The position numbers and the translations under genes are program-made. The notes under the pieces were generated by a model. The model did not search any database, was not told the DNA's origin, and saw only the letters and a program-made list of their open reading frames with translations. From Escallonia rubra (taxonomy: Eukaryota > Streptophyta > Magnoliopsida > Escalloniales > Escalloniaceae), in the NCBI GenBank assembly GCA_033065855.1, contig JAVXUO010001110.1, positions 496,001-560,000 of the forward strand: a stretch of DNA of 64,000 bases, read 5' to 3'. Of this stretch, positions 1-64,000 are shown one piece after another; position 1 is the first letter of the stretch; each line of letters begins with the position of its first letter.

Positions 1-109
1 TTTTTTTTTTTATTTTTTCTTATTAGACCATCCGAACACCACATGGGGAGTCGATTAATTCAGGTTCGAGCGGGATAGGACCGCATGAGCGGTAAAACTC
101 TCCCTACCA
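1..109 (-). mobile_element. tRNA-derived SINE, 3' part only
   Basis: This is the reverse complement of the body and tail of the SINE found at 39501-39700. It begins with a T-rich run (the poly-A tail on the minus strand). It then follows the same order of blocks: TTAGACCA, CACCACATGGGGAG, GGTTCGAGC, TAGGACC, CTCTCCCTACCAA. The tRNA-like head with the A and B boxes is missing, so the copy is 5'-truncated. The T-run touches the window edge, so the target duplication cannot be checked. Confidence 0.7.
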
Positions 110-1473
110 AATTTCTATTTAGAGTTGATGATAACAAATTTAGGTTCCTTTTAAATTCTTACATTGAAATGGCTTGGCTCTACACTATTGACCATTTGAT
201 TAAATCTTTTTCTTTTCCGTTGAATTTCAAGAATAAAGGTTACATCGATTTGCACTTTATCGTTTTTTTTTTCTAATTTAAAAAGAAAATTGTAATTTAT
301 CAAAATCGATATTTTTTCGTAAAATTGGCTTATGTAGGCCAAGACGGACAACAACTTATTCCAATTTATAAAATATTTTGCAATTTTCCGAAGGGACATG
401 GAGTTAGGAGTAAAGCCTAATGTTTCTGCATAGCATAATGCGCGAGGCATTATTGACGCTTCCCTTAAAGATTTTAGTTCATGTGTTTCCAAATGCACTG
501 CATAAATATTACTACAAAAAAGTGCCTTCTAAATGCTAATTTGTAGTAACAAAAAGATATCATGTCGCTAAAGTCTAATTTTTGTAACGACAAAAGAATG
601 ACATTAAAAGATCAATAACACCCCTACTGTACTTTCAGACTTTAGGGGGACTTGATTTCGTAAAGCATGTGGTGATTCAAACTCTTAAGAGAGCTTGTCA
701 ACGTCGCAACGCGTCAAAGAGTTGCACGTATAAATTAGGGGGTGTAACTTCTGCTCTCCTAAAAATTTCAGGTGACAAGATCAAAGGAAAAATGAGATTC
801 TTGATAGTAGGATGGGCTTTAGGTTAGGACTTTCTCCGGTATTCCCTGATTTATGTATAAATTTTCATGTTTTACGTATAAATTTTCATGTTTTACGTAT
901 AAATATGTACACAATTATTTTTTATGCGAGCTCAATTAAGAGGTCTGAGCTTCCATGGTGGTTTCACAATTGATTTGTGCAAAATGAGAAAATATGAAGT
1001 AACTCCGGACTATTGGTGCGAACAATTTAGGACTATCAAATCAAAGAGGGCTAATGACCGGACCGAGACAAAGGGGATAGCAATTTTTATATTGTACATT
1101 CAACACTTTTAATTAGTTCACTCATTGGTCTGGGACGATCCAAAATTTTCTCATGCAATTTAAGATAACTTGTATACATTTTTACATTAGTAGTTGTGCT
1201 CATTTTATAAAGGTTTTTTTTTCTTTTTGTTTCAATCAAGAGATTTGAATTAATCTTATTACGATTTACACGCTAAAGAAAACACCTTGAAATGTGCGTT
1301 AAAAAGTTGGTACTAAGACATATATGTTTGGAATGGAATTTCTGCTTTAGTTAATTAAGAGTTGGGCTCAAAGACTTATTTTAGTTTATTTTTTATATGG
1401 TTGTAATAGTTACTTTTAACTAACTTGGTTGTCTTCACATATAGCCTAATTACTTGTGTAACTAAAATAACAA
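110..1473. other. Intergenic, no gene recognised
   Basis: AT-rich DNA with no open frame resembling a known protein. The only structure noticed is a short 21-bp tandem repeat (about 2.4 copies, unit GTATAAATTTTCATGTTTTAC) at about 855-903. Confidence 0.5.
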
Positions 1474-2385
1474 AGATTAATTACACTCATTTTCCTGAGG
1501 TTATGATAAAATTACAGTCAAGGACACTAAGTTTCAAAAGGTAACAGCCGTGTCTTTCCATCATTGACTCCTTAAAAAATATGATTTTTTTTGCTTCTGT
1601 CATCAATACATGTTTTTGTAAAAGCCAATACTGCTTTCATATTGTATATACAGGGTATATACAATATACAAATTTTAAATCCTAATTTTTCAAATTAGGG
1701 TTTCAACCCTGAATCTCCCCCACCCTGCGCGCCCCCTCCCTCACGCCACCATGCCCGCCACATCCCTCCCCCCACCCTATAGTGTGTTCCCTCACCTCAC
1801 CCCGTCGCCATTATTACATTGTCCCAACACCTCCACGACACTACCTTCACATGATCCTAACATTACGACACCACCTCAACACTGAGATCCACGACACCAC
1901 CTCCACCCCTTAGATCCACCGTTGCGAGCCATGATGTGCGAGGTATGTTAAGTGGGAATGCGTGCTTGATGGATATATTGTGTGACAATGTGCTTGTGTG
2001 TGTGTGCGTGTAAGAGAGAGACAGACAGACAAAGAGATAGAGAGTGAATGAATGTGTGTGCATGTGTGTGTGCGCGCGCGCGCCGTGCGTGGGTGGGTAT
2101 GGATATGCGTGTGTCCGTGTATGTTGAAGTTGAAGAAGTGTAAAGGGATGGTGGTGGTGGTAGTGGTGGGGCTGTATGGTGAGATAAAGGGAGGACGCGG
2201 CTTCTTAAAGAGGAACGACATTTGAAGAATTACATTCCTAAGTCATGGGCAATCTGGTCTTTTCATTCAAATCATTATGTATTTCAGTATTTCTGTACCG
2301 CCAACGGATATAAGTGCTATTTGTTCAAACTAATGGTCATGTATGTAATTTTACCCTAACATCAGGGATATGAGTGTAATTAACC
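1474..2385. mobile_element. TIR element of the AATTACAC family, older copy
   Basis: The ends are inverted: ATTAATTACACTCA...CCTGAGG on the left and CATCAGGGATATGAGTG..AATTAACC on the right. This matches the terminal pattern of the 9-bp-TSD elements at 7772, 17131 and 54704. The interior holds a degenerate AAATTAGGGTTT block (about 1693) and GT/GA-rich low-complexity DNA. Flanking 9-mers are only partly alike, so the target duplication is decayed or the ends are a few bases off. No transposase was seen. Confidence 0.6.
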
Positions 2386-2572
2386 ACAAAAAAAAAATTC
2401 TTATGTCATTCCAGGATAGTATTCTTGTAAGTTGATTTGCATTTAATACAATTCTCTCAATTAGTCAAGTTATGCATTTTGACAGAATACTCGTAAAAAG
2501 TCAAATTTAATTACTCTTTTTGCTCTTACAAAAAAAAAAGTTTCTTCACTACTAGGCTAGTATTAAACTAAA

Positions 2573-3391
2573 GGGCAAATTACACACGACACTCATGAGG
2601 TTCGCTATAACTACATTCGACGCCTACTAATTATTTTTATTACACTCTGCTATGATTTTTTATTTTCAGTTCACAGAGTTAATAGAATTAATCAAAATAC
2701 GGTAATGGCCTTCATAAGATGATAAAGTTACCCAACCCACTCACTGCTCAAAGTAGTTCACAGCCCACCGTCTCAAACACCACTCCCTAATGCGCAACCC
2801 CCAAACACCACTCCCCACTGCCCAACCTCACTGCCACGCCACCACCACCGAAAATGAAGCCACCACTGCCAGATTTACATCCTAACCACCACTGCCTGCC
2901 ACGACCACCAATAATGAACCCACCCCTGCCCTGCCACCCACCACCAAAAACAAATGAACCACCGCCAATCTACACCACAATCAGCACAAACCCCACCACC
3001 ATCATTAAACAAACTAACCACTATTGATCTAAACCACAACCATCACCGGCCCATCACTATCACCATAGACGAACTCACCATTGCGGATCTACACGGATCT
3101 ACAAAGGGAAATTGAATGGGTACGTGTGCGTGCATGTGTGGGGGGTAGGGGTGGGGGTGGGGAACACCGATGATAGCAGTGACAACGTGTGGCAGTAGAG
3201 AGCTTGAGCCTCCTTAATCTGTTGATTTCTACCTACCCCCACACCCTCCAATTAGATCGATTGTTAGATCCATAACTCTTCTTGTCATGGATGATCTATG
3301 GGATTTGATTTTTGGGCAGAAATGATGAAATGACAATTTGTGTGTGTGTGTGTGTGTGAGAGCTAGAGAGAGAGAGAGGGGGGGGAGGGAG

Positions 3392-3427
<36 letters not shown>

Positions 3428-3689
3428 TATGAAGGGGGGTGGTGTTTGGAGTGGGGATGACAACAGTGCCAGTAGTGGTTTGCTAGCTTCGGCGGCCGTG
3501 GCTAAAGAAAGGGAAGACATCTTAAGGGCAATTTCTGTAGATCACAAAAAATTGTGTGGTGTCTTAACTTTTATTTCAAGATCCTTAACCAGATGGAGTA
3601 CAAACTATAAGGAGTGCAGTCTAATAAAAATAGTTAGTAGGCGCTGAGTGTAATTATGATAAACTTCAAGAGTGTCGTGTAATTTGCCC
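2573..3689. mobile_element. TIR element of the AATTACAC family, older copy
   Basis: The left end GGGCAAATTACACACGACACT and the right end AGTGTCGTGTAATTTGCCC are inverted repeats. The interior is CCACC-rich, with GT, TA and GA microsatellites at about 3340-3428. The open frames inside are low complexity and are not called as genes. No convincing 9-bp target duplication was found. Assignment to the MULE-like family rests on the terminal pattern only. Confidence 0.6.
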
Positions 3690-4012
3690 CTGAAATAGGT
3701 TTAGGAGATACGTAAAGGGAAGATTCACTCCTCTTCAAGTAAATTTGAAGACAAAGAGATCTTAGGTTTTTATTTTCTTCTCTTTCGAATAAGAGGCATT
3801 TTTATTTATTTATCATTTCAAAGAGTAAGATCGACATTTTGCCCACGTATTCCATTTAAAAATTGGGAAGCAAGGATGTGCATGTATAAAAAAAGACAAC
3901 TTGTGGAACTCTAAGACCCCGTTCGGCTACCTTTTCTTTTTCAGTTTTTATATTATGTATTTTCTTTTTTCAAAACATGTATGAAAATTTGTTTGTTTAT
4001 AGTTTTTGATAA
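3690..4012. other. Intergenic, nothing recognised
   Basis: AT-rich sequence between a TIR element and a solo LTR. No coding signal or repeat was recognised. Confidence 0.5.
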
Positions 4013-4017
4013 GTATC

Positions 4018-6227
4018 TGATGCCAAGGAAAATGGGTCCGTGCCTATGTGGAGGTGCCACACATGATATAGTCCGAATCAGCTGCCATATGTACAAATTG
4101 AGATACAGTAAGGGTGGAGTAGGGGCAGAGATCAAGGCTTCCCAGACAGGTCGTGTGGAGTGGCAGTGCTGTGGAGACGAGCCAGAGACGAACATAGCCG
4201 ACAGTCAACAGTCCAAGTTAGGATCCGAGTCAGGGTCCAATGCTACGGTCCAATGTTATGTTCAAGATTATGTCCAATTGTGTTTCTCTCTCTAGAATCC
4301 AAGAGCTCTTGAGTTCTAGAGTGAGAAAGTGATTTTGTGAGAATGAGTCAAAAGTCCTTGAATGAATTTCAAAGTCCACTATTTATAGACAAAAGTATGC
4401 ATGTGTCGTCAATTGCCACATGTTATCCCCTGGGAGTGACACGTCACTAGGGGGTCCAAAAATATCAGTGCTCCGTTGGACTATCAGTTCCCATATTCGC
4501 GCTGACTGACCCACACAACGTCACTTTACCTATCTGAAAAGACTGACCACATAGCGTCGGCATGATCAGAGTAAGCTCGTTGCCCCAGCCACCGGTACCA
4601 AGCCCTTACTGAATCCCATAAGGGTGCGTCAAGAGAAGCGGAGAGAACTTGACAGCTGTGAGGGAGAGTCCATGTGCCCAACTGCCAGGCAGACTAGGCG
4701 CGATGCCCTCCGAAGACCTACTCCCATCTCAGAGTGACCCGGGGGTCATCATCTTGGGGGCATCTGATGATCACCGGTAACGTGAGTAGACATGGTCGTA
4801 GCTCAGACGTGCCTAGTGTCATGCAAGTCACCCCAGACGGAAATAGATTCTGTGGCAGCGAGCCTATCCGGCTGCGAAGGGTCTTCATGCTGAAGCACTA
4901 CGAGCGGAGCCCCTCAGAATACTGCACACTCCGGAGAGTGGGTCGAAGCATGTTCCACGTCCATGGCAGGGGCGTATGGTGTGGTGAATAAGTGTGATGC
5001 CCGAAAGCATGTAACATGAGTGTGGCGCACGGACGCGGTGCCAACTACACGAGACATGATTGTGGCGCATAGGCACGGTAACCTCTGTCGTGAGACAATA
5101 CCTGGTGCCGGGAACACATGTCATGGAAATGACGCATGGGCACGACGACGACCGTCGCAAGACAATACCTGGTGCCGGTGACACGTGTCATGGAAGAGGC
5201 GCGTGGGAGTGGCGACGACCGTCACAAGATAATACTTGTTGCCGGGGGCACAGGTCATGGAAGTGGCGCATGGGCGCAGTGACAATCGTTGCAAGACAAT
5301 ACTTGATGCCGAGGGCACATGTCATGAAAGTGGTGCATGGGCGCGACGACGACCATCGCAAGACAATACTTGGTACTGGGGCACATGTCATAGAAGTGGC
5401 ACATGGGAGCGGCGACGACCGCCGTAAGACAATACCTGGTGCAGGGGGCACATTTCATGGAAGTAGCGCATGGGCGCGGCAACGATTGTTGCAAAGACAG
5501 TGCGCGGGCTCACGTCGAGTGTCCCGGAGGCAGACGTGAGCCGAATGTGAATGTTGTACAAGAATGGCGAGTGCCATCTCTGGTAATGATAAAGTTGGAA
5601 GCATGAGTACGCGATTTTTCGGTAAAGGGTCTCCTCGGAGATGGTCGTGGGCAACGAGCATCGCGGAAGCTGCGCCCCGGCCGTGAGCGACGGTCGTCGC
5701 AAAGACGGCGTGCAGGCAACACCAGACGTCATGCGGCCGTGGGTGATGGATGAACAAAGACAGCTTATGATCACGAGCGAAGAGGAGTTGGCGCGCGATG
5801 GCCGTCGCGAAGCTGGCGAGAAGGCGATGATAGGGGTCGCGGGGTCGTGCAGCCCCTTGAAGAGGAGTGAAGATGGCTTAAAGAAGGCCCGAGGTCAAAC
5901 CCTTGGGGGAAGGCCGAGGCCGACCCCCAGGGGGAGGCCAAGGCAATCCCCTTGGTTAAGCCCCCAAGGCACACCCTCGTTCAATGTTTTTGAAGGAAAA
6001 TGAGTTGGGCGATCGAGGCGCGACGAGCCCGTTTCCATGAGTCGTGCCGAAGTAAAAAAAATTGGAGCCAAAATTGCGCAGGAAGCGAAGAATACACGTG
6101 ACTTGGGCGAGGGTATTTTGACCGGTTGAATGCGTTGAAAAACTGACCGTTGACTGTATCAACGTGTAGCGCAAAATAGGACCCCCAGTGGGCCTTGGGT
6201 GGGAGCGTCCAAAATGGGTGGGGAACA
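4018..6227 (+). mobile_element. Solo LTR, 2.2 kb, with internal minisatellite
   Basis: The element starts TGATGCCAAGG, ends GGGGAACA, and is flanked by a perfect 5-bp duplication, GTATC, at 4013-4017 and 6228-6232. These are the hallmarks of a TG...CA long terminal repeat with no internal region. A second diverged copy at 35600-37229 shares the left about 900 bp, the right end and the layout. A TATA-like TATTTATAGAC at about 4380 suggests a plus-strand promoter. The middle is a 67-bp minisatellite. Open frames inside, including a 159-residue one, come from the repeat array and are not genes. Confidence 0.85.
5010..5510. repeat. 67-bp minisatellite inside solo LTR
   Basis: The motif GACAATAC or close variants recurs at 5094, 5161, 5228, 5295, 5362 and 5428, giving a period of 67, 67, 67, 67 and 66 bp. 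Each unit contains CATGTCATGGAAGTGG, a CGACGACCGTCGCAAG block and a TGGTGCCGG block. There are about seven diverged copies. GC content is much higher than in the flanks. Confidence 0.9.
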
Positions 6228-6232
6228 GTATC

Positions 6233-6934
6233 TAATGATGCCTTTTTTAGCATAAATTTGCTCATTTACCTTTTTCATCGCCGTTTTGAAAACGAAAATG
6301 CATTAATTTAGCTTTTTCTCCACAAATGTTTCCCATATTTTTTAAAATACCCCTACTGTTCACATTGAGTTATACTAGAAAATCCTTAAAATACCTTCAT
6401 ATTTCTAAAGTTTGGTGCTAAGGAACCTACTAGTTATATCTGTCATCTGATCGAGCTCGACTTCCCAATATATCAATTATTCTTAAATATCCGTCACTGA
6501 ATCTGGGTTTTCCAAGCCCACCACCACCATTAATACTTATCACCCCCAGCCCCCTTCAACTCACCCCACAAATTAGTGGTAGAGGGTGGTGTTTTGAGGT
6601 TTCTGGCAGTGTTATGGGTGGGGATCAAAGGTTGTAGATGGTCTGATGGTGCAGATGTAATGTTGTTAGAGGAAGAGAGCGTTGGTGGTTTGGGGTGGAT
6701 GTGGATCAGATTGACTATCATGGATGTGGATCAGATCAATGGTTGTTGGTGGCGTTGTAGTGCTGATGGCGGTTCAAGGCGATTATGAGATGGTTTTGTG
6801 GTAGCTGTTTAGGTCACGATTTGGCTAGATGATACGAGATTGAAAGTGGTTAGTGATGCGTTGGTTCTTCGTGGTGGCACGCTAGTAGGGCGTGGTTCGT
6901 CACGGTGGTTATGGTCGATGATGTGCTGTGCTGG

Positions 6935-6976
<42 letters not shown>

Positions 6977-7762
6977 TGATAACATGGTGTGTAGAGTTAT
7001 GAAGAAAAGTAATGAACATTACGAAAAAAAATTGCCTTTATTTAATGCAGAGTAGTGTTTTGTCAATCTTTTATATTGTGTAGGTCATTTTTTTCCAAAA
7101 TTTAAATTAACAAAAAAAGAAGTTTTTTTTTTTTTTTTTTTTGTAATCGTTGCAAAATATGGAAACAAAAATGTAAACAAACAACCCCCTAAGGTTCTAG
7201 GTCAAAGCTTTATTTTCAGAGCAATTACCCTTTCATAACGATGGTAGAACATTTAAAGCAATCATCAACGTTTTTCACTTTAGTCAAAAACCTTCTAGTG
7301 CATCTTTGACAATGACCGACATTGATGAACATGTTGCCTTCTGCAACCAAGTATCAGAGTCCTTATTAACCTAAGCATATTTTATTTCAATAATGTTGTA
7401 GATGAATTTTGACTGTCTGAATTTGATTAAACGTTGAGATAATTATGTTGAGGGCTCAGAACTTGATCTGGAGACACTCGAAACTTGTGATGAAGATGAA
7501 TGAACCGAGCAGATGCCACAGGTTCTGTGATTAGCCCTGTAAAGCTGCTGGATTCAGAGTTTGTTAAAAAAGGAAGGTGACAAAAGCTTTGTTTAATTTG
7601 GGTAAAAGGATATCAGGGGACATGAAATGTGGATGTAGAGGAGAGTTATTGATCCGTGTGACATATGACCATGGTATGGCTACATGCAAAGGCAGCTGGT
7701 TGTTTGAGGTGAGCGATGGGATGAGAAGGTTTGGAGACATCAACATAGAATTTTTTGAGTGA
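6233..7762. other. Intergenic with microsatellites
   Basis: No gene recognised. The stretch holds a (GA)n run at about 6938-6973 and a T-run at about 7123-7142. A TGGT-rich stretch (6560-6910) gives several chance open frames with no recognisable domain. Confidence 0.5.
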
Positions 7763-7771
7763 AAAGTATAA

Positions 7772-9021
7772 GGGCTAATTACACTTATGTCCCTGAGGTT
7801 TGGGGGTAATTACACTCAAGGACACAAAGTTTCAAAATGTAACACTTATGTCCATCGACAAACGGAACCCTAAAAATCTTAACGGTTTTAATGAAAAGAC
7901 TGTATTGCCCCTGAGTTAGAACCTTATTTTTTTTTAATGCCATTACTTCATTTAAAAAAAAAGACTTTAACCAACCCTAATTTTCTTAAATCAAGGCTGT
8001 TTTTTAATGCCATTACTCTTAACCTCCCCCCCCCCCTCTCACCTGCATCCCCCTTCCCCATCACCCACCCACCCATTCTTCCTCCCCTTCCCCGGCGCCG
8101 CACAGCCACCAAGACTTCCCTTCGCCCACCCATTCGGCAGCCACCTCTGTTAGACCACGCCGCTAGCAGCCCCCTTCCCCGCCCAACCCCGTCGCAACCC
8201 CCTCCCTTAACTAACCCCGTCGCAACGCCGCAGCGTCGGAGGTTGGTCTTAACCGTGGTGGTCAAACAGGATGAAACCCGAAGTCGGCGACGATGGTCGT
8301 CCTCCGGCGACCGGTGGATCTGGTCGACGGGTTAGATCTTAATCGTGGCCTCAACCAACCCCGCGCAACGCCACAGCGTCGGAGGTTGGTCTTAACCGTG
8401 GCCTGGTTTGCCGCGGGTTAGATCTGGTCAGCGGCGAGGGGCCGAAATGGCCTGTGTTTCCGACGACCGATTCAGCAAAAAATTACTTTTGTACAGGGGC
8501 TGCCGGCGGCGAGGGGCCGGGGAAGGAGGGACTGCCGACGGCGGGGGCGGGGGAGGGAGGCGACGGCCGGCGGGGACAGTCAGGGATACCCTAATTAGAA
8601 AACCCTAATTTGCAAATTAGGGTTTCAAGAAAATCCTAATTTGCAAATTAGGGTTTCAAGAAAATCCTAATTTGCAAATTAGGGTTTCAAGAAAATCCTA
8701 ATTTGAAAATTAGGGTTTCAAGAATATCCTAATTTGCAAATTAGAGTTTCAAGAATATCCTAAAACTAAAACTGATAAATAAATCATATATAATAATAAA
8801 TAGATATTTTTCAATATATACAGTACAAGGGATAGTATCGTCATTTTAAAAATATATATTGATGACATCATACAAAAAGTACAATTTTTGGATGGAACCC
8901 TAACGGATGGACACGGCTGATACATTTTAAAATTGTTTGGTCACGGAATGTTACATTTTGAAACTCGTTGTCCTTGACTGTAATTATACACAAACCTCAG
9001 GGATATAAGTGTAATTTGCCC
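7772..9021. mobile_element. Non-autonomous MULE-like TIR element (copy A)
   Basis: The left end GGGCTAATTACACTTATGTC and the right end ATATAAGTGTAATTTGCCC are inverted repeats. They are flanked by a perfect 9-bp duplication, AAAGTATAA, at 7763-7771 and 9022-9030. Nine-base duplications are typical of the Mutator superfamily. The 1250-bp element has no transposase. Its interior is a CCCC/proline-codon-rich stretch followed by a 31-bp palindromic array (8599-8762). The right half is almost identical to the element at 54704-55935, which indicates recent common origin. Confidence 0.85.
8599..8762. repeat. 31-bp palindromic telo-box-like array
   Basis: There are about five copies of a 31-bp unit. 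The core AAACCCTAATTTG is followed by its own reverse complement, then a CAAGAAAAT-like spacer. AAACCCTAA is the plant telo-box motif and is present on both strands in each unit. The same array sits in the sister element at 55545-55676. Confidence 0.9.
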
Positions 9022-9030
9022 AAAGTATAA

Positions 9031-12000
9031 ATATATGCCAAGACAAGGGAGGGTGGGTGTGGGGTGGGGGAGAGAGCGAGAGAGAGAGTCCAGTATTGAT
9101 GACATGACAAAATTTTCTCTAGAGTCGACAATTTTGTACGTGTTCGTGGGGGCACGAGATAGATTAATAAATGCCTTGAGTTGTAAGAACAACAACGAGG
9201 ATACAAAATTCTGCTCTCAATCACTTTGAAACGCTTTTAATTTGACACCATATTGCCTTCAAGCAGAGCTTGGAAGTTTTGAATGATAGAACACATTTGA
9301 GACTTTTGAATTAGAGAAGACACCATGCAAATTTGGTACAATAATTAACAATAATGAGACAGTATATTTTCCTTGAACGATGGTTGGGTAGGACCCGTTG
9401 CATCTATAAAAACTAGTTTTGGGACCTTCGTGCTAATGAATAGAGATGGGAAGAAAGAAAATTTAGATATTTTCCTAAGCAACATAATAATAATTAGAAG
9501 GATAACAAATAGAAGTGCAGGGTAGTTTGTTTGATTGGATGACTCGCTTCATTGTTTCGAAGTTGAGATGCTTCGGTCTTTGATTTCAAGCGTTAAGAGA
9601 GGTGCCTTCGCCAAGACAAGAAACATATAGCCATTTATCCTGTATTGAACCAGATTAAATGGGGCGGGTTGGACTTGCATGGGACGAGGTGAGACGCATT
9701 AAACCAAAGATATATAGAACAACGTGAGGGATAGAGCAACTTGGGTTGGGGCTGGGCAGGGCGCACATATTGCCATCCTAGTTTGTATTAAGTTTCATTC
9801 TTTTATGCCCTGAAAATATGATTTCAGTCCACTAGAATTATCAAGGGAACCCGCTGGTTGAGTCAACCGAAGGGGATTACCAATTTAGGGGGTCATTAGC
9901 AATAAAAACTCATGCTAATTCAAGTCATCCAAAGAAGGTGTTCAGTTTTCGATGCCTAGCTAAATGAGGAAGGAACACATTACGAGTTACATTTCGACGG
10001 TTTCGTGTTCATTCCATCCATGAAGTTAAACACTTTTAAGTAGGTCGAAGTATGTGAAAGTATTTGGCAAATCCAAAGGATTCAAACCCCTTTAAAACCT
10101 TGTTATCCTTCTTGAAATTTCAAGATTTATGATCTTGTAACTAAAACGTACACAATTTTACGCAAGGCTTGTAACTAGTAAGGAGAAAATAGAAGAACAT
10201 ATACCATAACATACTTTTAACTTGGTGTCATCAACGTATGAAGTTGGTCAATCGACTTTTTTAATTTGGGGGAAGAAAGTTATTTATCAGTGCCGTTAAT
10301 GGTAACTTGGAAATAGAAGTTTTAAGGTGTATAAAAGACATTAATTACCTTTTATTACTAAAAAAATTACACTACTTCTATTAACTTTGTCACCACAACA
10401 TTTCAAACTAGAATATGTTAGAGGGACATCAAGAGGAAGCAGAAGATCATATATAGTTATCATAATTGGTAAAGGCACTGGTTCAACCAATGATTTAAAT
10501 AAACAACTTTAAATTAATCAATATTATAAAAGAAAAAAAAATATTTAGTCAAAATACATGATAATGCGCAAATTTCAGGTTTAGGGATAACTACTTGGAT
10601 CTTTAATTTCTAAACCCCAAAGCTAATAAAAGATTAGGACAACTAGTGTAAAATCAAAGGATTGACATTATTATTTGCTTCGTTGTTTGCTAACAAAGAT
10701 GTGTGGTTGTTTAAAGGCGCTCAATAAGAACTTCAAGCTGGACCTCTCGTGTTCAATCCATGCAGTGCCAACAATTGTATCACATTAAGTATTTTTTTTA
10801 AGATGAAACCGTGATCATGGGTGTTAACTCGGTCCAATCGGCTAGTTTGACGCTAGAGCCGGTCGGTTTATGCCACGTCATCCAATACAAGTCCAAAATT
10901 GGTCCTAAATTACGAACCAGATTGGGTGGTGAAGCCCACGAGATATAGTTAAACTGGTCTCACTGGCCGTTCCAGTTTAGTTTTGATAACTATGCGTAAG
11001 ACTGACAGTTATAGGCTTGGGGCATCACCATATGATTTCAGACTAGCTGACTTGGTTAGCTTTCTGTATATATTGCAAGGGGATATGATCGCTTTCTCAT
11101 TTTGGTACGGGCTCTTGCTACTCATTCAAGTCGAGCAAGTGTTTCAGTTCATCATGAGTGGTATAAATTATAATCCTGCTTTGTCTACTATACTGTTTTG
11201 GCCACCGTAGGTTTAGGCAGATGGTAGCGACTCCCCAGATTTGAGCCGGCATCTAGTGCTATATACTTGGCTTGTATGTCATTCCCAACCAGATGGGATG
11301 TCATACGAGTGGCTATGCTTTTGTTTTTTTTACTATTTTTCCTTTGGTTCTACTCCTTGTACGTGTCCCACAATAATTGATCACATTTGATTTGCATGCA
11401 TATTAAGAAATTTACTAATGTATTTAGGTTTTCAATTTTACCCAGAGAGAGAGATAGAGAATGGGTTGGTGGATGATTTAATGTAGAAAGAGAAGTAGAA
11501 TAAAAAAAATTGTAAAAAGGGTAAACATGAAAAAACACATAAAGAATCTTTCTTAATTTGAAAAGTGATCAATTTTTTTAGGATAGTCTAAAAAAATATT
11601 TTTTATTTATTTTGCGACGGAAGGAGTAATACTTTTGTTGTCCTCGGCCTTATGCGTTGGTATTCTGGCCGAAAAAGAAGCAACACAAGCAGATTTCGCA
11701 ATCCTAACATGCATGTTTATTAGGTGTCGATCTTATCCATAAACCTTATGACAAAGTCCAAAGCATATTAAAAATAGTTTTGCGCATTATTACAGGTGGA
11801 TCCTCACGTGGTTATATGCCTTCTCTGCTCCGTTGTCTAGAGAAGCAAAGTGCCAAGCCTTAATCTAACCTTGGATTAGTACTTCAGTCCTAAAAACTTG
11901 GTTTGGAAAGGTTCAATAATTGTCAAAGAAATGTCATGCAAAAGGGCTGGATAAAAGTAAATCAAGTGATCATTATTTTAGTCTTATTGCAACTATTAGC

Positions 12001-12228
12001 GTTAGTTTAAAAAGACTGATCACCATAGGTTGTACGATCTTTTCACATACATGTGACTACACATTTTTAACAAAATGGACCGTAAGATAAAATGTCTCGG
12101 CACTAAAAGTAGCAAATCTCGGTATACTCTTAGTAGCAGTAGATAAAGAAAATTAGCAGTGGCAGATAGAGGAAGATGTCCCCTACTTGTAGCGGCTGAT
12201 CGTCCATAATTAAAGTGTGCTGCCACAT
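9031..12228. other. Intergenic, no gene recognised
   Basis: No open frame with a recognisable domain. The 75-codon frame at 10983-11210 resembles nothing known to me. A stretch near 10706-10790 containing CTCTCGTGTTCAATCC loosely resembles the B-box part of the SINE at 39501, but it has no usable body or tail. Confidence 0.5.
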
Positions 12229-12237
12229 CTATATAAA
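12229..12237 (+). promoter_or_regulatory. TATA box of WIP gene 12431
   Basis: CTATATAAA lies about 200 bp upstream of the ATG. It is followed by a purine- and CT-rich leader without a long open frame. Placement fits a plant TATA promoter, but the start of transcription is inferred. Confidence 0.6.
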
Positions 12238-12430
12238 CATCCACACCCACAAATGGATCTCAATCACATTCTGAGAAATTCAAGAAGCCAGCACCAGAAA
12301 ACCCCATTTTACTTGGAAACCTCTCCCTCTTCCACAATACCCCCCTCATCACTCTCAATCAAAAAAGACTGAAGAAACCAGTCCAATAGTTTTTGCTGGT
12401 TAGAAAACCTGAGCCTCCTTGCAAGTGGAT

Positions 12431-12640
12431 ATGCAAGCAATGCAGGGTTGCAAAAAGAAATACCCAGATTGTGCAAAATCAATCAAGAAATATAAAAGTA
12501 CTGGACTCTCTTCTCCTTCTACGAAGCAAGTGAGAGGAGTCTCGAGTGGGGATGCTAAAGGCACCAACGACAGCAAGGTCAAAGATGCCGAGGAGTCCTT
12601 TCGGACCATCATGTATTTGAGCTGCTGGGGCCCTAACTGA
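12431..12640 (+). CDS. Wound-induced protein family (WIP/DUF3774), divergent
   Basis: This is a small intronless gene of 69 residues. The C-terminus AEESFRTIMYLSCWGPN is the diagnostic end of the plant wound-induced family, preceded by a charged KVKDAEES segment as in the other members. The N-terminus differs: instead of MSSxSRAW..EALKDQ it has MQAMQGCKKKYPDC, so the conserved helical half seems lost or replaced. I chose the ATG at 12431; the frame is open a little further upstream but only to a TTG codon. A TATA box lies about 200 bp upstream. Family members are reported in other plants as wound- or stress-induced; the molecular role is unclear. The neighbour at 13493-13744 is a divergent paralogue facing it tail to tail. 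An unseen upstream exon cannot be excluded. Confidence 0.75.
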   Translation: MQAMQGCKKKYPDCAKSIKKYKSTGLSSPSTKQVRGVSSGDAKGTNDSKVKDAEESFRTIMYLSCWGPN

Positions 12641-13492
12641 TGCAGATCTTAGCTTTATGTTACACATTCCTGAGTGTAGCTATCCTCTTACGAAGCTATT
12701 CAAAACCAGTTTCTTGTACATAATTTTTTTTTGCTAAGGGTACGCCCGTATGCCTATTGCAAAAGCAAGTAAGGATCTTGCCAAAGGTAACCCAGTTATT
12801 GAGAAATGAACATAAACCTCGATCTGCAGAATTTATGTAGTTTGACAGAAGCCAGAACTGTTTTAGCAATTGCCACCCCCTCTGAAGGTTTCGGCGAATA
12901 CGGCCGCCTCCACTATGTGAACCATGGTCACCTCCATTAATAATCGCCAACCATGCAAAATGTGTCATCAAATTGCTAGCCCATGCATGGCGAATGGCAC
13001 CAAATTAGCTTGTGTGCTTGATGTATTAACTTGCAAAGTGCTAGTCGTTGTCACGAAGAATGTCAAGCATTCACAATGCCTAGCGTCATGTAAAAGCACA
13101 CCAACCCGCTAAAGTAGCGACTCCCACTTCAATGCGCATCAAGTTGAACTAATCTATATTGTCTCCTAATAAAACCCAGTTTAAGGTCAAAGGTTTGCAC
13201 GTAAGTTTTCACATGGTCTCTGTATGGTATGGGCACATTCAATTGTAACGCACAAAGTAAGCGCAATGTGTTATCTCGTAACGTGCTAGTCAATATTAAA
13301 AGAATTTCATGGTGCCCTAACGTAGTAATGATAAATGATGCTACCGCAAACCGGCTATGAACACATACCGGGCTTCATGATCAAGCAAACATAAAAGTTT
13401 GGAACCAATAGTTTTCACAGTCAAGTAAAGAGTACCAGAAACAGATCTCCAGGGTAGAGAGAGGGGCACCACATATATGATTATGAAAAGGC
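12641..13492. other. Intergenic between two WIP genes
   Basis: This is the space between the 3' ends of two convergent WIP genes. A 91-codon minus-strand frame and short plus-strand frames here carry no recognisable motif. Confidence 0.5.
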
Positions 13493-13744
13493 TTATTTGG
13501 GTCCCCAGAAAATGAGTTGCAAAACATTATCCGCCTTCTCAGCTGCCCTCATCCTGCGCTTCTCATCATCAACGTTAACCTTCTTTGCCGGCTCCACGAT
13601 GCCAGAAACCCTTCTTCCATGGCCTGAATTCTCAGATTCCGATCTGGGCTTTGGCTGGGAAGGCTTGATTATCCCTTTAGAATTCTGATCTTTTAGCCCC
13701 TGAACTGCCCTAAAGCATACTCTGCTGATATGCCTCAAGCTCAT
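13493..13744 (-). CDS. WIP-like small protein, QLIFWGP subgroup
   Basis: This is an intronless minus-strand frame of 83 residues. I start at the ATG at 13744 (MSLRHISRVCFRAVQGLKDQ). The frame runs 12 codons further upstream to another ATG, but SLRHISR...LKDQ aligns better with the family N-terminus (SRAW...EALKDQ). The C-terminal part VDDEKRRMRAAEKADNVLQLIFWGPK corresponds to EKA.RAEESLRTVMYLSCWGPN of typical members, with FWGP in place of CWGP. The centre is rich in K, S, P and G and probably disordered. It resembles the locus at 30539-30742 (shared DDEKRR, AEKA, QLIFWGP), so the two form a subgroup. No clear TATA box was found. Function is unknown beyond family membership. Confidence 0.7.
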   Translation of the reverse strand: MSLRHISRVCFRAVQGLKDQNSKGIIKPSQPKPRSESENSGHGRRVSGIVEPAKKVNVDDEKRRMRAAEKADNVLQLIFWGPK

Positions 13745-14232
13745 CCCCTTGGCTGAGGATAGTTCCCCACGGATACACACCTTTTGTGGCTAAAAGGTAA
13801 AGCCTCGTTGAGATAATTAAACTTGAGCGTTAATGAGGAAATAAAAAGCGGCCATTAGGTTTGGTCCATTCCTGGCTTTCTTGGTGAGCAGGCAAACATC
13901 AAAGGCTGGCTAGTTAATGACACGCAGAATTTCCATTTGTATGCTGATTGCAACAGGGGTACAAATATAGTGGGCATTGTTTTGTACATTGGGCTGGTTT
14001 TTGAGGTGCAGCCCAACCCAATCCTCGGATTTTCTTGATTAAAAACACTAATTATTAGTACTTGCAAAAGTAGCTATTCAAGTAGAGTCGACGCTCTACT
14101 AGTTAATATTCATGAAGCTATTAACTCTGAACGTAAGTTCTGAATTTAATACATATAATGTCTTTCTCTTTTTTGGTGCAAGTTAATCAATTAACGTAAA
14201 AGAAAAAAAAAATGCAACAAGTGATTGAACAT
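13745..14232. other. Intergenic upstream of minus-strand WIP gene
   Basis: AT-rich DNA that would contain the promoter of the minus-strand gene. No clear TATA box or other element was recognised. Confidence 0.5.
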
Positions 14233-14309
14233 TTGACGGAAAAAAAGAGTTTTTTTTTTTTTTTTGGAGAAATAGAAGATTTCTTATTTAACTTAAGCAA
14301 ACGTTTGAA

Positions 14310-14615
14310 TCACATAACGTGGAGTGACTCTCCCACTAACATCAAAGTACAGGTGAGGAAAAAAAAAGATCGACGCATGATCCCATAACTAGAAATCAGA
14401 ACGCTGATCCACCGCTTGTTTACAATGCAATTTGCATAAAAGTTAGTTTCCTGAAATCCATGGGAAACTGATACATGCCATGAGTGCTTAAGGAATGCCC
14501 TGCAATACATAATCAGAGTTTCAATTAGCGGGGCGGTGGAGTTATCATTTTGTGGCAAGTCAACTACGGTTTTATCATCTATTTCGAGTAAAAAATTCTG
14601 ACAGTTGATATCCAA
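14310..14615 (-). pseudogene. LINE RNase H domain remnant
   Basis: The 101-codon frame contains NFLLEIDDKTVVDL, matching the E.D...vv.l block of plant RNase H-like domains (RVT_3). Further on, VSHGFQETNFYANCIVNK corresponds to the R..N..AD.LA end, with the expected D replaced by N (YANC). It sits just upstream of the LINE poly-A tail, where plant L1 RNase H is expected. The N-terminal third of the domain is not in frame. It is part of a dead element and not a host gene. Confidence 0.75.
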
Positions 14616-15689
14616 TGCGAGTGTGAGCCCGTCTCGAACACCCCACCACTCCTAAGAGTGACTATTCGTGTAATGTAATCGGCGAGTCCAGCCTCTAACC
14701 TATTTACCGTTGTGGTCTCTAATAAGAACGGCGACACCACCAATTTCTGATTTGGCTTAGTGCTACCATCCGTGTTGATCTTTAGCTAGTTATTGGGTGG
14801 AGACTTTCAACCCATGCAAATATTTTTCTTAGGAGTAATATTATTGTTAAGATTCAGGAAGAAGGTGTAGTCCCACGCGTGAGCATTTGCCGTGTGAATG
14901 GTGGGAATGATAGTTTGAATACTTGGGAAAGTTTTATTTAAGATGACAAGTTTGTTTGATGGGGCCAGATAAGAGATAGGAGAAAGGCAAAAATGGTGTT
15001 CCAAGGAGTTTGATTGGTGCCGGTCACCATGTTGCTCTTCACACTCATTTACACCAAAAGTGGAAAGGAAGGTTTAATTTTTGATCTTTCATCGAGTCTG
15101 GGTTAGCAACTTTCCAGATTTTTTGTATGGTAGGACAACTCCTCAAGTAGTGGGGTCAACTATCTCATTTGAACCACAATTGTGGGGACAAGATTTGATT
15201 GCCAACCAAGGGAGTTTATTATGGATCGGGAGAGCGTAGTGTTTGCATTTCCAAATGAGGCTCTGAATATGGGGGGGGGGAGGGAGCTTTCCAAATCCAT
15301 ATCCAATCATCCTTGTTGTCTATGGTATCCGAAATCAGACGATTATATGCAGATTTAACAGCCTCGCCTTTATCGTGGGGCCAAATGATAGTGTCTAGTT
15401 ATCATGAAAGACAGGGAAGGATATGGCTAGGATGCAGTTAACAATGTAGTCAGGTACCAAAGATTGCAGGCTTTCCACATATCACTTAAGATTTCAATAA
15501 CATCTTTAACTCTAAGATTGTTGGCTTGAGTGCCGAAAAGAAATGCTCTGACCGTTCCCGATTGGCATCGTATTTTTGTAGTTAGAATATAACGAGTTTT
15601 GAGGACTTACTTCCAGAAAAGGGTAACTGTTTCTTTTTTGTTTAACATTCCATTTTGTATCGTTTGGGTGATATTTTTCTCTAAGGGTG

Positions 15690-15830
15690 ATGGCTTGAAG
15701 GGTTTGGGGCTATTTCCATAGCCGCCAAACAAGATTTAAGAACATGGCCTGATTAGCCTTGCTGGTCTTACAAATGCCGAGGCCCCCCACAGAGCGAGGA
15801 ATAGTAAACCTATCCTAATTAAGGGTGTGC
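15690..15830 (-). pseudogene. LINE zf-RVT / linker remnant
   Basis: On the minus strand a frame reads RFTIPRSVGGLGICKTSKAN followed by QAMFLNLVWRLWK and a stop. This matches the PK..GGLGIR....N.A...K..WRL segment that follows reverse transcriptase in plant LINEs. It is too short and lacks a start, so it stands only as a piece of the LINE. Confidence 0.65.
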
Positions 15831-16985
15831 CATTTTTTTTCCTGTTGGCATGTGACCACAAAGAAAGTTACTACTTAAAGAGTCCATTTTATCGGTCATC
15901 GTAGTCGGGATGATATAGGCTTCGATTGTGTAAATAGCGCATTGAAAACCGATTTGATAAGAATCGTGCAACCGGCTAAGGATAGGGAATGGGATTTCCA
16001 AGCCGCTAGTTTAGCCCGTTTATGATCAACTAGGTGGTCGAAATAGTCCTTTTTTGTCCTGCCTTGGGTAAGCGGGGCACCCAAGCACTGTTCAAACTTG
16101 TCGGGTACTGGAATTACCGCAAGGTAACTTATATAAATGCGGATCTCCCTATGAGTATATTTTGAGAACAAGAGACGAGACTTGCAGGTGTTAGTCTTCA
16201 AGCCTGCTTTAACGCTGAAAGAGTGGAAAGTGTTGGCAAACTGACGATTTTTTTTTACGTTGGCACAATCAAATAGGAGGATGTCATTTGTGAAAAGGAG
16301 GTGAGAAATACCTAATCCCGAATGGGATACTTTTATAGGCATAATAAGATTTTATGTTTCATCCAGAAGGAATTCCAAAAGCGAATCACCTTGGCGCAAC
16401 CCGCAACGGGGAGTAAAGAATTCCAGAGGTTTACCATTCCAAAGAACCACATACTAGACAGAGAAACTCATGACAAGTAAAATGAAATCTTTTGAGAAGC
16501 CTTTCTTAATCATAGTGAACAGGAAATTCCAATTCAACATGTAATAAGATTTTTCTAAGTTAATCTTAGCCATAAAAAAGTCCGCCCTTTTCTTTTTTAC
16601 GTCTAATGTTATGAAGAAGTTCATTAGCAATAATGATTTTATCAACGGCACACCACCATTTAGAAAACTAGTTTGGCTAGGGTGGATGATAGTGTCTATC
16701 CGAGGTCGAAGATGATTAACCAAAATGCGAGAAACAGTTGTGTTACATAATCTTATGGGCCAAAATTGGGTAACATTCTCCGCACTAGGACTTTTAGGAA
16801 TGAGGGATATAAGGGTTTTGTTAAAGTTATCCGTGACTGACTTGTTCGCAAAGCAATTTTTCACAAGGGTACAGAGGTTCGTGCCAAAGATATCCCATTA
16901 TTTTTGAAAAAATCCCGGGTGAAAATTGTTTGATCCTGGAGACTTATCCGGGCCTATGTCAAATAAGGCTCGTTTGATATCATCA
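15819..16985 (-). pseudogene. LINE reverse transcriptase remnant
   Basis: Two open pieces plus their extensions cover most of a non-LTR reverse transcriptase. Upstream is ALFDIGPDKSPG...FFQ, then a stop, then NKTLISLIPK...FWPIRLCN (normally FRPISLCN), QTSFLNGG and KINLEKSYYMLNW. The second piece has GLGISHLLFTNDILLF, the polymerase box that is normally FADD. The first catalytic aspartate is N in KIN and the FADD box has become FTND, so the enzyme cannot be active. The join near 16342-16454 is out of frame. Confidence 0.85.
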
Positions 16986-17130
16986 TCGAGATGGATACTC
17001 CCCAAGTTAGCATACTTTTATATTTTCTCTAAAATTTTGAGGGATGGTCCAGACTCTTTGGGAAGGATCAGAGCGATCTCCTGTATATAGGTGGGTCAAA
17101 TGATCGAGGAAAAGATGACAGATTTAATTA

Positions 17131-18497
17131 GGGCTAATTAATTACACCTATATCCCTGAAGTTAGGGGTAATTACAGGTAAGGACAATAGTTTGGACAAA
17201 TTACACTTATGTCCGTTGACCAAACGGAATACAAAAATACTTAACAGTTTTAAAAAAAATGACTTCATTGCCTTTGAGTTTGAAGGTTATTTACTTTCAA
17301 ATGTAATTTCTCTCTTATTTTATTGTTTTCCTCCTCTGTCTTCCCAAACCATTTTTTACCCCCATAAATTTCTCTCTCTTCAGTTTTTTTTCTCCTCTCT
17401 CTTCCCAAACCACTACTTACACCCACCATGCCCCACCGCCGTGACCTAACCACCGGGAACCACAGTCGTGACCCAAGCACCACCGTGACCCAACCATCCT
17501 GCACCACGTCGTGGTCCACCACCTGCACCATTGCCATGACCAATCTACCACCACCAGCCCGAAATCCACCACTGCCTCCATCAACGACCCAAATTCCACC
17601 ACAACCACCACCATTTGACCACCCTAACCTTAAATAGGCAACTACCCAAAACCAAACCCACCATCACCGACCACCCTTGACCACCATCGTCGACAGTCAT
17701 CAAACTACCACAACCAACTCCATCAACCACCGATCTACCACTGTGTTTAAGTCAACCTATCAACTACAACAAGATTTAAGGTAATTATCCAAAAAAAAAG
17801 TAGATATGTCGCCGATCGGACGGGAAAGAGGAGATGGGGATCCGTCGGGGATGGTGGTGGCAGCGCCGACTCCATCGTGGGCGTTGTTGGTTGATTGGTC
17901 ACCGGTTGGACTGGAAAGAGGAGATAGGGATCCGACGGGGTTGGTGGTGGCACCAACTCCATCGCGGGCGCTGTTGGTTGATCGGTCGCCGGTTGGACGG
18001 AAAATAGGAGATGGGGATTTGTTCGGGGGGCTACTGTGAAGAAGAAGAGGTTTTGCATTTAAGGAAAGTGAAAATTTTAAGATTTAAAAATAGAGAAAGT
18101 AAAGAAAAAAGGATTTAAAATAAGAAAGAGTGAAAAAAATAAGGGTTCGAAAATATCCTAATTTAAAAAATAGGGTTAAAACCTTAATTTGAAAAGAGAA
18201 AGAAGTAGGTTTGAAACCCTAATTTTGGGAATTAGGGTTGAAACCCTAATTTTTTAAATCAGGGTTGTAATCTTTATACAATGTTATGTAGATATATGGT
18301 ATAAGGGTAGTATTGGCATTTAAAAAATACGTATGAATGACATCAGCCAAAAAAGTATAATTTTTTATCGGAACCCTAACAGATGGATACGTCTGATATA
18401 TTTTTAAAGTTTTTGGTCACGGTATGTTACATTTTGAAACTTAATGTCCTTGACTGTAATTATACCCTAACCTCAAGGACACTGCTGTAATTAGCCC
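17131..18497. mobile_element. Non-autonomous MULE-like TIR element (copy B), inside LINE
   Basis: The ends GGGCTAATTAATTACACC and GCTGTAATTAGCCC are inverted and flanked by a perfect 9-bp duplication, ATTTAATTA (17122-17130 and 18498-18506). Subterminal blocks AACGGAA..., TTTAATGAA-like and CCCTAAC.GATGGA are shared with copies at 7772 and 54704. The interior has CCACCA-rich DNA, then a degenerate version of the AAACCCTAATTT...AAATTAGGG array at about 18140-18260. It interrupts the LINE between endonuclease and reverse transcriptase, so it is younger than the LINE. Confidence 0.88.
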
Positions 18498-18869
18498 ATT
18501 TAATTATCATTTGTGATCCAACAATCCTGATTATTCTGTATTGTAAGCACCTTCTTATGTCTACACCTATTGAGGGTCATTAAATAAAATAAATGAGTAT
18601 TGTGATCTCCCTCAGCGTGCCACCGGATTTTAGCTCTAAGTCTCCAGTATTCATGTTCCTGGGATATTATAGAGTTTTATGTATCCTGAAACTCTTGTTC
18701 TAAGTCATGAAGAACGGGCGAGAAGTGATTCGCAAGGCCTTTTTTTTTTTACCCCTAAGCCTAGCCAAAAATTTGTGTTTTTGTCTATGGATGTCTCCAA
18801 TGACCATTTTTTTTCAATTTATCAGATGAATGGTCAGATGCACTAGTTTAGCGGAGAAATTGATGTCAT

Positions 18870-19720
18870 TAACATGATGAATATTCCAAATTCGAGTAAT
18901 AGTGGGCTTAAGACTCATGTGATAAAATCAAGCAATTTCGAATCTGAACGGATAAGTACATTTTGGCAATGGATAATAATGTTTGTAGAAGTAGAATCAG
19001 GTGATGATAGGAGTGGGTACACTGGAGGTGGATGACTTGCGTTGTAGGAAAGGTATGTAGCCAAGAATCCGTGGCCATGGTCCTATCCAACCGTTTGTAG
19101 ATGAGGTTAGGCCTATGCATACGTCGGTTGTTCCAAGTAAAAGGCTGGCCTTAGAAGCCAAGGTGGAAGAGGTTTGTCTTATCCACGAAATTTAGAAAAG
19201 ATCGCACCTTCTGCATATTGAAATTTCTACCACCTTTTTCTTCGATTGATTCATTATTTCATTTAAATCTCATATAATGAGCCAAGGAAGGTTTTGAGAT
19301 TTTTTTATTTGAAGTGCATCATTCCTAAGAGTCTCTCTAATCGTACACACAGGGGAAGCATAAGTAGCAGATAAAAACCAAGGTTTTGTAGTAATTACCT
19401 GGATCATAACGTGGAGGGCCTGTGGGAATACATGCACTACGTCAATCTGTAGTTTGTCAGAATGCCATCAAAGCCAACTTTCTCAAAGACAGCCATTGCC
19501 ATCAACCCGATGGTTTTGGTCGAACCCAAGGGTGCTAACAATCCAGTCAGCAGTTGCAGTAGTGATTTTGGTTTCTAAGAGGATCAAACCTTTTGGTTTG
19601 TGGTGTTGGATAAGATCACGAACATGCAGACTGAAGCGACAGTTACCTGCTCCTGCAATTCTATACTATAATATTCATAATGAGAGGGTTAGAGAAGGTC
19701 CTTGATTCATAGTGGATTGC
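18870..19720 (-). pseudogene. LINE endonuclease domain remnant
   Basis: Minus-strand frames give GAGNCRFSLHVRDLIQHHKP followed by KGLILLETKI, the start of the AP-endonuclease domain of plant LINEs (catalytic E in ETK). A piece at 18908-19120 reads RPNLIYKRLDRTMATDSWL, the N.R.RLDR...W block, and ends near LQCTHSYHH, where SDH is expected. Stops and frame changes separate the pieces. Confidence 0.8.
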
Positions 19721-20509
19721 TCTCTGTTGAGGTTGGTGATTGTATTCTGTTAAACCTGGCCACATGAACACTTCCCTGGTTTAGGCTCGGATTTTCTGTG
19801 CATTGAGGAGGTAACTCAGCCTTCCCTCCCCGTGCTCGTCAGAGTACATGGCGGTAACGGCTAAAGGTAGCATTATGTGGGAGAATAAAAATTTGGTTAA
19901 GGATTCATGATTGGTGTTTAGTCGCAGTTCGAGATCGCTGAGGGCCAAGTACTTGTTTGTCATAATGGGGCGAGGTATCAGTTGCCATGTGTTGTGTGTA
20001 TGACGTGTCGGGGTCATGTGATAGTGGTTATGACCAAATCAGGGCTGAAAAAGGCGTGGGGCTGTGTTCATGTTAATGCACTGCCCAGGGAGAATTAGGA
20101 TGGTGATAGTGGGGTCCCAATGATTGGTGTTATTTGAGCTTGTGGGGATGACATGTTCAGTATAGCTTTTTAGTTTTGGATAGGTCCCCATGGAGTAGGT
20201 GGAAGGTTTGTGTCGGGTTGACTAAGCATTGTTTGAGGTGGCATCAAATTGAGATTGAGGTTGAAATTCAATTGGGGTGGGTTTGCGCTGGGAGGGTGGA
20301 AGGAGTTGGTGGCCTTTGGTGCACAGCTGGTGACAGAGGTGTCTCCCTCAGATATAGGAGGTGGGGGTTACTGCCCAAGGTTGGGGGTCAAGGGGTGGAT
20401 TGGGATTGAGAGGAAGGCCATCATCAGATTCATTGATGGTATACGGTGGTAAGTGGCCATAGGCATGAGGGGATTGGACAGTATCCTATGTGCCTCAGCA
20501 TGGGGCAGG

Positions 20510-21701
20510 TTAGGGTTGGAGGCCTGCGAGGTTGCTTCCTGACTCTCCACAGAGTGGTTTGAGCATTGGTGGATTGATATGATTCTGTTGTGGAGGAGTT
20601 GGTTGGGTTCCATTTCTTGTAATTTGTGATTCAGTTTTGTTCAGAGGTTTGGTGAGCGCATTAATGGCTTCCGGCAATCCCTTATATAGTTTCCTTGGTG
20701 TGAGATTCATCATTGTAGGTTGTCTGTTATGGGATTTTTCCATGGTTATCTCAGATTGTTTGAGTGTCATAGGGGTGTTTTAGGGAGGATGAGGGGGAAT
20801 GCACAAGCAACATGGGTTGATTAGTTGTTCAAGTTGGTTGGGCGTCATACAAGGATAAGTTATTGGTTGTTCAAGTTGGTTGGGCAAAAGAGACGGTACA
20901 GACGTGGCAGAGGTTGGTAATAATAAAATAACTTTGGTTATATCTGTGGGAATATTGACTGCTTGATTTGTTTTGGAAAGGTAAGGTTGAGGGCCCGTGC
21001 GAAAATCAGGTCCACGGTAGAGATGAAGTTTCTTTGGAGGTGTCAGGGCTGTCATGAGGTGAGTCAGACTGGGTATGGGTTTTGGCGGTGGGTGGATCCT
21101 TTGGTGGGTCCCTAAATTTTGGTTGGCGTCCATGTCTGTTGTTTCATCACCGGTCAACTTAGCTCCGTTAGTGTTGTTTACCCGGCGATCGAGTCTGGTG
21201 TCGATTGATTGAAGAAGAGCACTGGTGGGATCTGTTGATTGGTATTTTTCCCTGGGTCCATTTTCGGCCGGTGGATCGACATCCACTGCGTTTGGTTCAC
21301 CAACGGGGGAGACTCTGCCTGTGCTCCGGCAGACGGTTATAGCACCATCAGCTGTTGTACCAGAAGATTGGGGATCTGTTACTAATCTGATCGGTCTCTC
21401 TTGCTGATTCGTGTCTTCATTTTGATACTTATTTCCCACAGACATTTTGTCTGGATTCTATGATTGGTTGTCTACAACAAAACTTCTGGAGTTTGCCTGA
21501 GAACTCCTTGCTTCCATAATGACGTAGGCGTGTAACGACGGTCCACAGACTTTCGCATGTATTCTTCTCATCTTCGATCCTTGTTTCTTTGTTTTGTAAA
21601 ATTCCATAGTTTTGCGTGTTGCAGGTTTGTGTGATTAATTGCATTGTTGACGCGTGTTGTGGCTCAATTATGGGAGATCGATGCTTCTTGATTGAGTTCA
21701 C
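20510..21701 (-). pseudogene. LINE ORF1 C-terminal region
   Basis: Several overlapping minus-strand frames (86, 221 and 90 codons) are rich in P, T, S and N with no fixed domain. They lie between the zinc knuckle and the endonuclease. Plant LINE ORF1 tails have this composition. The 221-codon frame at 20780-21445 is the longest in the LINE but is assigned by position only. Confidence 0.6.
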
Positions 21702-21711
21702 CGTTTTTGGG

Positions 21712-22430
21712 CATTGACATTGAAGTGCCCCAGTTGTTCACATCGGTGGCAGAGTAAGGGTATGTTCTCGTGTGTACGTTCTTGTATTGGATTTGTCATA
21801 GATGTTTCCTAATTCTGATCCATTTGACGAGTGGTTTCCCTGTATCAATTTGGATACACATTTGGGCGAAGCAACCCCTGGTGAGAGACGATGTAATCAC
21901 ATCGATACGTCATGGGGTTCTGAGTTGTTTTCCCACCATGGTTAGGATTTCCTTATTGACGTATTCTAGAGGTAGCGAGTTGAGTCTGATCCATACGGCC
22001 ATGGACGCGATGGTATTTGTTCTAGGATCAAAGTTTGGTGTCCATGCTTGGATGGAGAAATAGTTTGTACTGATGAACCATGGACCATGTTCCAAGGCTT
22101 TTTTATAATCTTCATCCACAGAGAAATTGATGGCAAAGAAACCATGATTTAGATTAATTATTTCCAGTGTTCCCTCTGGTCTCCAAATCCCAATTAGACG
22201 TGGAAGGATTCGCGTCACCATGAATTCGGCACCTATAATTTAGACAATTAGTACCTTTTGCCATGGTTTTCTAATTCACAATTTGATTTCCGAGGTGAGG
22301 TGGATTCTGGGGATTTTGGTTGTGCCTCCGTCGTGTTGTGGTGGTTCTTCTTCGTCTTTACTAGGGATCTCATCTGTCAGTTCCATGTCATCATCATTAA
22401 TAGTTGAATTTTGAAGGAGGGTGTCCTTGA
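21712..22430 (-). pseudogene. LINE ORF1: DUF4283 and zinc-knuckle remnant
   Basis: The frame at 21910-22221 reads MVTRILPRLIGIWRPEG...GFFAINF...YKKALEHGPWFI...WTPNFDP...VWIRLNSLPLEY. This is the DUF4283 RNA-binding-like domain of plant LINE and retroelement ORF1 proteins. Just upstream (minus) is KPWQKVLIV, a stop, then IIGAEF, the usual lead-in. Downstream at 21712-21753 lies CHRCEQLGHFNVNA, a CCHC knuckle that has lost its last cysteine. Stops in between show it is decayed. Confidence 0.85.
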
Positions 22431-22657
22431 ATGAGATGGTGGGGAAGTTTGGGTCTTTTAAGAAAGATTTCAGGTATTTGTAGCCCTGTTTGTGGTGTCA
22501 AGATTTGTTGTGGTGGAGGTTCACTCGTTGGGAGCGAAGTTGTTGATAGAGAATTCAGGTTCATTTCAGCAGAAGAAGATATTTTTGTAACCTCAGTCGA
22601 GCCTCCTTGTTACATCATGATGTTGTTCTCATCCTCATCATTGACTTAAAAAAAGAG

Positions 22658-23430
22658 TTACAAACTGCAAAACGCCTCATTTTTTCATGTCCAAGACCTC
22701 TGTCTTACAATTGAGTGTAAATTGAGATATAAGCGAGGGAAGAAACTCGATCTACACTAGTTCAAAAAGATATATGGAACTTTTTTGAATCTTACATTAA
22801 ACTAACTAATCTATAGTTCCTTTAACTAGAGTTATAATTTTTTTATAAATTAATTAATTTAAGCTATACTGGAGTGATACCTTAATATGCAGATTTGAGA
22901 TTATCCAACATTTTTAACAAACAATAATTTATAAGTGAAGTTAATAAATTTATACTTTTACTATTTTAATTTTACTCTCCCAACATAATTCAGAATAAGA
23001 GAGTCGACCGCAAGGATGTTTTGAATTTCAAAGATTATTTTTCTGCTTATAAATGACTTAGTACAAATAATTTATGTAATGACATTTTCATCATCCCATT
23101 AGTTTATTGAGAAAAAAATCTTGTTATTTTTCGCCAAAAGAAAATTTAGACTGCTTGTTTTGGAGACATTTCATCAAATACTTCTTTAGTGCATTATGTT
23201 TGGGCATTTGATAACCCAGGCATAAACAGTTAAAATATCTTATTTTTAAAGCATTGTCAGTGGAGATGCGTAACTCACCACAAAGATAAGTAAAGAAATA
23301 ATTCTTCTCATTTGTAAGGCCCAAAATGGGACAAAGCCTATAAACTAAGCCCAAGCTTGCCTCTCATTCTATATTGGTCTTCGGCCATTAATCAAATTCA
23401 AGAATGACAAAGGAAATTTTTTAAGCTATT
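22658..23430. other. Intergenic, AT-rich
   Basis: No gene recognised between the LINE and the GGTGGT-rich repeat. The 76-codon minus-strand frame at 23124-23354 has no familiar motif. Confidence 0.5.
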
Positions 23431-23436
23431 TTGTCC

Positions 23437-23980
23437 CTACTGAGGGACTGTTTGATAAAATTAAAATTAATGCTGAAAATTTAAGCGCTGAATATGTAAA
23501 ACTGAAAACTTTAAATAATTATCACTGAAAAATTAGTTTCAGTTCAATAAACTAAAAGCAGATTTCTAAAAATTGTTCTATTTTGTCAATTTGTCCATTT
23601 TACCATTATTATAAATATATGGATGTTGGATTTTTTTACTATCAAAACCATGTTGATTGTATTGGTGGTGGTGGCGGTGGCAGTCGCAGTGGCGTTGGCG
23701 TTGGCGACCGAAAGGTGCCAATTATGTTTGTGGTAGCAGTGCATGAAGATGTTGTGTTTGAAATTATGGTAGTGGCAACAGGTCGCGGTCATGGTGGCGG
23801 CTGAAGTGTTGTGGATATGGAGATGGTTTTGGCAAACTTGCAGGAGGTGTTGGTGGTGGCGGGGATGGTTTGATGGAAATGACGGTGTTCTCGTGATAGT
23901 GTTGGTGGTGGTAATGGTGTGGAGTGTGGCGGCGGCTAGGCCGTGGTAATTATGGTGGTGGTGGAAAAAAGAACCTAGTT
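23437..23980. repeat. GGTGGT-rich dispersed repeat (interrupted by hAT)
   Basis: The stretch begins with a GGGACTGTTTGATAA-type motif, then AT-rich DNA, then a long TGG/GGTGGC-rich block. The same layout recurs at about 41250-41700, 48700-49690 and 59230-59900. It looks like a non-autonomous DNA element, but I could not fix its ends or target duplication. The hAT at 23989-24816 interrupts it; GTGG-rich DNA resumes to about 24890, followed by CCACCA-rich DNA at 25205-25560. Confidence 0.5.
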
Positions 23981-23988
23981 GTTGTAGT

Positions 23989-24816
23989 TAGACTTGGCAA
24001 TTTTCTACCCGTACCCGCGGGTCGAACCGTACCAGGTCAAAAACCCCGGGTACGGGTACCTATATAGAGTATCCGTGCAATTTTGACCCGTACCGGAACC
24101 GATCCGTAGTTTTTCGGGTTTGTCCGGGTCGGTTTTCGGGTACCCGTGGATATCCGTTTTCTAGGGTATATATAGAAGAAAAAATCAATGCCCTAATTAA
24201 CCTAAACCCTTTTCGGCTCCTTTCTCTCCTCTCGTCAGTCGTCTCCATCAGAGACTCAAGAATTCTCTTACGCCGCCGCTTTCAACTTTGTCTCTCTATC
24301 GCCGGTGACCAGATCTGGCAGATCGTGACACCGTCGATCAAGGGTCGTACCTCCACCTCCACTGCCGGCTCCTGTACCTCCACCGCCGGCGTTCGTGAAT
24401 CGTGACGACACTGTCAGTCACTCAGTCGTCCTTTTTATTTCTCTACCGCCGGCTTAACTGTGACGACACCGTCAGATTGTCTCTCCACCGCGGCGACTAG
24501 TTTTCAGACATAGGTCCTGTGCCTCTAGTCTTCAGCCTTCACTCTTCAAGCTCTTTCATTCTTCAAGGCTTCAGGCTCTCGCCGACAACACGGGTATATG
24601 AGCAAGCAGAAGCAGTAGTAACCAAATCAGTATGAGCATTACAATTTTAAAAAAATGGGTATATACCCGTGGGTAATACCCTACCCGTAAGGGTAGGGTA
24701 CGGATCCAGTGAAAAGTTACCCGAAAAAAACCGGGTAATTTTTACCCGATCCGATTTTATCCATACCCGTCCGGTTTTTACCCGTACCCGTCCGGTTTAC
24801 CCGATTGCCAGATCGA
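23989..24816. mobile_element. Non-autonomous hAT element, GGGTACGGGTA-rich
   Basis: The ends TAGACTTGGCAAT and ATTGCCAGATCGA are imperfect inverted repeats. They are flanked by an exact 8-bp duplication, GTTGTAGT (23981-23988 and 24817-24824), as in hAT elements. Subterminal regions carry many copies of ACCCGTACCCG and the reverse. The 828-bp element has no transposase; its small open frames are not genes. Confidence 0.82.
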
Positions 24817-24824
24817 GTTGTAGT

Positions 24825-26053
24825 GGTGGCTCTATGTCGATGGAGTTGGTGTTGTCAGCAAATTAGTTGTGGCGGATCATGATGGTAATACCCCTGCCTT
24901 TATCATTATATAAAATTTTGGTCAAGAAATTTTGACCATCTACCTCACTCAAAATTAAGTGATAAGTAATTAGTAAAGGGTGGTTGATAATGCAATTAAG
25001 TACTTAAAACTTAAAATTTTGAATTATGTGTGTTTGATAGTGCTTAAAATTTTGATAGTGCTTAACATTGTATTGTTTTAAAAATTAATTTCTACCAAAA
25101 ATAGTGTGAAAATTATAAGTCAGGGTGGACTTACTTAATACTATCACTTAATTCTAAATGAGATTATTAAAAGTTATTGAACATAATTTTACATAAAAAG
25201 AATAATTACCACCATAATGTCACCACAATTAATTTGTTGGCACCACTGCCTCCATCACACTACAACCACCACCACAACCGTTATTTTATTTTACCACCAC
25301 CACCACAACTATCACACCCTAGTCACTTCCATCTACACTACCACCAACAAGGACATTGCCACCTCCACCGCACTAGTGTGGGTGCCGCCACCTCCATATT
25401 CGTAAAAATCATCTAAGTATCCACCGCACCACGTACAACCACTGCTATTACCGCAATGTTGACGCCTAATGCCACCACCACAATTACCAACTCCACATCT
25501 TTAACGCACCACTACTGCCACGATTGACACATTTTCGCCACCGCCGCCACCACCATCATTACTCCATGGCCACTTGAACATATTTTCTCACTATTGTTAA
25601 AGCTTGAACAACACTTTTCAACTCTTGAACATATTTTCTCACTATTGTTAAACTTATAGTGACAACTTTTATACCACCATATGTATCATTTGGTACTTGG
25701 ACCTGATTTGTCCGTTGCCCAGCTACGACAAAGGATTTTGCGCTTCAAAAACCACCACTGTGATCCATCATTAACGAGCTCAAGATTTCAGATTTGTTTG
25801 GATTTCAACACCCCACACAACAAGTTCAGTAGGTTCCGTAACTCCAATGAATCTGAATCCAATCAAGAAAGATTTTTTCCGCAAGAAAGTGCAAAAATCT
25901 GAAACAAACCAAATCTGAGGAAGATATGAAAGATTCACACAATAAAATAAACGACTAAATATGCAAACAATCTTCTGGGTTTTAACCAAAAGAAACAAAT
26001 TGAGGAGATTGGAAGCGCAGATTTGCAAAAATCGAGAAGGTCTTGGGTCTGTC
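24825..26053. other. Intergenic, CCACCA-rich repeat and unknown
   Basis: About 24920-25180 resembles the left part of the insert at 45583-46390 (shared CAATTAAGTA, GTGTGTTT.ATA and TAATTTCTAC motifs). 25205-25560 is CCACCA-rich. A direct repeat of about 28 bp (CTTGAACATATTTTCTCAC...) occurs at about 25574 and 25626. No gene recognised. Confidence 0.5.
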
Positions 26054-26529
26054 CACTACAAGAAAATAAGCTTTTAGTGACGGATTTCCGCTCCGTCACA
26101 GAAATTCCGTCACCCAACAACCCAATATTAATCTCTAAAAGACATGTAAGATTTAGTGACCAACTTTTTTGTAGTTAGAAGTTTTAGCGACAGAATTAAC
26201 TCAAAAAATTACAATATACCTCGCTAATTGGGTTTTTAAGAATATTTTAGACTTTCAAAGATATATTCAACACATAACCCTAATTTAATATTTATTTTTT
26301 TGTCTTTCCTCATCTCTTCCCGCCGCCGCCTCCCTCCGCCGCCAACTGCAAGTCTTTCATCTCTCCCAATCTCGCACCGTCGCCCCCTCCCCCCGGCACC
26401 CAATTGTCCATACGCACAACGCCGCCTCCACCTGGGTTTGTGACGCTCCCTGCCGTCGGCCCTGCTGTCGTGGTTGCCTCCTGCCTCCTGCCGCCGTCCC
26501 CATTGGACCTACACAACTAGTGCAAGATG
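26054..26529 (+). mobile_element. CACTA-type left terminus, second element
   Basis: CACTACAAGAAAATAAGC is followed by TTTTAGTGACGG and CCGTCAC inverted motifs, as in the complete element at 26533. It is followed by an AT-rich stretch and a CCGCCGCC-rich stretch, again like the inner element. No matching right end was found within the next 4 kb. It may be an older copy into which the 26533-30076 element inserted. Confidence 0.55.
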
Positions 26530-26532
26530 TCT

Positions 26533-29500
26533 CACTACAAGAAAACTGGTTTTTAGTGACGGAATTTGGCTCCGTCACTAAAATTCCGTCACCTAAAAGG
26601 CTTTTAGTGACGGAATTCCCGTCACTAAAATTCCGTCACCTAAACTAACCAATGTTAAGAAAACAGGTTTTTAATGACGGAATTTGGCTCCGTCACTAAA
26701 ATTCCGTCACCTAAAAGGCTTTTAGTGACGGAATTTGTTCCGTCACTAAAATTCCGTCACCTAAAACTAATAATTCTAATTTTAATTATTTTTTGTTTTT
26801 TTTAAGTTTTGGAGAAAACCCCAAAATGTATAATTTAGGGCTTTTTTTTTTCTTTTCATTTCCCTCCATCTCTTTGAGCTCCCGCCGCCTCCCTTTCTCC
26901 CCAAATTCTCACCACCGCCCCCTCCCTTTCTCCCCATTCCGTCACCGCCGGCCAAGGGCGGAGCCACGACAGTCGACAGCCAGGAAGCCCGAAGCCACGA
27001 CGAGACGGCGAACGGCGAGCGGCAAGCAGCTGGGTTTGAGCGATTCGCGAGTCGCGACAGCTCGTTGGGATCTAGAGGATGAATCCAAGGAAATTGAAGA
27101 CCTAAAGGTAACTTCCGTCTCCTTTTCTCTATCATACGATTCTAGTTGTTTGATTTATTGTGCATTTGGGGGGAAATCGAATCGGAATCAAATTAGTTAA
27201 TTTCAGCCTTTTCTTCGTCTGCCACTTCTTCTTCTTCGGAGGGTCCGTCTCGTGGGTCTGGAACTTGGGCTTTCCTTGTGATGATATCACAAGATTTACT
27301 GAACCGTGGCTGAAATTCTTGAAGACCCACCAATGGTTTGACGGGTTGAATTCGGTTATGGGTAAAGAAGGGGAAATAATTAGGTTTGGGTGGTGAAGAA
27401 TTGACCTGGAAAGGATGAAGGGGAGAGCAGGGATTGTTCCCCACGAGGGAAGATCTAGTGATAGAGGAAGCACTAGGTCCCCAGGTTCTTGGTCTCTAGG
27501 CCAAGAATAGCAATATCAAGTCATTTTCTTAGTTCAGTTTTCCACTCAAAATCCCTCATGGACTTGATAGCAGAGTAATGTTCTCTTGTATACCGGTTGT
27601 TCTTAGGAGCACTCACTTTTTCATAATGCAATTTACACCGCAAAAAGAGGAAAAAAATGATTTCGTTGAACAATCTACCAACGCAGTAGTGATATTATAT
27701 TAAAACCAAGTGAAAGAGAGCTAAGTGAAAGAGATGGGTCGATGTTCAATTTGATTCTCGAAGGACCAATAGTTTGCGTTTTAACTGCTGCCAGGTAGAT
27801 GCTGGGAATTTTGGGTTAATTCCCATTAGTTGAGAATCTGCTGTAGGATTAGAGTTGAGTTACAGCAATGTTTATGTTCATGAGTAGATATTTGTGCTTT
27901 CCTTTGGTTCTCACGAGCCAGGCAATCAACCACTCTTTTGTGGAGTTGCCCATAAGTTGTGTTTTTATGCTCACGGGGCTACAAACCAGAAGGGTCTGGC
28001 AGTGGCGTTTGATAAAGATGTGGTCCAAAGTTTCAGGCCGTGTCCAAAAAATATCTCAACTTTCGATATAAAGGATAAAAAAAAAAACATCTTCAGTAAC
28101 ATGCTCTTTGGAAGGCCAAGGTAAAGAAGGATCATTACGATCCGACATTGTCATATGATGATCAAATTAAGAGAAAACCTGCTCGAGTGAAGCTGGTTCA
28201 GTGGAAGAATCTTGTTGCGCATTGGGGTACTCAAAAGGCCATGATAAGTACCTTCATTATTCTGTAATCACTTCTTATGAATATTGGGTATGCTGCATGT
28301 TTGACATGTAATTTGGCACGAACCTGAGTAGCATTTCAAGACTATAGATTGAATGTAAAAAGGTACCAACATGACCTTCCAATCCAGTAAATGTTGTAAT
28401 CATATCATTTTTGCCAAAGCTTCATAAGTGGATCAATTTGTTCCCCTTATTCCTCGTATACAATACAAGATTATTCATTGTTATGTATATACTCATGACT
28501 GCTGGTAGCTATCATTTTCTTCCCATTCTCTAATCTCGACATGCATTTTTCAAATTATGATCCTTGCCAAAGAAGATAGCCTGCTTTTGGCAAATTAAAA
28601 GCTAGCAAAAATGATCCTGATGAGCAAACTGCTTGTGTATGCTAGATGACTATGCAATTTAGACAAAAGTTTATTGTCTCAATTCAGTTTACTTCTTTGC
28701 TTATTCTCAAGGAGACTTTTTAGACATGTTCCATTGATTCATTCATTCATCCATTTTAAGGATCTCCCAAAGACATCCTTTGAGTTCGTATAACGTGGAA
28801 AAGCATTCAATCAGTCGTGCGAGAGAGAGAGAGTGAACTGAGAGCAGATCGAGTAAGGCAGTGTTACATGATTAACGTCATTTGGCTGTCATGGATGTCA
28901 AGGACAGCCCACTGCCATGCCTGCTAGTCTTACCCTAATGCATATAACTTTCCGGTTGTTGAAAAACTTTCCGGTTGTTGAAATTGTTAAAATGCATTTT
29001 TGTTTGTAAGTTCTAAGTGTGGCTTGATGGTGATGTGGTTCTTTCTTTTGGTTTAGAGCTTTTGGTGCTTTGAGGTAATTATCGTAACTGACGTCGAGTT
29101 TACTATTATTTCAGCTTGTGTTTTCATTATCAGCTACTGTTTATGGTTGGCCAAAGAAGGTATCATGCATAGGGAAAAGCGAGGAGTATGACCTTGACGA
29201 GGACGAAAATTGAGTCACCAACTAATGATTGTGCAGCCATCCAGAAATACTGAGGATGATGATGGCAATGATGGTTTGGATGCCAATGAGGAGTATGACC
29301 TTGATGAGGACAGAAATTGAGTGACCAACTAATCCCCTCTCTTTAATTTAAAATGTTCAAACATCAACTTATTTTCATGTTCAAGGATGATCGCTACTAT
29401 ATGATAGTTTAGGATTTGTGTTGGACTTGGTATTTTATGTGTTTGTGGACTTGTGGAGTTTGTGTTAATGGTTTGTGGAGTTTGTGTTGATGGAAATTGT

Positions 29501-30076
29501 GGAGGTTGATATGGTAATTGAGATTGTGTTAATGGATTTTGTGAAGATTGATATAGTAATGGATTTTGTGTGCTTGATGTAGTAATGGATTTTGTGTGCT
29601 TGATGAGTTGATGGATTTGTTGTATACAAGTTTGAGAAAAAAAAATAGGATTTGAAAAAATAGGCGGAATTATACTTCTTTTGTTTTATAATTTTAGCGA
29701 CGATTATGATTTGTCGCTAAAAGCATAAAACATTGATAAAATACCTTTAGTGACGGAATTTTTCCGTCACCATTTATTTTAGTGACGTATTTTATGTGAC
29801 GGAATTTTCCGTCACCAATTGTTTTATACGAAATTAAAAAAAGATATTTGAAATATAAAATACCTTTAGTGACGGAAATTTTCCGTCACTAAATGTCTCC
29901 ATTCCGTCACTGAATTTAGTGACGGAATTGTTAATTCCGTCACGAACTTTTTAGTGACGAGGGTATACGCGACCGAATCGTGTGACGGAATTTTCCGTCA
30001 CTAAAACTTTTAGTGACGGAAATTGCCTTTTTAGTGACGGAAATTTCCGTCACTAAAAACCTGTTTTCTTGTAGTG
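26533..30076 (+). mobile_element. CACTA transposon, 3.5 kb, degenerate
   Basis: The termini CACTACAAGAAAAC and GTTTTCTTGTAGTG are perfect inverted repeats. They are flanked by TCT (26530-26532 and 30077-30079), the 3-bp duplication expected for CACTA. Both ends carry many copies of TAGTGACGGAATT and its reverse (26550-26765 and 29690-30060), the subterminal repeats. The inside holds a transposase-like fragment (28103-28267), a duplicated acidic EEYDLDED end (about 29182 and 29288), and GC-rich 5' sequence at 26870-27070. No long intact transposase frame remains. Confidence 0.85.
28103..28267 (+). pseudogene. CACTA-associated Transposase_24-like fragment
   Basis: The frame from 28103 reads ALWKAKVKKDHYDPTLSYDD, then QIKRKPARVKLVQWKNLVAH and WGTQKAM before a stop at 28267. 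The pattern LW..K...K..HY.P and V...QWK.LV.HW is that of the plant Transposase_24 (Ptta/En-Spm) family found in CACTA elements. It has no start codon and is about 54 residues long, so it is a fragment. The frame may end earlier at a splice site. Its position inside the CACTA fits. Confidence 0.65.
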
Positions 30077-30087
30077 TCTTGCACTAG

Positions 30088-30538
30088 CTGTGGAGGTCCA
30101 AAATGAGATTTTGGAACCAAGATGAAAACGAGATTTGAAGCTCATATCTGCTGAGTAATTGATCAAACTCTGGAGGAGATAGTACTTGGAAATAAGATTA
30201 ATTAGATTTTTTTTTTTTTGTCCAAAACGACGAGATCTTGAAAAGAGAAGGATAATTGTGTTTCACGTTGTTTGCCCTTACTGTTAAATGAAGTAGCATC
30301 GTTGCTATGCTCATCTTTTTCTTATATCCATCGTACTTATATGATACCGTAAACTTTTAGTCTCTCACACGCACACATACTTGGACAAGATCATAGGCAT
30401 GCAAAAGATAGGAAGGCACATAAATAGCTAGATAAGATTGCTAGAGCATAAGTCGTAGTTATAATTACTATAATGATCATGAGAGAAACTACATAGCATT
30501 ACCCGCAAGAAAGAGGTATAAAAGCAAAGAAATAGAAA
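30088..30538. other. Intergenic 3' of minus-strand WIP-like gene
   Basis: AT-rich DNA between the CACTA element and the WIP-like gene. No coding or repeat signal was recognised. Confidence 0.5.
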
Positions 30539-30742
30539 CTAGATATTATGGGGTCCCCAAAAGATGAGTTGCACAATCTTCTCAGCTTTCTCGGCTTCCC
30601 TCGCTCTGCGCTTCTCATCATCCATTCTCACGTCCTTCACCGGCTCTCCCGCACCAAAAAACCATCTAGGAGTGCCGGACTTTCGGGATTCCGACATGGG
30701 TCTCGCCGGAGGAGGAGGAGGTGGCTTGACTCCGGCCAGCAT
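30539..30742 (-). CDS. WIP-like small protein, QLIFWGP subgroup
   Basis: This is an intronless minus-strand frame of 67 residues, starting at the first ATG after an in-frame stop. The N-terminal part is MLAGVKPPPPPPARPMSESR, proline-rich. The C-terminal part VRMDDEKRRAREAEKAEKIV leads into QLIFWGPHNI. It shares DDEKRR, AEKA and QLIFWGP with 13493-13744 and the overall C-terminal plan with the MYLSCWGPN genes. The conserved N-terminal half of the family is absent and the end carries an extra HNI, so it could be truncated or have an upstream exon. No TATA box is evident. I see it as a probable gene of unknown function. Confidence 0.62.
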   Translation of the reverse strand: MLAGVKPPPPPPARPMSESRKSGTPRWFFGAGEPVKDVRMDDEKRRAREAEKAEKIVQLIFWGPHNI

Positions 30743-32010
30743 CCTTCCTTCTGAGTAGACTTATCTTGTCCCTACGGAACTGTTCTAGCTATGCAAATTC
30801 TCTCGGTCTTTAAAAGATCGGAGAGTTTGGTCGGAAAACACTTGGTGTTGCATGCAATTTAGTGGATCCAACAGCATCGTTTGTTAGCTTATAAACAAAA
30901 TTAGGACTTCAGTTACCAAGTGCTTTTATCTTTTCCAAGTCCCTGGTTTCGTTAAAAACATTGTGCTGCCGGTTTTGGGTATGGATGTTACGCGGAAAAC
31001 AAGGATGTAATGTCAATATGAACTCCTTCCGTTCACGAGAAATTACACCACAGAGGTATGAAAGTATGAAACTGTTGATCGAAGGATACCAATGTGTTAA
31101 TTGGTAAGATACACTGATTTTTGTACAAGGATTGCAATAGTCATTCACTTATTGTTTGATCAATGAAATGACCCTTGGAATGGAATGAAAGTTAGTTTAG
31201 AACCCAAAAATACTCTCCACCTAAGTATAAAATATAATCACATTACAAGGCAATAAAACAAAACCAATCTTTTTGTTGCCTTAACTGGGTATTCAGTCAG
31301 AATAGCTAAATTAAAACTAAAATCTCTCCAAACAATATAAATTTTTAATCAAAAGTTTCAGGAACACAGCCTAACCAGTAGAATAGAAGACTGAGTGCCA
31401 TGTTACATCGTCAAGTAGTGAGGGTTACAAGTAATCCTTTGTACGGAGGACAAGGTCCATAACCAACATTCTCTATAGGATCTTCTGTCTAAAGTTCTAT
31501 TCTCGAATTTAAATGTGGGTATTGAACAATTTTTTCAGAGTGTGAGATAATAAGCGAGGTTGCATTTATTTTCAAGGCCAGCAGGAAAATGTATACGATA
31601 ATTTTTTATTAGGTCGGTGAGAAAGATTGAAAGGATTTTTTCGCGTTTCAAAAAAGGGCACCATTATTGTGACGAAAAATAAGGTTTTACTCCTATGGAA
31701 TTGAATTGACCATTCACAACCAAAATAAAAATTAGGGAGTGAGCTCTATAGTAAGATTCAAGATTAATTCCGACATATATATTATTTTGTGTCAGCTATG
31801 ACCATTTCATTACGGTCCATTACAGTGGATCAGACATTAACTCCGTTACAGTGGATCAGACATTAACTTTTCACAAGGCATTAAGGATAGTCGCCTCCCC
31901 CTTCGTGAAGCATATAACTAGCAGAGAATAATTGAACAAAAACAAAAACTTCTTTTATGACAAAAGCAGAATGCTAAGGACAGCACGTCAGCATGTAACA
32001 TACTACTTGG
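30743..32010. other. Intergenic, small direct repeat
   Basis: No gene recognised. GTTACAGTGGATCAGACATT and a near-identical copy occur back to back at about 31818-31869 (period about 26 bp). Confidence 0.5.
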
Positions 32011-32019
32011 AAACAAATA

Positions 32020-33263
32020 GGGTTAATTACTCACGGTAGCCCTGAGATTTATCCTAAATTACACACGGACCCCACTATTTTTGAAAATTACACTCCGTTC
32101 CAAAAATCTAGATTTCTTTGACGGTGTTAACGGCTAGTCATAAAAAGACGTTTTTGCCCTCTCTTTTTTTGCTCATATTCTTGAGAATTTTTCATATATT
32201 CTTCTATTTCCTCCTTTATATTCCAAGAAAACCACGGATGCCCAACCATTTCCCAGTTCAACCTCACCTCCGCCGGACCTGTCTGCTCTGCCAAAGCGGG
32301 GCCATGGACGGCCGCCCAAGGCCAAGGATCCGTCGTCTCCTAAAGCAGCTGCCCCCGCCGCCCCCGCCGGGCCCACACGCCGTCACCGGTAGCCAAATCC
32401 AGCCGCACCTTTCACCGAGCAGCATCGCCCCGCACATCCACGACCACCGTGCCGTGACCAAAGCACCGCCCATCGCCACCTCTAAGCCGCATGCAATTGT
32501 TGTTGCCGGCATTGTATCCGATCTTCGATGGCCGATTCCGGCCGGTGCCACCAGCAAGCAAACAACAGGAAAAACCCTTGACGGCCCCGGCAGAAATTTT
32601 GGCTACGGATGCCCAACCAATGAAATTCCGGCGATGTCGAGGCAGTCACCATCCACACTGTCAAGTTCTATCACCAACTGCCACACCTTCTTCTCTGTAG
32701 CAAGGATGGAGCAAACGCCGCAGACCATCTTCGCCTTCACCCCTCCCTCTTCTCTACCGTCGAGGAGATCGTTTCCTTTTCCTTTACCGATCTTGATTTC
32801 CCCGATCGCAACCGCAACCAACCCCACACGCCGTCCACCAATACCGGCCGGAAAACAGCCACCCAAACGCCGCAACTAACACCGCACAAATGCTAGTCGA
32901 TCCTAATCTCATCCCTACAACCAACACCGCACAAACGTTGTAACCAACACCGCACAAACGCCGCAAATCAACACCGCACAAACGTAGACCCAAATGGGTC
33001 TGCAAAGGGGAAAGATAATGAAGAAGAAGAATCTTAAAGGGCAAAGGGAATATTTATTCAAGAAAGGAGGGCAATTTGGGGATGAAAAATCCAAAAAGTA
33101 AGGTGTCAGATAATCTTTAGACGGAATTAGGGTCCCCGTCAATTTTGTGGGGCTCCGTGAAATGCGGGTACAAACCTGGGGGAGCGGAGTGTAATTTTCA
33201 AAAGGTAAGGGGGTCCGTGTGTAATTTAGGGTAAACCTCAGGGGTACCGTGAGTAATTAACCC
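32020..33263. mobile_element. Non-autonomous MULE-like TIR element (copy C)
   Basis: The ends GGGTTAATTACTCACGGTA and TACCGTGAGTAATTAACCC are a perfect inverted repeat. The flanks are a perfect 9-bp duplication, AAACAAATA (32011-32019 and 33264-33272). The terminal motif plan (AATTAC, CCCTGAG, then a second AATTACAC block) matches copies A, B and D, though the sequence is diverged. A 253-codon frame (32118-32879) is proline-rich with no domain and is not called as a gene. An ACCGCACAAACG tandem lies at about 32878-32985. Confidence 0.85.
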
Positions 33264-33272
33264 AAACAAATA

Positions 33273-34200
33273 TTGGTAATAAGAAATGCAACCTGAAGCA
33301 ACACTTATGGACTTTATAGCGACAACTCTTGAAATTGTCTCTTTCTGATAAAGTGGATAAGGTAAAATAGGATTATTGTATTTCAATCTCTACTTTATCA
33401 TGGTATCAAAAGTTTTGTCTTAGGGTTTTTTCAACTGTTCTCTGATAAAGACGATTCATTATCACTTGAATCATCAGTTCTCTGATCCATTCTATGCATT
33501 GTTTCAGTTGGATTTAACTTGATATCCAATCCAAAAACATACTCAAGAGCGCACATGTATAAGACTCGTTCCCAGTGTCCTCATGTATAGCCAATGTGGA
33601 ACTCTGACACCCGTCTCCCTCCACTCCACGTATATTGTTCTCAATTCCTCTCAATTCCGCGTACGTACGGTTGATGCGAGACTCTAACACCCACTCTTAT
33701 GTATAGCGAGGTATCACAAAATCTCGATCCGAGTAAGGAGAACTCTCACGCCTAGCATGTAACATGATGTAGCGAACTGAAAATTATAAAGTACGGATAG
33801 AACCTATCTCTGATATCATATTAAAACTTGGTGCGTAGGAGCGTCCCAAAGGTATAATAATGGTTTCAATTATCATGTACATTTGATGCAGACCTTTAAC
33901 CGGAATATTTGGAGAGTTGGAAACACTTGTTAAAATGATTTCCTCGTTTCTATCTGTGGGCAGCATGTAAAACAAAGAGCCAGTGGTTTTCATCCCTCAT
34001 ACTCCGAGACAAGTCCCATAGATGGTTTGTTTTTCTATTCCATCAGTCGGCCCATCTATAAAACTAGCACCAACTTGATTTATAATACCATTTCCGCCCA
34101 ACTCTTTGGGCGTGTAGATGGAATTGTCTTTTGCGTCCATAGCCCACTGGAACGAGCATCGGTTTTCTACTCTCTTTACATACCTACTTACAGAAAGCAC
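33273..34200. other. Intergenic with LTR primer-site-like motif
   Basis: TGGTATCAAAAG at 33401-33412 resembles the initiator-Met tRNA primer site TGGTATCAGAGC of plant copia-type elements. Near 33811, TCTGATATCATATTAAAAC looks like the same motif on the other strand. No pair of LTRs was found, so this is at most a remnant. Confidence 0.35.
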
Positions 34201-34208
34201 TCTCTTTC

Positions 34209-34216
34209 TATATAAG
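34209..34216 (+). promoter_or_regulatory. TATA box of frameshifted WIP copy
   Basis: TATATAAG lies 125 bp upstream of the ATG at 34334. This is almost the same spacing as in the three tandem WIP genes (130-135 bp). Confidence 0.65.
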
Positions 34217-34333
34217 ACATCTCAGACTCCTTACAGTGCTTCATAAGAACCGAAGTCCCTTTGTATTGAGCGAAAACACCAACTCTTGTAGCTTCAAAGA
34301 TCACGAGAAATCAAAGAAACACGAGTTTCAAAG

Positions 34334-34623
34334 ATGAGTTCAACAAGCAAAGCCTGGATGGTGGCTGCGAGCGTTGGAGCAGTAGAGGCACTGAAAGACC
34401 AGGGATTCTGCAGGTGGAACTACACGATAAGACCATCCATCAGCACGCCAAGAGCAACCTGCCCTTCAGGACATCCCTCTCCCGGCAGACCAAGAAGCTC
34501 TCCTCTTCTCAGTACAACACCGCTGCTGCAATGACTTCTAACAAGTTGAGAGAAGAGAAGGCCAAACAGTCCGAGGAGTCGTTTAGAAAAGTCATGTACT
34601 TGAGCTGTTGGGGTCCCAATTGA
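34334..34623 (+). pseudogene. WIP gene with single-base deletion
   Basis: The first frame starts MSSTSKAWMVAASVGAVEAL, then KDQGFCRWNYTIR, and then runs out of register to a stop at 34534. A second frame picks up TIHQHAKSNLPF and runs through SRQTKKLSS and EEKAKQSEES to the family end MYLSCWGPN and a stop at 34621-34623. Aligned with the intact copy at 39011, the break is one missing base at about 34432/34433, just after the TIR codons. Everything else is intact: TATA box, start, stop and C-terminal motif. It may be a young pseudogene, or the missing base may be a sequencing error. It differs from the tandem genes at many sites, so it is an older paralogue. Confidence 0.85.
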
Positions 34624-35594
34624 ACCCGCAGTGTATATATACATAGTTAAGCTAGCTTGGGATCAATTCCTCTGTATGGAATATCAAAACAATTTCGTAA
34701 TTGAGGACTAATTTTTCCAACAATGTTTGCAACTTTGGCTTACAATATTCAGTCACTTGGAGGGCAGCAGTCAGAATTGCTACCATTGCTAGCCCTTTCA
34801 TACTGCCTTTTTCCCTTTGCTCAAAAGCAAAAATGCACTGCATACCCCTCTACCCCAAAGGAAACAGAAATGGGTTTAATAAACTTTCTCAAAGGGTAAC
34901 ATGTTCAAATTTCATCAATCAAAAAAGTAGTTTATAATTAGTGCCTCTTAACACATGTGAGCCTGGGTACTAAAAACTGTTGATTAAATAAATTCTGAGA
35001 CTTGAACATTTCTCCGCCAAAAGTATTGGTAATTTCTAAGTTTAAAGGTGTATTTAACCAATAAAACTAAGTGGACATTTCCGTTCCTAGCTAAGGGCTT
35101 AAAGTAGGTCCCTTTTTTTTTCTTTTTCTCACAACGATATAATATTTTTTATAAAACTGCAATTTCACAAAAATGAAAGAGACTTGTGTGCACTAAACTG
35201 TCACCTAGTTATCCACACTTGACAATATTGCTCTATAAATATACTTTGGAGGCTGGACAGACGTATATGTTATAAATATGGATGGTGTCTGAACTTTTTT
35301 TTTTTTCTATTCTATCCGTATATACATCACTGCAAAGTTGTATTAGATCTTTTGTAATATGTGCCACAATTAAAGATTTAGGCTGAGATTGATGGCGTTC
35401 GAAAGTTCCAACTTCTTTTTTTTTCTATTCTATCCGCATATCACTGCAAAGTTGCATTAGGTCTTTTTTAATATGTGCCACAATTAAAGGTTCAGGCTAA
35501 TTGTTTGCGTTCTATTCATGTACCAATAGAGTCTGGGGAAGATGGGCAAACTCACGAAAAATTAAATAAGTCATAATATCAGGGCTCAGTCTTA
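34624..35594. other. Intergenic with a duplicated ~92-bp block
   Basis: No gene recognised. A block beginning TCTATTCTATCCG and containing CACTGCAAAGTTG and ATATGTGCCACAATTAAAG occurs twice, at about 35305-35395 and 35421-35512. This is a local tandem duplication with a short spacer. Confidence 0.6.
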
Positions 35595-35599
35595 TAATT

Positions 35600-37229
35600 T
35601 GTTGCCGTGGAAAGATGGTTCGGATGCCACGTAGAGGCACCACAAAGGATGCAGTCTGAGTTGGCTTCCAGGTAGACAAAGTGGGAGACAACAAGGATGG
35701 AGTAAGGGCTGAGAGCAAGGCTCCCCAGGCAGGTCGCGAGGGCTGGCAGCGCCGCGTAAGCAGGGGGGCGACGAACAGGTGCGACAGTCAACAGCCGACA
35801 GTCCGCGTCAAGGGTGCAGCGTCAATGATCCAACGTCAGGAGTCCGAATGTCTTTCCCTCACTAGAAATCCAGAGAGAATGGGTTTTAGAGAGAGAAAGT
35901 GAAAATGTCAAATAAGAGAGAAGTCCTTGAATAAGCTCCAGAATCCACTATATATAGGCACAAATATGCGCGTGTCATCAGCCGACATGTGTCGTCCTCC
36001 AAGAGTGACACGTCGCCGTAGGGGGTCCCACAGTATTGATTATCCGTCGAATATGCCGGTCCCCGAGTTCGTGCCGCTCTGCCCTTGCAGCGTCCCTCTA
36101 CCTGTCTGAGGAGACTGACCACACCGCGGTAGCATGGTCAGAGCAGCCCGTTGCCCCAGCCTCCAGTCCAAGCCCTTACTAAATCCCACAAGATGCGTCA
36201 TGAGACGCGCAGAGATCCTGACAGCGGTGAGGGTTGCCCCTGCAGCCAACTGCCAGGCGTACCGGACACGATGCCCCCCGAGGACCTGCTCCCGTCCTGG
36301 AGTGACCCGCGGTTCATTGCCCCGACAATGTCAATGATCAACGGTGATATGAGTGCACATGCTCACAGCTCGATACTCGGAGTCCGTAGTGGGGGTCCTC
36401 GTGCTGGACCATTACGAGCGGAGCCCCTAAGATCCCGTCGGTTGATTGTGAGGGCGAGGGTCGGAGCCCCCGGTTGATTGAGCGGACAAGGGCCGGAGCC
36501 CGTCACTTTGATCGAGCTGGCAAGGGCATGATGGTTGCGAGCCCGTCCCGCCGCGAGGGCCAGAGCCCGTCACTTTGATCGAGTCGGCGAGGGCATGAGG
36601 GTTGCGAGCCCGTCCCGCCGCGAGGGCCGGAGCCCGTCACTTTGATTGAGACGGCGATGGCTATAAGGTTGCGAGCCCATCCCGGTGCGAGGGCCGGAGC
36701 CCGTCGCTTTGATTGAGCCGGCGAGGGCATTAGGATTGCGAGCCCGTCACGGCGCGAGGGCCGGAGCCCGTCACTTTGATTGAGACGGCGATGGCTATAA
36801 GGTTGCGAGCTCATCCCGGTCCGAGGGCCGGAGCCCCGTCGCTTTGATTGAGCCGGCGAGGGCATTATGGCTGCGCGCCCGTCCCGCCGTGAGGGCCGGA
36901 GCCCCGTCACTTTGATTGAGCCGGCGACAGAGCTTCGCGTTACTGAAGATAGCGGGTGAGTGTTGTTGGAGCGAGAAGTCAGTGCCGCTCGGCAAGTTCC
37001 CCCCTTCGCAGGGCAATGGAGGCCGACCCCCTTGGGGTGGCCGACCCCCTTAAGGTGGCCGACCCTATTGGGGGGAGCACACTTTCGATTGCCGTCCGGA
37101 TGCTCGAGGCGCGGAGCACTTTGACCGAGCAATGATGTTGAGTGATGTTGACCGCCAAATGGGTGACGTGTTGCGCCACTGGGATCTCTTAGCGGGCCCC
37201 AGGGTGCGGTCCAGAATAGGTTGTGAACA
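35600..37229 (+). mobile_element. Solo LTR, 1.6 kb, same family as 4018-6227
   Basis: It starts TGTTGCCGTGG and ends TTGTGAACA, flanked by a perfect 5-bp duplication, TAATT (35595-35599 and 37230-37234). It shares with the first copy the left part, including AAGGATGGAGTAAGG-like, ACACGTC, GGGGTCC and GAGCGGAGCCCC blocks, a TATA-like CTATATATAGG at about 35948, and the right end. The centre is again a 67-bp minisatellite but of a different sequence. The 253-codon minus-strand frame across it is a repeat artefact. Confidence 0.85.
36432..36930. repeat. 67-bp minisatellite inside solo LTR
   Basis: CCCGTCACTTTGAT recurs at 36499, 36566 and 36633 (67-bp steps) and continues to about 36905 with variants. 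Each unit has GAGCC or GAGACGGCGA, GGTTGCGAGCC, CCCGTCCCG and GAGGGCCGGAG blocks. There are about seven copies. Confidence 0.88.
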
Positions 37230-37309
37230 TAATTTTTTGCCTTAGTACAAGGAGATGGCGACAAGATCTAGTCCAGCTGCAATGGTAGCCATAGAGTGTG
37301 AGAACTAGT

Positions 37310-37600
37310 CCATCTTTTGAGCGGTATGTGACATTCCCTATTATGATTAATGGTTTTTGAAGGATTGCAAACAATGGATTGGATTTGATGGTTGTCACTT
37401 AAAAGGTACCTATAATGCTGTGTTGCTATCTACTCTAATTATTGATGGAAGCATCGGGTTATTTCCTATTGCAATTGTTGCGGTAGAAAGTGAGACAAAG
37501 GACAAGTGGGAATTTCTTTTAACACCTTATGGGCAGGGTAAGGAAGATCAACTGTGGACTTTTATGTGTGGGAATTTATCATGACTGTAACAATTCTTTT
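37310..37600 (+). pseudogene. MULE transposase fragment
   Basis: The frame from 37357 reads KDCKQWIGFDGCHLKGTYNA, then VLLSTLIIDGSIGLFPIAIV and AVESETKDKWEFLL. FDGCHLKG..(x)n..LL.A...DG....FPIA..VVE.E....W..FL is the core of the MULE transposase domain, including the catalytic-domain aspartates. It opens at TTG, not ATG, and is cut off after about 75 residues, so it is a fragment. It lies just outside the solo LTR and no MULE ends were found around it. Confidence 0.8.
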
Positions 37601-38334
37601 TTCGAAAGTTTTCTCCGTCCTTCCTCCCAAGTCTTTGCACGAAGGATGGGAAGAACGGATGACTACATTATTTGCTCGATGTGGAATTCATATCTTTCGA
37701 ACACGCCCTTTCACTTGAGGGCCTAGCATGTGAAGAATTAGACTAGATGACGGTTGATGAATTAATTTTTTTATTTATTTTGCCGGGCCTGAATCGATCA
37801 TATTTAATATCATGTAAAAATATTCAACTCTAAACCAATTGGTAATAAGGAGAGAGAGCACAAGGCTTATGTATTGAAGTATCCTTTATTAGCCCAGTGT
37901 GGAAGTAATATATCTCAACATATCTCTTTTCTTTGAATCCCTTCTCCAATTGTTGAATAACACTGATTTAATTTGTTGTATCACGTAATTTTTGCCACTT
38001 CTATGGCAAATTGCATTACTATGCACAATGCTATTTGACTATCCCGATTTTACGTCCGGTTGTAACTTTTTTTAGCACAGCCTAGGAGACGCTAAATAGA
38101 TATCTAATGGTTTTAGATTTCGATCATATCTTCTCTTCTCTGCTTGTTAACATTAATAGATAAACTCAAGGGGTTAACTTAGAGGTTGAAAAATAATGAA
38201 ATGAGCAGTTATACCATATTTTTAGTGTTTGACTCTTAGTAGGTGTGTTGTTTGGTTTGCTCTTAGCCGTCATTAAATATTGTCCCTTGAGATTTCAAGG
38301 TTATTTACAAGATGCATGTGTGGTGCTCGCCGGT
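37600..38334. other. Intergenic before the WIP tandem array
   Basis: AT-rich DNA with no recognised gene. Homology to the other array units starts at about 38335. Confidence 0.5.
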
Positions 38335-38768
38335 AACACAGTAAGTAGACGTGCTAGAGTGTTAAGAACACATCCTTTGTAGGTATGAATTCTTTAGAGT
38401 AATGGATATGTGTTAAGGAGATACTATTTTCTTGCCATATGGTCCCGAAACGCCACGTAACCACAAATTTCGATAACACGTCAATATTCCCTCTAAAAGT
38501 TGTCATTCTCTTCTCTCCATATCTAGTTACCGACCCGAGCCATTGAAGGGTTGTCCATTTGAAGTAGAAAATAAAAGCGCGGGTGTATGGTCACACACAT
38601 CCTACACTTCGTAAGCGACTGTTAATTGGCATGTCACAAAAAGAAATTGGCATGATTCAAGAGAAAAAGGCTACTCTGTTCTTAGGCAATATGACTTAGC
38701 AAAAAAGGAAATCAATAATTATGTCATTATCTATGCTAACCCATCATAAGGGCAAAGAAGTAATTCCA

Positions 38769-38883
38769 ATGGTTCCCAAAACCGGTGGCTTTGGATACAG
38801 CCCACCCACCGGAATCTCCAAACTTCGTGCTCTTGCACACCTACCCATCACTTTCTTATATCTCTGCTCAATCACTATAAATA
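38769..38883 (+). promoter_or_regulatory. Conserved WIP promoter block and TATA box, unit 1
   Basis: A block of about 90 bp starting ATGGTTCCCAAAACCGGTGG and ending CCATCACTTTC is almost identical in all three units (also from 46472 and 56044). It stands just upstream of the TATA box TATAAATA (38876-38883), which is 135 bp before the ATG. The block happens to be open in one frame, but it lies upstream of the TATA box, so it is read as promoter and not as an upstream ORF. Confidence 0.65.
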
Positions 38884-39010
38884 ACACCCAAGCGCAAGTC
38901 CAACTTCATCCACGTACATCACAAGTCCTGAAGACCCACTTGACATTACATTCGAAAAATCAATCAGTTCCACTTGTTGTCTTGAATTTCCCCCAAAGAA
39001 AAGAAGAAGA

Positions 39011-39277
39011 ATGAGTTCGGGAAGCAGAGCTTGGATTGCAGCAGCGAGCGTTGGGCTAGTGGAAGCGCTAAAAGATCAAGGCTTTTGCAGATGGAATCAC
39101 ACCATCAGATCCATACACCACCATGCCAAGTCCAACCTCAGGTCCTTCTCTCAGACCAAGAAGTTCTCTTCTTCATCGTCTGCGGTGGTTGCCAGCAGGC
39201 TCAGAGACGAGAAGGCCAGGCGAGCGGAGGAGTCTCTGAGGACAGTCATGTACCTCAGCTGTTGGGGTCCCAACTGA
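39011..39277 (+). CDS. Wound-induced protein (WIP/DUF3774), tandem copy 1
   Basis: This is an intact intronless gene of 88 residues, the usual size for the family. The N-terminus MSSGSRAWIAAASVGLVEAL continues KDQGFCRWNHTIRSIHHHAK, the conserved helix and CRWN block. A serine-rich linker (about residues 46-60) follows, then a charged segment REDEKA-like (LRDEKARRAEES) and the signature MYLSCWGPN. No signal peptide or membrane segment is apparent. In other plants the family is induced by wounding, low oxygen or immunity cues; the biochemical role is unknown. The TATA box is 135 bp upstream. It differs from copies 2 and 3 by very few residues (F in TKKF instead of L). Confidence 0.93.
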   Translation: MSSGSRAWIAAASVGLVEALKDQGFCRWNHTIRSIHHHAKSNLRSFSQTKKFSSSSSAVVASRLRDEKARRAEESLRTVMYLSCWGPN

Positions 39278-39500
39278 CGTTACAAGTAAATAAATATGAA
39301 GGGTTCATTGTAAACGAGCTCTGATTTAGCTGAACATGTATTGCTCCTGTAATTATATGGAATGAATTAGTAGCTATTGCAAATCCATCCTTGCAAACTG
39401 ACAAAGCTAAAACTTGTAGTGGCAAAGCTTGAACTTGTCACGAAACTTTAAAAGGTCGAAGGAACAATGACACATTTTGGTGACAAAGTTTGGAAACAGT

Positions 39501-39700
39501 GACCACCAAGCGCGTAGGTCAGCTGGTAAGGGGTTGTCCTAGCTTAACCAGAGGTCTCGTGTTCGAGCCCTGGGAATGCAGCTGCGTTAAAACTTGGTAG
39601 GGAGAGCTTTTCCGCCCATGTGGTCCTGCCCGGCTCGAACCCGGATTAGTCGGCTCCCAATGTGGTGTCCGGAAACCGGGTGGTCTAACAAAAAAAAAAA
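39501..39700 (+). mobile_element. tRNA-derived SINE, full length
   Basis: This is a 200-bp insert ending in a run of A, flanked by GTTTGGAAACAGT (39488-39500 and 39701-39713), a 13-bp target duplication or 16 bp counting the As. The head has A-box-like GTAGGTCAGCTGGTAAGG (about 39515) and B-box-like TGTTCGAGCCC (about 39560), as in RNA polymerase III promoters of tRNA-like SINEs. Unit 2 has the empty site with a single GTTTGGAAACAGT at about 47196. A truncated sister copy opens the window at 1-109. Confidence 0.9.
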
Positions 39701-39713
39701 GTTTGGAAACAGT

Positions 39714-40304
39714 ACTAAATTAGCGCTTAGAATTGTCTGTGAGAACAACCCAAAAAGTGAATATATGCAAATAGAGCGGCCATAATTTATCTGAAATTAG
39801 TAACTTTGCTTTCTTATCTCCTCCTACTATTGTTTTTGTTGCATCAGAAAAGGAAGAACGCATGTAATAAAAGAAAGCAGCAGCTTTATCTTGTGAAAGA
39901 ATTCAAGATTATTGTGATCCATTCACCATGCTCTTATTTGTGATAGAGTTAGATGATAGCAGGGCAAGTTCTTAACTAATCCAAAAATTATAAATCTTAC
40001 GAACTTATGTTGAGGAATATTGTGAAAAATTTTAGGCTTATGGTTTGACCATGTACAACCATTGCTCATTTTCTATGTCATTAATTTACCACTGCAATTT
40101 TGAATCATTCATTCACTTAGCATTGCTATAAAATCCTAGATCAGAGATGGAATTTTATCTCATATGCTAGTTTTATTTTTTTAGGTATATGAAATTTTAT
40201 CTTCATATTAGAGAGAGAGCGGTTTTCAAAAGATGAAATAGTCAAACCTAAGTATTAATAAATTATAATGTAGAGTAGGTAGAGTTCTAGATTTTCTTTT
40301 ACCT
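39714..40304. other. Unit 1 WIP 3' flank
   Basis: Non-coding DNA that matches unit 2 at about 48000-48500 and unit 3 at about 57290-57600. No gene recognised. Confidence 0.55.
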
Positions 40305-40313
40305 ATTTTTTAA

Positions 40314-41042
40314 GGGGTAATTAGCTAATGACTCTCTATACTATACTCAGTGTGCGATTTCCCTCCATCTACTTTAAAATTAACCACTAAACCCAAATTC
40401 ACCCCCCCCCCTCCCACCCCCCCACCTCTTACGGAAATTGAGCACGTTAGATGGGTCCGTTATAAATAACGTGAAATGGCCAAAATACTCTTATTTTCTT
40501 ACCCTATTTAAGTTTAATATCATTCTTTCAACTTCTTTCTCCCTTCTCACACTTTTACTCAATCCCATATAAATACACATACACGCACACCCAACACACA
40601 CAGTCAACACACGTACACACACATAAAACACACATATGCACAGTGAACACACACACACACTGCTCTCTCTCTCTCACTCACTCATTCACACAAAAAATTG
40701 AACACACCTACCCACCTACACATCGACTGCACACAAACCTAGCATACCGAACACACACACACACAACACACTGCATACACACCGAATAGACCCAAGAAAA
40801 ACACACACACACACAATCTCTCTACAAGCACACACGCACAATGTTTATGTGTGAGCGTTTGTGGGTGTGCACAGTGGGGTGATGGGTGTGTGCACAGTTA
40901 GAAGGAAGGGGGAAAAGGGGCTGACCTGATGGGGGGACATGTGAGTGGAAAGTTGGGAGAAATGGGGTGGGGTAAGATGGGTGGGAGGGGGGGGGGGGAA
41001 TCGCACACTGTATATAGTACAGGGGTCATTAGCTAATTACCC
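40314..41042. mobile_element. Non-autonomous MULE-like TIR element (copy D, short)
   Basis: The ends GGGGTAATTAGCTAATGAC and GTCATTAGCTAATTACCC are inverted repeats. The flanks are ATTTTTTAA at 40305-40313 and 41043-41051 (9 bp). The interior is almost entirely ACAC- and CT-rich low complexity. Unit 2 (about 48515-48530) and unit 3 (about 58998-59025) have the same flanking DNA without the element, so it inserted after the units separated. Confidence 0.87.
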
Positions 41043-41249
41043 ATTTTTTAAAATTATACAAGGCTTACTAACCCTTCTCTAGATTTGTTTGGAATAAATA
41101 TGTACTTATACATATGCACTTAGGTAGCTGGATTTCTAGCACTGAAAAATAAGTCAACATGTTATGTAAACATAAAGCGACCGCTTGAAGTTGTTATGGT
41201 GTAACAATTGTATATATTTTCTAGAACTACACTGCTTATGTCTATATTT

Positions 41250-41700
41250 TATAATTTCTTAATGGCCAAGACCGTTGTGGTTGTCTTGGTGGTGGTGGTA
41301 CATAGTAATAATGGTGGTGGTGGAAGAAAGTTACTGGTAATGGCGGCGACGATGGTGATAGCGCGAAAGTGGAGCAGGAAAAATGACAGCATAGTGGTCA
41401 TGATGGTGGATGTAGCGTGTTCGAAATGAAGGTGGTGTAGGCAACAACCTTGAGATTGTTGTGGTGGCGACATCATCTTGGTGGTGGTGTTGGTAGCGAA
41501 GAGGGCCCTGGTGTGGTGAAAGTGGCACTGTTATCCCGATAGTGGTAGCATTGGTTGTGGTGGTGGGGGTGAAGGTGTGATGGTAGCAGTCTTGATGGTG
41601 GCAGCGGCAATTTTGTGGTGCAGGTGGCAGCATAGTGTGTAGCAATGATGTGAGCGGCAACTTGAAGGTGGTGGTAGTGTTGGTGCAAGTAGCGATGATG
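41250..41700. repeat. GGTGGT-rich repeat, unit 1
   Basis: The repeat begins AATGGCCAAGACCGTTGTGG and runs through TGG-triplet-rich DNA. It is homologous to 48700-49690 (unit 2) and 59230-59900 (unit 3), and similar in style to 23640-23980. The open frames on both strands are low complexity. Confidence 0.7.
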
Positions 41701-41752
41701 ACGAAGTCATTAATTACAGAGTAAATACTTTTTCTACAAATAATTGAAGCAA

Positions 41753-42842
41753 TTTAGATAGCGTTTGACATGATTTTTTTTCCTAGTTTTGTCTCCAGTT
41801 TTGTAAACTTAAGGGAAAAAACTCGTTGGATAGACAATTTTCGTTTTTTTTCCTTCAGTTTTTAAAACGAGGCTGTTTTAGAAAACTTTATTTTGGAGTT
41901 TTGGGTTTTCAGTTTTAATTTTTGTTTTGAGATCCAACCTCCAAACTCTGTTAGAAGTAAAAGAAATGAGCCAATTTTAACAAAATCCATTTCTTTAGGT
42001 GGTCATCCACCCCCACCACACAAACACACACCACCGCTGGTTGTTAGCACCACCATGTGCCACCATCCCCCCCTCCCCACCCCCACCANACAAACACACA
42101 ACACCACCGCCGGTTGTTAGCACCACCATGTGCCACCATCCCCTTCCCTACCCCTACCCCTACCATACAAAACACATCACCACTGTTGGTTGTTACCATC
42201 CTCTTCTTCCCTCCCCTACCCCACACAAAAGCACCACCACCGGCGGCTATAACCACTGGCACCACCCACCATCGCTGCCCAAATATCTAGGCCACCACTG
42301 TCGATTCTTCATGTTTCATGACCATCAATTTGTCCTGCTACCACCACCATGATCAACCGTCAAATTTCTTGCCCAGTGCCAGTTTACCACCATCAGATCT
42401 GGGGTTTGAAGGGTCAATAATGGTGCCTCTGACTACGGAAGCGAAGTCGTCGTCGACGGCGGTGGAGGTCCTTGCCAAGCGCCAGTTTACCACCATCAGA
42501 TCTGGGGTTTAAAGGGTCAATAATGGTGCCTCTGACTATGGAGGCCAAGTCGTTATCGACGGTAGTGGAGGCCAATTTGTCGGAGGTGGCGATGGTGGCC
42601 AAGTCATCGGCGATGGGTGGTGGTGAAGGTTTGTTGGTCGACTTCGAGTGGTGGTGGAGGAATGTTAAGCTATAGTGTCCTAACAGAATGAATTGAAAAA
42701 AAGGAACAAAAAAAAATAATAAACAACAACACTTCAATCAAATGTTACACTGTTTTTGTAAAAAAACAAAAACTAAATTGGTTTCAATTTTTATTTTTTT
42801 TAAAATTAAAAACTAAAACAACAAATAATTTCAAACAGAGCT
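41753..42842. mobile_element. Unclassified DNA-type insert, unit 1
   Basis: The stretch from about GCGTTTGACATG to CAAACAGAGC interrupts sequence that is continuous in unit 2 (about 49735-49770). The ends are weak inverted repeats (GTTTGA / TCAAAC) followed by T- and A-rich tracts. The interior is CCACCA-rich and includes a duplicated block (GCCAGTTTACCACCATCAGA at about 42380 and 42481). It has one ambiguous base at 42090. Superfamily not determined. Confidence 0.5.
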
Positions 42843-43399
42843 TAAGTTTTCAAGTTCCATATGGGCCTTTTCACATTCGTTTGAAAATTACACTCTACAT
42901 GGATGAATCTTCTATAGTTAATAAAGTAGCCTTTGTCAGATCGAAAAATTGTTAATTTCTAGAACTATTATTATTATTATTATTATGTTATGATTGTGCT
43001 AATAAAATTTTGTTCGTCCAAAACATTCCTTGCACGTGTAAGGCCTCTTAACGACTTCTTTCTATCGCGCAACAATTATGCTCTGTCAGATTCACCAAGG
43101 GATTGACCTCGGGAACTTACAAGTGCAATTTTTCAACTAAAGTCAAGTAGACTTAAAGCAAATGGGTACCCGCTCGATACCCATCTCTGGTAGGAGTCTA
43201 GGGGGCGCGGGCAAGATTTATCAAAATTTATGGACACTATTTTCTTGGACTGTGCCCGACGCACCTTGGCTGAGTATACCTGTGGCAGTGGGGTTACCCA
43301 AGGTTTGATCTCCCTCCTTATCTTACATGTTCCTATTTTTTTCCTACCCCCCACACTATGCAAAATAAAACACATAACAACTTTTACTTTCATTACTTT

Positions 43400-44839
43400 T
43401 GTTAGATGGTATATTAATGGCAATTACCTTTTTTCTTATTTTCTTATATTTAGAACATTCTAGAGTTCTCCTAACTTATAAAAGATTCTCTTTTCTATTT
43501 CTGGTAGGATAATTTTATCTTACCTATATAAAGGCCCCATCCCCATTGTACTTAGTTTTATAATGCTCTCTAATATAATTATTTTTTCCTTCAGAGCCAT
43601 ACGATCCGCCGGTTTGAGAGTCTTTCAACTATTTTTGCAAACTCCGGTAGACGGCCTTCTGCCGTTCGTCGGGCACTCGGGCCAATTCATGTGCTTTTGT
43701 GTTCTTTTCGTACTCTTCTTTTCTTCTTGAGTTCATAATTTTGGTCTTTCTTTCCTGCCATTTCTACACAATGATTTTCGCTTATGCTGAAACCTTAGCC
43801 ACCACTCACCCTTATTGTTCATCAACTCTAGCTTATCTCTTTTGCTCAAAATAAAATAAAAAAAATTGTTTCCTTTTCCAGTTACCTCTATCGATTTCCT
43901 TTAGCCCAAATCCTAATCCTATACCCCGATAAGATTCCGTTCCCTCCACCGATCACAACGCTGCCAACCATGCCAACATGCCTCTCATTCAGTTCCTGCA
44001 ATGGATCCTGCTCTTGTCTTTGTTCTGACTCTTACCTTGTTCTTAGTTGTCAGACATCACCCTGAGATCTTTATGGTCGTCCGACCTCGTCCCGGGACTC
44101 CTGCTCTGTTCTTAGTCTACGGACCTCGTTCTGGGACTACTGCCTTATTCTTAGTTGCTAGACCTCACCTCGAGACTTTATAGTCATCGGACCTCACCCC
44201 GAGACTCCTGCTTTGTTCTTAGTCTATGGATCTCATTCTAGGACTCTTTCCTTGTTCTTAGTCGCCGGATCTCACCTCAAAATTTTATGGTCATCAGACA
44301 TCGCCCCCGGAACTGTGCTCTGTTCTTAGTCTACGGACCTCGTTCTGGGACTCATGTCTTGTTCTTAGTTGTTGGACCTCACCCAGAGACTTTGTGGTCG
44401 TCGGACTTCGCCCCAAGACTCCTGATCTATTCTTAGTCACCGGACCTTGCCCGAGACCTTGATGGTTGTTGGACTTCGCCCCGAGACTCTTGTCTGTTTT
44501 CACATTGCCGGACTCTACACATGGAATTCATCTCAACTTGGATCTCACATAGTGCAGCTAGTAACAAGACACCGCTCCAGACTTAACATCCAAACTCAAG
44601 CCTGTTCGTTCTCTACCAACTTGAGTTTGAGGAGGGATGTTAGATGATATATATTAATATGAGAATTACCTTCTCCCTATTGTCCTATGTCTAGAACATT
44701 ATAGAATTATAATAACGTATATAGGATTCTCTTTTTTATTTCTAGTAGGATAGTTTTCTCTTATCTATATAATTGCCTCATTGTACTTAATTTTATAGTA
44801 CTCTCTAATATAATATTTTTCCCTTCACATTTTCTATTA
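43400..44839 (+). mobile_element. Small non-autonomous LTR element, unit 1
   Basis: Direct repeats of about 190 bp lie at 43400-43593 and 44638-44827, both starting TGTTAGATG.TATAT and ending CCTTCA. TCAGAGCCATACGA follows the first (decayed Met-tRNA primer site). GAGTTTGAGGAGGGA precedes the second (polypurine tract). The ACTTT duplication sits at 43395-43399 and again at 44840-44844, so the 3' end may extend 12 bp past the LTR match. The internal part (about 1 kb) has no gag or pol and is largely a tandem array. Unit 2 (about 51985) and the start of unit 4 (about 63360) have the empty site. Confidence 0.82.
44030..44520. repeat. ~106-bp higher-order tandem array inside LTR element
   Basis: The motif TTCTTAGT recurs at about 44039, 44110, 44151, 44216, 44256, 44323, 44361 and 44431, alternating steps of about 40 and 66 bp. 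The combined unit is about 106 bp, present about 4.5 times. Each half-unit has a GGACCTC..CC.GAGACT-like block, so the array itself arose from a shorter repeat. Confidence 0.75.
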
Positions 44840-45582
44840 ACTTTTAAGCTTTAATGGAACCTTAAGACTTAAACATAATGCTCCCAACTCCAAAAAATTC
44901 AGGCAACTAAGATCATAAGAAATTATTAAAACCACTTCAGTACAGTAATTAGTTGGGTTTGAGTACTAAGAACACATTCTTTGCACGTGTGGATTCTTTA
45001 GAATAGTGGGCGTGTGTTAAGAAGACATTATTTTCTTCCTATACGGTCTCGAAATGCCACATAACCATAATTACAAGTAACTCAATTCCCTCTAGAAATT
45101 GTCCTTGAATAGTGAATTGAAGAGGAAAATCAGAGCACGGGTGTACGGTGGCATTGTTTTAAGTGGAGCTCGACTTCAATTCAAAGATGCTATTATAATG
45201 AAGGTATTGTATACCTTTTTGGGAAGGTACTTTTGGTGTATGTTTTTCGCTCTAGGTCTTTTTATATCTATGTTTGTTCGGGCTCAGAGATACAGGGAGA
45301 GAAAATGGCAATAGAGAAAAGGAGTTGGATTTCTGATTGTAAACATTATTGATTAATGAAATCGAAGCCTGGTCATACATACTCCAAGTACGTAGACACA
45401 CTAGTGAACCTCCTAAATCTTGTGTCCTGCTTTTGTTTTTTTTTATTTCTCATTTTTATTCTTAGATATATTGTTGCGTTGTTGTACCATTTTTTGTAAC
45501 ACACGTATCCTACATCTCGTAGGCATTGTCAATTGCATTTTTCAAGAGAAATTATCATGTCTCAAGAGAAAAAGGCTAAAGG

Positions 45583-46390
45583 TGGGTTTTACAACGCAAT
45601 TAAGTAATTAAAATTTTCAATGATTTTTAATTAAGTGTGTTTCATAACGCTTAACGTTGTATCACTTAAAAAATTAATTTCTACTAAAAATAGACAAAAA
45701 AATTAAGTCATTGTGGACTTATTAAATGCTTATCACTTAATTCGAAGTGAAAATTTTACATAAAAAAAAATAATTACCACCGTAATGTTATCTCAATGAA
45801 TTTGCTAACAACACAATCTCTACCACACTACAACCACCACTACTACTATCAATCACTTTTGCTACCAGCGCCACAATTACCATGACCTAGCCACCACCAC
45901 AACACCATCGCCGCCATCAGCACGTCCACGTCCGTCAAAATCATATAAATATTCATCACACAACAACAAATGTCATGAACGCCATGTCGTTGCCTATTGC
46001 TACCACCATAATTACTAACATCATGTCTTCATGCACCACAGCTGTCATCATTGATACCTTTTTGTTGCCACCACCACCGTTATTACTACATTGTCACTAC
46101 CACCATCACCACCAACAACATTTTGGCAAAAACAAAAAAACTTATAAAGTACATAAATAAATCCATAAAATTAAATAAATCCATAATATTGGTAAGATGG
46201 ATAAATTTATAAATGGAATAATTTTTAGACATTTGGCTTCGATTTATCAAACATATTAACTTAGTTTTCAATAAGAATCCAGTCTCTTAAAGTTTTTAAT
46301 TTTACAAATTTAACATTTATTCTTTTGGCACTTAAATTTTAATTTTATCAAACAAGATGTAACTCTAATTTTCAAATATCATCATCGTAG
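45583..46390. mobile_element. CCACCA-rich insert in unit 2
   Basis: Compared with unit 1 (about 38670-38690), extra DNA appears between GAGAAAAAGGCTA and CATTAGGTCTAAGC. It begins AAGGTGGGTTTTACAACGC, has CCACCA-rich centre DNA and ends with TTATCAAACA-type motifs. It resembles 24920-25560. The ends and target duplication are not clear, and about 13 bp of unit-1 sequence are missing at the site. Confidence 0.5.
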
Positions 46391-46471
46391 GCATTAGGTC
46401 TAAGCAAAAAAGAAATCACTTCTGAAGTCATTGTCTATGCTAGCCCATCATAGGGGCAATGAAGTAATTCC

Positions 46472-46598
46472 AATGGTTCCCAAAACCGGTGGCTTTGGAT
46501 ACAGCCCACCCACCGGAATCTCCAAACTTCGTGCTCTTGCTCACCTACCCATCACTTTCATATCTCCATCATTAATTCACTCTTTATGTATATATATA
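46472..46598 (+). promoter_or_regulatory. Conserved WIP promoter block and TATA box, unit 2
   Basis: The block is nearly identical to those of units 1 and 3. The TATA box is the TATATATA stretch at about 46589-46598, about 130 bp upstream of the ATG. Confidence 0.65.
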
Positions 46599-46717
46599 CC
46601 ACACAACGCAAGTCCATCTTCATATTACAAGTCCTGAAAACCAACTTGATATTACGCTTGAAAAATCAATCAGTTTCACTTTGTTGTCTAGAATTCCCCC
46701 CAAAGAAAAGAAGAAGA

Positions 46718-46984
46718 ATGAGTTCGGGAAGCAGAGCCTGGATTGCAGCAGCGAGCGTTGGGCTAGTGGAAGCGCTAAAAGATCAAGGCTTTTGCAGATG
46801 GAACCACACCATCAGATCCATACACCACCATGCCAAGTCCAACCTCAGGTCCTTCTCTCAGACCAAGAAGCTCTCTTCTTCATCGTCTGCGGTGGTTGCC
46901 AGCAGGCTCAGAGACGAGAAGGCGAAGCGAGCGGAGGAGTCTCTGAGGACAGTCATGTACCTCAGCTGTTGGGGTCCCAACTGA
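46718..46984 (+). CDS. Wound-induced protein (WIP/DUF3774), tandem copy 2
   Basis: This is an intact intronless gene of 88 residues with the same domain plan as copy 1: SSGSRAW N-terminus, VEALKDQGFCRWN block, serine-rich linker, charged LRDEKAKRAEES segment and MYLSCWGPN end. The frame is open upstream to 46586, but I start at 46718 because MSSGSRAW is the family start, the other copies use it, and the extra 44 residues cross the TATA region. It differs from copy 3 at one residue (EKAK instead of EKAR), so the units are young or are being homogenised by gene conversion. The 3' flank is almost identical to unit 1 for about 300 bp. Confidence 0.93.
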   Translation: MSSGSRAWIAAASVGLVEALKDQGFCRWNHTIRSIHHHAKSNLRSFSQTKKLSSSSSAVVASRLRDEKAKRAEESLRTVMYLSCWGPN

Positions 46985-47306
46985 CGTTACAAGTAAATAA
47001 ATATGAAGGGTTCAATGTAAACGAGCTCTGATTTAGCTGAACATGTATTGCTCCTGTAATTATATGGAATGAATTAGTAGCTATTGCAAATCCATCCTTG
47101 CAAACTGACAAAGCTAAAACTTGTAGTGGCAAAGCTTGAACTTGTCACGAAACTTTAAAAGGTCGAAGGAACAATGACACATTTTGGTGACAAAGTTTGG
47201 AAACAGTACTAAATTAGCGCTTAGAATTGTCTGTCAGAACAACCCAAAAAGAGAATATATGCAAATAGAGCAGCCCATAATTTATCTGAAACAATAGCTA
47301 CGCTTC

Positions 47307-47989
47307 AGTAGTAGTTAATTTGGTGGACTCGCAATCGCAAGATCTTCCTGAACATTGAGCCATCTCTGGAACAAGTAATTAAACAAGTGAAAATAGCCTT
47401 CAGTAGTAGTTTGCTTGTCCTCTTTCCCAGGCCACCATCTCCCAACTCTTTGCAGTCTAGCCTTTTGATTCCAAAGAATTGGTTCCGAGTCAACTTTGAC
47501 GCAGCTATCAGGAAGGATAAAACCATCCAAGCGGCGATTATCAGTAACCACGATGGATTGATTGTAGCTGCTCAAGCTCAAGCGTCCCCACCTATGAATG
47601 CGGAAATGGCAGAAGCAGCAGCAGCTCTTCTTGCGATCAAACTGGCTACAAGGATGAAGTACTTGAATGTAGTGTTTGAAGGGGATGCTTCGGTGATTGT
47701 GGAGTGGACGAATAGCCTTGATTCAACGCCAAGTTGGTCTAGCTATGCACTGGTGGAGGAATCCAAGGACATGCTCAAAAGATTCAATTGTTGGACTTTC
47801 TTAAAAGTTAGTAGATTTGCAAATAGGTTGGCACACAATCTAGCCAGATGGGCAGCTGTACACGAATTTTTTGGCCTAGTTCCCACCTCATCCATCTTCC
47901 CCCTTTTGTTAATGGATGATGAAGGGAACTAGTTTTATCCCTGTACCTTTTGAAGTTCTGTCAATTTATATCTTGCTTAGAAAAAAAAA
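47307..47989 (+). mobile_element. 5'-truncated LINE insertion
   Basis: An insert of about 683 bp ends in GAAAAAAAAAG and is flanked by GAAACAATAGCTACGCTTC at 47288-47306 and 47990-48008, a perfect 19-bp target duplication. Units 1 and 3 lack it. The content is only the C-terminal RNase H domain plus a short 3' tail. This is the normal outcome of incomplete target-primed reverse transcription by an L1-type LINE. Confidence 0.88.
47315..47932 (+). pseudogene. LINE RNase H domain, still open frame
   Basis: The reading frame is open from 47315, only 9 bp inside the insert, to the stop at 47930. It reads WWTRNRKIF at the start, then NWFRVNFDAAIRKDKTIQAA, NAEMAEAAAALLAIKLA, VVFEGDASVIVEW and RFANRLAHNLARWAA. 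These are the successive blocks of the plant RVT_3 RNase H-like domain: D in NFDA, E in NAEMAE, D in EGDA, and H replacing the last D, as is common in plants. There is no ATG near the start, as expected for a truncated LINE. It could be mistaken for a host RNase H-like gene. The absence of decay suggests a recent insertion. Confidence 0.85.
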
Positions 47990-48699
47990 GAAACAATAGC
48001 TACGCTTCTTATCTCCTCTAGCTATTGTTTTTGTTGCATCAAATAGGGAAGAACGCAAAGAGTAAAAAGAAAGCAGATTTATCTTCTGAAAGAATTCAGG
48101 ATTATGGTGATCCATGCACCATTGCTTTTATTTGTGATAGAGTTAGTTGATAGCATAGCAAGTTCTTAACTAATCCAAAATTGTAAATCTTAGTGATTTA
48201 CTTTTAGGAATGTTGTGAAAAATTCTAGGCCTATGGTTTAAACATGTACAACCATTGCTTATTTCCTATTTTCTTAAATTTATCAATGAAATTTTGTATA
48301 GTTCATTCACTTAGCAATCCTATAAAATCCTAGACCAGAAATGGCATAAGATCCTTACTGAGCCTTAATCTCATATGATAGTTTAATTTTTTCAGGTATA
48401 TGAAACTTTATCTTCATATTAAGAGAGTGGTTTCCAAGATAAAAGAGTCAAAACTAAGTGCTAATAAATCATTATGTTGAGTAGGCAGAGTTCTAGATTT
48501 TTTTTGAACCAGTTTTCAAATTATATAAGGGTTACTAACCCTTCTCTAGATGTGTTTAGAATACATACGAACTTATACATATGCAGATAGATGGCTAAAC
48601 TTCTAATACTAAAAACAAGTTAACATGTTTGGTAAATCAAAGTGACTAGTTGAAGTTGTTCTGATTATATATTTTATGTCTATATTTTTATAATTTCTC

Positions 48700-49690
48700 A
48701 ATGGACAAAACGGTTGTGGTTGTCTTGGTGGTGTTAGTATGGCGTAAAAATGGTGGTGACAGAAGAAAGTCAATAGTAATGGTGGTGATGGTAGTGATGA
48801 CGCAGTAGTGGTGGCGAAATGCTACAACATGGTAGTCATGACTGTAGCTGTAATTTGTTCAAGATCGAAGTGGAGTACGTGACAACCTAGAGGTGGTCGT
48901 GGTGGCGACGTCATCATGGGGGTGCGTGGTGGTGGTGTTGGTGGTGATGGGAGCCATGGTGTGGTGCGGGTGGCATTATTATCACGGTAGTGATAACGGT
49001 CTAGGCGACGATGGTTTGGTACAAGTGGCAACGTAGTGTGTTTGGTAATAGAGATTAGGGGTGAGCATTTTAAACCATTAAAATCGATCAAACTGTAAAA
49101 ACCGAACCAACCAATCCGTCTATTTTCAAACCGATCTAAAAATCAATCGGTTTGGTTTTTTTTTCTAAACGGTACATTCGGTTCGGTCGGTTTGGTTCGA
49201 ATTTTTTTGAAACCACATAAACCGAACCAACCGTATATATTATAACATATTTATATTTTTACATAATCCTAGTTATCTAACCACTCATATAAAATGGGAT
49301 AAACCCTATATCCCTTAACGTAACACACATTTTTCACTCGCCGCCTACATCTCACTAAGTGTTATTAATTATGACAAAAAATTAGTTTTTTTGGAGCTTA
49401 TTAGCATGTATAAGTTATTAATTTTTGGGCCTAAACTTGCCCAAAATTGAGTTTAGTCCAAACCGATTAAACCGTCCAAACCCATCCGTTCAATCCGTTC
49501 AACCCACAGAAACCAAACCGTTCAAACCACGTTCAATCACGGTTCGGTTTTTTTTCTCCAAACCGAAGTTGGTCGGTTCGATTTGGTATTCAGCCTCCAA
49601 ACCGAACCGTGCTCACCCCTAATAGAGATAGTGTGAGTGGCAACTTGAAGGTGGTGGTGTGTTGGTGCAGGCAATGATGATGACAAAGTC
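48700..49690. repeat. GGTGGT-rich repeat, unit 2 (split by hAT)
   Basis: This is the homologue of 41250-41700 and 59230-59900. A hAT at 49056-49621 sits inside it. No gene. Confidence 0.7.
49056..49621. mobile_element. Non-autonomous hAT element, AAACCGAACC-rich
   Basis: TAGGGGTGAGCA and TGCTCACCCCTA are perfect inverted ends, flanked by ATAGAGAT (49048-49055 and 49622-49629), an 8-bp duplication. The 566-bp element is full of AAACCGAACC, CGGTTTGG and similar subterminal motifs. It has no transposase. Units 1 and 3 have no insert at the matching place. A relic of the same family lies around 54610-54694 and 55945-56012. Confidence 0.9.
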
Positions 49691-51037
49691 ATTACTTACG
49701 CACTGAATAGTTTGGTTACAAATATTTTGAAGCAATTAAGTTTTTAAGCGTCATTTGTTGGGCGGAAATTACACTCTACGTGGATGAATCTTTTATGATT
49801 AATAGTCTTCGTGAGATTGGAACATTAGTAGTTACTAGAACTATTTTTTTATAAATGCAGTGATATAATTTTGTTCGTCCAAAACTTTCCTCACACGTGT
49901 AAGGCCTCCTAACGACTTCTCCATGTCGTATAACCATTATGCTCCGATGGAATCATGAAGGGAATGACAATGGAAACTTACAACTGCAATTTGTCAACTC
50001 TATTGTCAAGTAGACTTAGCAAATGGGTACCCGTTGGATACCCATCTCGAGTTGTGTGGCGAGGGGGGGGGGGGGGGGGGTACGGGTAGGATTTATTCGA
50101 AATTTTACGGACACATTTTTCTAAGACTCGTGCCCGACCCAACTTGGCCTAGATACCTTTCACATGTGGTCGTGGGGTTACCAAGGTTTTGTCCATAATT
50201 ATAAATACCGTACCGGAGTGCGTACCATTTTTTTCATAAAATGGTACGTACCGGTACCGTCTAAATTTTTTCATCAATAATATACATTTGTAATATTCAT
50301 TTATTGGCTAAGTAACAAAATATACATTTTGTTTTTACTAAGAGCTCCTCTAGAATAGAACTTGAATTACGTTAATTTTCAAATAAACTAAATAACTTAT
50401 TCAATTGAATTACCTCCTCTAGGATTATCCCTATTTTCAATGATCTCATTCGCAAACTATTGTGTAAGAATAGATTGTTTGTTCAATAATAACGTTTTCA
50501 GGTTCAAGAATAAACTGTTTTTGTGTATGCGTGTTTATGTGTGATAGCGCATACGTGTGTAAAGCAGTACATCATATAAATGAAAGAATGTGATCAAATC
50601 TTTCATTTATAAAGTAAATCAAAGTTAAGTGAATATTATGAGTAAGAAGTTACAGAGGCTTTAATTGATATAAAAGAACTTAGAGTGTTTTCTATTTAGT
50701 CTTTATATAGTCAATTTAATAATTTCTAACAAAATTTGTTACTTTTACATTTTTTTAATGAACCGGTACGAAACATAATATATCGGCCGGTACGTAGTTC
50801 TCGGCTGCTATCACCTGTACCGGTCGGTACAACCGGTATAGAGCCAGGGGCGGATCCAGAAAGTCTAACCGGGGGGGGCCAAAAAGACATAAAAAATTTG
50901 ATGACTAACTAAATGAATGAAGAAGGTTCAAGTTTACATAAACCATGAAAAATAAAAAATACTAAGATTAAATGTAGTTCATCAAGGTTTCACAAAACAA
51001 GAAAAGTAATTATATACATTGATGATTAAAGCAGAAC

Positions 51038-51217
51038 TCAACGTTCTTTATAGTCACGAAAATCATCAATGATCGAGTCTATAGTAAACGTTTCCACAAT
51101 ATCTTTCTCAATGTGTACAATCAAAGAATCAGTGAGAAAATCATTATACATCTTATTTCGGAGTTGAGTTTTGACCATCTTCAAAACCGAAAATGCTCGT
51201 TCAGTAGTTGCAGTACG
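51038..51217 (-). pseudogene. hAT transposase C-terminal dimerisation fragment
   Basis: On the minus strand from 51217 the frame reads RTATTERAFSVLKMVKTQLR, then NKMYNDFLTDSLIVHIEKDI, VETFTIDSIIDDFRDYKER and a stop at 51038. A..ER.FS.LK..K..LR..M....L..L....IEKD is the conserved hAT dimerisation region (Dimer_Tnp_hAT) in the zf-TTF/DUF4371 type. It has no start and about 59 residues remain; the catalytic core is gone. It lies inside the nested hAT, in the expected orientation near one end. Confidence 0.88.
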
Positions 51218-51500
51218 ATAAATGTATAGTAAATTGCTCGGTTCGTGTTATAATTAGCGTAACTATTGAGTACGATAAATGTATAGTAAATTGTTCAGTT
51301 CGTATTTTTTTTGTAACTATTGAATACATTAATACTATAAGAATTAAACTAACGATAGCTTAACTATTGAAATAGTGTAACAATTGAATACGTTAATACT
51401 ATAAAAATTAAACTAATGAATAGCGTAACTATTAAAATAGCGTAACAATTGAATACATTAATACGATAATTAGCGTAACTATTGAATTTGTTAATACTTC
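51217..51500. repeat. AT-rich imperfect tandem repeat inside hAT
   Basis: There are repeated runs of TAGCGTAACTATTGAA, AATACGTTAATACTATAA and GATAAATGTATAGTAAATTG. The unit is about 50-60 bp and irregular. It seems to have expanded where the transposase gene was deleted. Confidence 0.6.
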
Positions 51501-52503
51501 AAGAATTAAACTTAAAACAAAAGAACTCACCTCGATCAATTCGTATTTTTTCGTAATTCGGAGATTTGAAATTTAGGATTTGGAAGAATGAAGAATGAGA
51601 ACGAAAACATTATGACTGCCGGTGACTCAAAGAATAAAGAATATAACAAAAAGAAACCCTAATCAAATAGTTACAATACAATGGCATTTTTGTAAATACG
51701 TAAAATATGAGTATCTAATTGAAATAACTAAAAAAAAAAAAATTTCAAAAAGTTGGGGGGTGCCGTGCCCCCCCCCCCGGTCAGGCAGGAGCTCCGCCAC
51801 TGTATAGAGCGGTATTTTGACCGGTACAAAATGTAAGGGGTATCGTACTAGTAGAAGGCAAAAACGGTGCGTACCGACCGATATTGATACGGTATTGATA
51901 GCTATGGTTTTGTCTCCCTCTCCATCCTCCCCCTCCCTTTTTATTCCTCCTCCATGTAATATGCGAAATAAAACACAGAGAAACTTTCACTTTCATTACT
52001 TCTAAGCTTTCATGGAACCTTAAGCTTTAAATATAATGCTTTCAACTCCATGGCAATTCAGGCAACTAAGATCATAAGAAATTATTAAAACCACTTCGCC
52101 ACAACAATAGTCGGGTTTGAGTGTTAAGAACACATTCTTTGCAGGTGTGGATTCTTTAGAATAGAGGATGTGCGTTAAGGAGACCCCACATAACCATAAA
52201 ATATAAATAACTTACTAATATTCTTCATAGAAACTGTCCTTGAATAGTGAATTGAAGGGTTGTCTATTTGAAGAGGAAAATAAAAGCACGAGTATATGGT
52301 CAAACTGTTTTAAGTGGAGCACAATTTCAATTTGGAGATATATTATTATAATAGAGGTACTATATACACCTTTTTGGGAGGATACTTTGGCAATAGTGAG
52401 TGTTTTTCGCTCTAGGATTTCTAAATATATGTGTATTTTTGGGTTTGGAGATACAAAGAGAGAAAACGGCAACAAAGAGGGGGGTTTAATTGTAAACATT
52501 ATT

Positions 52504-54610
52504 GAACAGTAGGGTGGGAAAATGAGTGGGTGGGTAGGTGGGTGGGTTAGGTTTGAGTGAAGATTAAACGAGTTGGATATAAATGTGTAACCGACCAATT
52601 TAGTCGTGGGTTCATCAAGTCATCTCTTAAATGGGTTGACCCATATCCCAATTCTTTTGATCTTAAGTTTTTAATCAATCAACACCACAACCACTAAAAG
52701 CCAGTGACATGCCAAACCACCACTCAAACAAGGACATTCACCATAAGGCAATTGCAATGACCATGACTCCACCGTCACCATACCTGTAACCATTATCGTC
52801 ATTATACATTCAACAATCGCCGTCGTCTAGCCACACTGCTACCACCATCACGTAGCAAACAACCTCCACCGCCGCGACGTAGCCACACTGCCACCACTGT
52901 CACACAATAAACAAGCACCACCAAGCCAAAGAGATCGTAGCTACTCTTTTACTCTTCTTCTACTCTTATAGTCTTCTTCTTCAGAGACAACACACCCACA
53001 GAGATCGTAGCCCATGGATGACGGAACCATTTCACTCGGCAATACGTGGGAAGATTAAGGGTCACCGCGCTTTTATTGAAGATTAAGGTCACTGCCCAGA
53101 TTTCACTCTCGTTCCAAAATCTCAGCAAAGTTTTCTTGGATCTAAGTGCTATCTTCGGCTTCTGATTAGTGAGCAGGTAAGTTTCAATTTTGATTCAAGT
53201 TTTTTAGGTTTTACCCATCCCTAAATCTTTAGTTTCAATTTCAAAATTTCAGCCTTTGCATGTAGGATTTTGTGCCCTTTACATCACACGAGTTTACCCT
53301 CATGAAATTTCAAAACAACTATTACCAAAATCTGTGTAGTCTTGTTCAGCCCTAGTTAAATCAACATAGTAATTAAAGCTTACAAACTTCTTTAGGGAAG
53401 AAGATAACATGCATGTATTCTTGTTAATTTTCTTATTATATTGTCACTAAGAACATGGTTTGGTTCAAGGATCATGACAAGGTTAGGCCGGCACTTTGCT
53501 ATTTACGTATTTCGCTGTTGAAAGTTCTCATTTACGGTTCTCTGGTTGAAAAATACTGCATTTCATTAGTTACTATGGTAATTTGATGTTACTTTTCTAT
53601 TCATGCATGAAAGAGATTCTATCTCCGGTCTCCATTTTAAGTTGGATCTAGAAACTTAGTTCAGTTTTCACTTATAAATATCGCTTTGTATTGATTTTTC
53701 TTCTAATTCGAGCTCATTTCGTACTTTGGATTTAAGTGTCGTATAGTGAATTTTATGTTTCCTGAAATGTTTCACCAGCAGTTGAAATAATGAACATTAT
53801 AATTTTGGCTTAAAGTTTGTTGTAATATCGTTAGTTAATGTGGTGATTGATTTGTTACTTTTGAACTCAATCATGAATAAATACGTCTAAAAATTCAGTT
53901 CAATTTTAGAAGTATTTATTGCTTTCTGCTGAATTTTTTGATGATTTGAGCTCGAATCTCCGCACAATTCAGGTGTCTGCTTAATTATCTTCTAACTTTA
54001 GATTTAGGAGCTGCATTTGAAATTGTGAATGATTTTGATTTATGACTCTGTATCGTTAAGATAACTTCAATGTCCTAGTAGTTAGTAAATTTCAAGATGT
54101 TTTTGTGGGATGTGAAAATAGGGATCTTGGCAGTTGCATAAGTCTTGAAGTGTTGAAGTTCTTACTTGATTGGCAGGTCACTTGGCCATATTAAGTTTCA
54201 CTATTGCAGCATTTCAAAACAATCTATGTCCTTCCCTTCGATTGATATTTGATCTCATGTTGTTTGGCAGGTAAACTTAGAATGTTTTCAAAGTCTCTTT
54301 CAGGGTGTTATGTTTGGCTGAAAATGTAATGGCAGCAAGATGTCCAAAGTGCACCACTTTGATCAGTAATCAGTAATGGAGCACACATTAACCCACTGTC
54401 ATGTATTATCTTGATGCTTAGTTTTTAGAACTTGTCATGCACTTAAGGTTTACTTTTTGGACCAGATTAATGGTTCATTTCATTATGTAATGTAATTTTA
54501 TTGGACTTTCACACTTGCTAACTGGTTAAGCTTTTCAATTTGTCATGTAATGCAACCATGATATAACTTTTTATTATTGGACTATTGTATTTTCTTAAAA
54601 TAAAATAATG
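52504..54610. other. Non-coding, possible hAT end and intron-like DNA
   Basis: At 52508 TAGGGTGGGAAAATGAGTGG starts a GGGTGGGT-rich stretch that looks like a plant hAT terminus. CCACCA-rich DNA follows to about 52920. From 52930 a CTTCTTC-rich leader-like stretch, a GAGCAGGTAAGT splice-donor-like site (about 53170) and T-rich DNA with TTTGGCAG-like acceptors (54180, 54265) resemble 5'-UTR exons and introns. No coding exon was found. Confidence 0.35.
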
Positions 54611-54694
54611 TTTAAACTACGTTCAAACCGATCCGAACCATTCAATTTGAACCGAGTGAACCGGTCAAACCAAGGTGTCTCGGTTCAGTTTGGT
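54610..54694 (+). mobile_element. hAT relic, left piece (split by MULE copy E)
   Basis: AAACCGATCCGAACC and AACCGGTCAAACC motifs match the 49056-49621 family. The element continues after the MULE at 55945-56012 and ends GGTTCGGTTTGCGG ... GTACTCACCTCTA, the family's right terminus. The left terminus was not found. Confidence 0.6.
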
Positions 54695-54703
54695 TAAAGA
54701 ATT

Positions 54704-55935
54704 GGGCAAATTACACTTATATCCCTGAGGTTTAGGGGTAATTACAGCCAAGGACAATAGTTTGGACAAATTACACTTATGTCCATTGACCAAACGGAAT
54801 CTTAAAAACCCTAACGGTTTTAATGAAAAGACTTTATTACCCCTGAGTTGGAACCTTATTTATTTTTCAATGCCATTATTTCATCTTCTTATTTTTAATG
54901 CCACTAATGTCATTACTTCCCCCCCCCCCCCAAGCCCATTTGGCCCTTTCTGTCTGACGGCACCCCTTCGCCTGTTGCCGCACCCTTCCCCTTCCCCTTC
55001 CCCTTCCCCGTCGCCCCCACCCTCCCCCTTCCCCTTTCCCGTCGTCGGCGTCGTCTTCCCTCGAGATGTCGCCGGTGATAAATCCCGGGCGGTGGTGGCA
55101 GCTGCGAGATGGTTGTGGGGTTGAGGCGTTGGTGATGGCACTCGGTGAAGGAGCGTGGGGCTGCTGATCGGAGTTGCTGGCCGGCGACGGGCTGCTGACC
55201 GGACGGTTGCAGTGGTAACGGCACGGTCGCATCGGCGCGATGCTCGCAGAGGAACGATGAAGGGGCATTTCGGTGAAGGCGCGAGGAACGAAGTTAGTCG
55301 CCGGCGCCGGCGACCGCGTGTGCTGCCGGTAGTGGGGCTGCCATGGTGTGTAAGAGGGAAGGGACTGCCGGCGTGGGGCGAGGGACCGGAAGGGGCTGTC
55401 GGCGTGGGGCGAGGGGAAAGGGCTGCCGGCGTAGGGCGAGGGGAAGGGGCTGCCGGCGAGTTAGCCGGGGAAGACAACAAATTATTCTAAAAACCTTAAT
55501 CCAAAAATCCTTAATCCTAATTGAGCATTGGATATTTTTCAAGAAAACCCTAATTTGCAAATTAGGGTTTCAAGAGAATCCTAATTTGCAAATTAGGGTT
55601 TCAAGAGAATCCTAATTTGCAAATTAGGGTTTCAAGAATATCCTAATTTGCAAATTAGGGTTTCAAGAATATCCTAAAACTAAAACTGATAAATAAATCA
55701 TATATAATAATAAACAGATATTTTTCAATATATACAGTACAAGGGGTAGTATCGTCATTTTAAAAATATATATTGATGACATCATACAAAAAGTACAATT
55801 TTTGGATGGAACCCTAACGGATGGACACGGCTGATACATTTTAAAAGTGTTTGGTCACGGAATGTTACATTTTGAAACTCGTTGTCCTTGACTGTAATTA
55901 TACCCAAACCTCAGGGATATAAGTGTAATTTGCCC
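54704..55935. mobile_element. Non-autonomous MULE-like TIR element (copy E)
   Basis: GGGCAAATTACACTTATATC and ATATAAGTGTAATTTGCCC are inverted ends with a perfect 9-bp duplication, TAAAGAATT (54695-54703 and 55936-55944). The right half is almost identical to copy A (7772-9021), including the 31-bp palindromic array (55545-55676). The GC-rich interior gives long open frames on both strands (up to 199 codons, low complexity), which are rejected as genes. It is nested in a hAT relic. Confidence 0.9.
55545..55676. repeat. 31-bp palindromic telo-box-like array (copy E)
   Basis: There are four copies of the same palindromic unit as at 8599-8762, with spacers CAAGAGAAT and CAAGAATAT. The telo-box AAACCCTAA is intact on both strands in the first unit; in later units AAACCC is AATCC on one side. 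Confidence 0.9.
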
Positions 55936-55944
55936 TAAAGAATT

Positions 55945-56012
55945 TGTGACGCAAGGTTCATTGGTTCGGTTTGCGGTTTGACCTCCAAACCGAACCGTAC
56001 TCACCTCTAATA
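55945..56012 (+). mobile_element. hAT relic, right terminus
   Basis: TTGGTTCGGTTTGCGG, then CCAAACCGAACCGTACTCAC and CTCTA form the right end of the AAACCGAACC hAT family (compare 49595-49621). It lies directly upstream of the unit 3 WIP promoter. Confidence 0.65.
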
Positions 56013-56043
56013 CTAACCATATAAGGGCAATGAAGTAATTCCG

Positions 56044-56169
56044 ATGGTTCCCAAAACCGGTGGCTTTGGATACAGCCCACCCACCGGAATCTCCAAACTT
56101 CGTGCTCTTGCACACCTACCCATCACTTTCATATCTCCATCATTAATTCACTCTATATGTATATATATA
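56044..56169 (+). promoter_or_regulatory. Conserved WIP promoter block and TATA box, unit 3
   Basis: This is the same block of about 90 bp as in units 1 and 2. The TATA box is in TATATATAC at about 56161-56169, about 134 bp before the ATG. Upstream of the block, unit 3 diverges at a hAT end (56012), so only about 30 bp of older promoter sequence is kept above the block. Confidence 0.65.
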
Positions 56170-56294
56170 CCACACAAGCGCGAGTCCATCTTCATCCACA
56201 TCACAAGTCCTCAAAACCAACTTGATATTACACTTGAAAAATCAATCTGTTACACTTGTTATCTAGAATTTCCCCCAAAGAAAAGAAGAAGAAT

Positions 56295-56561
56295 ATGAGT
56301 TCGGGAAGCAGAGCCTGGATTGCAGCAGCGAGCGTTGGGCTAGTGGAAGCGCTAAAAGATCAAGGCTTTTGCAGATGGAACCACACCATCAGATCCATAC
56401 ACCACCATGCCAAGTCCAACCTCAGGTCCTTCTCTCAGACCAAGAAGCTCTCTTCTTCATCGTCTGCGGTGGTTGCCAGCAGGCTCAGAGACGAGAAGGC
56501 CAGGCGAGCGGAGGAGTCTCTGAGGACAGTCATGTACCTCAGCTGTTGGGGTCCCAACTGA
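56295..56561 (+). CDS. Wound-induced protein (WIP/DUF3774), tandem copy 3
   Basis: This is an intact intronless gene of 88 residues: MSSGSRAW N-terminus, VEALKDQGFCRWNHTIR block, serine-rich linker, LRDEKARRAEES and MYLSCWGPN end. The frame is open upstream to 56256; the ATG at 56295 matches the family start. Two extra bases (AT) stand just before the ATG compared with copies 1 and 2. The coding sequence is nearly identical to both sisters while the 5' and 3' flanks have diverged more, especially 3' of about 56640. The function is as for copies 1 and 2. Confidence 0.93.
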   Translation: MSSGSRAWIAAASVGLVEALKDQGFCRWNHTIRSIHHHAKSNLRSFSQTKKLSSSSSAVVASRLRDEKARRAEESLRTVMYLSCWGPN

Positions 56562-56763
56562 CGTTACAAGTAAATAAATAGGAAGGGTTCACTGTAAACG
56601 AGCTCCGATTTAGCTGAATATGTATTACTCCTGTAATTATATGGAACGAATTGCACGAGCTATTGTAAATCCATCCCTGCAAAATTCACAAAGCTAAAAC
56701 TTGTGGCAAAGCTTGAATTTGTGACGAAACGTTAAAAGGTTGAAGGAGCAATGACACATTTTG

Positions 56764-57140
56764 TGGAAGATTCTGTGTTTGGTTTCCATTTTCTCTTTTT
56801 TCCTTTTTATGTTTTTGATTTTTTGTTTATTTATTTGACTTTCTTAAATTCCGTTTTCAAAAACATCAATTTTGCATCTAACTCTTTACAAATATTATTA
56901 TTACAATTCACTCCCTCATTTTCACTTATAGACGCGTGGAAAATGATAGGTGTTTAATGTTTTTTAAATGTGGTACTTTATTAAATTTCATTATTCATCT
57001 AATAGTGACAATGGTTTTTAAACAAGTTAAAATAAAATTTTAAGTTTTTTGCAAATTCGTTTTTTTCATATTTTCGAAATATGTAAATAGAACAAAGAAA
57101 ATGGTAAATAAACCGACTAGAATTATCAAACTTTATTCAG
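56764..57140. mobile_element. MITE-like insert in unit 3
   Basis: Compared with units 1 and 2, about 377 bp is inserted between GACACATTTTG and TGACAAAGTT. Its ends, GATTCTGTGTTTGG...CCATTTTC and GAAAATGG...AAACCGACTAGAATTATC, are imperfect inverted repeats. No coding potential. The target duplication is unclear. Confidence 0.5.
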
Positions 57141-57196
57141 TGACAAAGTTAAAATTAGTATTGGCAAATGTCTGTCAAGTGGAACAAACGAAAAAC

Positions 57197-57199
<3 letters not shown>

Positions 57200-57252
<53 letters not shown>
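57200..57252. repeat. (TA)n microsatellite
   Basis: There are about 25 uninterrupted TA dinucleotides. The homologous position in units 1 and 2 has only GAATATATGCAAAT, so the run expanded in unit 3. Confidence 0.95.
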
Positions 57253-57253
<1 letters not shown>

Positions 57254-57289
57254 AGCGGCCGCAATTTATCTCAAATAATAACTTTGCTG

Positions 57290-58161
57290 GAAGAACTCAA
57301 AGAGTAAAAGAAAGGAGCTTTATCTTGGGAAAAGAATTCATTGAGATAGAGTTAGTTGATAGCATGGCAAGTTCTTAAACCGTCCAAAAATTGTAAATCT
57401 TAGTGACTTACTTTTGACGAATATTCTAAAAAATTGTAGGCTTATGGTTCAAACATGTACAACCATGGCTAATTTTCTTTTTCTTTTTCTTTTTTATTTT
57501 TGAACTTATCAATGCAATTCTGAGTTATTCATTCACCTAGCAATGCTATAGAATCCTTAATCAGCAATGGTATAAGATCCTATTTGAGCCTATATCTCAT
57601 ATTTTTTGCATATTTAAATATATGAAACTTTAACTTCATATTATAGATTGGTAATAAAGATATTGAAATCAATAAAACAATCATATATTTGGGATGGGGG
57701 TGGGGAGTGTAGGGCTGAATATGATTTTTAAAAATTACTAATTGGGAGTTCAAGATAATCAAAACATGCTTAACCAATATGCTAACTATACAATCTCAAT
57801 GTTGTAGAGTAATAAGTAAAGAAATTGAATTAGAGATGTTTGATAATAAAAAGATTTAAATGGTTGGGTTTGAATTACTCTCAAGCTTACATCTTCCTCT
57901 TCAAGGAAATTGCTTATAAGAGCACTAGAATCTATTAACAATAATCTTTTTCCAGATCAAGATCAAAACCCTTACAAATACTTAGTACTGTCTCCACACC
58001 ACCAAGCACAAGCCTTGAAAACAACACCCAAGCCTTAATCAAATCTTTTACAAAGATCGGTTGTGTACAAAGAGACTTTCTTAAAAGAATCGAGTATAAA
58101 TGAAGTTCTATTGCAATAAAGAGATGAGATAGCTGACGACTTGAAGATGTTCACTATCAAT
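57290..58161. other. Unit 3 WIP 3' flank, non-coding
   Basis: The first part matches unit 1 at 39815-40200. The rest, from about 57650, is specific to unit 3. No gene recognised. Confidence 0.5.
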
Positions 58162-58166
58162 CAAAG

Positions 58167-58480
58167 TGTTAAGTTATCATCTGATCTAAAAGTTTAAGCT
58201 ATTAGAAAATGAGTCCAACAATATTATCATGCTTAATACTCCCCCTCAAGTGCAAGCCCCCAATTGCACGTGGAGAGACAAATCAAGACAAAAATAAACA
58301 GATTGCATGTGGAGAGACAGACCAAGGCAAAAATAAACTGAAGGGGACCAGATATGCAAGCGGGAAGAATTGAACCTAAGACTTTGCCAAAGCAGAACTC
58401 CGATACTATGTTAAGTTACCATTGGCTCTAAAAGCTTAAGCTATTAGAGAATAGGCCCAACAATGTTATCATGCTTAGTA
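58167..58480 (-). mobile_element. TRIM: 314-bp LTR mini-retrotransposon
   Basis: Two direct repeats of exactly 72 bp (58167-58238 and 58409-58480) begin TGTTAAGTTA and end CATGCTTA.TA. The flanks are CAAAG at 58162-58166 and 58481-58485, a perfect 5-bp duplication. On the minus strand the internal 170 bp begins ATAGTATCGGAGTTCTGC (a Met-tRNA primer-site variant, compare TGGTATCAGAGC) and ends CTTGAGGGGGAG (polypurine tract) before the other LTR. This is the full layout of a terminal-repeat retrotransposon in miniature. No coding. Confidence 0.9.
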
Positions 58481-58485
58481 CAAAG

Positions 58486-59225
58486 AACTTCTCACATAGA
58501 TGCTCTACTTGATGATTAAAATCATGAAGATGAAGGGAAAAGAGTTTACTCCTTGAGCTTTTGTTGAGAGATTGTGAACTCACATACATTCCACAAGGTG
58601 CTCTAAGGCCATTCTAGACCATATTTGTTAATGCAGGCATCAAACCAAGGCTTAGCTACACAGTAATAAAGAATATTAACAGTTAAAAGTAACTTGGTTT
58701 ATGCGCCCTTTGTTACTTTTTGACATTAGACTTGATGAAGTTTTCTTAACATCTCTACCATTACTTTCAAATCCTTCTACTCCAATTCTCGTATCCACAT
58801 TCTCAAATGTGTATTCATGAGTAACATTAATATTACTACTAAGCATTTACTCAAGGTACACGTTATAAACAATCAATATATTATTGTCATCAAAGCAAAA
58901 TGTAAGCCTACATATCGAACCATACAGGTAAAAGATACAATAGTTAAAATTAAGTTCTAATAAATTACTCGTATTATATTAGTTAAGTAGAGTTCTAGAA
59001 TTTTTTGAATTAATTTTCAAATTACATAAGGCTTACCGATATAACTCTTCTGTGTGTGTGTTTTTAAAATAAATCTATACATATAAAAATGCACTTAGAT
59101 TGCTAAATTACTAGCATAGAAAAATAAGTTAACACGTTTGATAAACCAAAAGCGAATGTCTAAAAATTGTCCGAATGTATCAAGTATATTCATTTTACAA
59201 GAAATACACATTATTTATGTCTATA
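58486..59225. other. Unit 3 intergenic
   Basis: No gene recognised. 58980-59160 matches unit 1 around the MULE D insertion site and gives its empty version (TTTTCAAATTACATAAGGC). Confidence 0.55.
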
Positions 59226-59229
59226 TTTT

Positions 59230-59900
59230 ATAAACTTTTATGGCCAAAACTGTTGTGGTTATGTTGGTGATGGCGTTGTGTAATAATAATGGTGGTGGAG
59301 GAAGAAAGATACTTGTAATGTTGGTGGTTGATGGTGGTGATGGTGCCTTGGTGGTGGTGAAAAGCAATAACATGGTGGTGGTTGTAGTTTGTTTGAGATA
59401 GAGGAGGTGTAGGATGCAACCTAAAGGTCGTGGTGGTGACGTCGATGTCATCTTGTCGTGGCAGTAGTTTGGTGGCTGTGACGACGATCCTGTGATGTAG
59501 GTGGCAGCATTATCCCATTACTGGTAGCATTGGTGGTGGGCATGAAGGCGAGATAGTAGTGGTCTTGTTGGTGGCGGACGGCGATGGTGTGGTGGAAGTG
59601 GCGGAGTGTGTTTGCTAATAAATGTGGTGTTATAGGCAACTTGAAGTTGGTAGGGGTGGAGGCAGTGATGGTGGTAGCATCATCCTGGTGGTGGCCAAAG
59701 TGGTGTTGTGACAATGTCAAGGTGGTTGCAAGATGACATGGTAGTTATGGATGGAAGTGGTGTTGTCTGTAAAATGCTAGTGGTGGTAGTGTGGTTATTA
59801 GTGGCGGTATGGTTATAATAGTGGTGTCATGACGGCTATAGAGAAGTGACTTTGCAATGGAGATGGTGGCTGTGACATCTTGGTGGACATATTATTTTAA
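59230..59900. repeat. GGTGGT-rich repeat, unit 3
   Basis: This is the homologue of 41250-41700 and 48700-49690, starting AATGGCCAAAACTGTTGTGG-like. It is low complexity on both strands. Confidence 0.7.
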
Positions 59901-60202
59901 CGTGGTATTTTGTCCAATAACTTTTGCCTCTCTCAACTTAAAATTAACTAATAAGTAAATCCCTTGACTTATAACTTCGGTTTCTTCTAGGTAAATTGAA
60001 CAATTATTAAAAAAATTATTTTAAGTGCTTAATTGTGTAATTAAACATATTCTAAGTTAGTATATTGGTTAGGTAAAGTTAAACAATTTTTTGAATTGAT
60101 TTTGAAATTACATATGGATTATTATATAGCCGTTATTAGTCCTATGAAATTAATTAAATTAAAAAATAAGGTTTCCAGCCAAAATAAAATTTGGAGACAT
60201 TG

Positions 60203-61620
60203 CACTACAAGAAAAGAGGGGTGTTGCTATGGCCTCACTCTGTAGCTTGTTGCTAAGGATTTAGGCCGCTGCAACATCGGTTGCAAAATTGAGGTAGCTA
60301 ACTTGTTTTTATGGTTGGGTCAGAAGGGTGTGATTGTCTTCTACTGTCGGGTGGTCTTTGATTAGGTGTTCGTCTTTGGGTGCGGGTTCTTAGGTTCTTC
60401 CTCTATCGGGTTTGCATGTGCAAATCTTCCTTGGTTTTGAGAAGGTTTGTCGAGTCTAGGCTAGGATTTTTTTCAGGGTTTATCTCCCCCCCCCCCTCGC
60501 ACCCTAGAAAGGTTTGTAAGTTTCGATTTGAGGTGAAAACTTGTCTGCGTTTGTTGATTTTGGTTGTTTTGGTCGATGAAAAGACGACGGAGGTTGCTAT
60601 CATTGGTCGAGATGAAGTGACGGTGGAGGTTGTAGTTGGTGGTCGACAGTGATCTGACGGGTGTTGGGCTTTCCTCAGTTTGGCCACCGTGATAGTGGAG
60701 ATTACGACGGGGATAGAGCCTTAATCAAGGATTTCGGCAAGTACTTTCAGATTGTGTAAACCTTGTGCTTGTTGGGGTACTCTAGGGCTAAGCAGCGGAG
60801 GGATGGCTTGGAAAGGTGGTGATTCTGGCACCAGCATGGGTGCACGAGGTTCAATGCGACGATACAGTGTTGGGGTAGGTGTCATGTCTAGTAGTTGGCG
60901 GCTGGCAATGTGGTGTGGTGTTGTTTGATTTTGATTGGTTGCTTTATTTTGGTATTATCTTGTTCTTAGTTAATATTTATCTCTTGTAGTTCATAGTTAT
61001 CATGTTTTTTAAGTTAGGTTTAATCTTGTTTGTACATGTTTATTTTAGCTAGTTAGTCTCCCTATAAAGAAAAACATAATAATAAAAACCAAAAATATAT
61101 TAAAAAATTTAAAATTTAAAAAAAAGGTGGTTCTTCATCTTTTGTTTGCTTTATCTTTGTGGTTTATTTCTTTGTTTTTTTAGTGCTACTTATCGGATAG
61201 GGTTGTCATCCGTTCTTAGCATTGTATGACTATATAATCTTAGATGTTAGAGATGTTACATTCGTTTATTTTCTGATGGTATATATTTATGATAATTCTC
61301 CACACAAAAAAAAAAATCTTGTTATGTTAATAGTGCTTTGTAGCTAGTAATAACTACGGAACTTGTTGTAGCAACCAACATAAGTCGGTAATTAGTGACA
61401 ATACTTAAACATTTAATTGCTTCAATATGTCTGTAACTAAAGTATTTAATCCATAATCAATGATAACACTTGGTAATGTCGATTGCTACGGAATATCAGC
61501 AACTACAATATACTTTGTAAAAGTGAATTGCTACAGAATATTTGTAGCTACAGTATTTAGTCTGTAGATGTTTCAATACTAAAAGTTGCCAATATTGTTC
61601 GGGAAAGTCAGTAACTGGGA
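60203..61620 (+). mobile_element. CACTA-type left terminus with unknown interior
   Basis: CACTACAAGAAAAGAGG at 60203 is a CACTA-type end followed by GTTGCTA and TTGCAAC-like repeats. From 61330 to 61620 motifs such as GTTGTAGCAACC and AATTGCTACGGAATA resemble the subterminal repeats of the other side. No CTTGTAGTG right end was found, so the element is truncated or decayed. The 90-codon frame at 60380-60652 has no recognised domain. The end point is approximate. Confidence 0.45.
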
Positions 61621-61978
61621 AATTAAAGGATTAATGATAAATCTATACCCCACAATATTACCACAATACAACTTAAGTATCAAATATTTGAAAAGTATCA
61701 AACTAGTACCTAAACGTTTGGTTTTAGACTAAATGAGTCGAAAAATGGACGAACATGAAAGACTGTTAAATTTTATTTAAGGGAAATATGTCAACAAAAG
61801 AAAAACAAATCTTAAAGACATGTGGCATTATCACCACCGTGTGATTTACTTAGCTAATTTAGATGATGCCTTAACTTAATTTATTGACTAAAAAACCTAA
61901 ATGAAAGAAAAAACTAGGATTTATTCAAAATTTTACGGACACCTTTTTCTAAGACCCGTGCCTGACCCACCTTGGCCG

Positions 61979-63258
61979 GGATCCCGATCGTCTGCTGTAG
62001 CTAGGGTTACAGCAGGCATGCTGTAGCCCCAGCTACAGCCGTCCGATTTAATTAAATGGGAGATGACGGCTCAGATGAAGCCACGTCATCCTCCTCTTTA
62101 TTCTCCCAAAAAACACACTGCCGTCTCTCTCTCCAAGCCACTCTCTCTCTCTCTACATCCCTCATCCACTGGAACAACCACATCTTCAGAACCGTAAATC
62201 ACCGGCGTCAAATGTGCGTAGATGAAGAATTGGTTTTCAATCTCAATCAGATTACTTCAAAGAAAGTAGAATGAATACAAAATTAACATCTCCCTCAACA
62301 TCTAGATTATTGCAAAATTAACATCTCCCTCAACACAAAATTAACATCTCCCTCAAAATCTGGAATGAACACAAAATTAACATCTCTACTTTTCAACTAG
62401 ATTATAGCAACATTAACACAAAATTAAGATCTCCCTCTAGAATCCCACCATGAAAAATGGCTGCTTTTTGCAGTCAACTCAGATTTTCCGTTTGATAAGA
62501 AGAACCAAAAGCCCCAAGAAAAATTTGATAATCAAATGTCATACCAGTAGGTACAATCCTATACAAAACAGAGCCAAATCGGAGCTTTATACACCGATCT
62601 TGAATCTTCGGACTTCATTTCTTCATGGAACCCCGACGGCGACAACAAATGACTCGACGAACCGAAGCTCCAGGCGTGTCGTCGCCGGAAAGTGGAGGGC
62701 GTGGAGGAGGAGAGAGAGGGATGTAGATTGCGTCGCCGGAAAGTGGATGAGCCGTTGTCGTGTCATCGCCGGAAAGTGGAAGGCGTTGAGGAGTCCCCTC
62801 GCTGTCCATTTCGGATTTGCACCGCTACCGGCTTTCAGATCTACGCCACGCAGCCATGGAAAAACCACCGTCGCCGTCGCCCCGCCATGGTGACACCTCG
62901 CTACAGCTCCGCCACAAAATCTGAACACCACCCGTTCACTCAGATCCAAGGCGCAGCAACCGGCGACAGCCGCATCACCGTCCAAAGCCCCGGCGTCCCA
63001 ATGAAGGATGCTGCTTTGGTCTAGATCCAACCGCAGGAGCTCTCATCGGCCACCGCAGAGATAGAGAGAGAGAGAGAGAGAGAGGGGTTGGAGAGTGAGG
63101 TTGGAGAGAGAGACGGCAGTGTGTTTTTTGGGAGAATAAATAGGAGGATGACGTGGCTTCATCTGAGCCGTCATCTCCCATTTAATTAAATCAGACGGCT
63201 GTAGCTGGGGCTACAGCATGCCTGCTGTAACCCTAGCTACAGCAGACGATCGGGATCC
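61979..63258. mobile_element. MULE with 158-bp terminal inverted repeats
   Basis: GGATCCCGATCGTCTGCTGT at the left is matched by its reverse complement at the right. The match continues for about 158 bp on each side (61979-62136 and 63101-63258) with a few differences. The flanks are CCTTGGCCG at 61970-61978 and 63259-63267, a perfect 9-bp duplication. Unit 2 has the empty site (ACTTGGCCTAGATACC, about 50135). The interior (about 960 bp) has no transposase. It contains a short repeat (CGTCGCCGGAAAGTGGA, three times at 62680-62785), repeated AAAATTAACATCTC (62280-62430) and a GA run. Open frames of 110-147 codons have no domain. Confidence 0.93.
62674..62790. repeat. GTCGCCGGAAAGTGGA short tandem-like repeat
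   Basis: Three copies of GTCGCCGGAAAGTGGA or TCATCGCCGGAAAGTGGA are spaced about 40-50 bp apart in the interior of the long-TIR MULE. Confidence 0.7.
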
Positions 63259-63432
63259 CCTTGGCCGAGTATACCTCTCACCTGTGGTCGTGGGATTACC
63301 CAAGGTTTTCCTCCTCCATGCAATATGCAAAATAAAACACATAGCAACTTTCACTTTCATTACTTTTAAGCTCTCTTGGAACCTTAAGTTTTAAACAAAA
63401 CGCTTTCAACTCCATGGCAATTCGGGCAACTA

Positions 63433-64000
63433 AGGGTTCGTTTGACAAATTTTTTTTTTTGATTTTCAGTTTTTAAAGAGCAGTTTTTTAAAGAGCAGCT
63501 TAATTTTTTTTTTTAATAAAAACAAGTGGGTGTTTGATAACCTCTTTTTTTTTTGAGGTTTTTTTTTTTTGGTGTTTGGTAACCCTTTTTATTTTGACTT
63601 TTTTTTTTTTGGTGGTTTGCGGTGGCGGTGGTGGGGTGTAGCGGTGGTGGTGGTGGCCGGAGGTGGCTGCCGGCGGCCGGAGGTGGCAGCCGGCAGTCTC
63701 CGGCGGTGGTCGCCGGCGGCCGGAGGTGGCTGCCGGTGGTCGCCGGCGGCCGGAGGTGGCAGCCGGCAGTCTCCAGCGGTGGTCACCGGCGGCCGGAGGT
63801 GGTCGCCGGCGGCCGGAGGTGGCTGCCGGTAGTCTCCGGCGGTGGTCGCCGGCGGCCGGCGGTGGTCGCCTGAGGTGGCTGCCGGCGGCGGGAGGGTGGT
63901 GGTGGTGGTCTAAGAAAAAAAAACCAAAAGTGAAAAAAAAAACCGGTTTATGGAGGTTTTTTTGTTTACTCTTCAGTTTAAAAACTGGTTTTTAAACTGA
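63433..64000. mobile_element. T-tract DNA-type insert at start of unit 4, cut by window
   Basis: After CAATTCGGGCAACTAAGG the unit homology stops at GTTCGTTTGACAAA. It continues with T-tracts, TGTTTGATAACC and TGTTTGGTAACC motifs, then a GC-rich minisatellite. This start resembles the insert at 41753 (GCGTTTGACATG, T-tracts). The right end is outside the window. Confidence 0.5.
63640..63905. repeat. GC-rich minisatellite CGGCGGCCGGAGGTGG
   Basis: Repeats of CCGGCGGCCGGAGGTGG alternate with CAGCCGGCAGTCTCCGGCGG and GTGGTCGCCGG. It makes glycine/arginine-rich open frames in all three forward frames, which are not genes. Confidence 0.85.

What the first reader, a model, noticed from the sequence alone, without database searches (positions are those of the whole stretch)
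38335..63420. Three (plus a partial fourth) tandem units, each with one WIP gene
The order of landmarks (junction CCATGGCAATTC..GGCAACT, promoter block, 88-residue WIP gene, GGTGGT repeat, AAATGGGTACCC block, AATAAAACACA block) repeats at 38.3, 44.9 and 52.0 kb. The junction appears again at about 63.4 kb. Unit lengths differ (about 6.5, 7.2, 11.4 kb) almost entirely because of private transposon insertions. The coding sequences are nearly identical while intergenic parts have diverged, which suggests purifying selection or gene conversion. The array probably continues beyond the window.
Basis: seen in the sequence. Interest (0 to 1): 0.75.

Follow-up and report, generated by a model that had tools for sequence, protein, structure and literature searches.

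The report
Four-copy plant stress-peptide gene array
A plant chromosome carries four side-by-side copies of a small wound- and low-oxygen-response gene, kept almost identical probably by copying between the copies and each carrying the same likely low-oxygen switch; it is a good, dissectable example of a known kind of thing rather than a new kind.

Summary
The array is real. The window is C1162:496001-560000 of a 566 Mb plant assembly. Three tandem units start at 38338, 44942 and about 52104; each holds one intact 88-aa DUF3774/PF12609 wound-induced protein (WIP) gene. A fourth gene lies 3 kb past the window (67020-67286). The 63.4 kb "junction" is the right end of unit 3, split by a Tourist-like MITE; no such block precedes unit 1. 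I found no fifth unit up to about 114 kb.

Gene conversion best explains the near-identical genes. Units 1 and 2 differ at 1/202 sites after the gene but 25/146 before it; units 3 and 4 show the reverse (28/163 and 2/162). Most flanking matches differ by about 10-30%. Constraint shared by all copies cannot produce that reversal. Purifying selection also acts.

The longest stretch identical in all four units (67 bp) is in the promoter and contains an exact hypoxia-responsive promoter element (HRPE). It precedes 4/4 array genes and occurs nowhere else in the window (expected 0.06). With published WIP induction by hypoxia and waterlogging, the likeliest reading is a dosage array driven by ERF-VII factors. 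Expression and protein function are untested. New member of a known kind.

The parts
38338..44941 (+). Unit 1 (6.6 kb)
   Evidence: Unit-to-unit alignments; the unit end block was not found left of it
44942..52103 (+). Unit 2 (7.2 kb)
52104..64000 (+). Unit 3 (11.3 kb to 63434; its last about 33 bp follow the MITE, past the window)
39011..39277 (+). WIP gene of unit 1, 88 aa, DUF3774/PF12609
   Evidence: E 6.1e-35, 120.5 bits, cut-off 27.3
46718..46984 (+). WIP gene of unit 2, 88 aa; frame also open upstream to an in-frame ATG at 46586
   Evidence: E 4.5e-35
56295..56561 (+). WIP gene of unit 3, 88 aa
   Evidence: E 9.3e-35
38778..38789 (-). HRPE (GCCACCGGTTTT), 233 bp before the ATG of unit 1
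46482..46493 (-). HRPE, 236 bp before the ATG of unit 2
56053..56064 (-). HRPE, 242 bp before the ATG of unit 3
38770..38836 (+). 67-bp stretch identical in all four units (promoter module with the HRPE); the longest invariant run of the aligned block 38744-39479, one base longer than the longest in the gene
   Evidence: a 91-bp query around it hits exactly 4 places in the assembly, all in the array
39502..39697 (+). tRNA-type SINE-like insertion private to unit 1, duplicated target AGTTTGGAAACAGT; empty site in unit 2
   Evidence: class from its look (recalled), not from a library search; its copy number was not obtained
40314..41045 (.). About 730-bp terminal-inverted-repeat element (GGGTAATTAGC ends), private to unit 1, 9-bp target duplication ATTTTTTAA; MULE-like
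   Evidence: many dispersed genome copies
47292..48005 (+). Insertion private to unit 2 with an A-rich end, duplicated flank GAAACAATAGCTACGCTTC and an RNase-H-type (RVT_3) ORF at 47594-47932; looks like a 5'-truncated LINE
52939..56005 (.). Dispersed repeats in unit 3 that find no match at this place in the other units
   Evidence: 52950-54650 has many genome copies; 54704-55940 resembles 7772-9025 and 17139-18498 in parts
61977..63258 (.). About 1.28-kb element with about 169-bp inverted ends, private to unit 3, 7-8 bp target duplication (CTTGGCC)
44824..44941 (+). Right-end block of unit 1
51986..52103 (+). Right-end block of unit 2
63308..63434 (+).
63434..64000 (.). Tourist-like MITE (GGGTTCGTTTGAC...GTCAAACTGGCCC, target TAA) that continues about 89 bp past the window and splits the end block of unit 3
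   Evidence: class recalled from its ends and target
34334..34623 (+). Older DUF3774 paralog just upstream of the array, 70-71% identical in the CDS only, frame broken after codon 33

Best explanation
This is a tandem array of four DUF3774 (WIP) stress-response genes, three of them in the window. It arose by old tandem duplications of a unit of a few kilobases. Shown: the units have since diverged (most flanking matches by about 10-30%) and gained private insertions. Strongly supported by the mosaic pattern: recent ectopic gene conversion, with differing tracts that overlap on the coding sequence, homogenised the genes. Inferred: each copy is switched on by low oxygen through ERF-VII transcription factors that bind the HRPE 233-242 bp before the ATG, so the array works as a dosage amplifier delivering one protein from four promoters under hypoxia, flooding or wounding. 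What the 88-aa protein does biochemically is not known; published work links relatives to hypoxia and waterlogging and to immunity.
For: Family. Four units. Conversion mosaic: differences before versus after the gene are 25/146 and 1/202 for U1-U2 but 2/162 and 28/163 for U3-U4 (Fisher p = 2e-12 on the difference counts). Longest agreeing run of variable sites for U1-U2 is 21 sites (39309-39479), reached in 0 of 2000 permutations (six pairs, not corrected). Synonymous differences are 1-5 per about 60 sites. In six one-sided comparisons chosen from the pairs they were below flank divergence, five at p 0.003 to 2e-6 and one at p = 0.054 (U3-U4 against the 5' flank). HRPE: three exact sites in the window, all before WIP genes, expected 0.06; 4 of 4 array genes; 325 exact sites in 566 Mb, about 0.0006 per kb. 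Among 9 other family members 4 have a site with at most one mismatch within 1 kb (5 sites; shuffles expect about 0.28 in total). The promoter box of U1 differs at 3-5/112 from the others although the sequence on its 3' side differs at 25-28/146-151 (p 0.0002-0.0006). Published: a homologue of AT4G10270 (WIP4) ranked 2 in the list of waterlogging-affected genes of both pennycress lines (passage of PMC11688638); four WIPs among up-regulated hypoxia core genes in Brachypodium (passages of PMC10218231); AT4G10265 and AT4G10270 in a table of a hypoxia meta-analysis (passage of PMC9317734; the meaning of its columns was not seen).
Against: No expression data for this plant. The four HRPEs descend from one site, so they are one independent event, not four; genome-wide the pattern is rarer than its reversed control (325 against 620). 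Five of the 9 other family members have no near-match, and the start points of three of the nine were approximations. The box is better conserved than the neighbouring TATA/leader region only in pairs with U1: for U2-U3 and U2-U4 there is no difference (p 0.78, 0.62), and for U3-U4 the box differs more (7/112 against 2/162, p 0.034). The motif lies in reverse orientation to the printed consensus, and orientation-independence was not checked. The conversion test uses 77 variable sites; donor and direction are not resolved. Flank divergence is uneven: the right-end blocks are 89-91% alike in two pairs. The protein model is of low confidence (pLDDT 59.6).
Confidence: 0.72

Rival explanations
1. 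No gene conversion: purifying selection alone (on protein, codons, UTRs and promoter) keeps the genes alike while the flanks drift.
For: Ka/Ks of the array gene against an intact paralog on C922 is 0.16, so the protein is constrained; the promoter module is invariant even where its neighbours in unit 1 are not.
Against: Synonymous sites are roughly 3-14 times less diverged than flanks, depending on the pair and flank, and the 5' and 3' regions switch partners between unit pairs. A constraint common to all copies would spare the same regions in all pairs.
Confidence: 0.1
2. Assembly artefact: haplotypes or collapsed copies joined in tandem.
For: One N at 42089; draft assembly of 3222 contigs.
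Against: Flank divergence of mostly about 10-30% is far beyond ordinary allelic difference; units have private insertions with target duplications; searches with 38338-39500 and with the promoter box found no other contig except through the coding sequence.
Confidence: 0.03
3. Recent unequal crossing-over, not conversion, gave near-identical genes.
For: Tandem direct repeats are its natural substrate; it or a similar process must have multiplied the units.
Against: A crossover would carry one whole flank along. Here identity falls away on both sides of the gene (for example U3-U4: 97.7% over 556 bp, 80.5% just after, mostly 70-78% beyond with short pieces up to 86%).
Confidence: 0.1
4. The array is not oxygen-regulated; the HRPE match is chance or the box serves another factor.
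For: One independent motif event; 5 of 9 other family members lack a near-match; the 67-bp module is longer than the 12-bp element.
Against: Exact match close to the gene in a family reported as hypoxia-induced; conservation of the box in unit 1 against its surroundings; near-matches before 4 of 9 non-array members.
Confidence: 0.25

Closest known systems
Arabidopsis WIP genes AT4G10265 / AT4G10270 (wound-responsive / WOUND-INDUCED POLYPEPTIDE)
   Same: Same family by name (membership in DUF3774 recalled); locus numbers suggest neighbouring genes; both appear in a table of a hypoxia meta-analysis (PMC9317734, passage)
   Different: Here four near-identical copies on long units with private insertions; the Arabidopsis sequences themselves were not compared here
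Tae-WIP of wheat (DUF3774 protein, PMC10489981, passages)
   Same: Same domain; silencing reduced powdery-mildew resistance
   Different: Described there as one copy on each of 6A, 6B and 6D; no tandem array in the passages seen
HRPE-driven hypoxia genes bound by ERF-VII factors (Gasch et al. 2016 as cited in PMC11660084)
   Same: Exact match to the printed consensus GCCVCYGGTTTY within 250 bp of the ATG
   Different: Binding and induction untested here
Concerted evolution of tandem gene families (rDNA, ubiquitin and similar; recalled)
   Same: Copies within the array more alike at the gene than at their flanks
   Different: Short tracts centred on a small gene, flanks left far behind

Membership tests
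DUF3774 / wound-induced protein (PF12609) | Score above Pfam's curated cut-off over most of the 80-position profile | tested here: met
   120-121 bits against 27.3, profile positions 2-80, for all three window genes; fourth gene 119.2 bits
DUF3774 / wound-induced protein (PF12609) | Wound or hypoxia induction | not testable with these tools
   No expression data for this plant; literature only
Tandem gene array | Flanks as well as genes shared, head to tail | tested here: met
Tandem gene array | A fourth unit beyond the window | tested here: met
   its right end block was not found
Array under gene conversion | Sharp changes of pairwise divergence that differ between unit pairs | tested here: met
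Array under gene conversion | Grouping of copies checked against orthologous arrays of relatives | not tested
   The tool says this genome has no relatives here
HRPE / ERF-VII target gene | Consensus element near the gene | tested here: met
   4 of 4 array genes exact
HRPE / ERF-VII target gene | ERF-VII binding and oxygen-dependent induction | not testable with these tools
   No binding or expression data for this plant

The most novel reading that the evidence does not exclude
Selection for dosage under flooding or wounding maintains a multi-promoter amplifier. Two different forces hold it together: gene conversion keeps the coding sequences one protein, while purifying selection separately guards a 67-bp oxygen-response module in each promoter, as long an invariant run as any in the gene itself (one base longer), although much of the rest of the units decays under substitutions and insertions.
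Probability: 0.4. Interest if true: 0.5.

Novelty: new member of a known kind. Interest (0 to 1): 0.36.

Why it matters
WIP genes are reported among strongly flooding-induced genes, and their biochemical function is not known to me. An array in which the CDS, the UTRs and the oxygen-response module seem to have evolved under separable forces gives a natural experiment on dosage, and a 67-bp footprint that points to the promoter part worth testing. For genome evolution it is a clear, small case of gene conversion outpacing old flank divergence.

Tried and rejected
Rejected: (a) the upstream ORF that covers the promoter box (38721-39014 and 56044-56298) as a conserved protein; a TATA-type hexamer lies downstream of the box in all four units and the nucleotide identity alone explains the shared peptide. 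(b) The 75.0-76.2 kb match to unit 2 as the end of unit 4; units 1 and 3 show no such match there, so it is most simply a repeat shared with the unit 2 insertion 50190-51898. (c) Unit 5: none found up to about 114 kb in window numbering. (d) Protein structure: pLDDT 59.6, pTM 0.34, three low-confidence helices; the only PDB match up to E = 1 had E = 0.096; no fold search was run on so weak a model. (e) Family tree of 10 DUF3774 proteins: short sequences and weak supports, used only for orientation; the frameshifted paralog, the 30.6 kb member, the C1971 member and the three C75/C1107/C1108 copies were left out of it. (f) One search scanned the two C922 loci in the wrong orientation; one search replaced it for 13 members. 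In one search the start points of three members were approximations (12.4 kb; 30.6 kb; and C1971, where the ATG that I took is soon followed by a stop), and the C75/C1107/C1108 copies were left out; one search had found no site with at most one mismatch in the C75 locus. (g) Papers: no held paper has both 'DUF3774' and 'tandem', nor 'wound-responsive family', 'tandem duplicat' and 'flooding' together; a search for conversion in hypoxia-responsive tandem plant genes gave one unrelated paper; a six-term search listed 12 papers, none of them opened for it. This says nothing about journals outside the library. Gasch et al. 2016 is not held; its consensus is taken from a passage of PMC11660084.
Full report
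What was checked. Self-comparison confirms three head-to-tail units from 38338, 44942 and about 52104, sharing flanks as well as genes. Each has one intact 88-aa gene of Pfam family PF12609 (DUF3774, wound-induced protein), at 120-121 bits against a cut-off of 27.3. The three window proteins vary at two positions.

The fourth unit. The 'junction' string is not at 38.3 kb: CCATGGCAATTC occurs exactly at 52048 and 63412 only, with a variant near 44.9 kb, and nothing like the block was found in 30000-38337. The block therefore closes each unit rather than opening it. At 63.4 kb it is split by a Tourist-like MITE (ends GGGTTCGTTTGAC and GTCAAACTGGCCC, target TAA, 63434 to about 64089). The last 30-odd bases of the end block follow, and the unit start resumes at about 64123, with a fourth intact WIP gene at 67020-67286 in window numbering. 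Unit homology runs to about 71.1 kb. The right-end block of unit 4 and a fifth unit were not found up to about 114 kb. So four array genes are known in this assembly. Searches of the whole assembly with 38338-39500 and with the 91-bp promoter box hit no other contig except through the coding sequence. A search with 39811-41680 hit many contigs, in the listed rows only through the element it contains (list cut). A haplotype artefact is unlikely.

Insertions. Unit 1 has a SINE-like insertion with a 14-bp duplicated target and an empty site in unit 2, and a 732-bp MULE-like element with a 9-bp target duplication and many genome copies. Unit 2 has what looks like a truncated LINE with an RNase-H-type frame. 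Unit 3 has dispersed repeats and a 1.28-kb inverted-end element. Other unaligned stretches were not classified. Element classes rest on ends and target duplications as I know them, not on a repeat library.

Why the genes are alike. Per pair of units, the CDS differs at 2-6 of 267 positions, with 1-5 synonymous changes per about 60 sites. The unit start differs by 14-25%. Downstream matches beyond the gene block mostly differ by 13-32%; exceptions are the 100 bp next to the U1-U2 block (4%) and the right-end blocks, 9-11% in two pairs. Most telling, the region before the gene and the region after it disagree about which copies are close. U1-U2: 25/146 before, 1/202 after. U3-U4: 2/162 before, 28/163 after (Fisher p = 2e-12 for the reversal). 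In a permutation of 77 variable sites among 685 ungapped columns, the longest agreeing run of U1-U2 (21 sites) was reached in 0 of 2000 shuffles, those of U3-U4 and U2-U4 in 1 each, U2-U3 in 10, U1-U3 in 30 and U1-U4 in 319 (no correction for six pairs). Selection common to all copies cannot produce the reversal; short gene-conversion tracts that overlap at the gene can. Of six one-sided tests of synonymous against flank divergence, five gave p from 0.003 to 2e-6 and one p = 0.054. I chose which pairs and flanks to test, and the downstream flank counts include gap columns, which favours the difference somewhat. The protein is also under purifying selection: Ka/Ks 0.16 against an intact paralog on C922.

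The switch. The longest stretch invariant in all four units is 67 bp (38770-38836), in the promoter, one base longer than the longest invariant run in the gene. It contains AAAACCGGTGGC, an exact reverse-strand match to the hypoxia-responsive promoter element as printed in PMC11660084 (GCCVCYGGTTTY, citing Gasch et al. 2016; passage seen). The window has exactly three exact matches, one before each WIP gene, against 0.06 expected and 0 of 100 shuffles with three. They lie 233-242 bp before the ATG with a TATA-type hexamer at -129 to -135; unit 4 has the same. The assembly has 325 exact sites, so about 0.0006 per kb, and 620 of the reversed control pattern, so the motif is not enriched genome-wide. 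The four array sites are descendants of one and count once. In unit 1 the box looks conserved in its own right: it differs from the others at 3-5 of 112 sites, while the TATA and leader region on its 3' side differs at 25-28 of 146-151 (p 0.0002-0.0006). The pairs without unit 1 do not show this: no difference for U2-U3 and U2-U4, and the opposite for U3-U4 (7/112 against 2/162, p 0.034), as expected if conversion also covered that leader in those units. Of 9 family members outside the array, 4 have a site with at most one mismatch in the kilobase upstream (5 sites, about 0.28 expected in total) and 5 have none (three start points approximate).

Reading. Published passages tie the family to low oxygen (PMC11688638; PMC10218231; PMC9317734) and to immunity (PMC10489981, which cites other work on Arabidopsis WIPs that I did not see). 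The best account is a set of four ERF-VII-driven copies that raise the dose of one small protein, kept the same by conversion. Array and family are shown; conversion is strongly supported; oxygen control is inferred from sequence and relatives; dosage as the selected advantage is a proposal. WIP biochemistry remains open: the fold model is weak and no convincing solved relative was found by sequence.

Wider setting. The array sits in a cluster of DUF3774 genes over about 80 kb of C1162: one at 12.4 kb (+), weak members at 13.5 and 30.6 kb (-), a frameshifted copy at 34.3 kb, the four array genes, and two diverged members at 86.2 and 91.9 kb in window numbering. Elsewhere there is a pair on C922, one on C1971, and a stop-bearing copy with identical scores on C75, C1107 and C1108. 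The search scores only its best candidates, so the family count is a lower bound.

Noticed in passing
34334-34623: A diverged DUF3774 paralog directly upstream of the array (70-71% identical in the CDS, no shared flanks found) has its frame broken after codon 33; a pseudogene or a sequencing error.
   Followed up: partly
13493-13744 (-), 30551-30703 (-), 12458-12637 (+): Three more DUF3774-like pieces, one of them below Pfam's cut-off and one seen only as a 51-residue similarity to it; the window sits in a larger cluster of the family.
   Followed up: partly
46586-46984: Unit 2 has a leader open in frame with an upstream ATG, which would add 44 residues to its WIP protein; the ORF list shows no such extension for units 1 and 3.
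   Followed up: no
7772-9025, 17139-18498, 54704-55940: Three places in the window share pieces of the same dispersed element (79-97% alike in parts).
   Followed up: no
21913-22221 (-): DUF4283 frame (78 bits), typical of plant retroelement remains (recalled).
   Followed up: no
42089: The only N of the window, inside unit 1.
   Followed up: no
L013, L014, L015: A DUF3774-like copy with one TAG and identical scores on three different short contigs (C75, C1107, C1108): redundant contigs or a duplicated pseudogene.
   Followed up: no
L010 (C1971), about 215 bp before the DUF3774 match: A relative on another contig has a one-mismatch HRPE in the opposite orientation, about 40 bp before a TATA-type hexamer; its true start codon was not settled.
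   Followed up: partly
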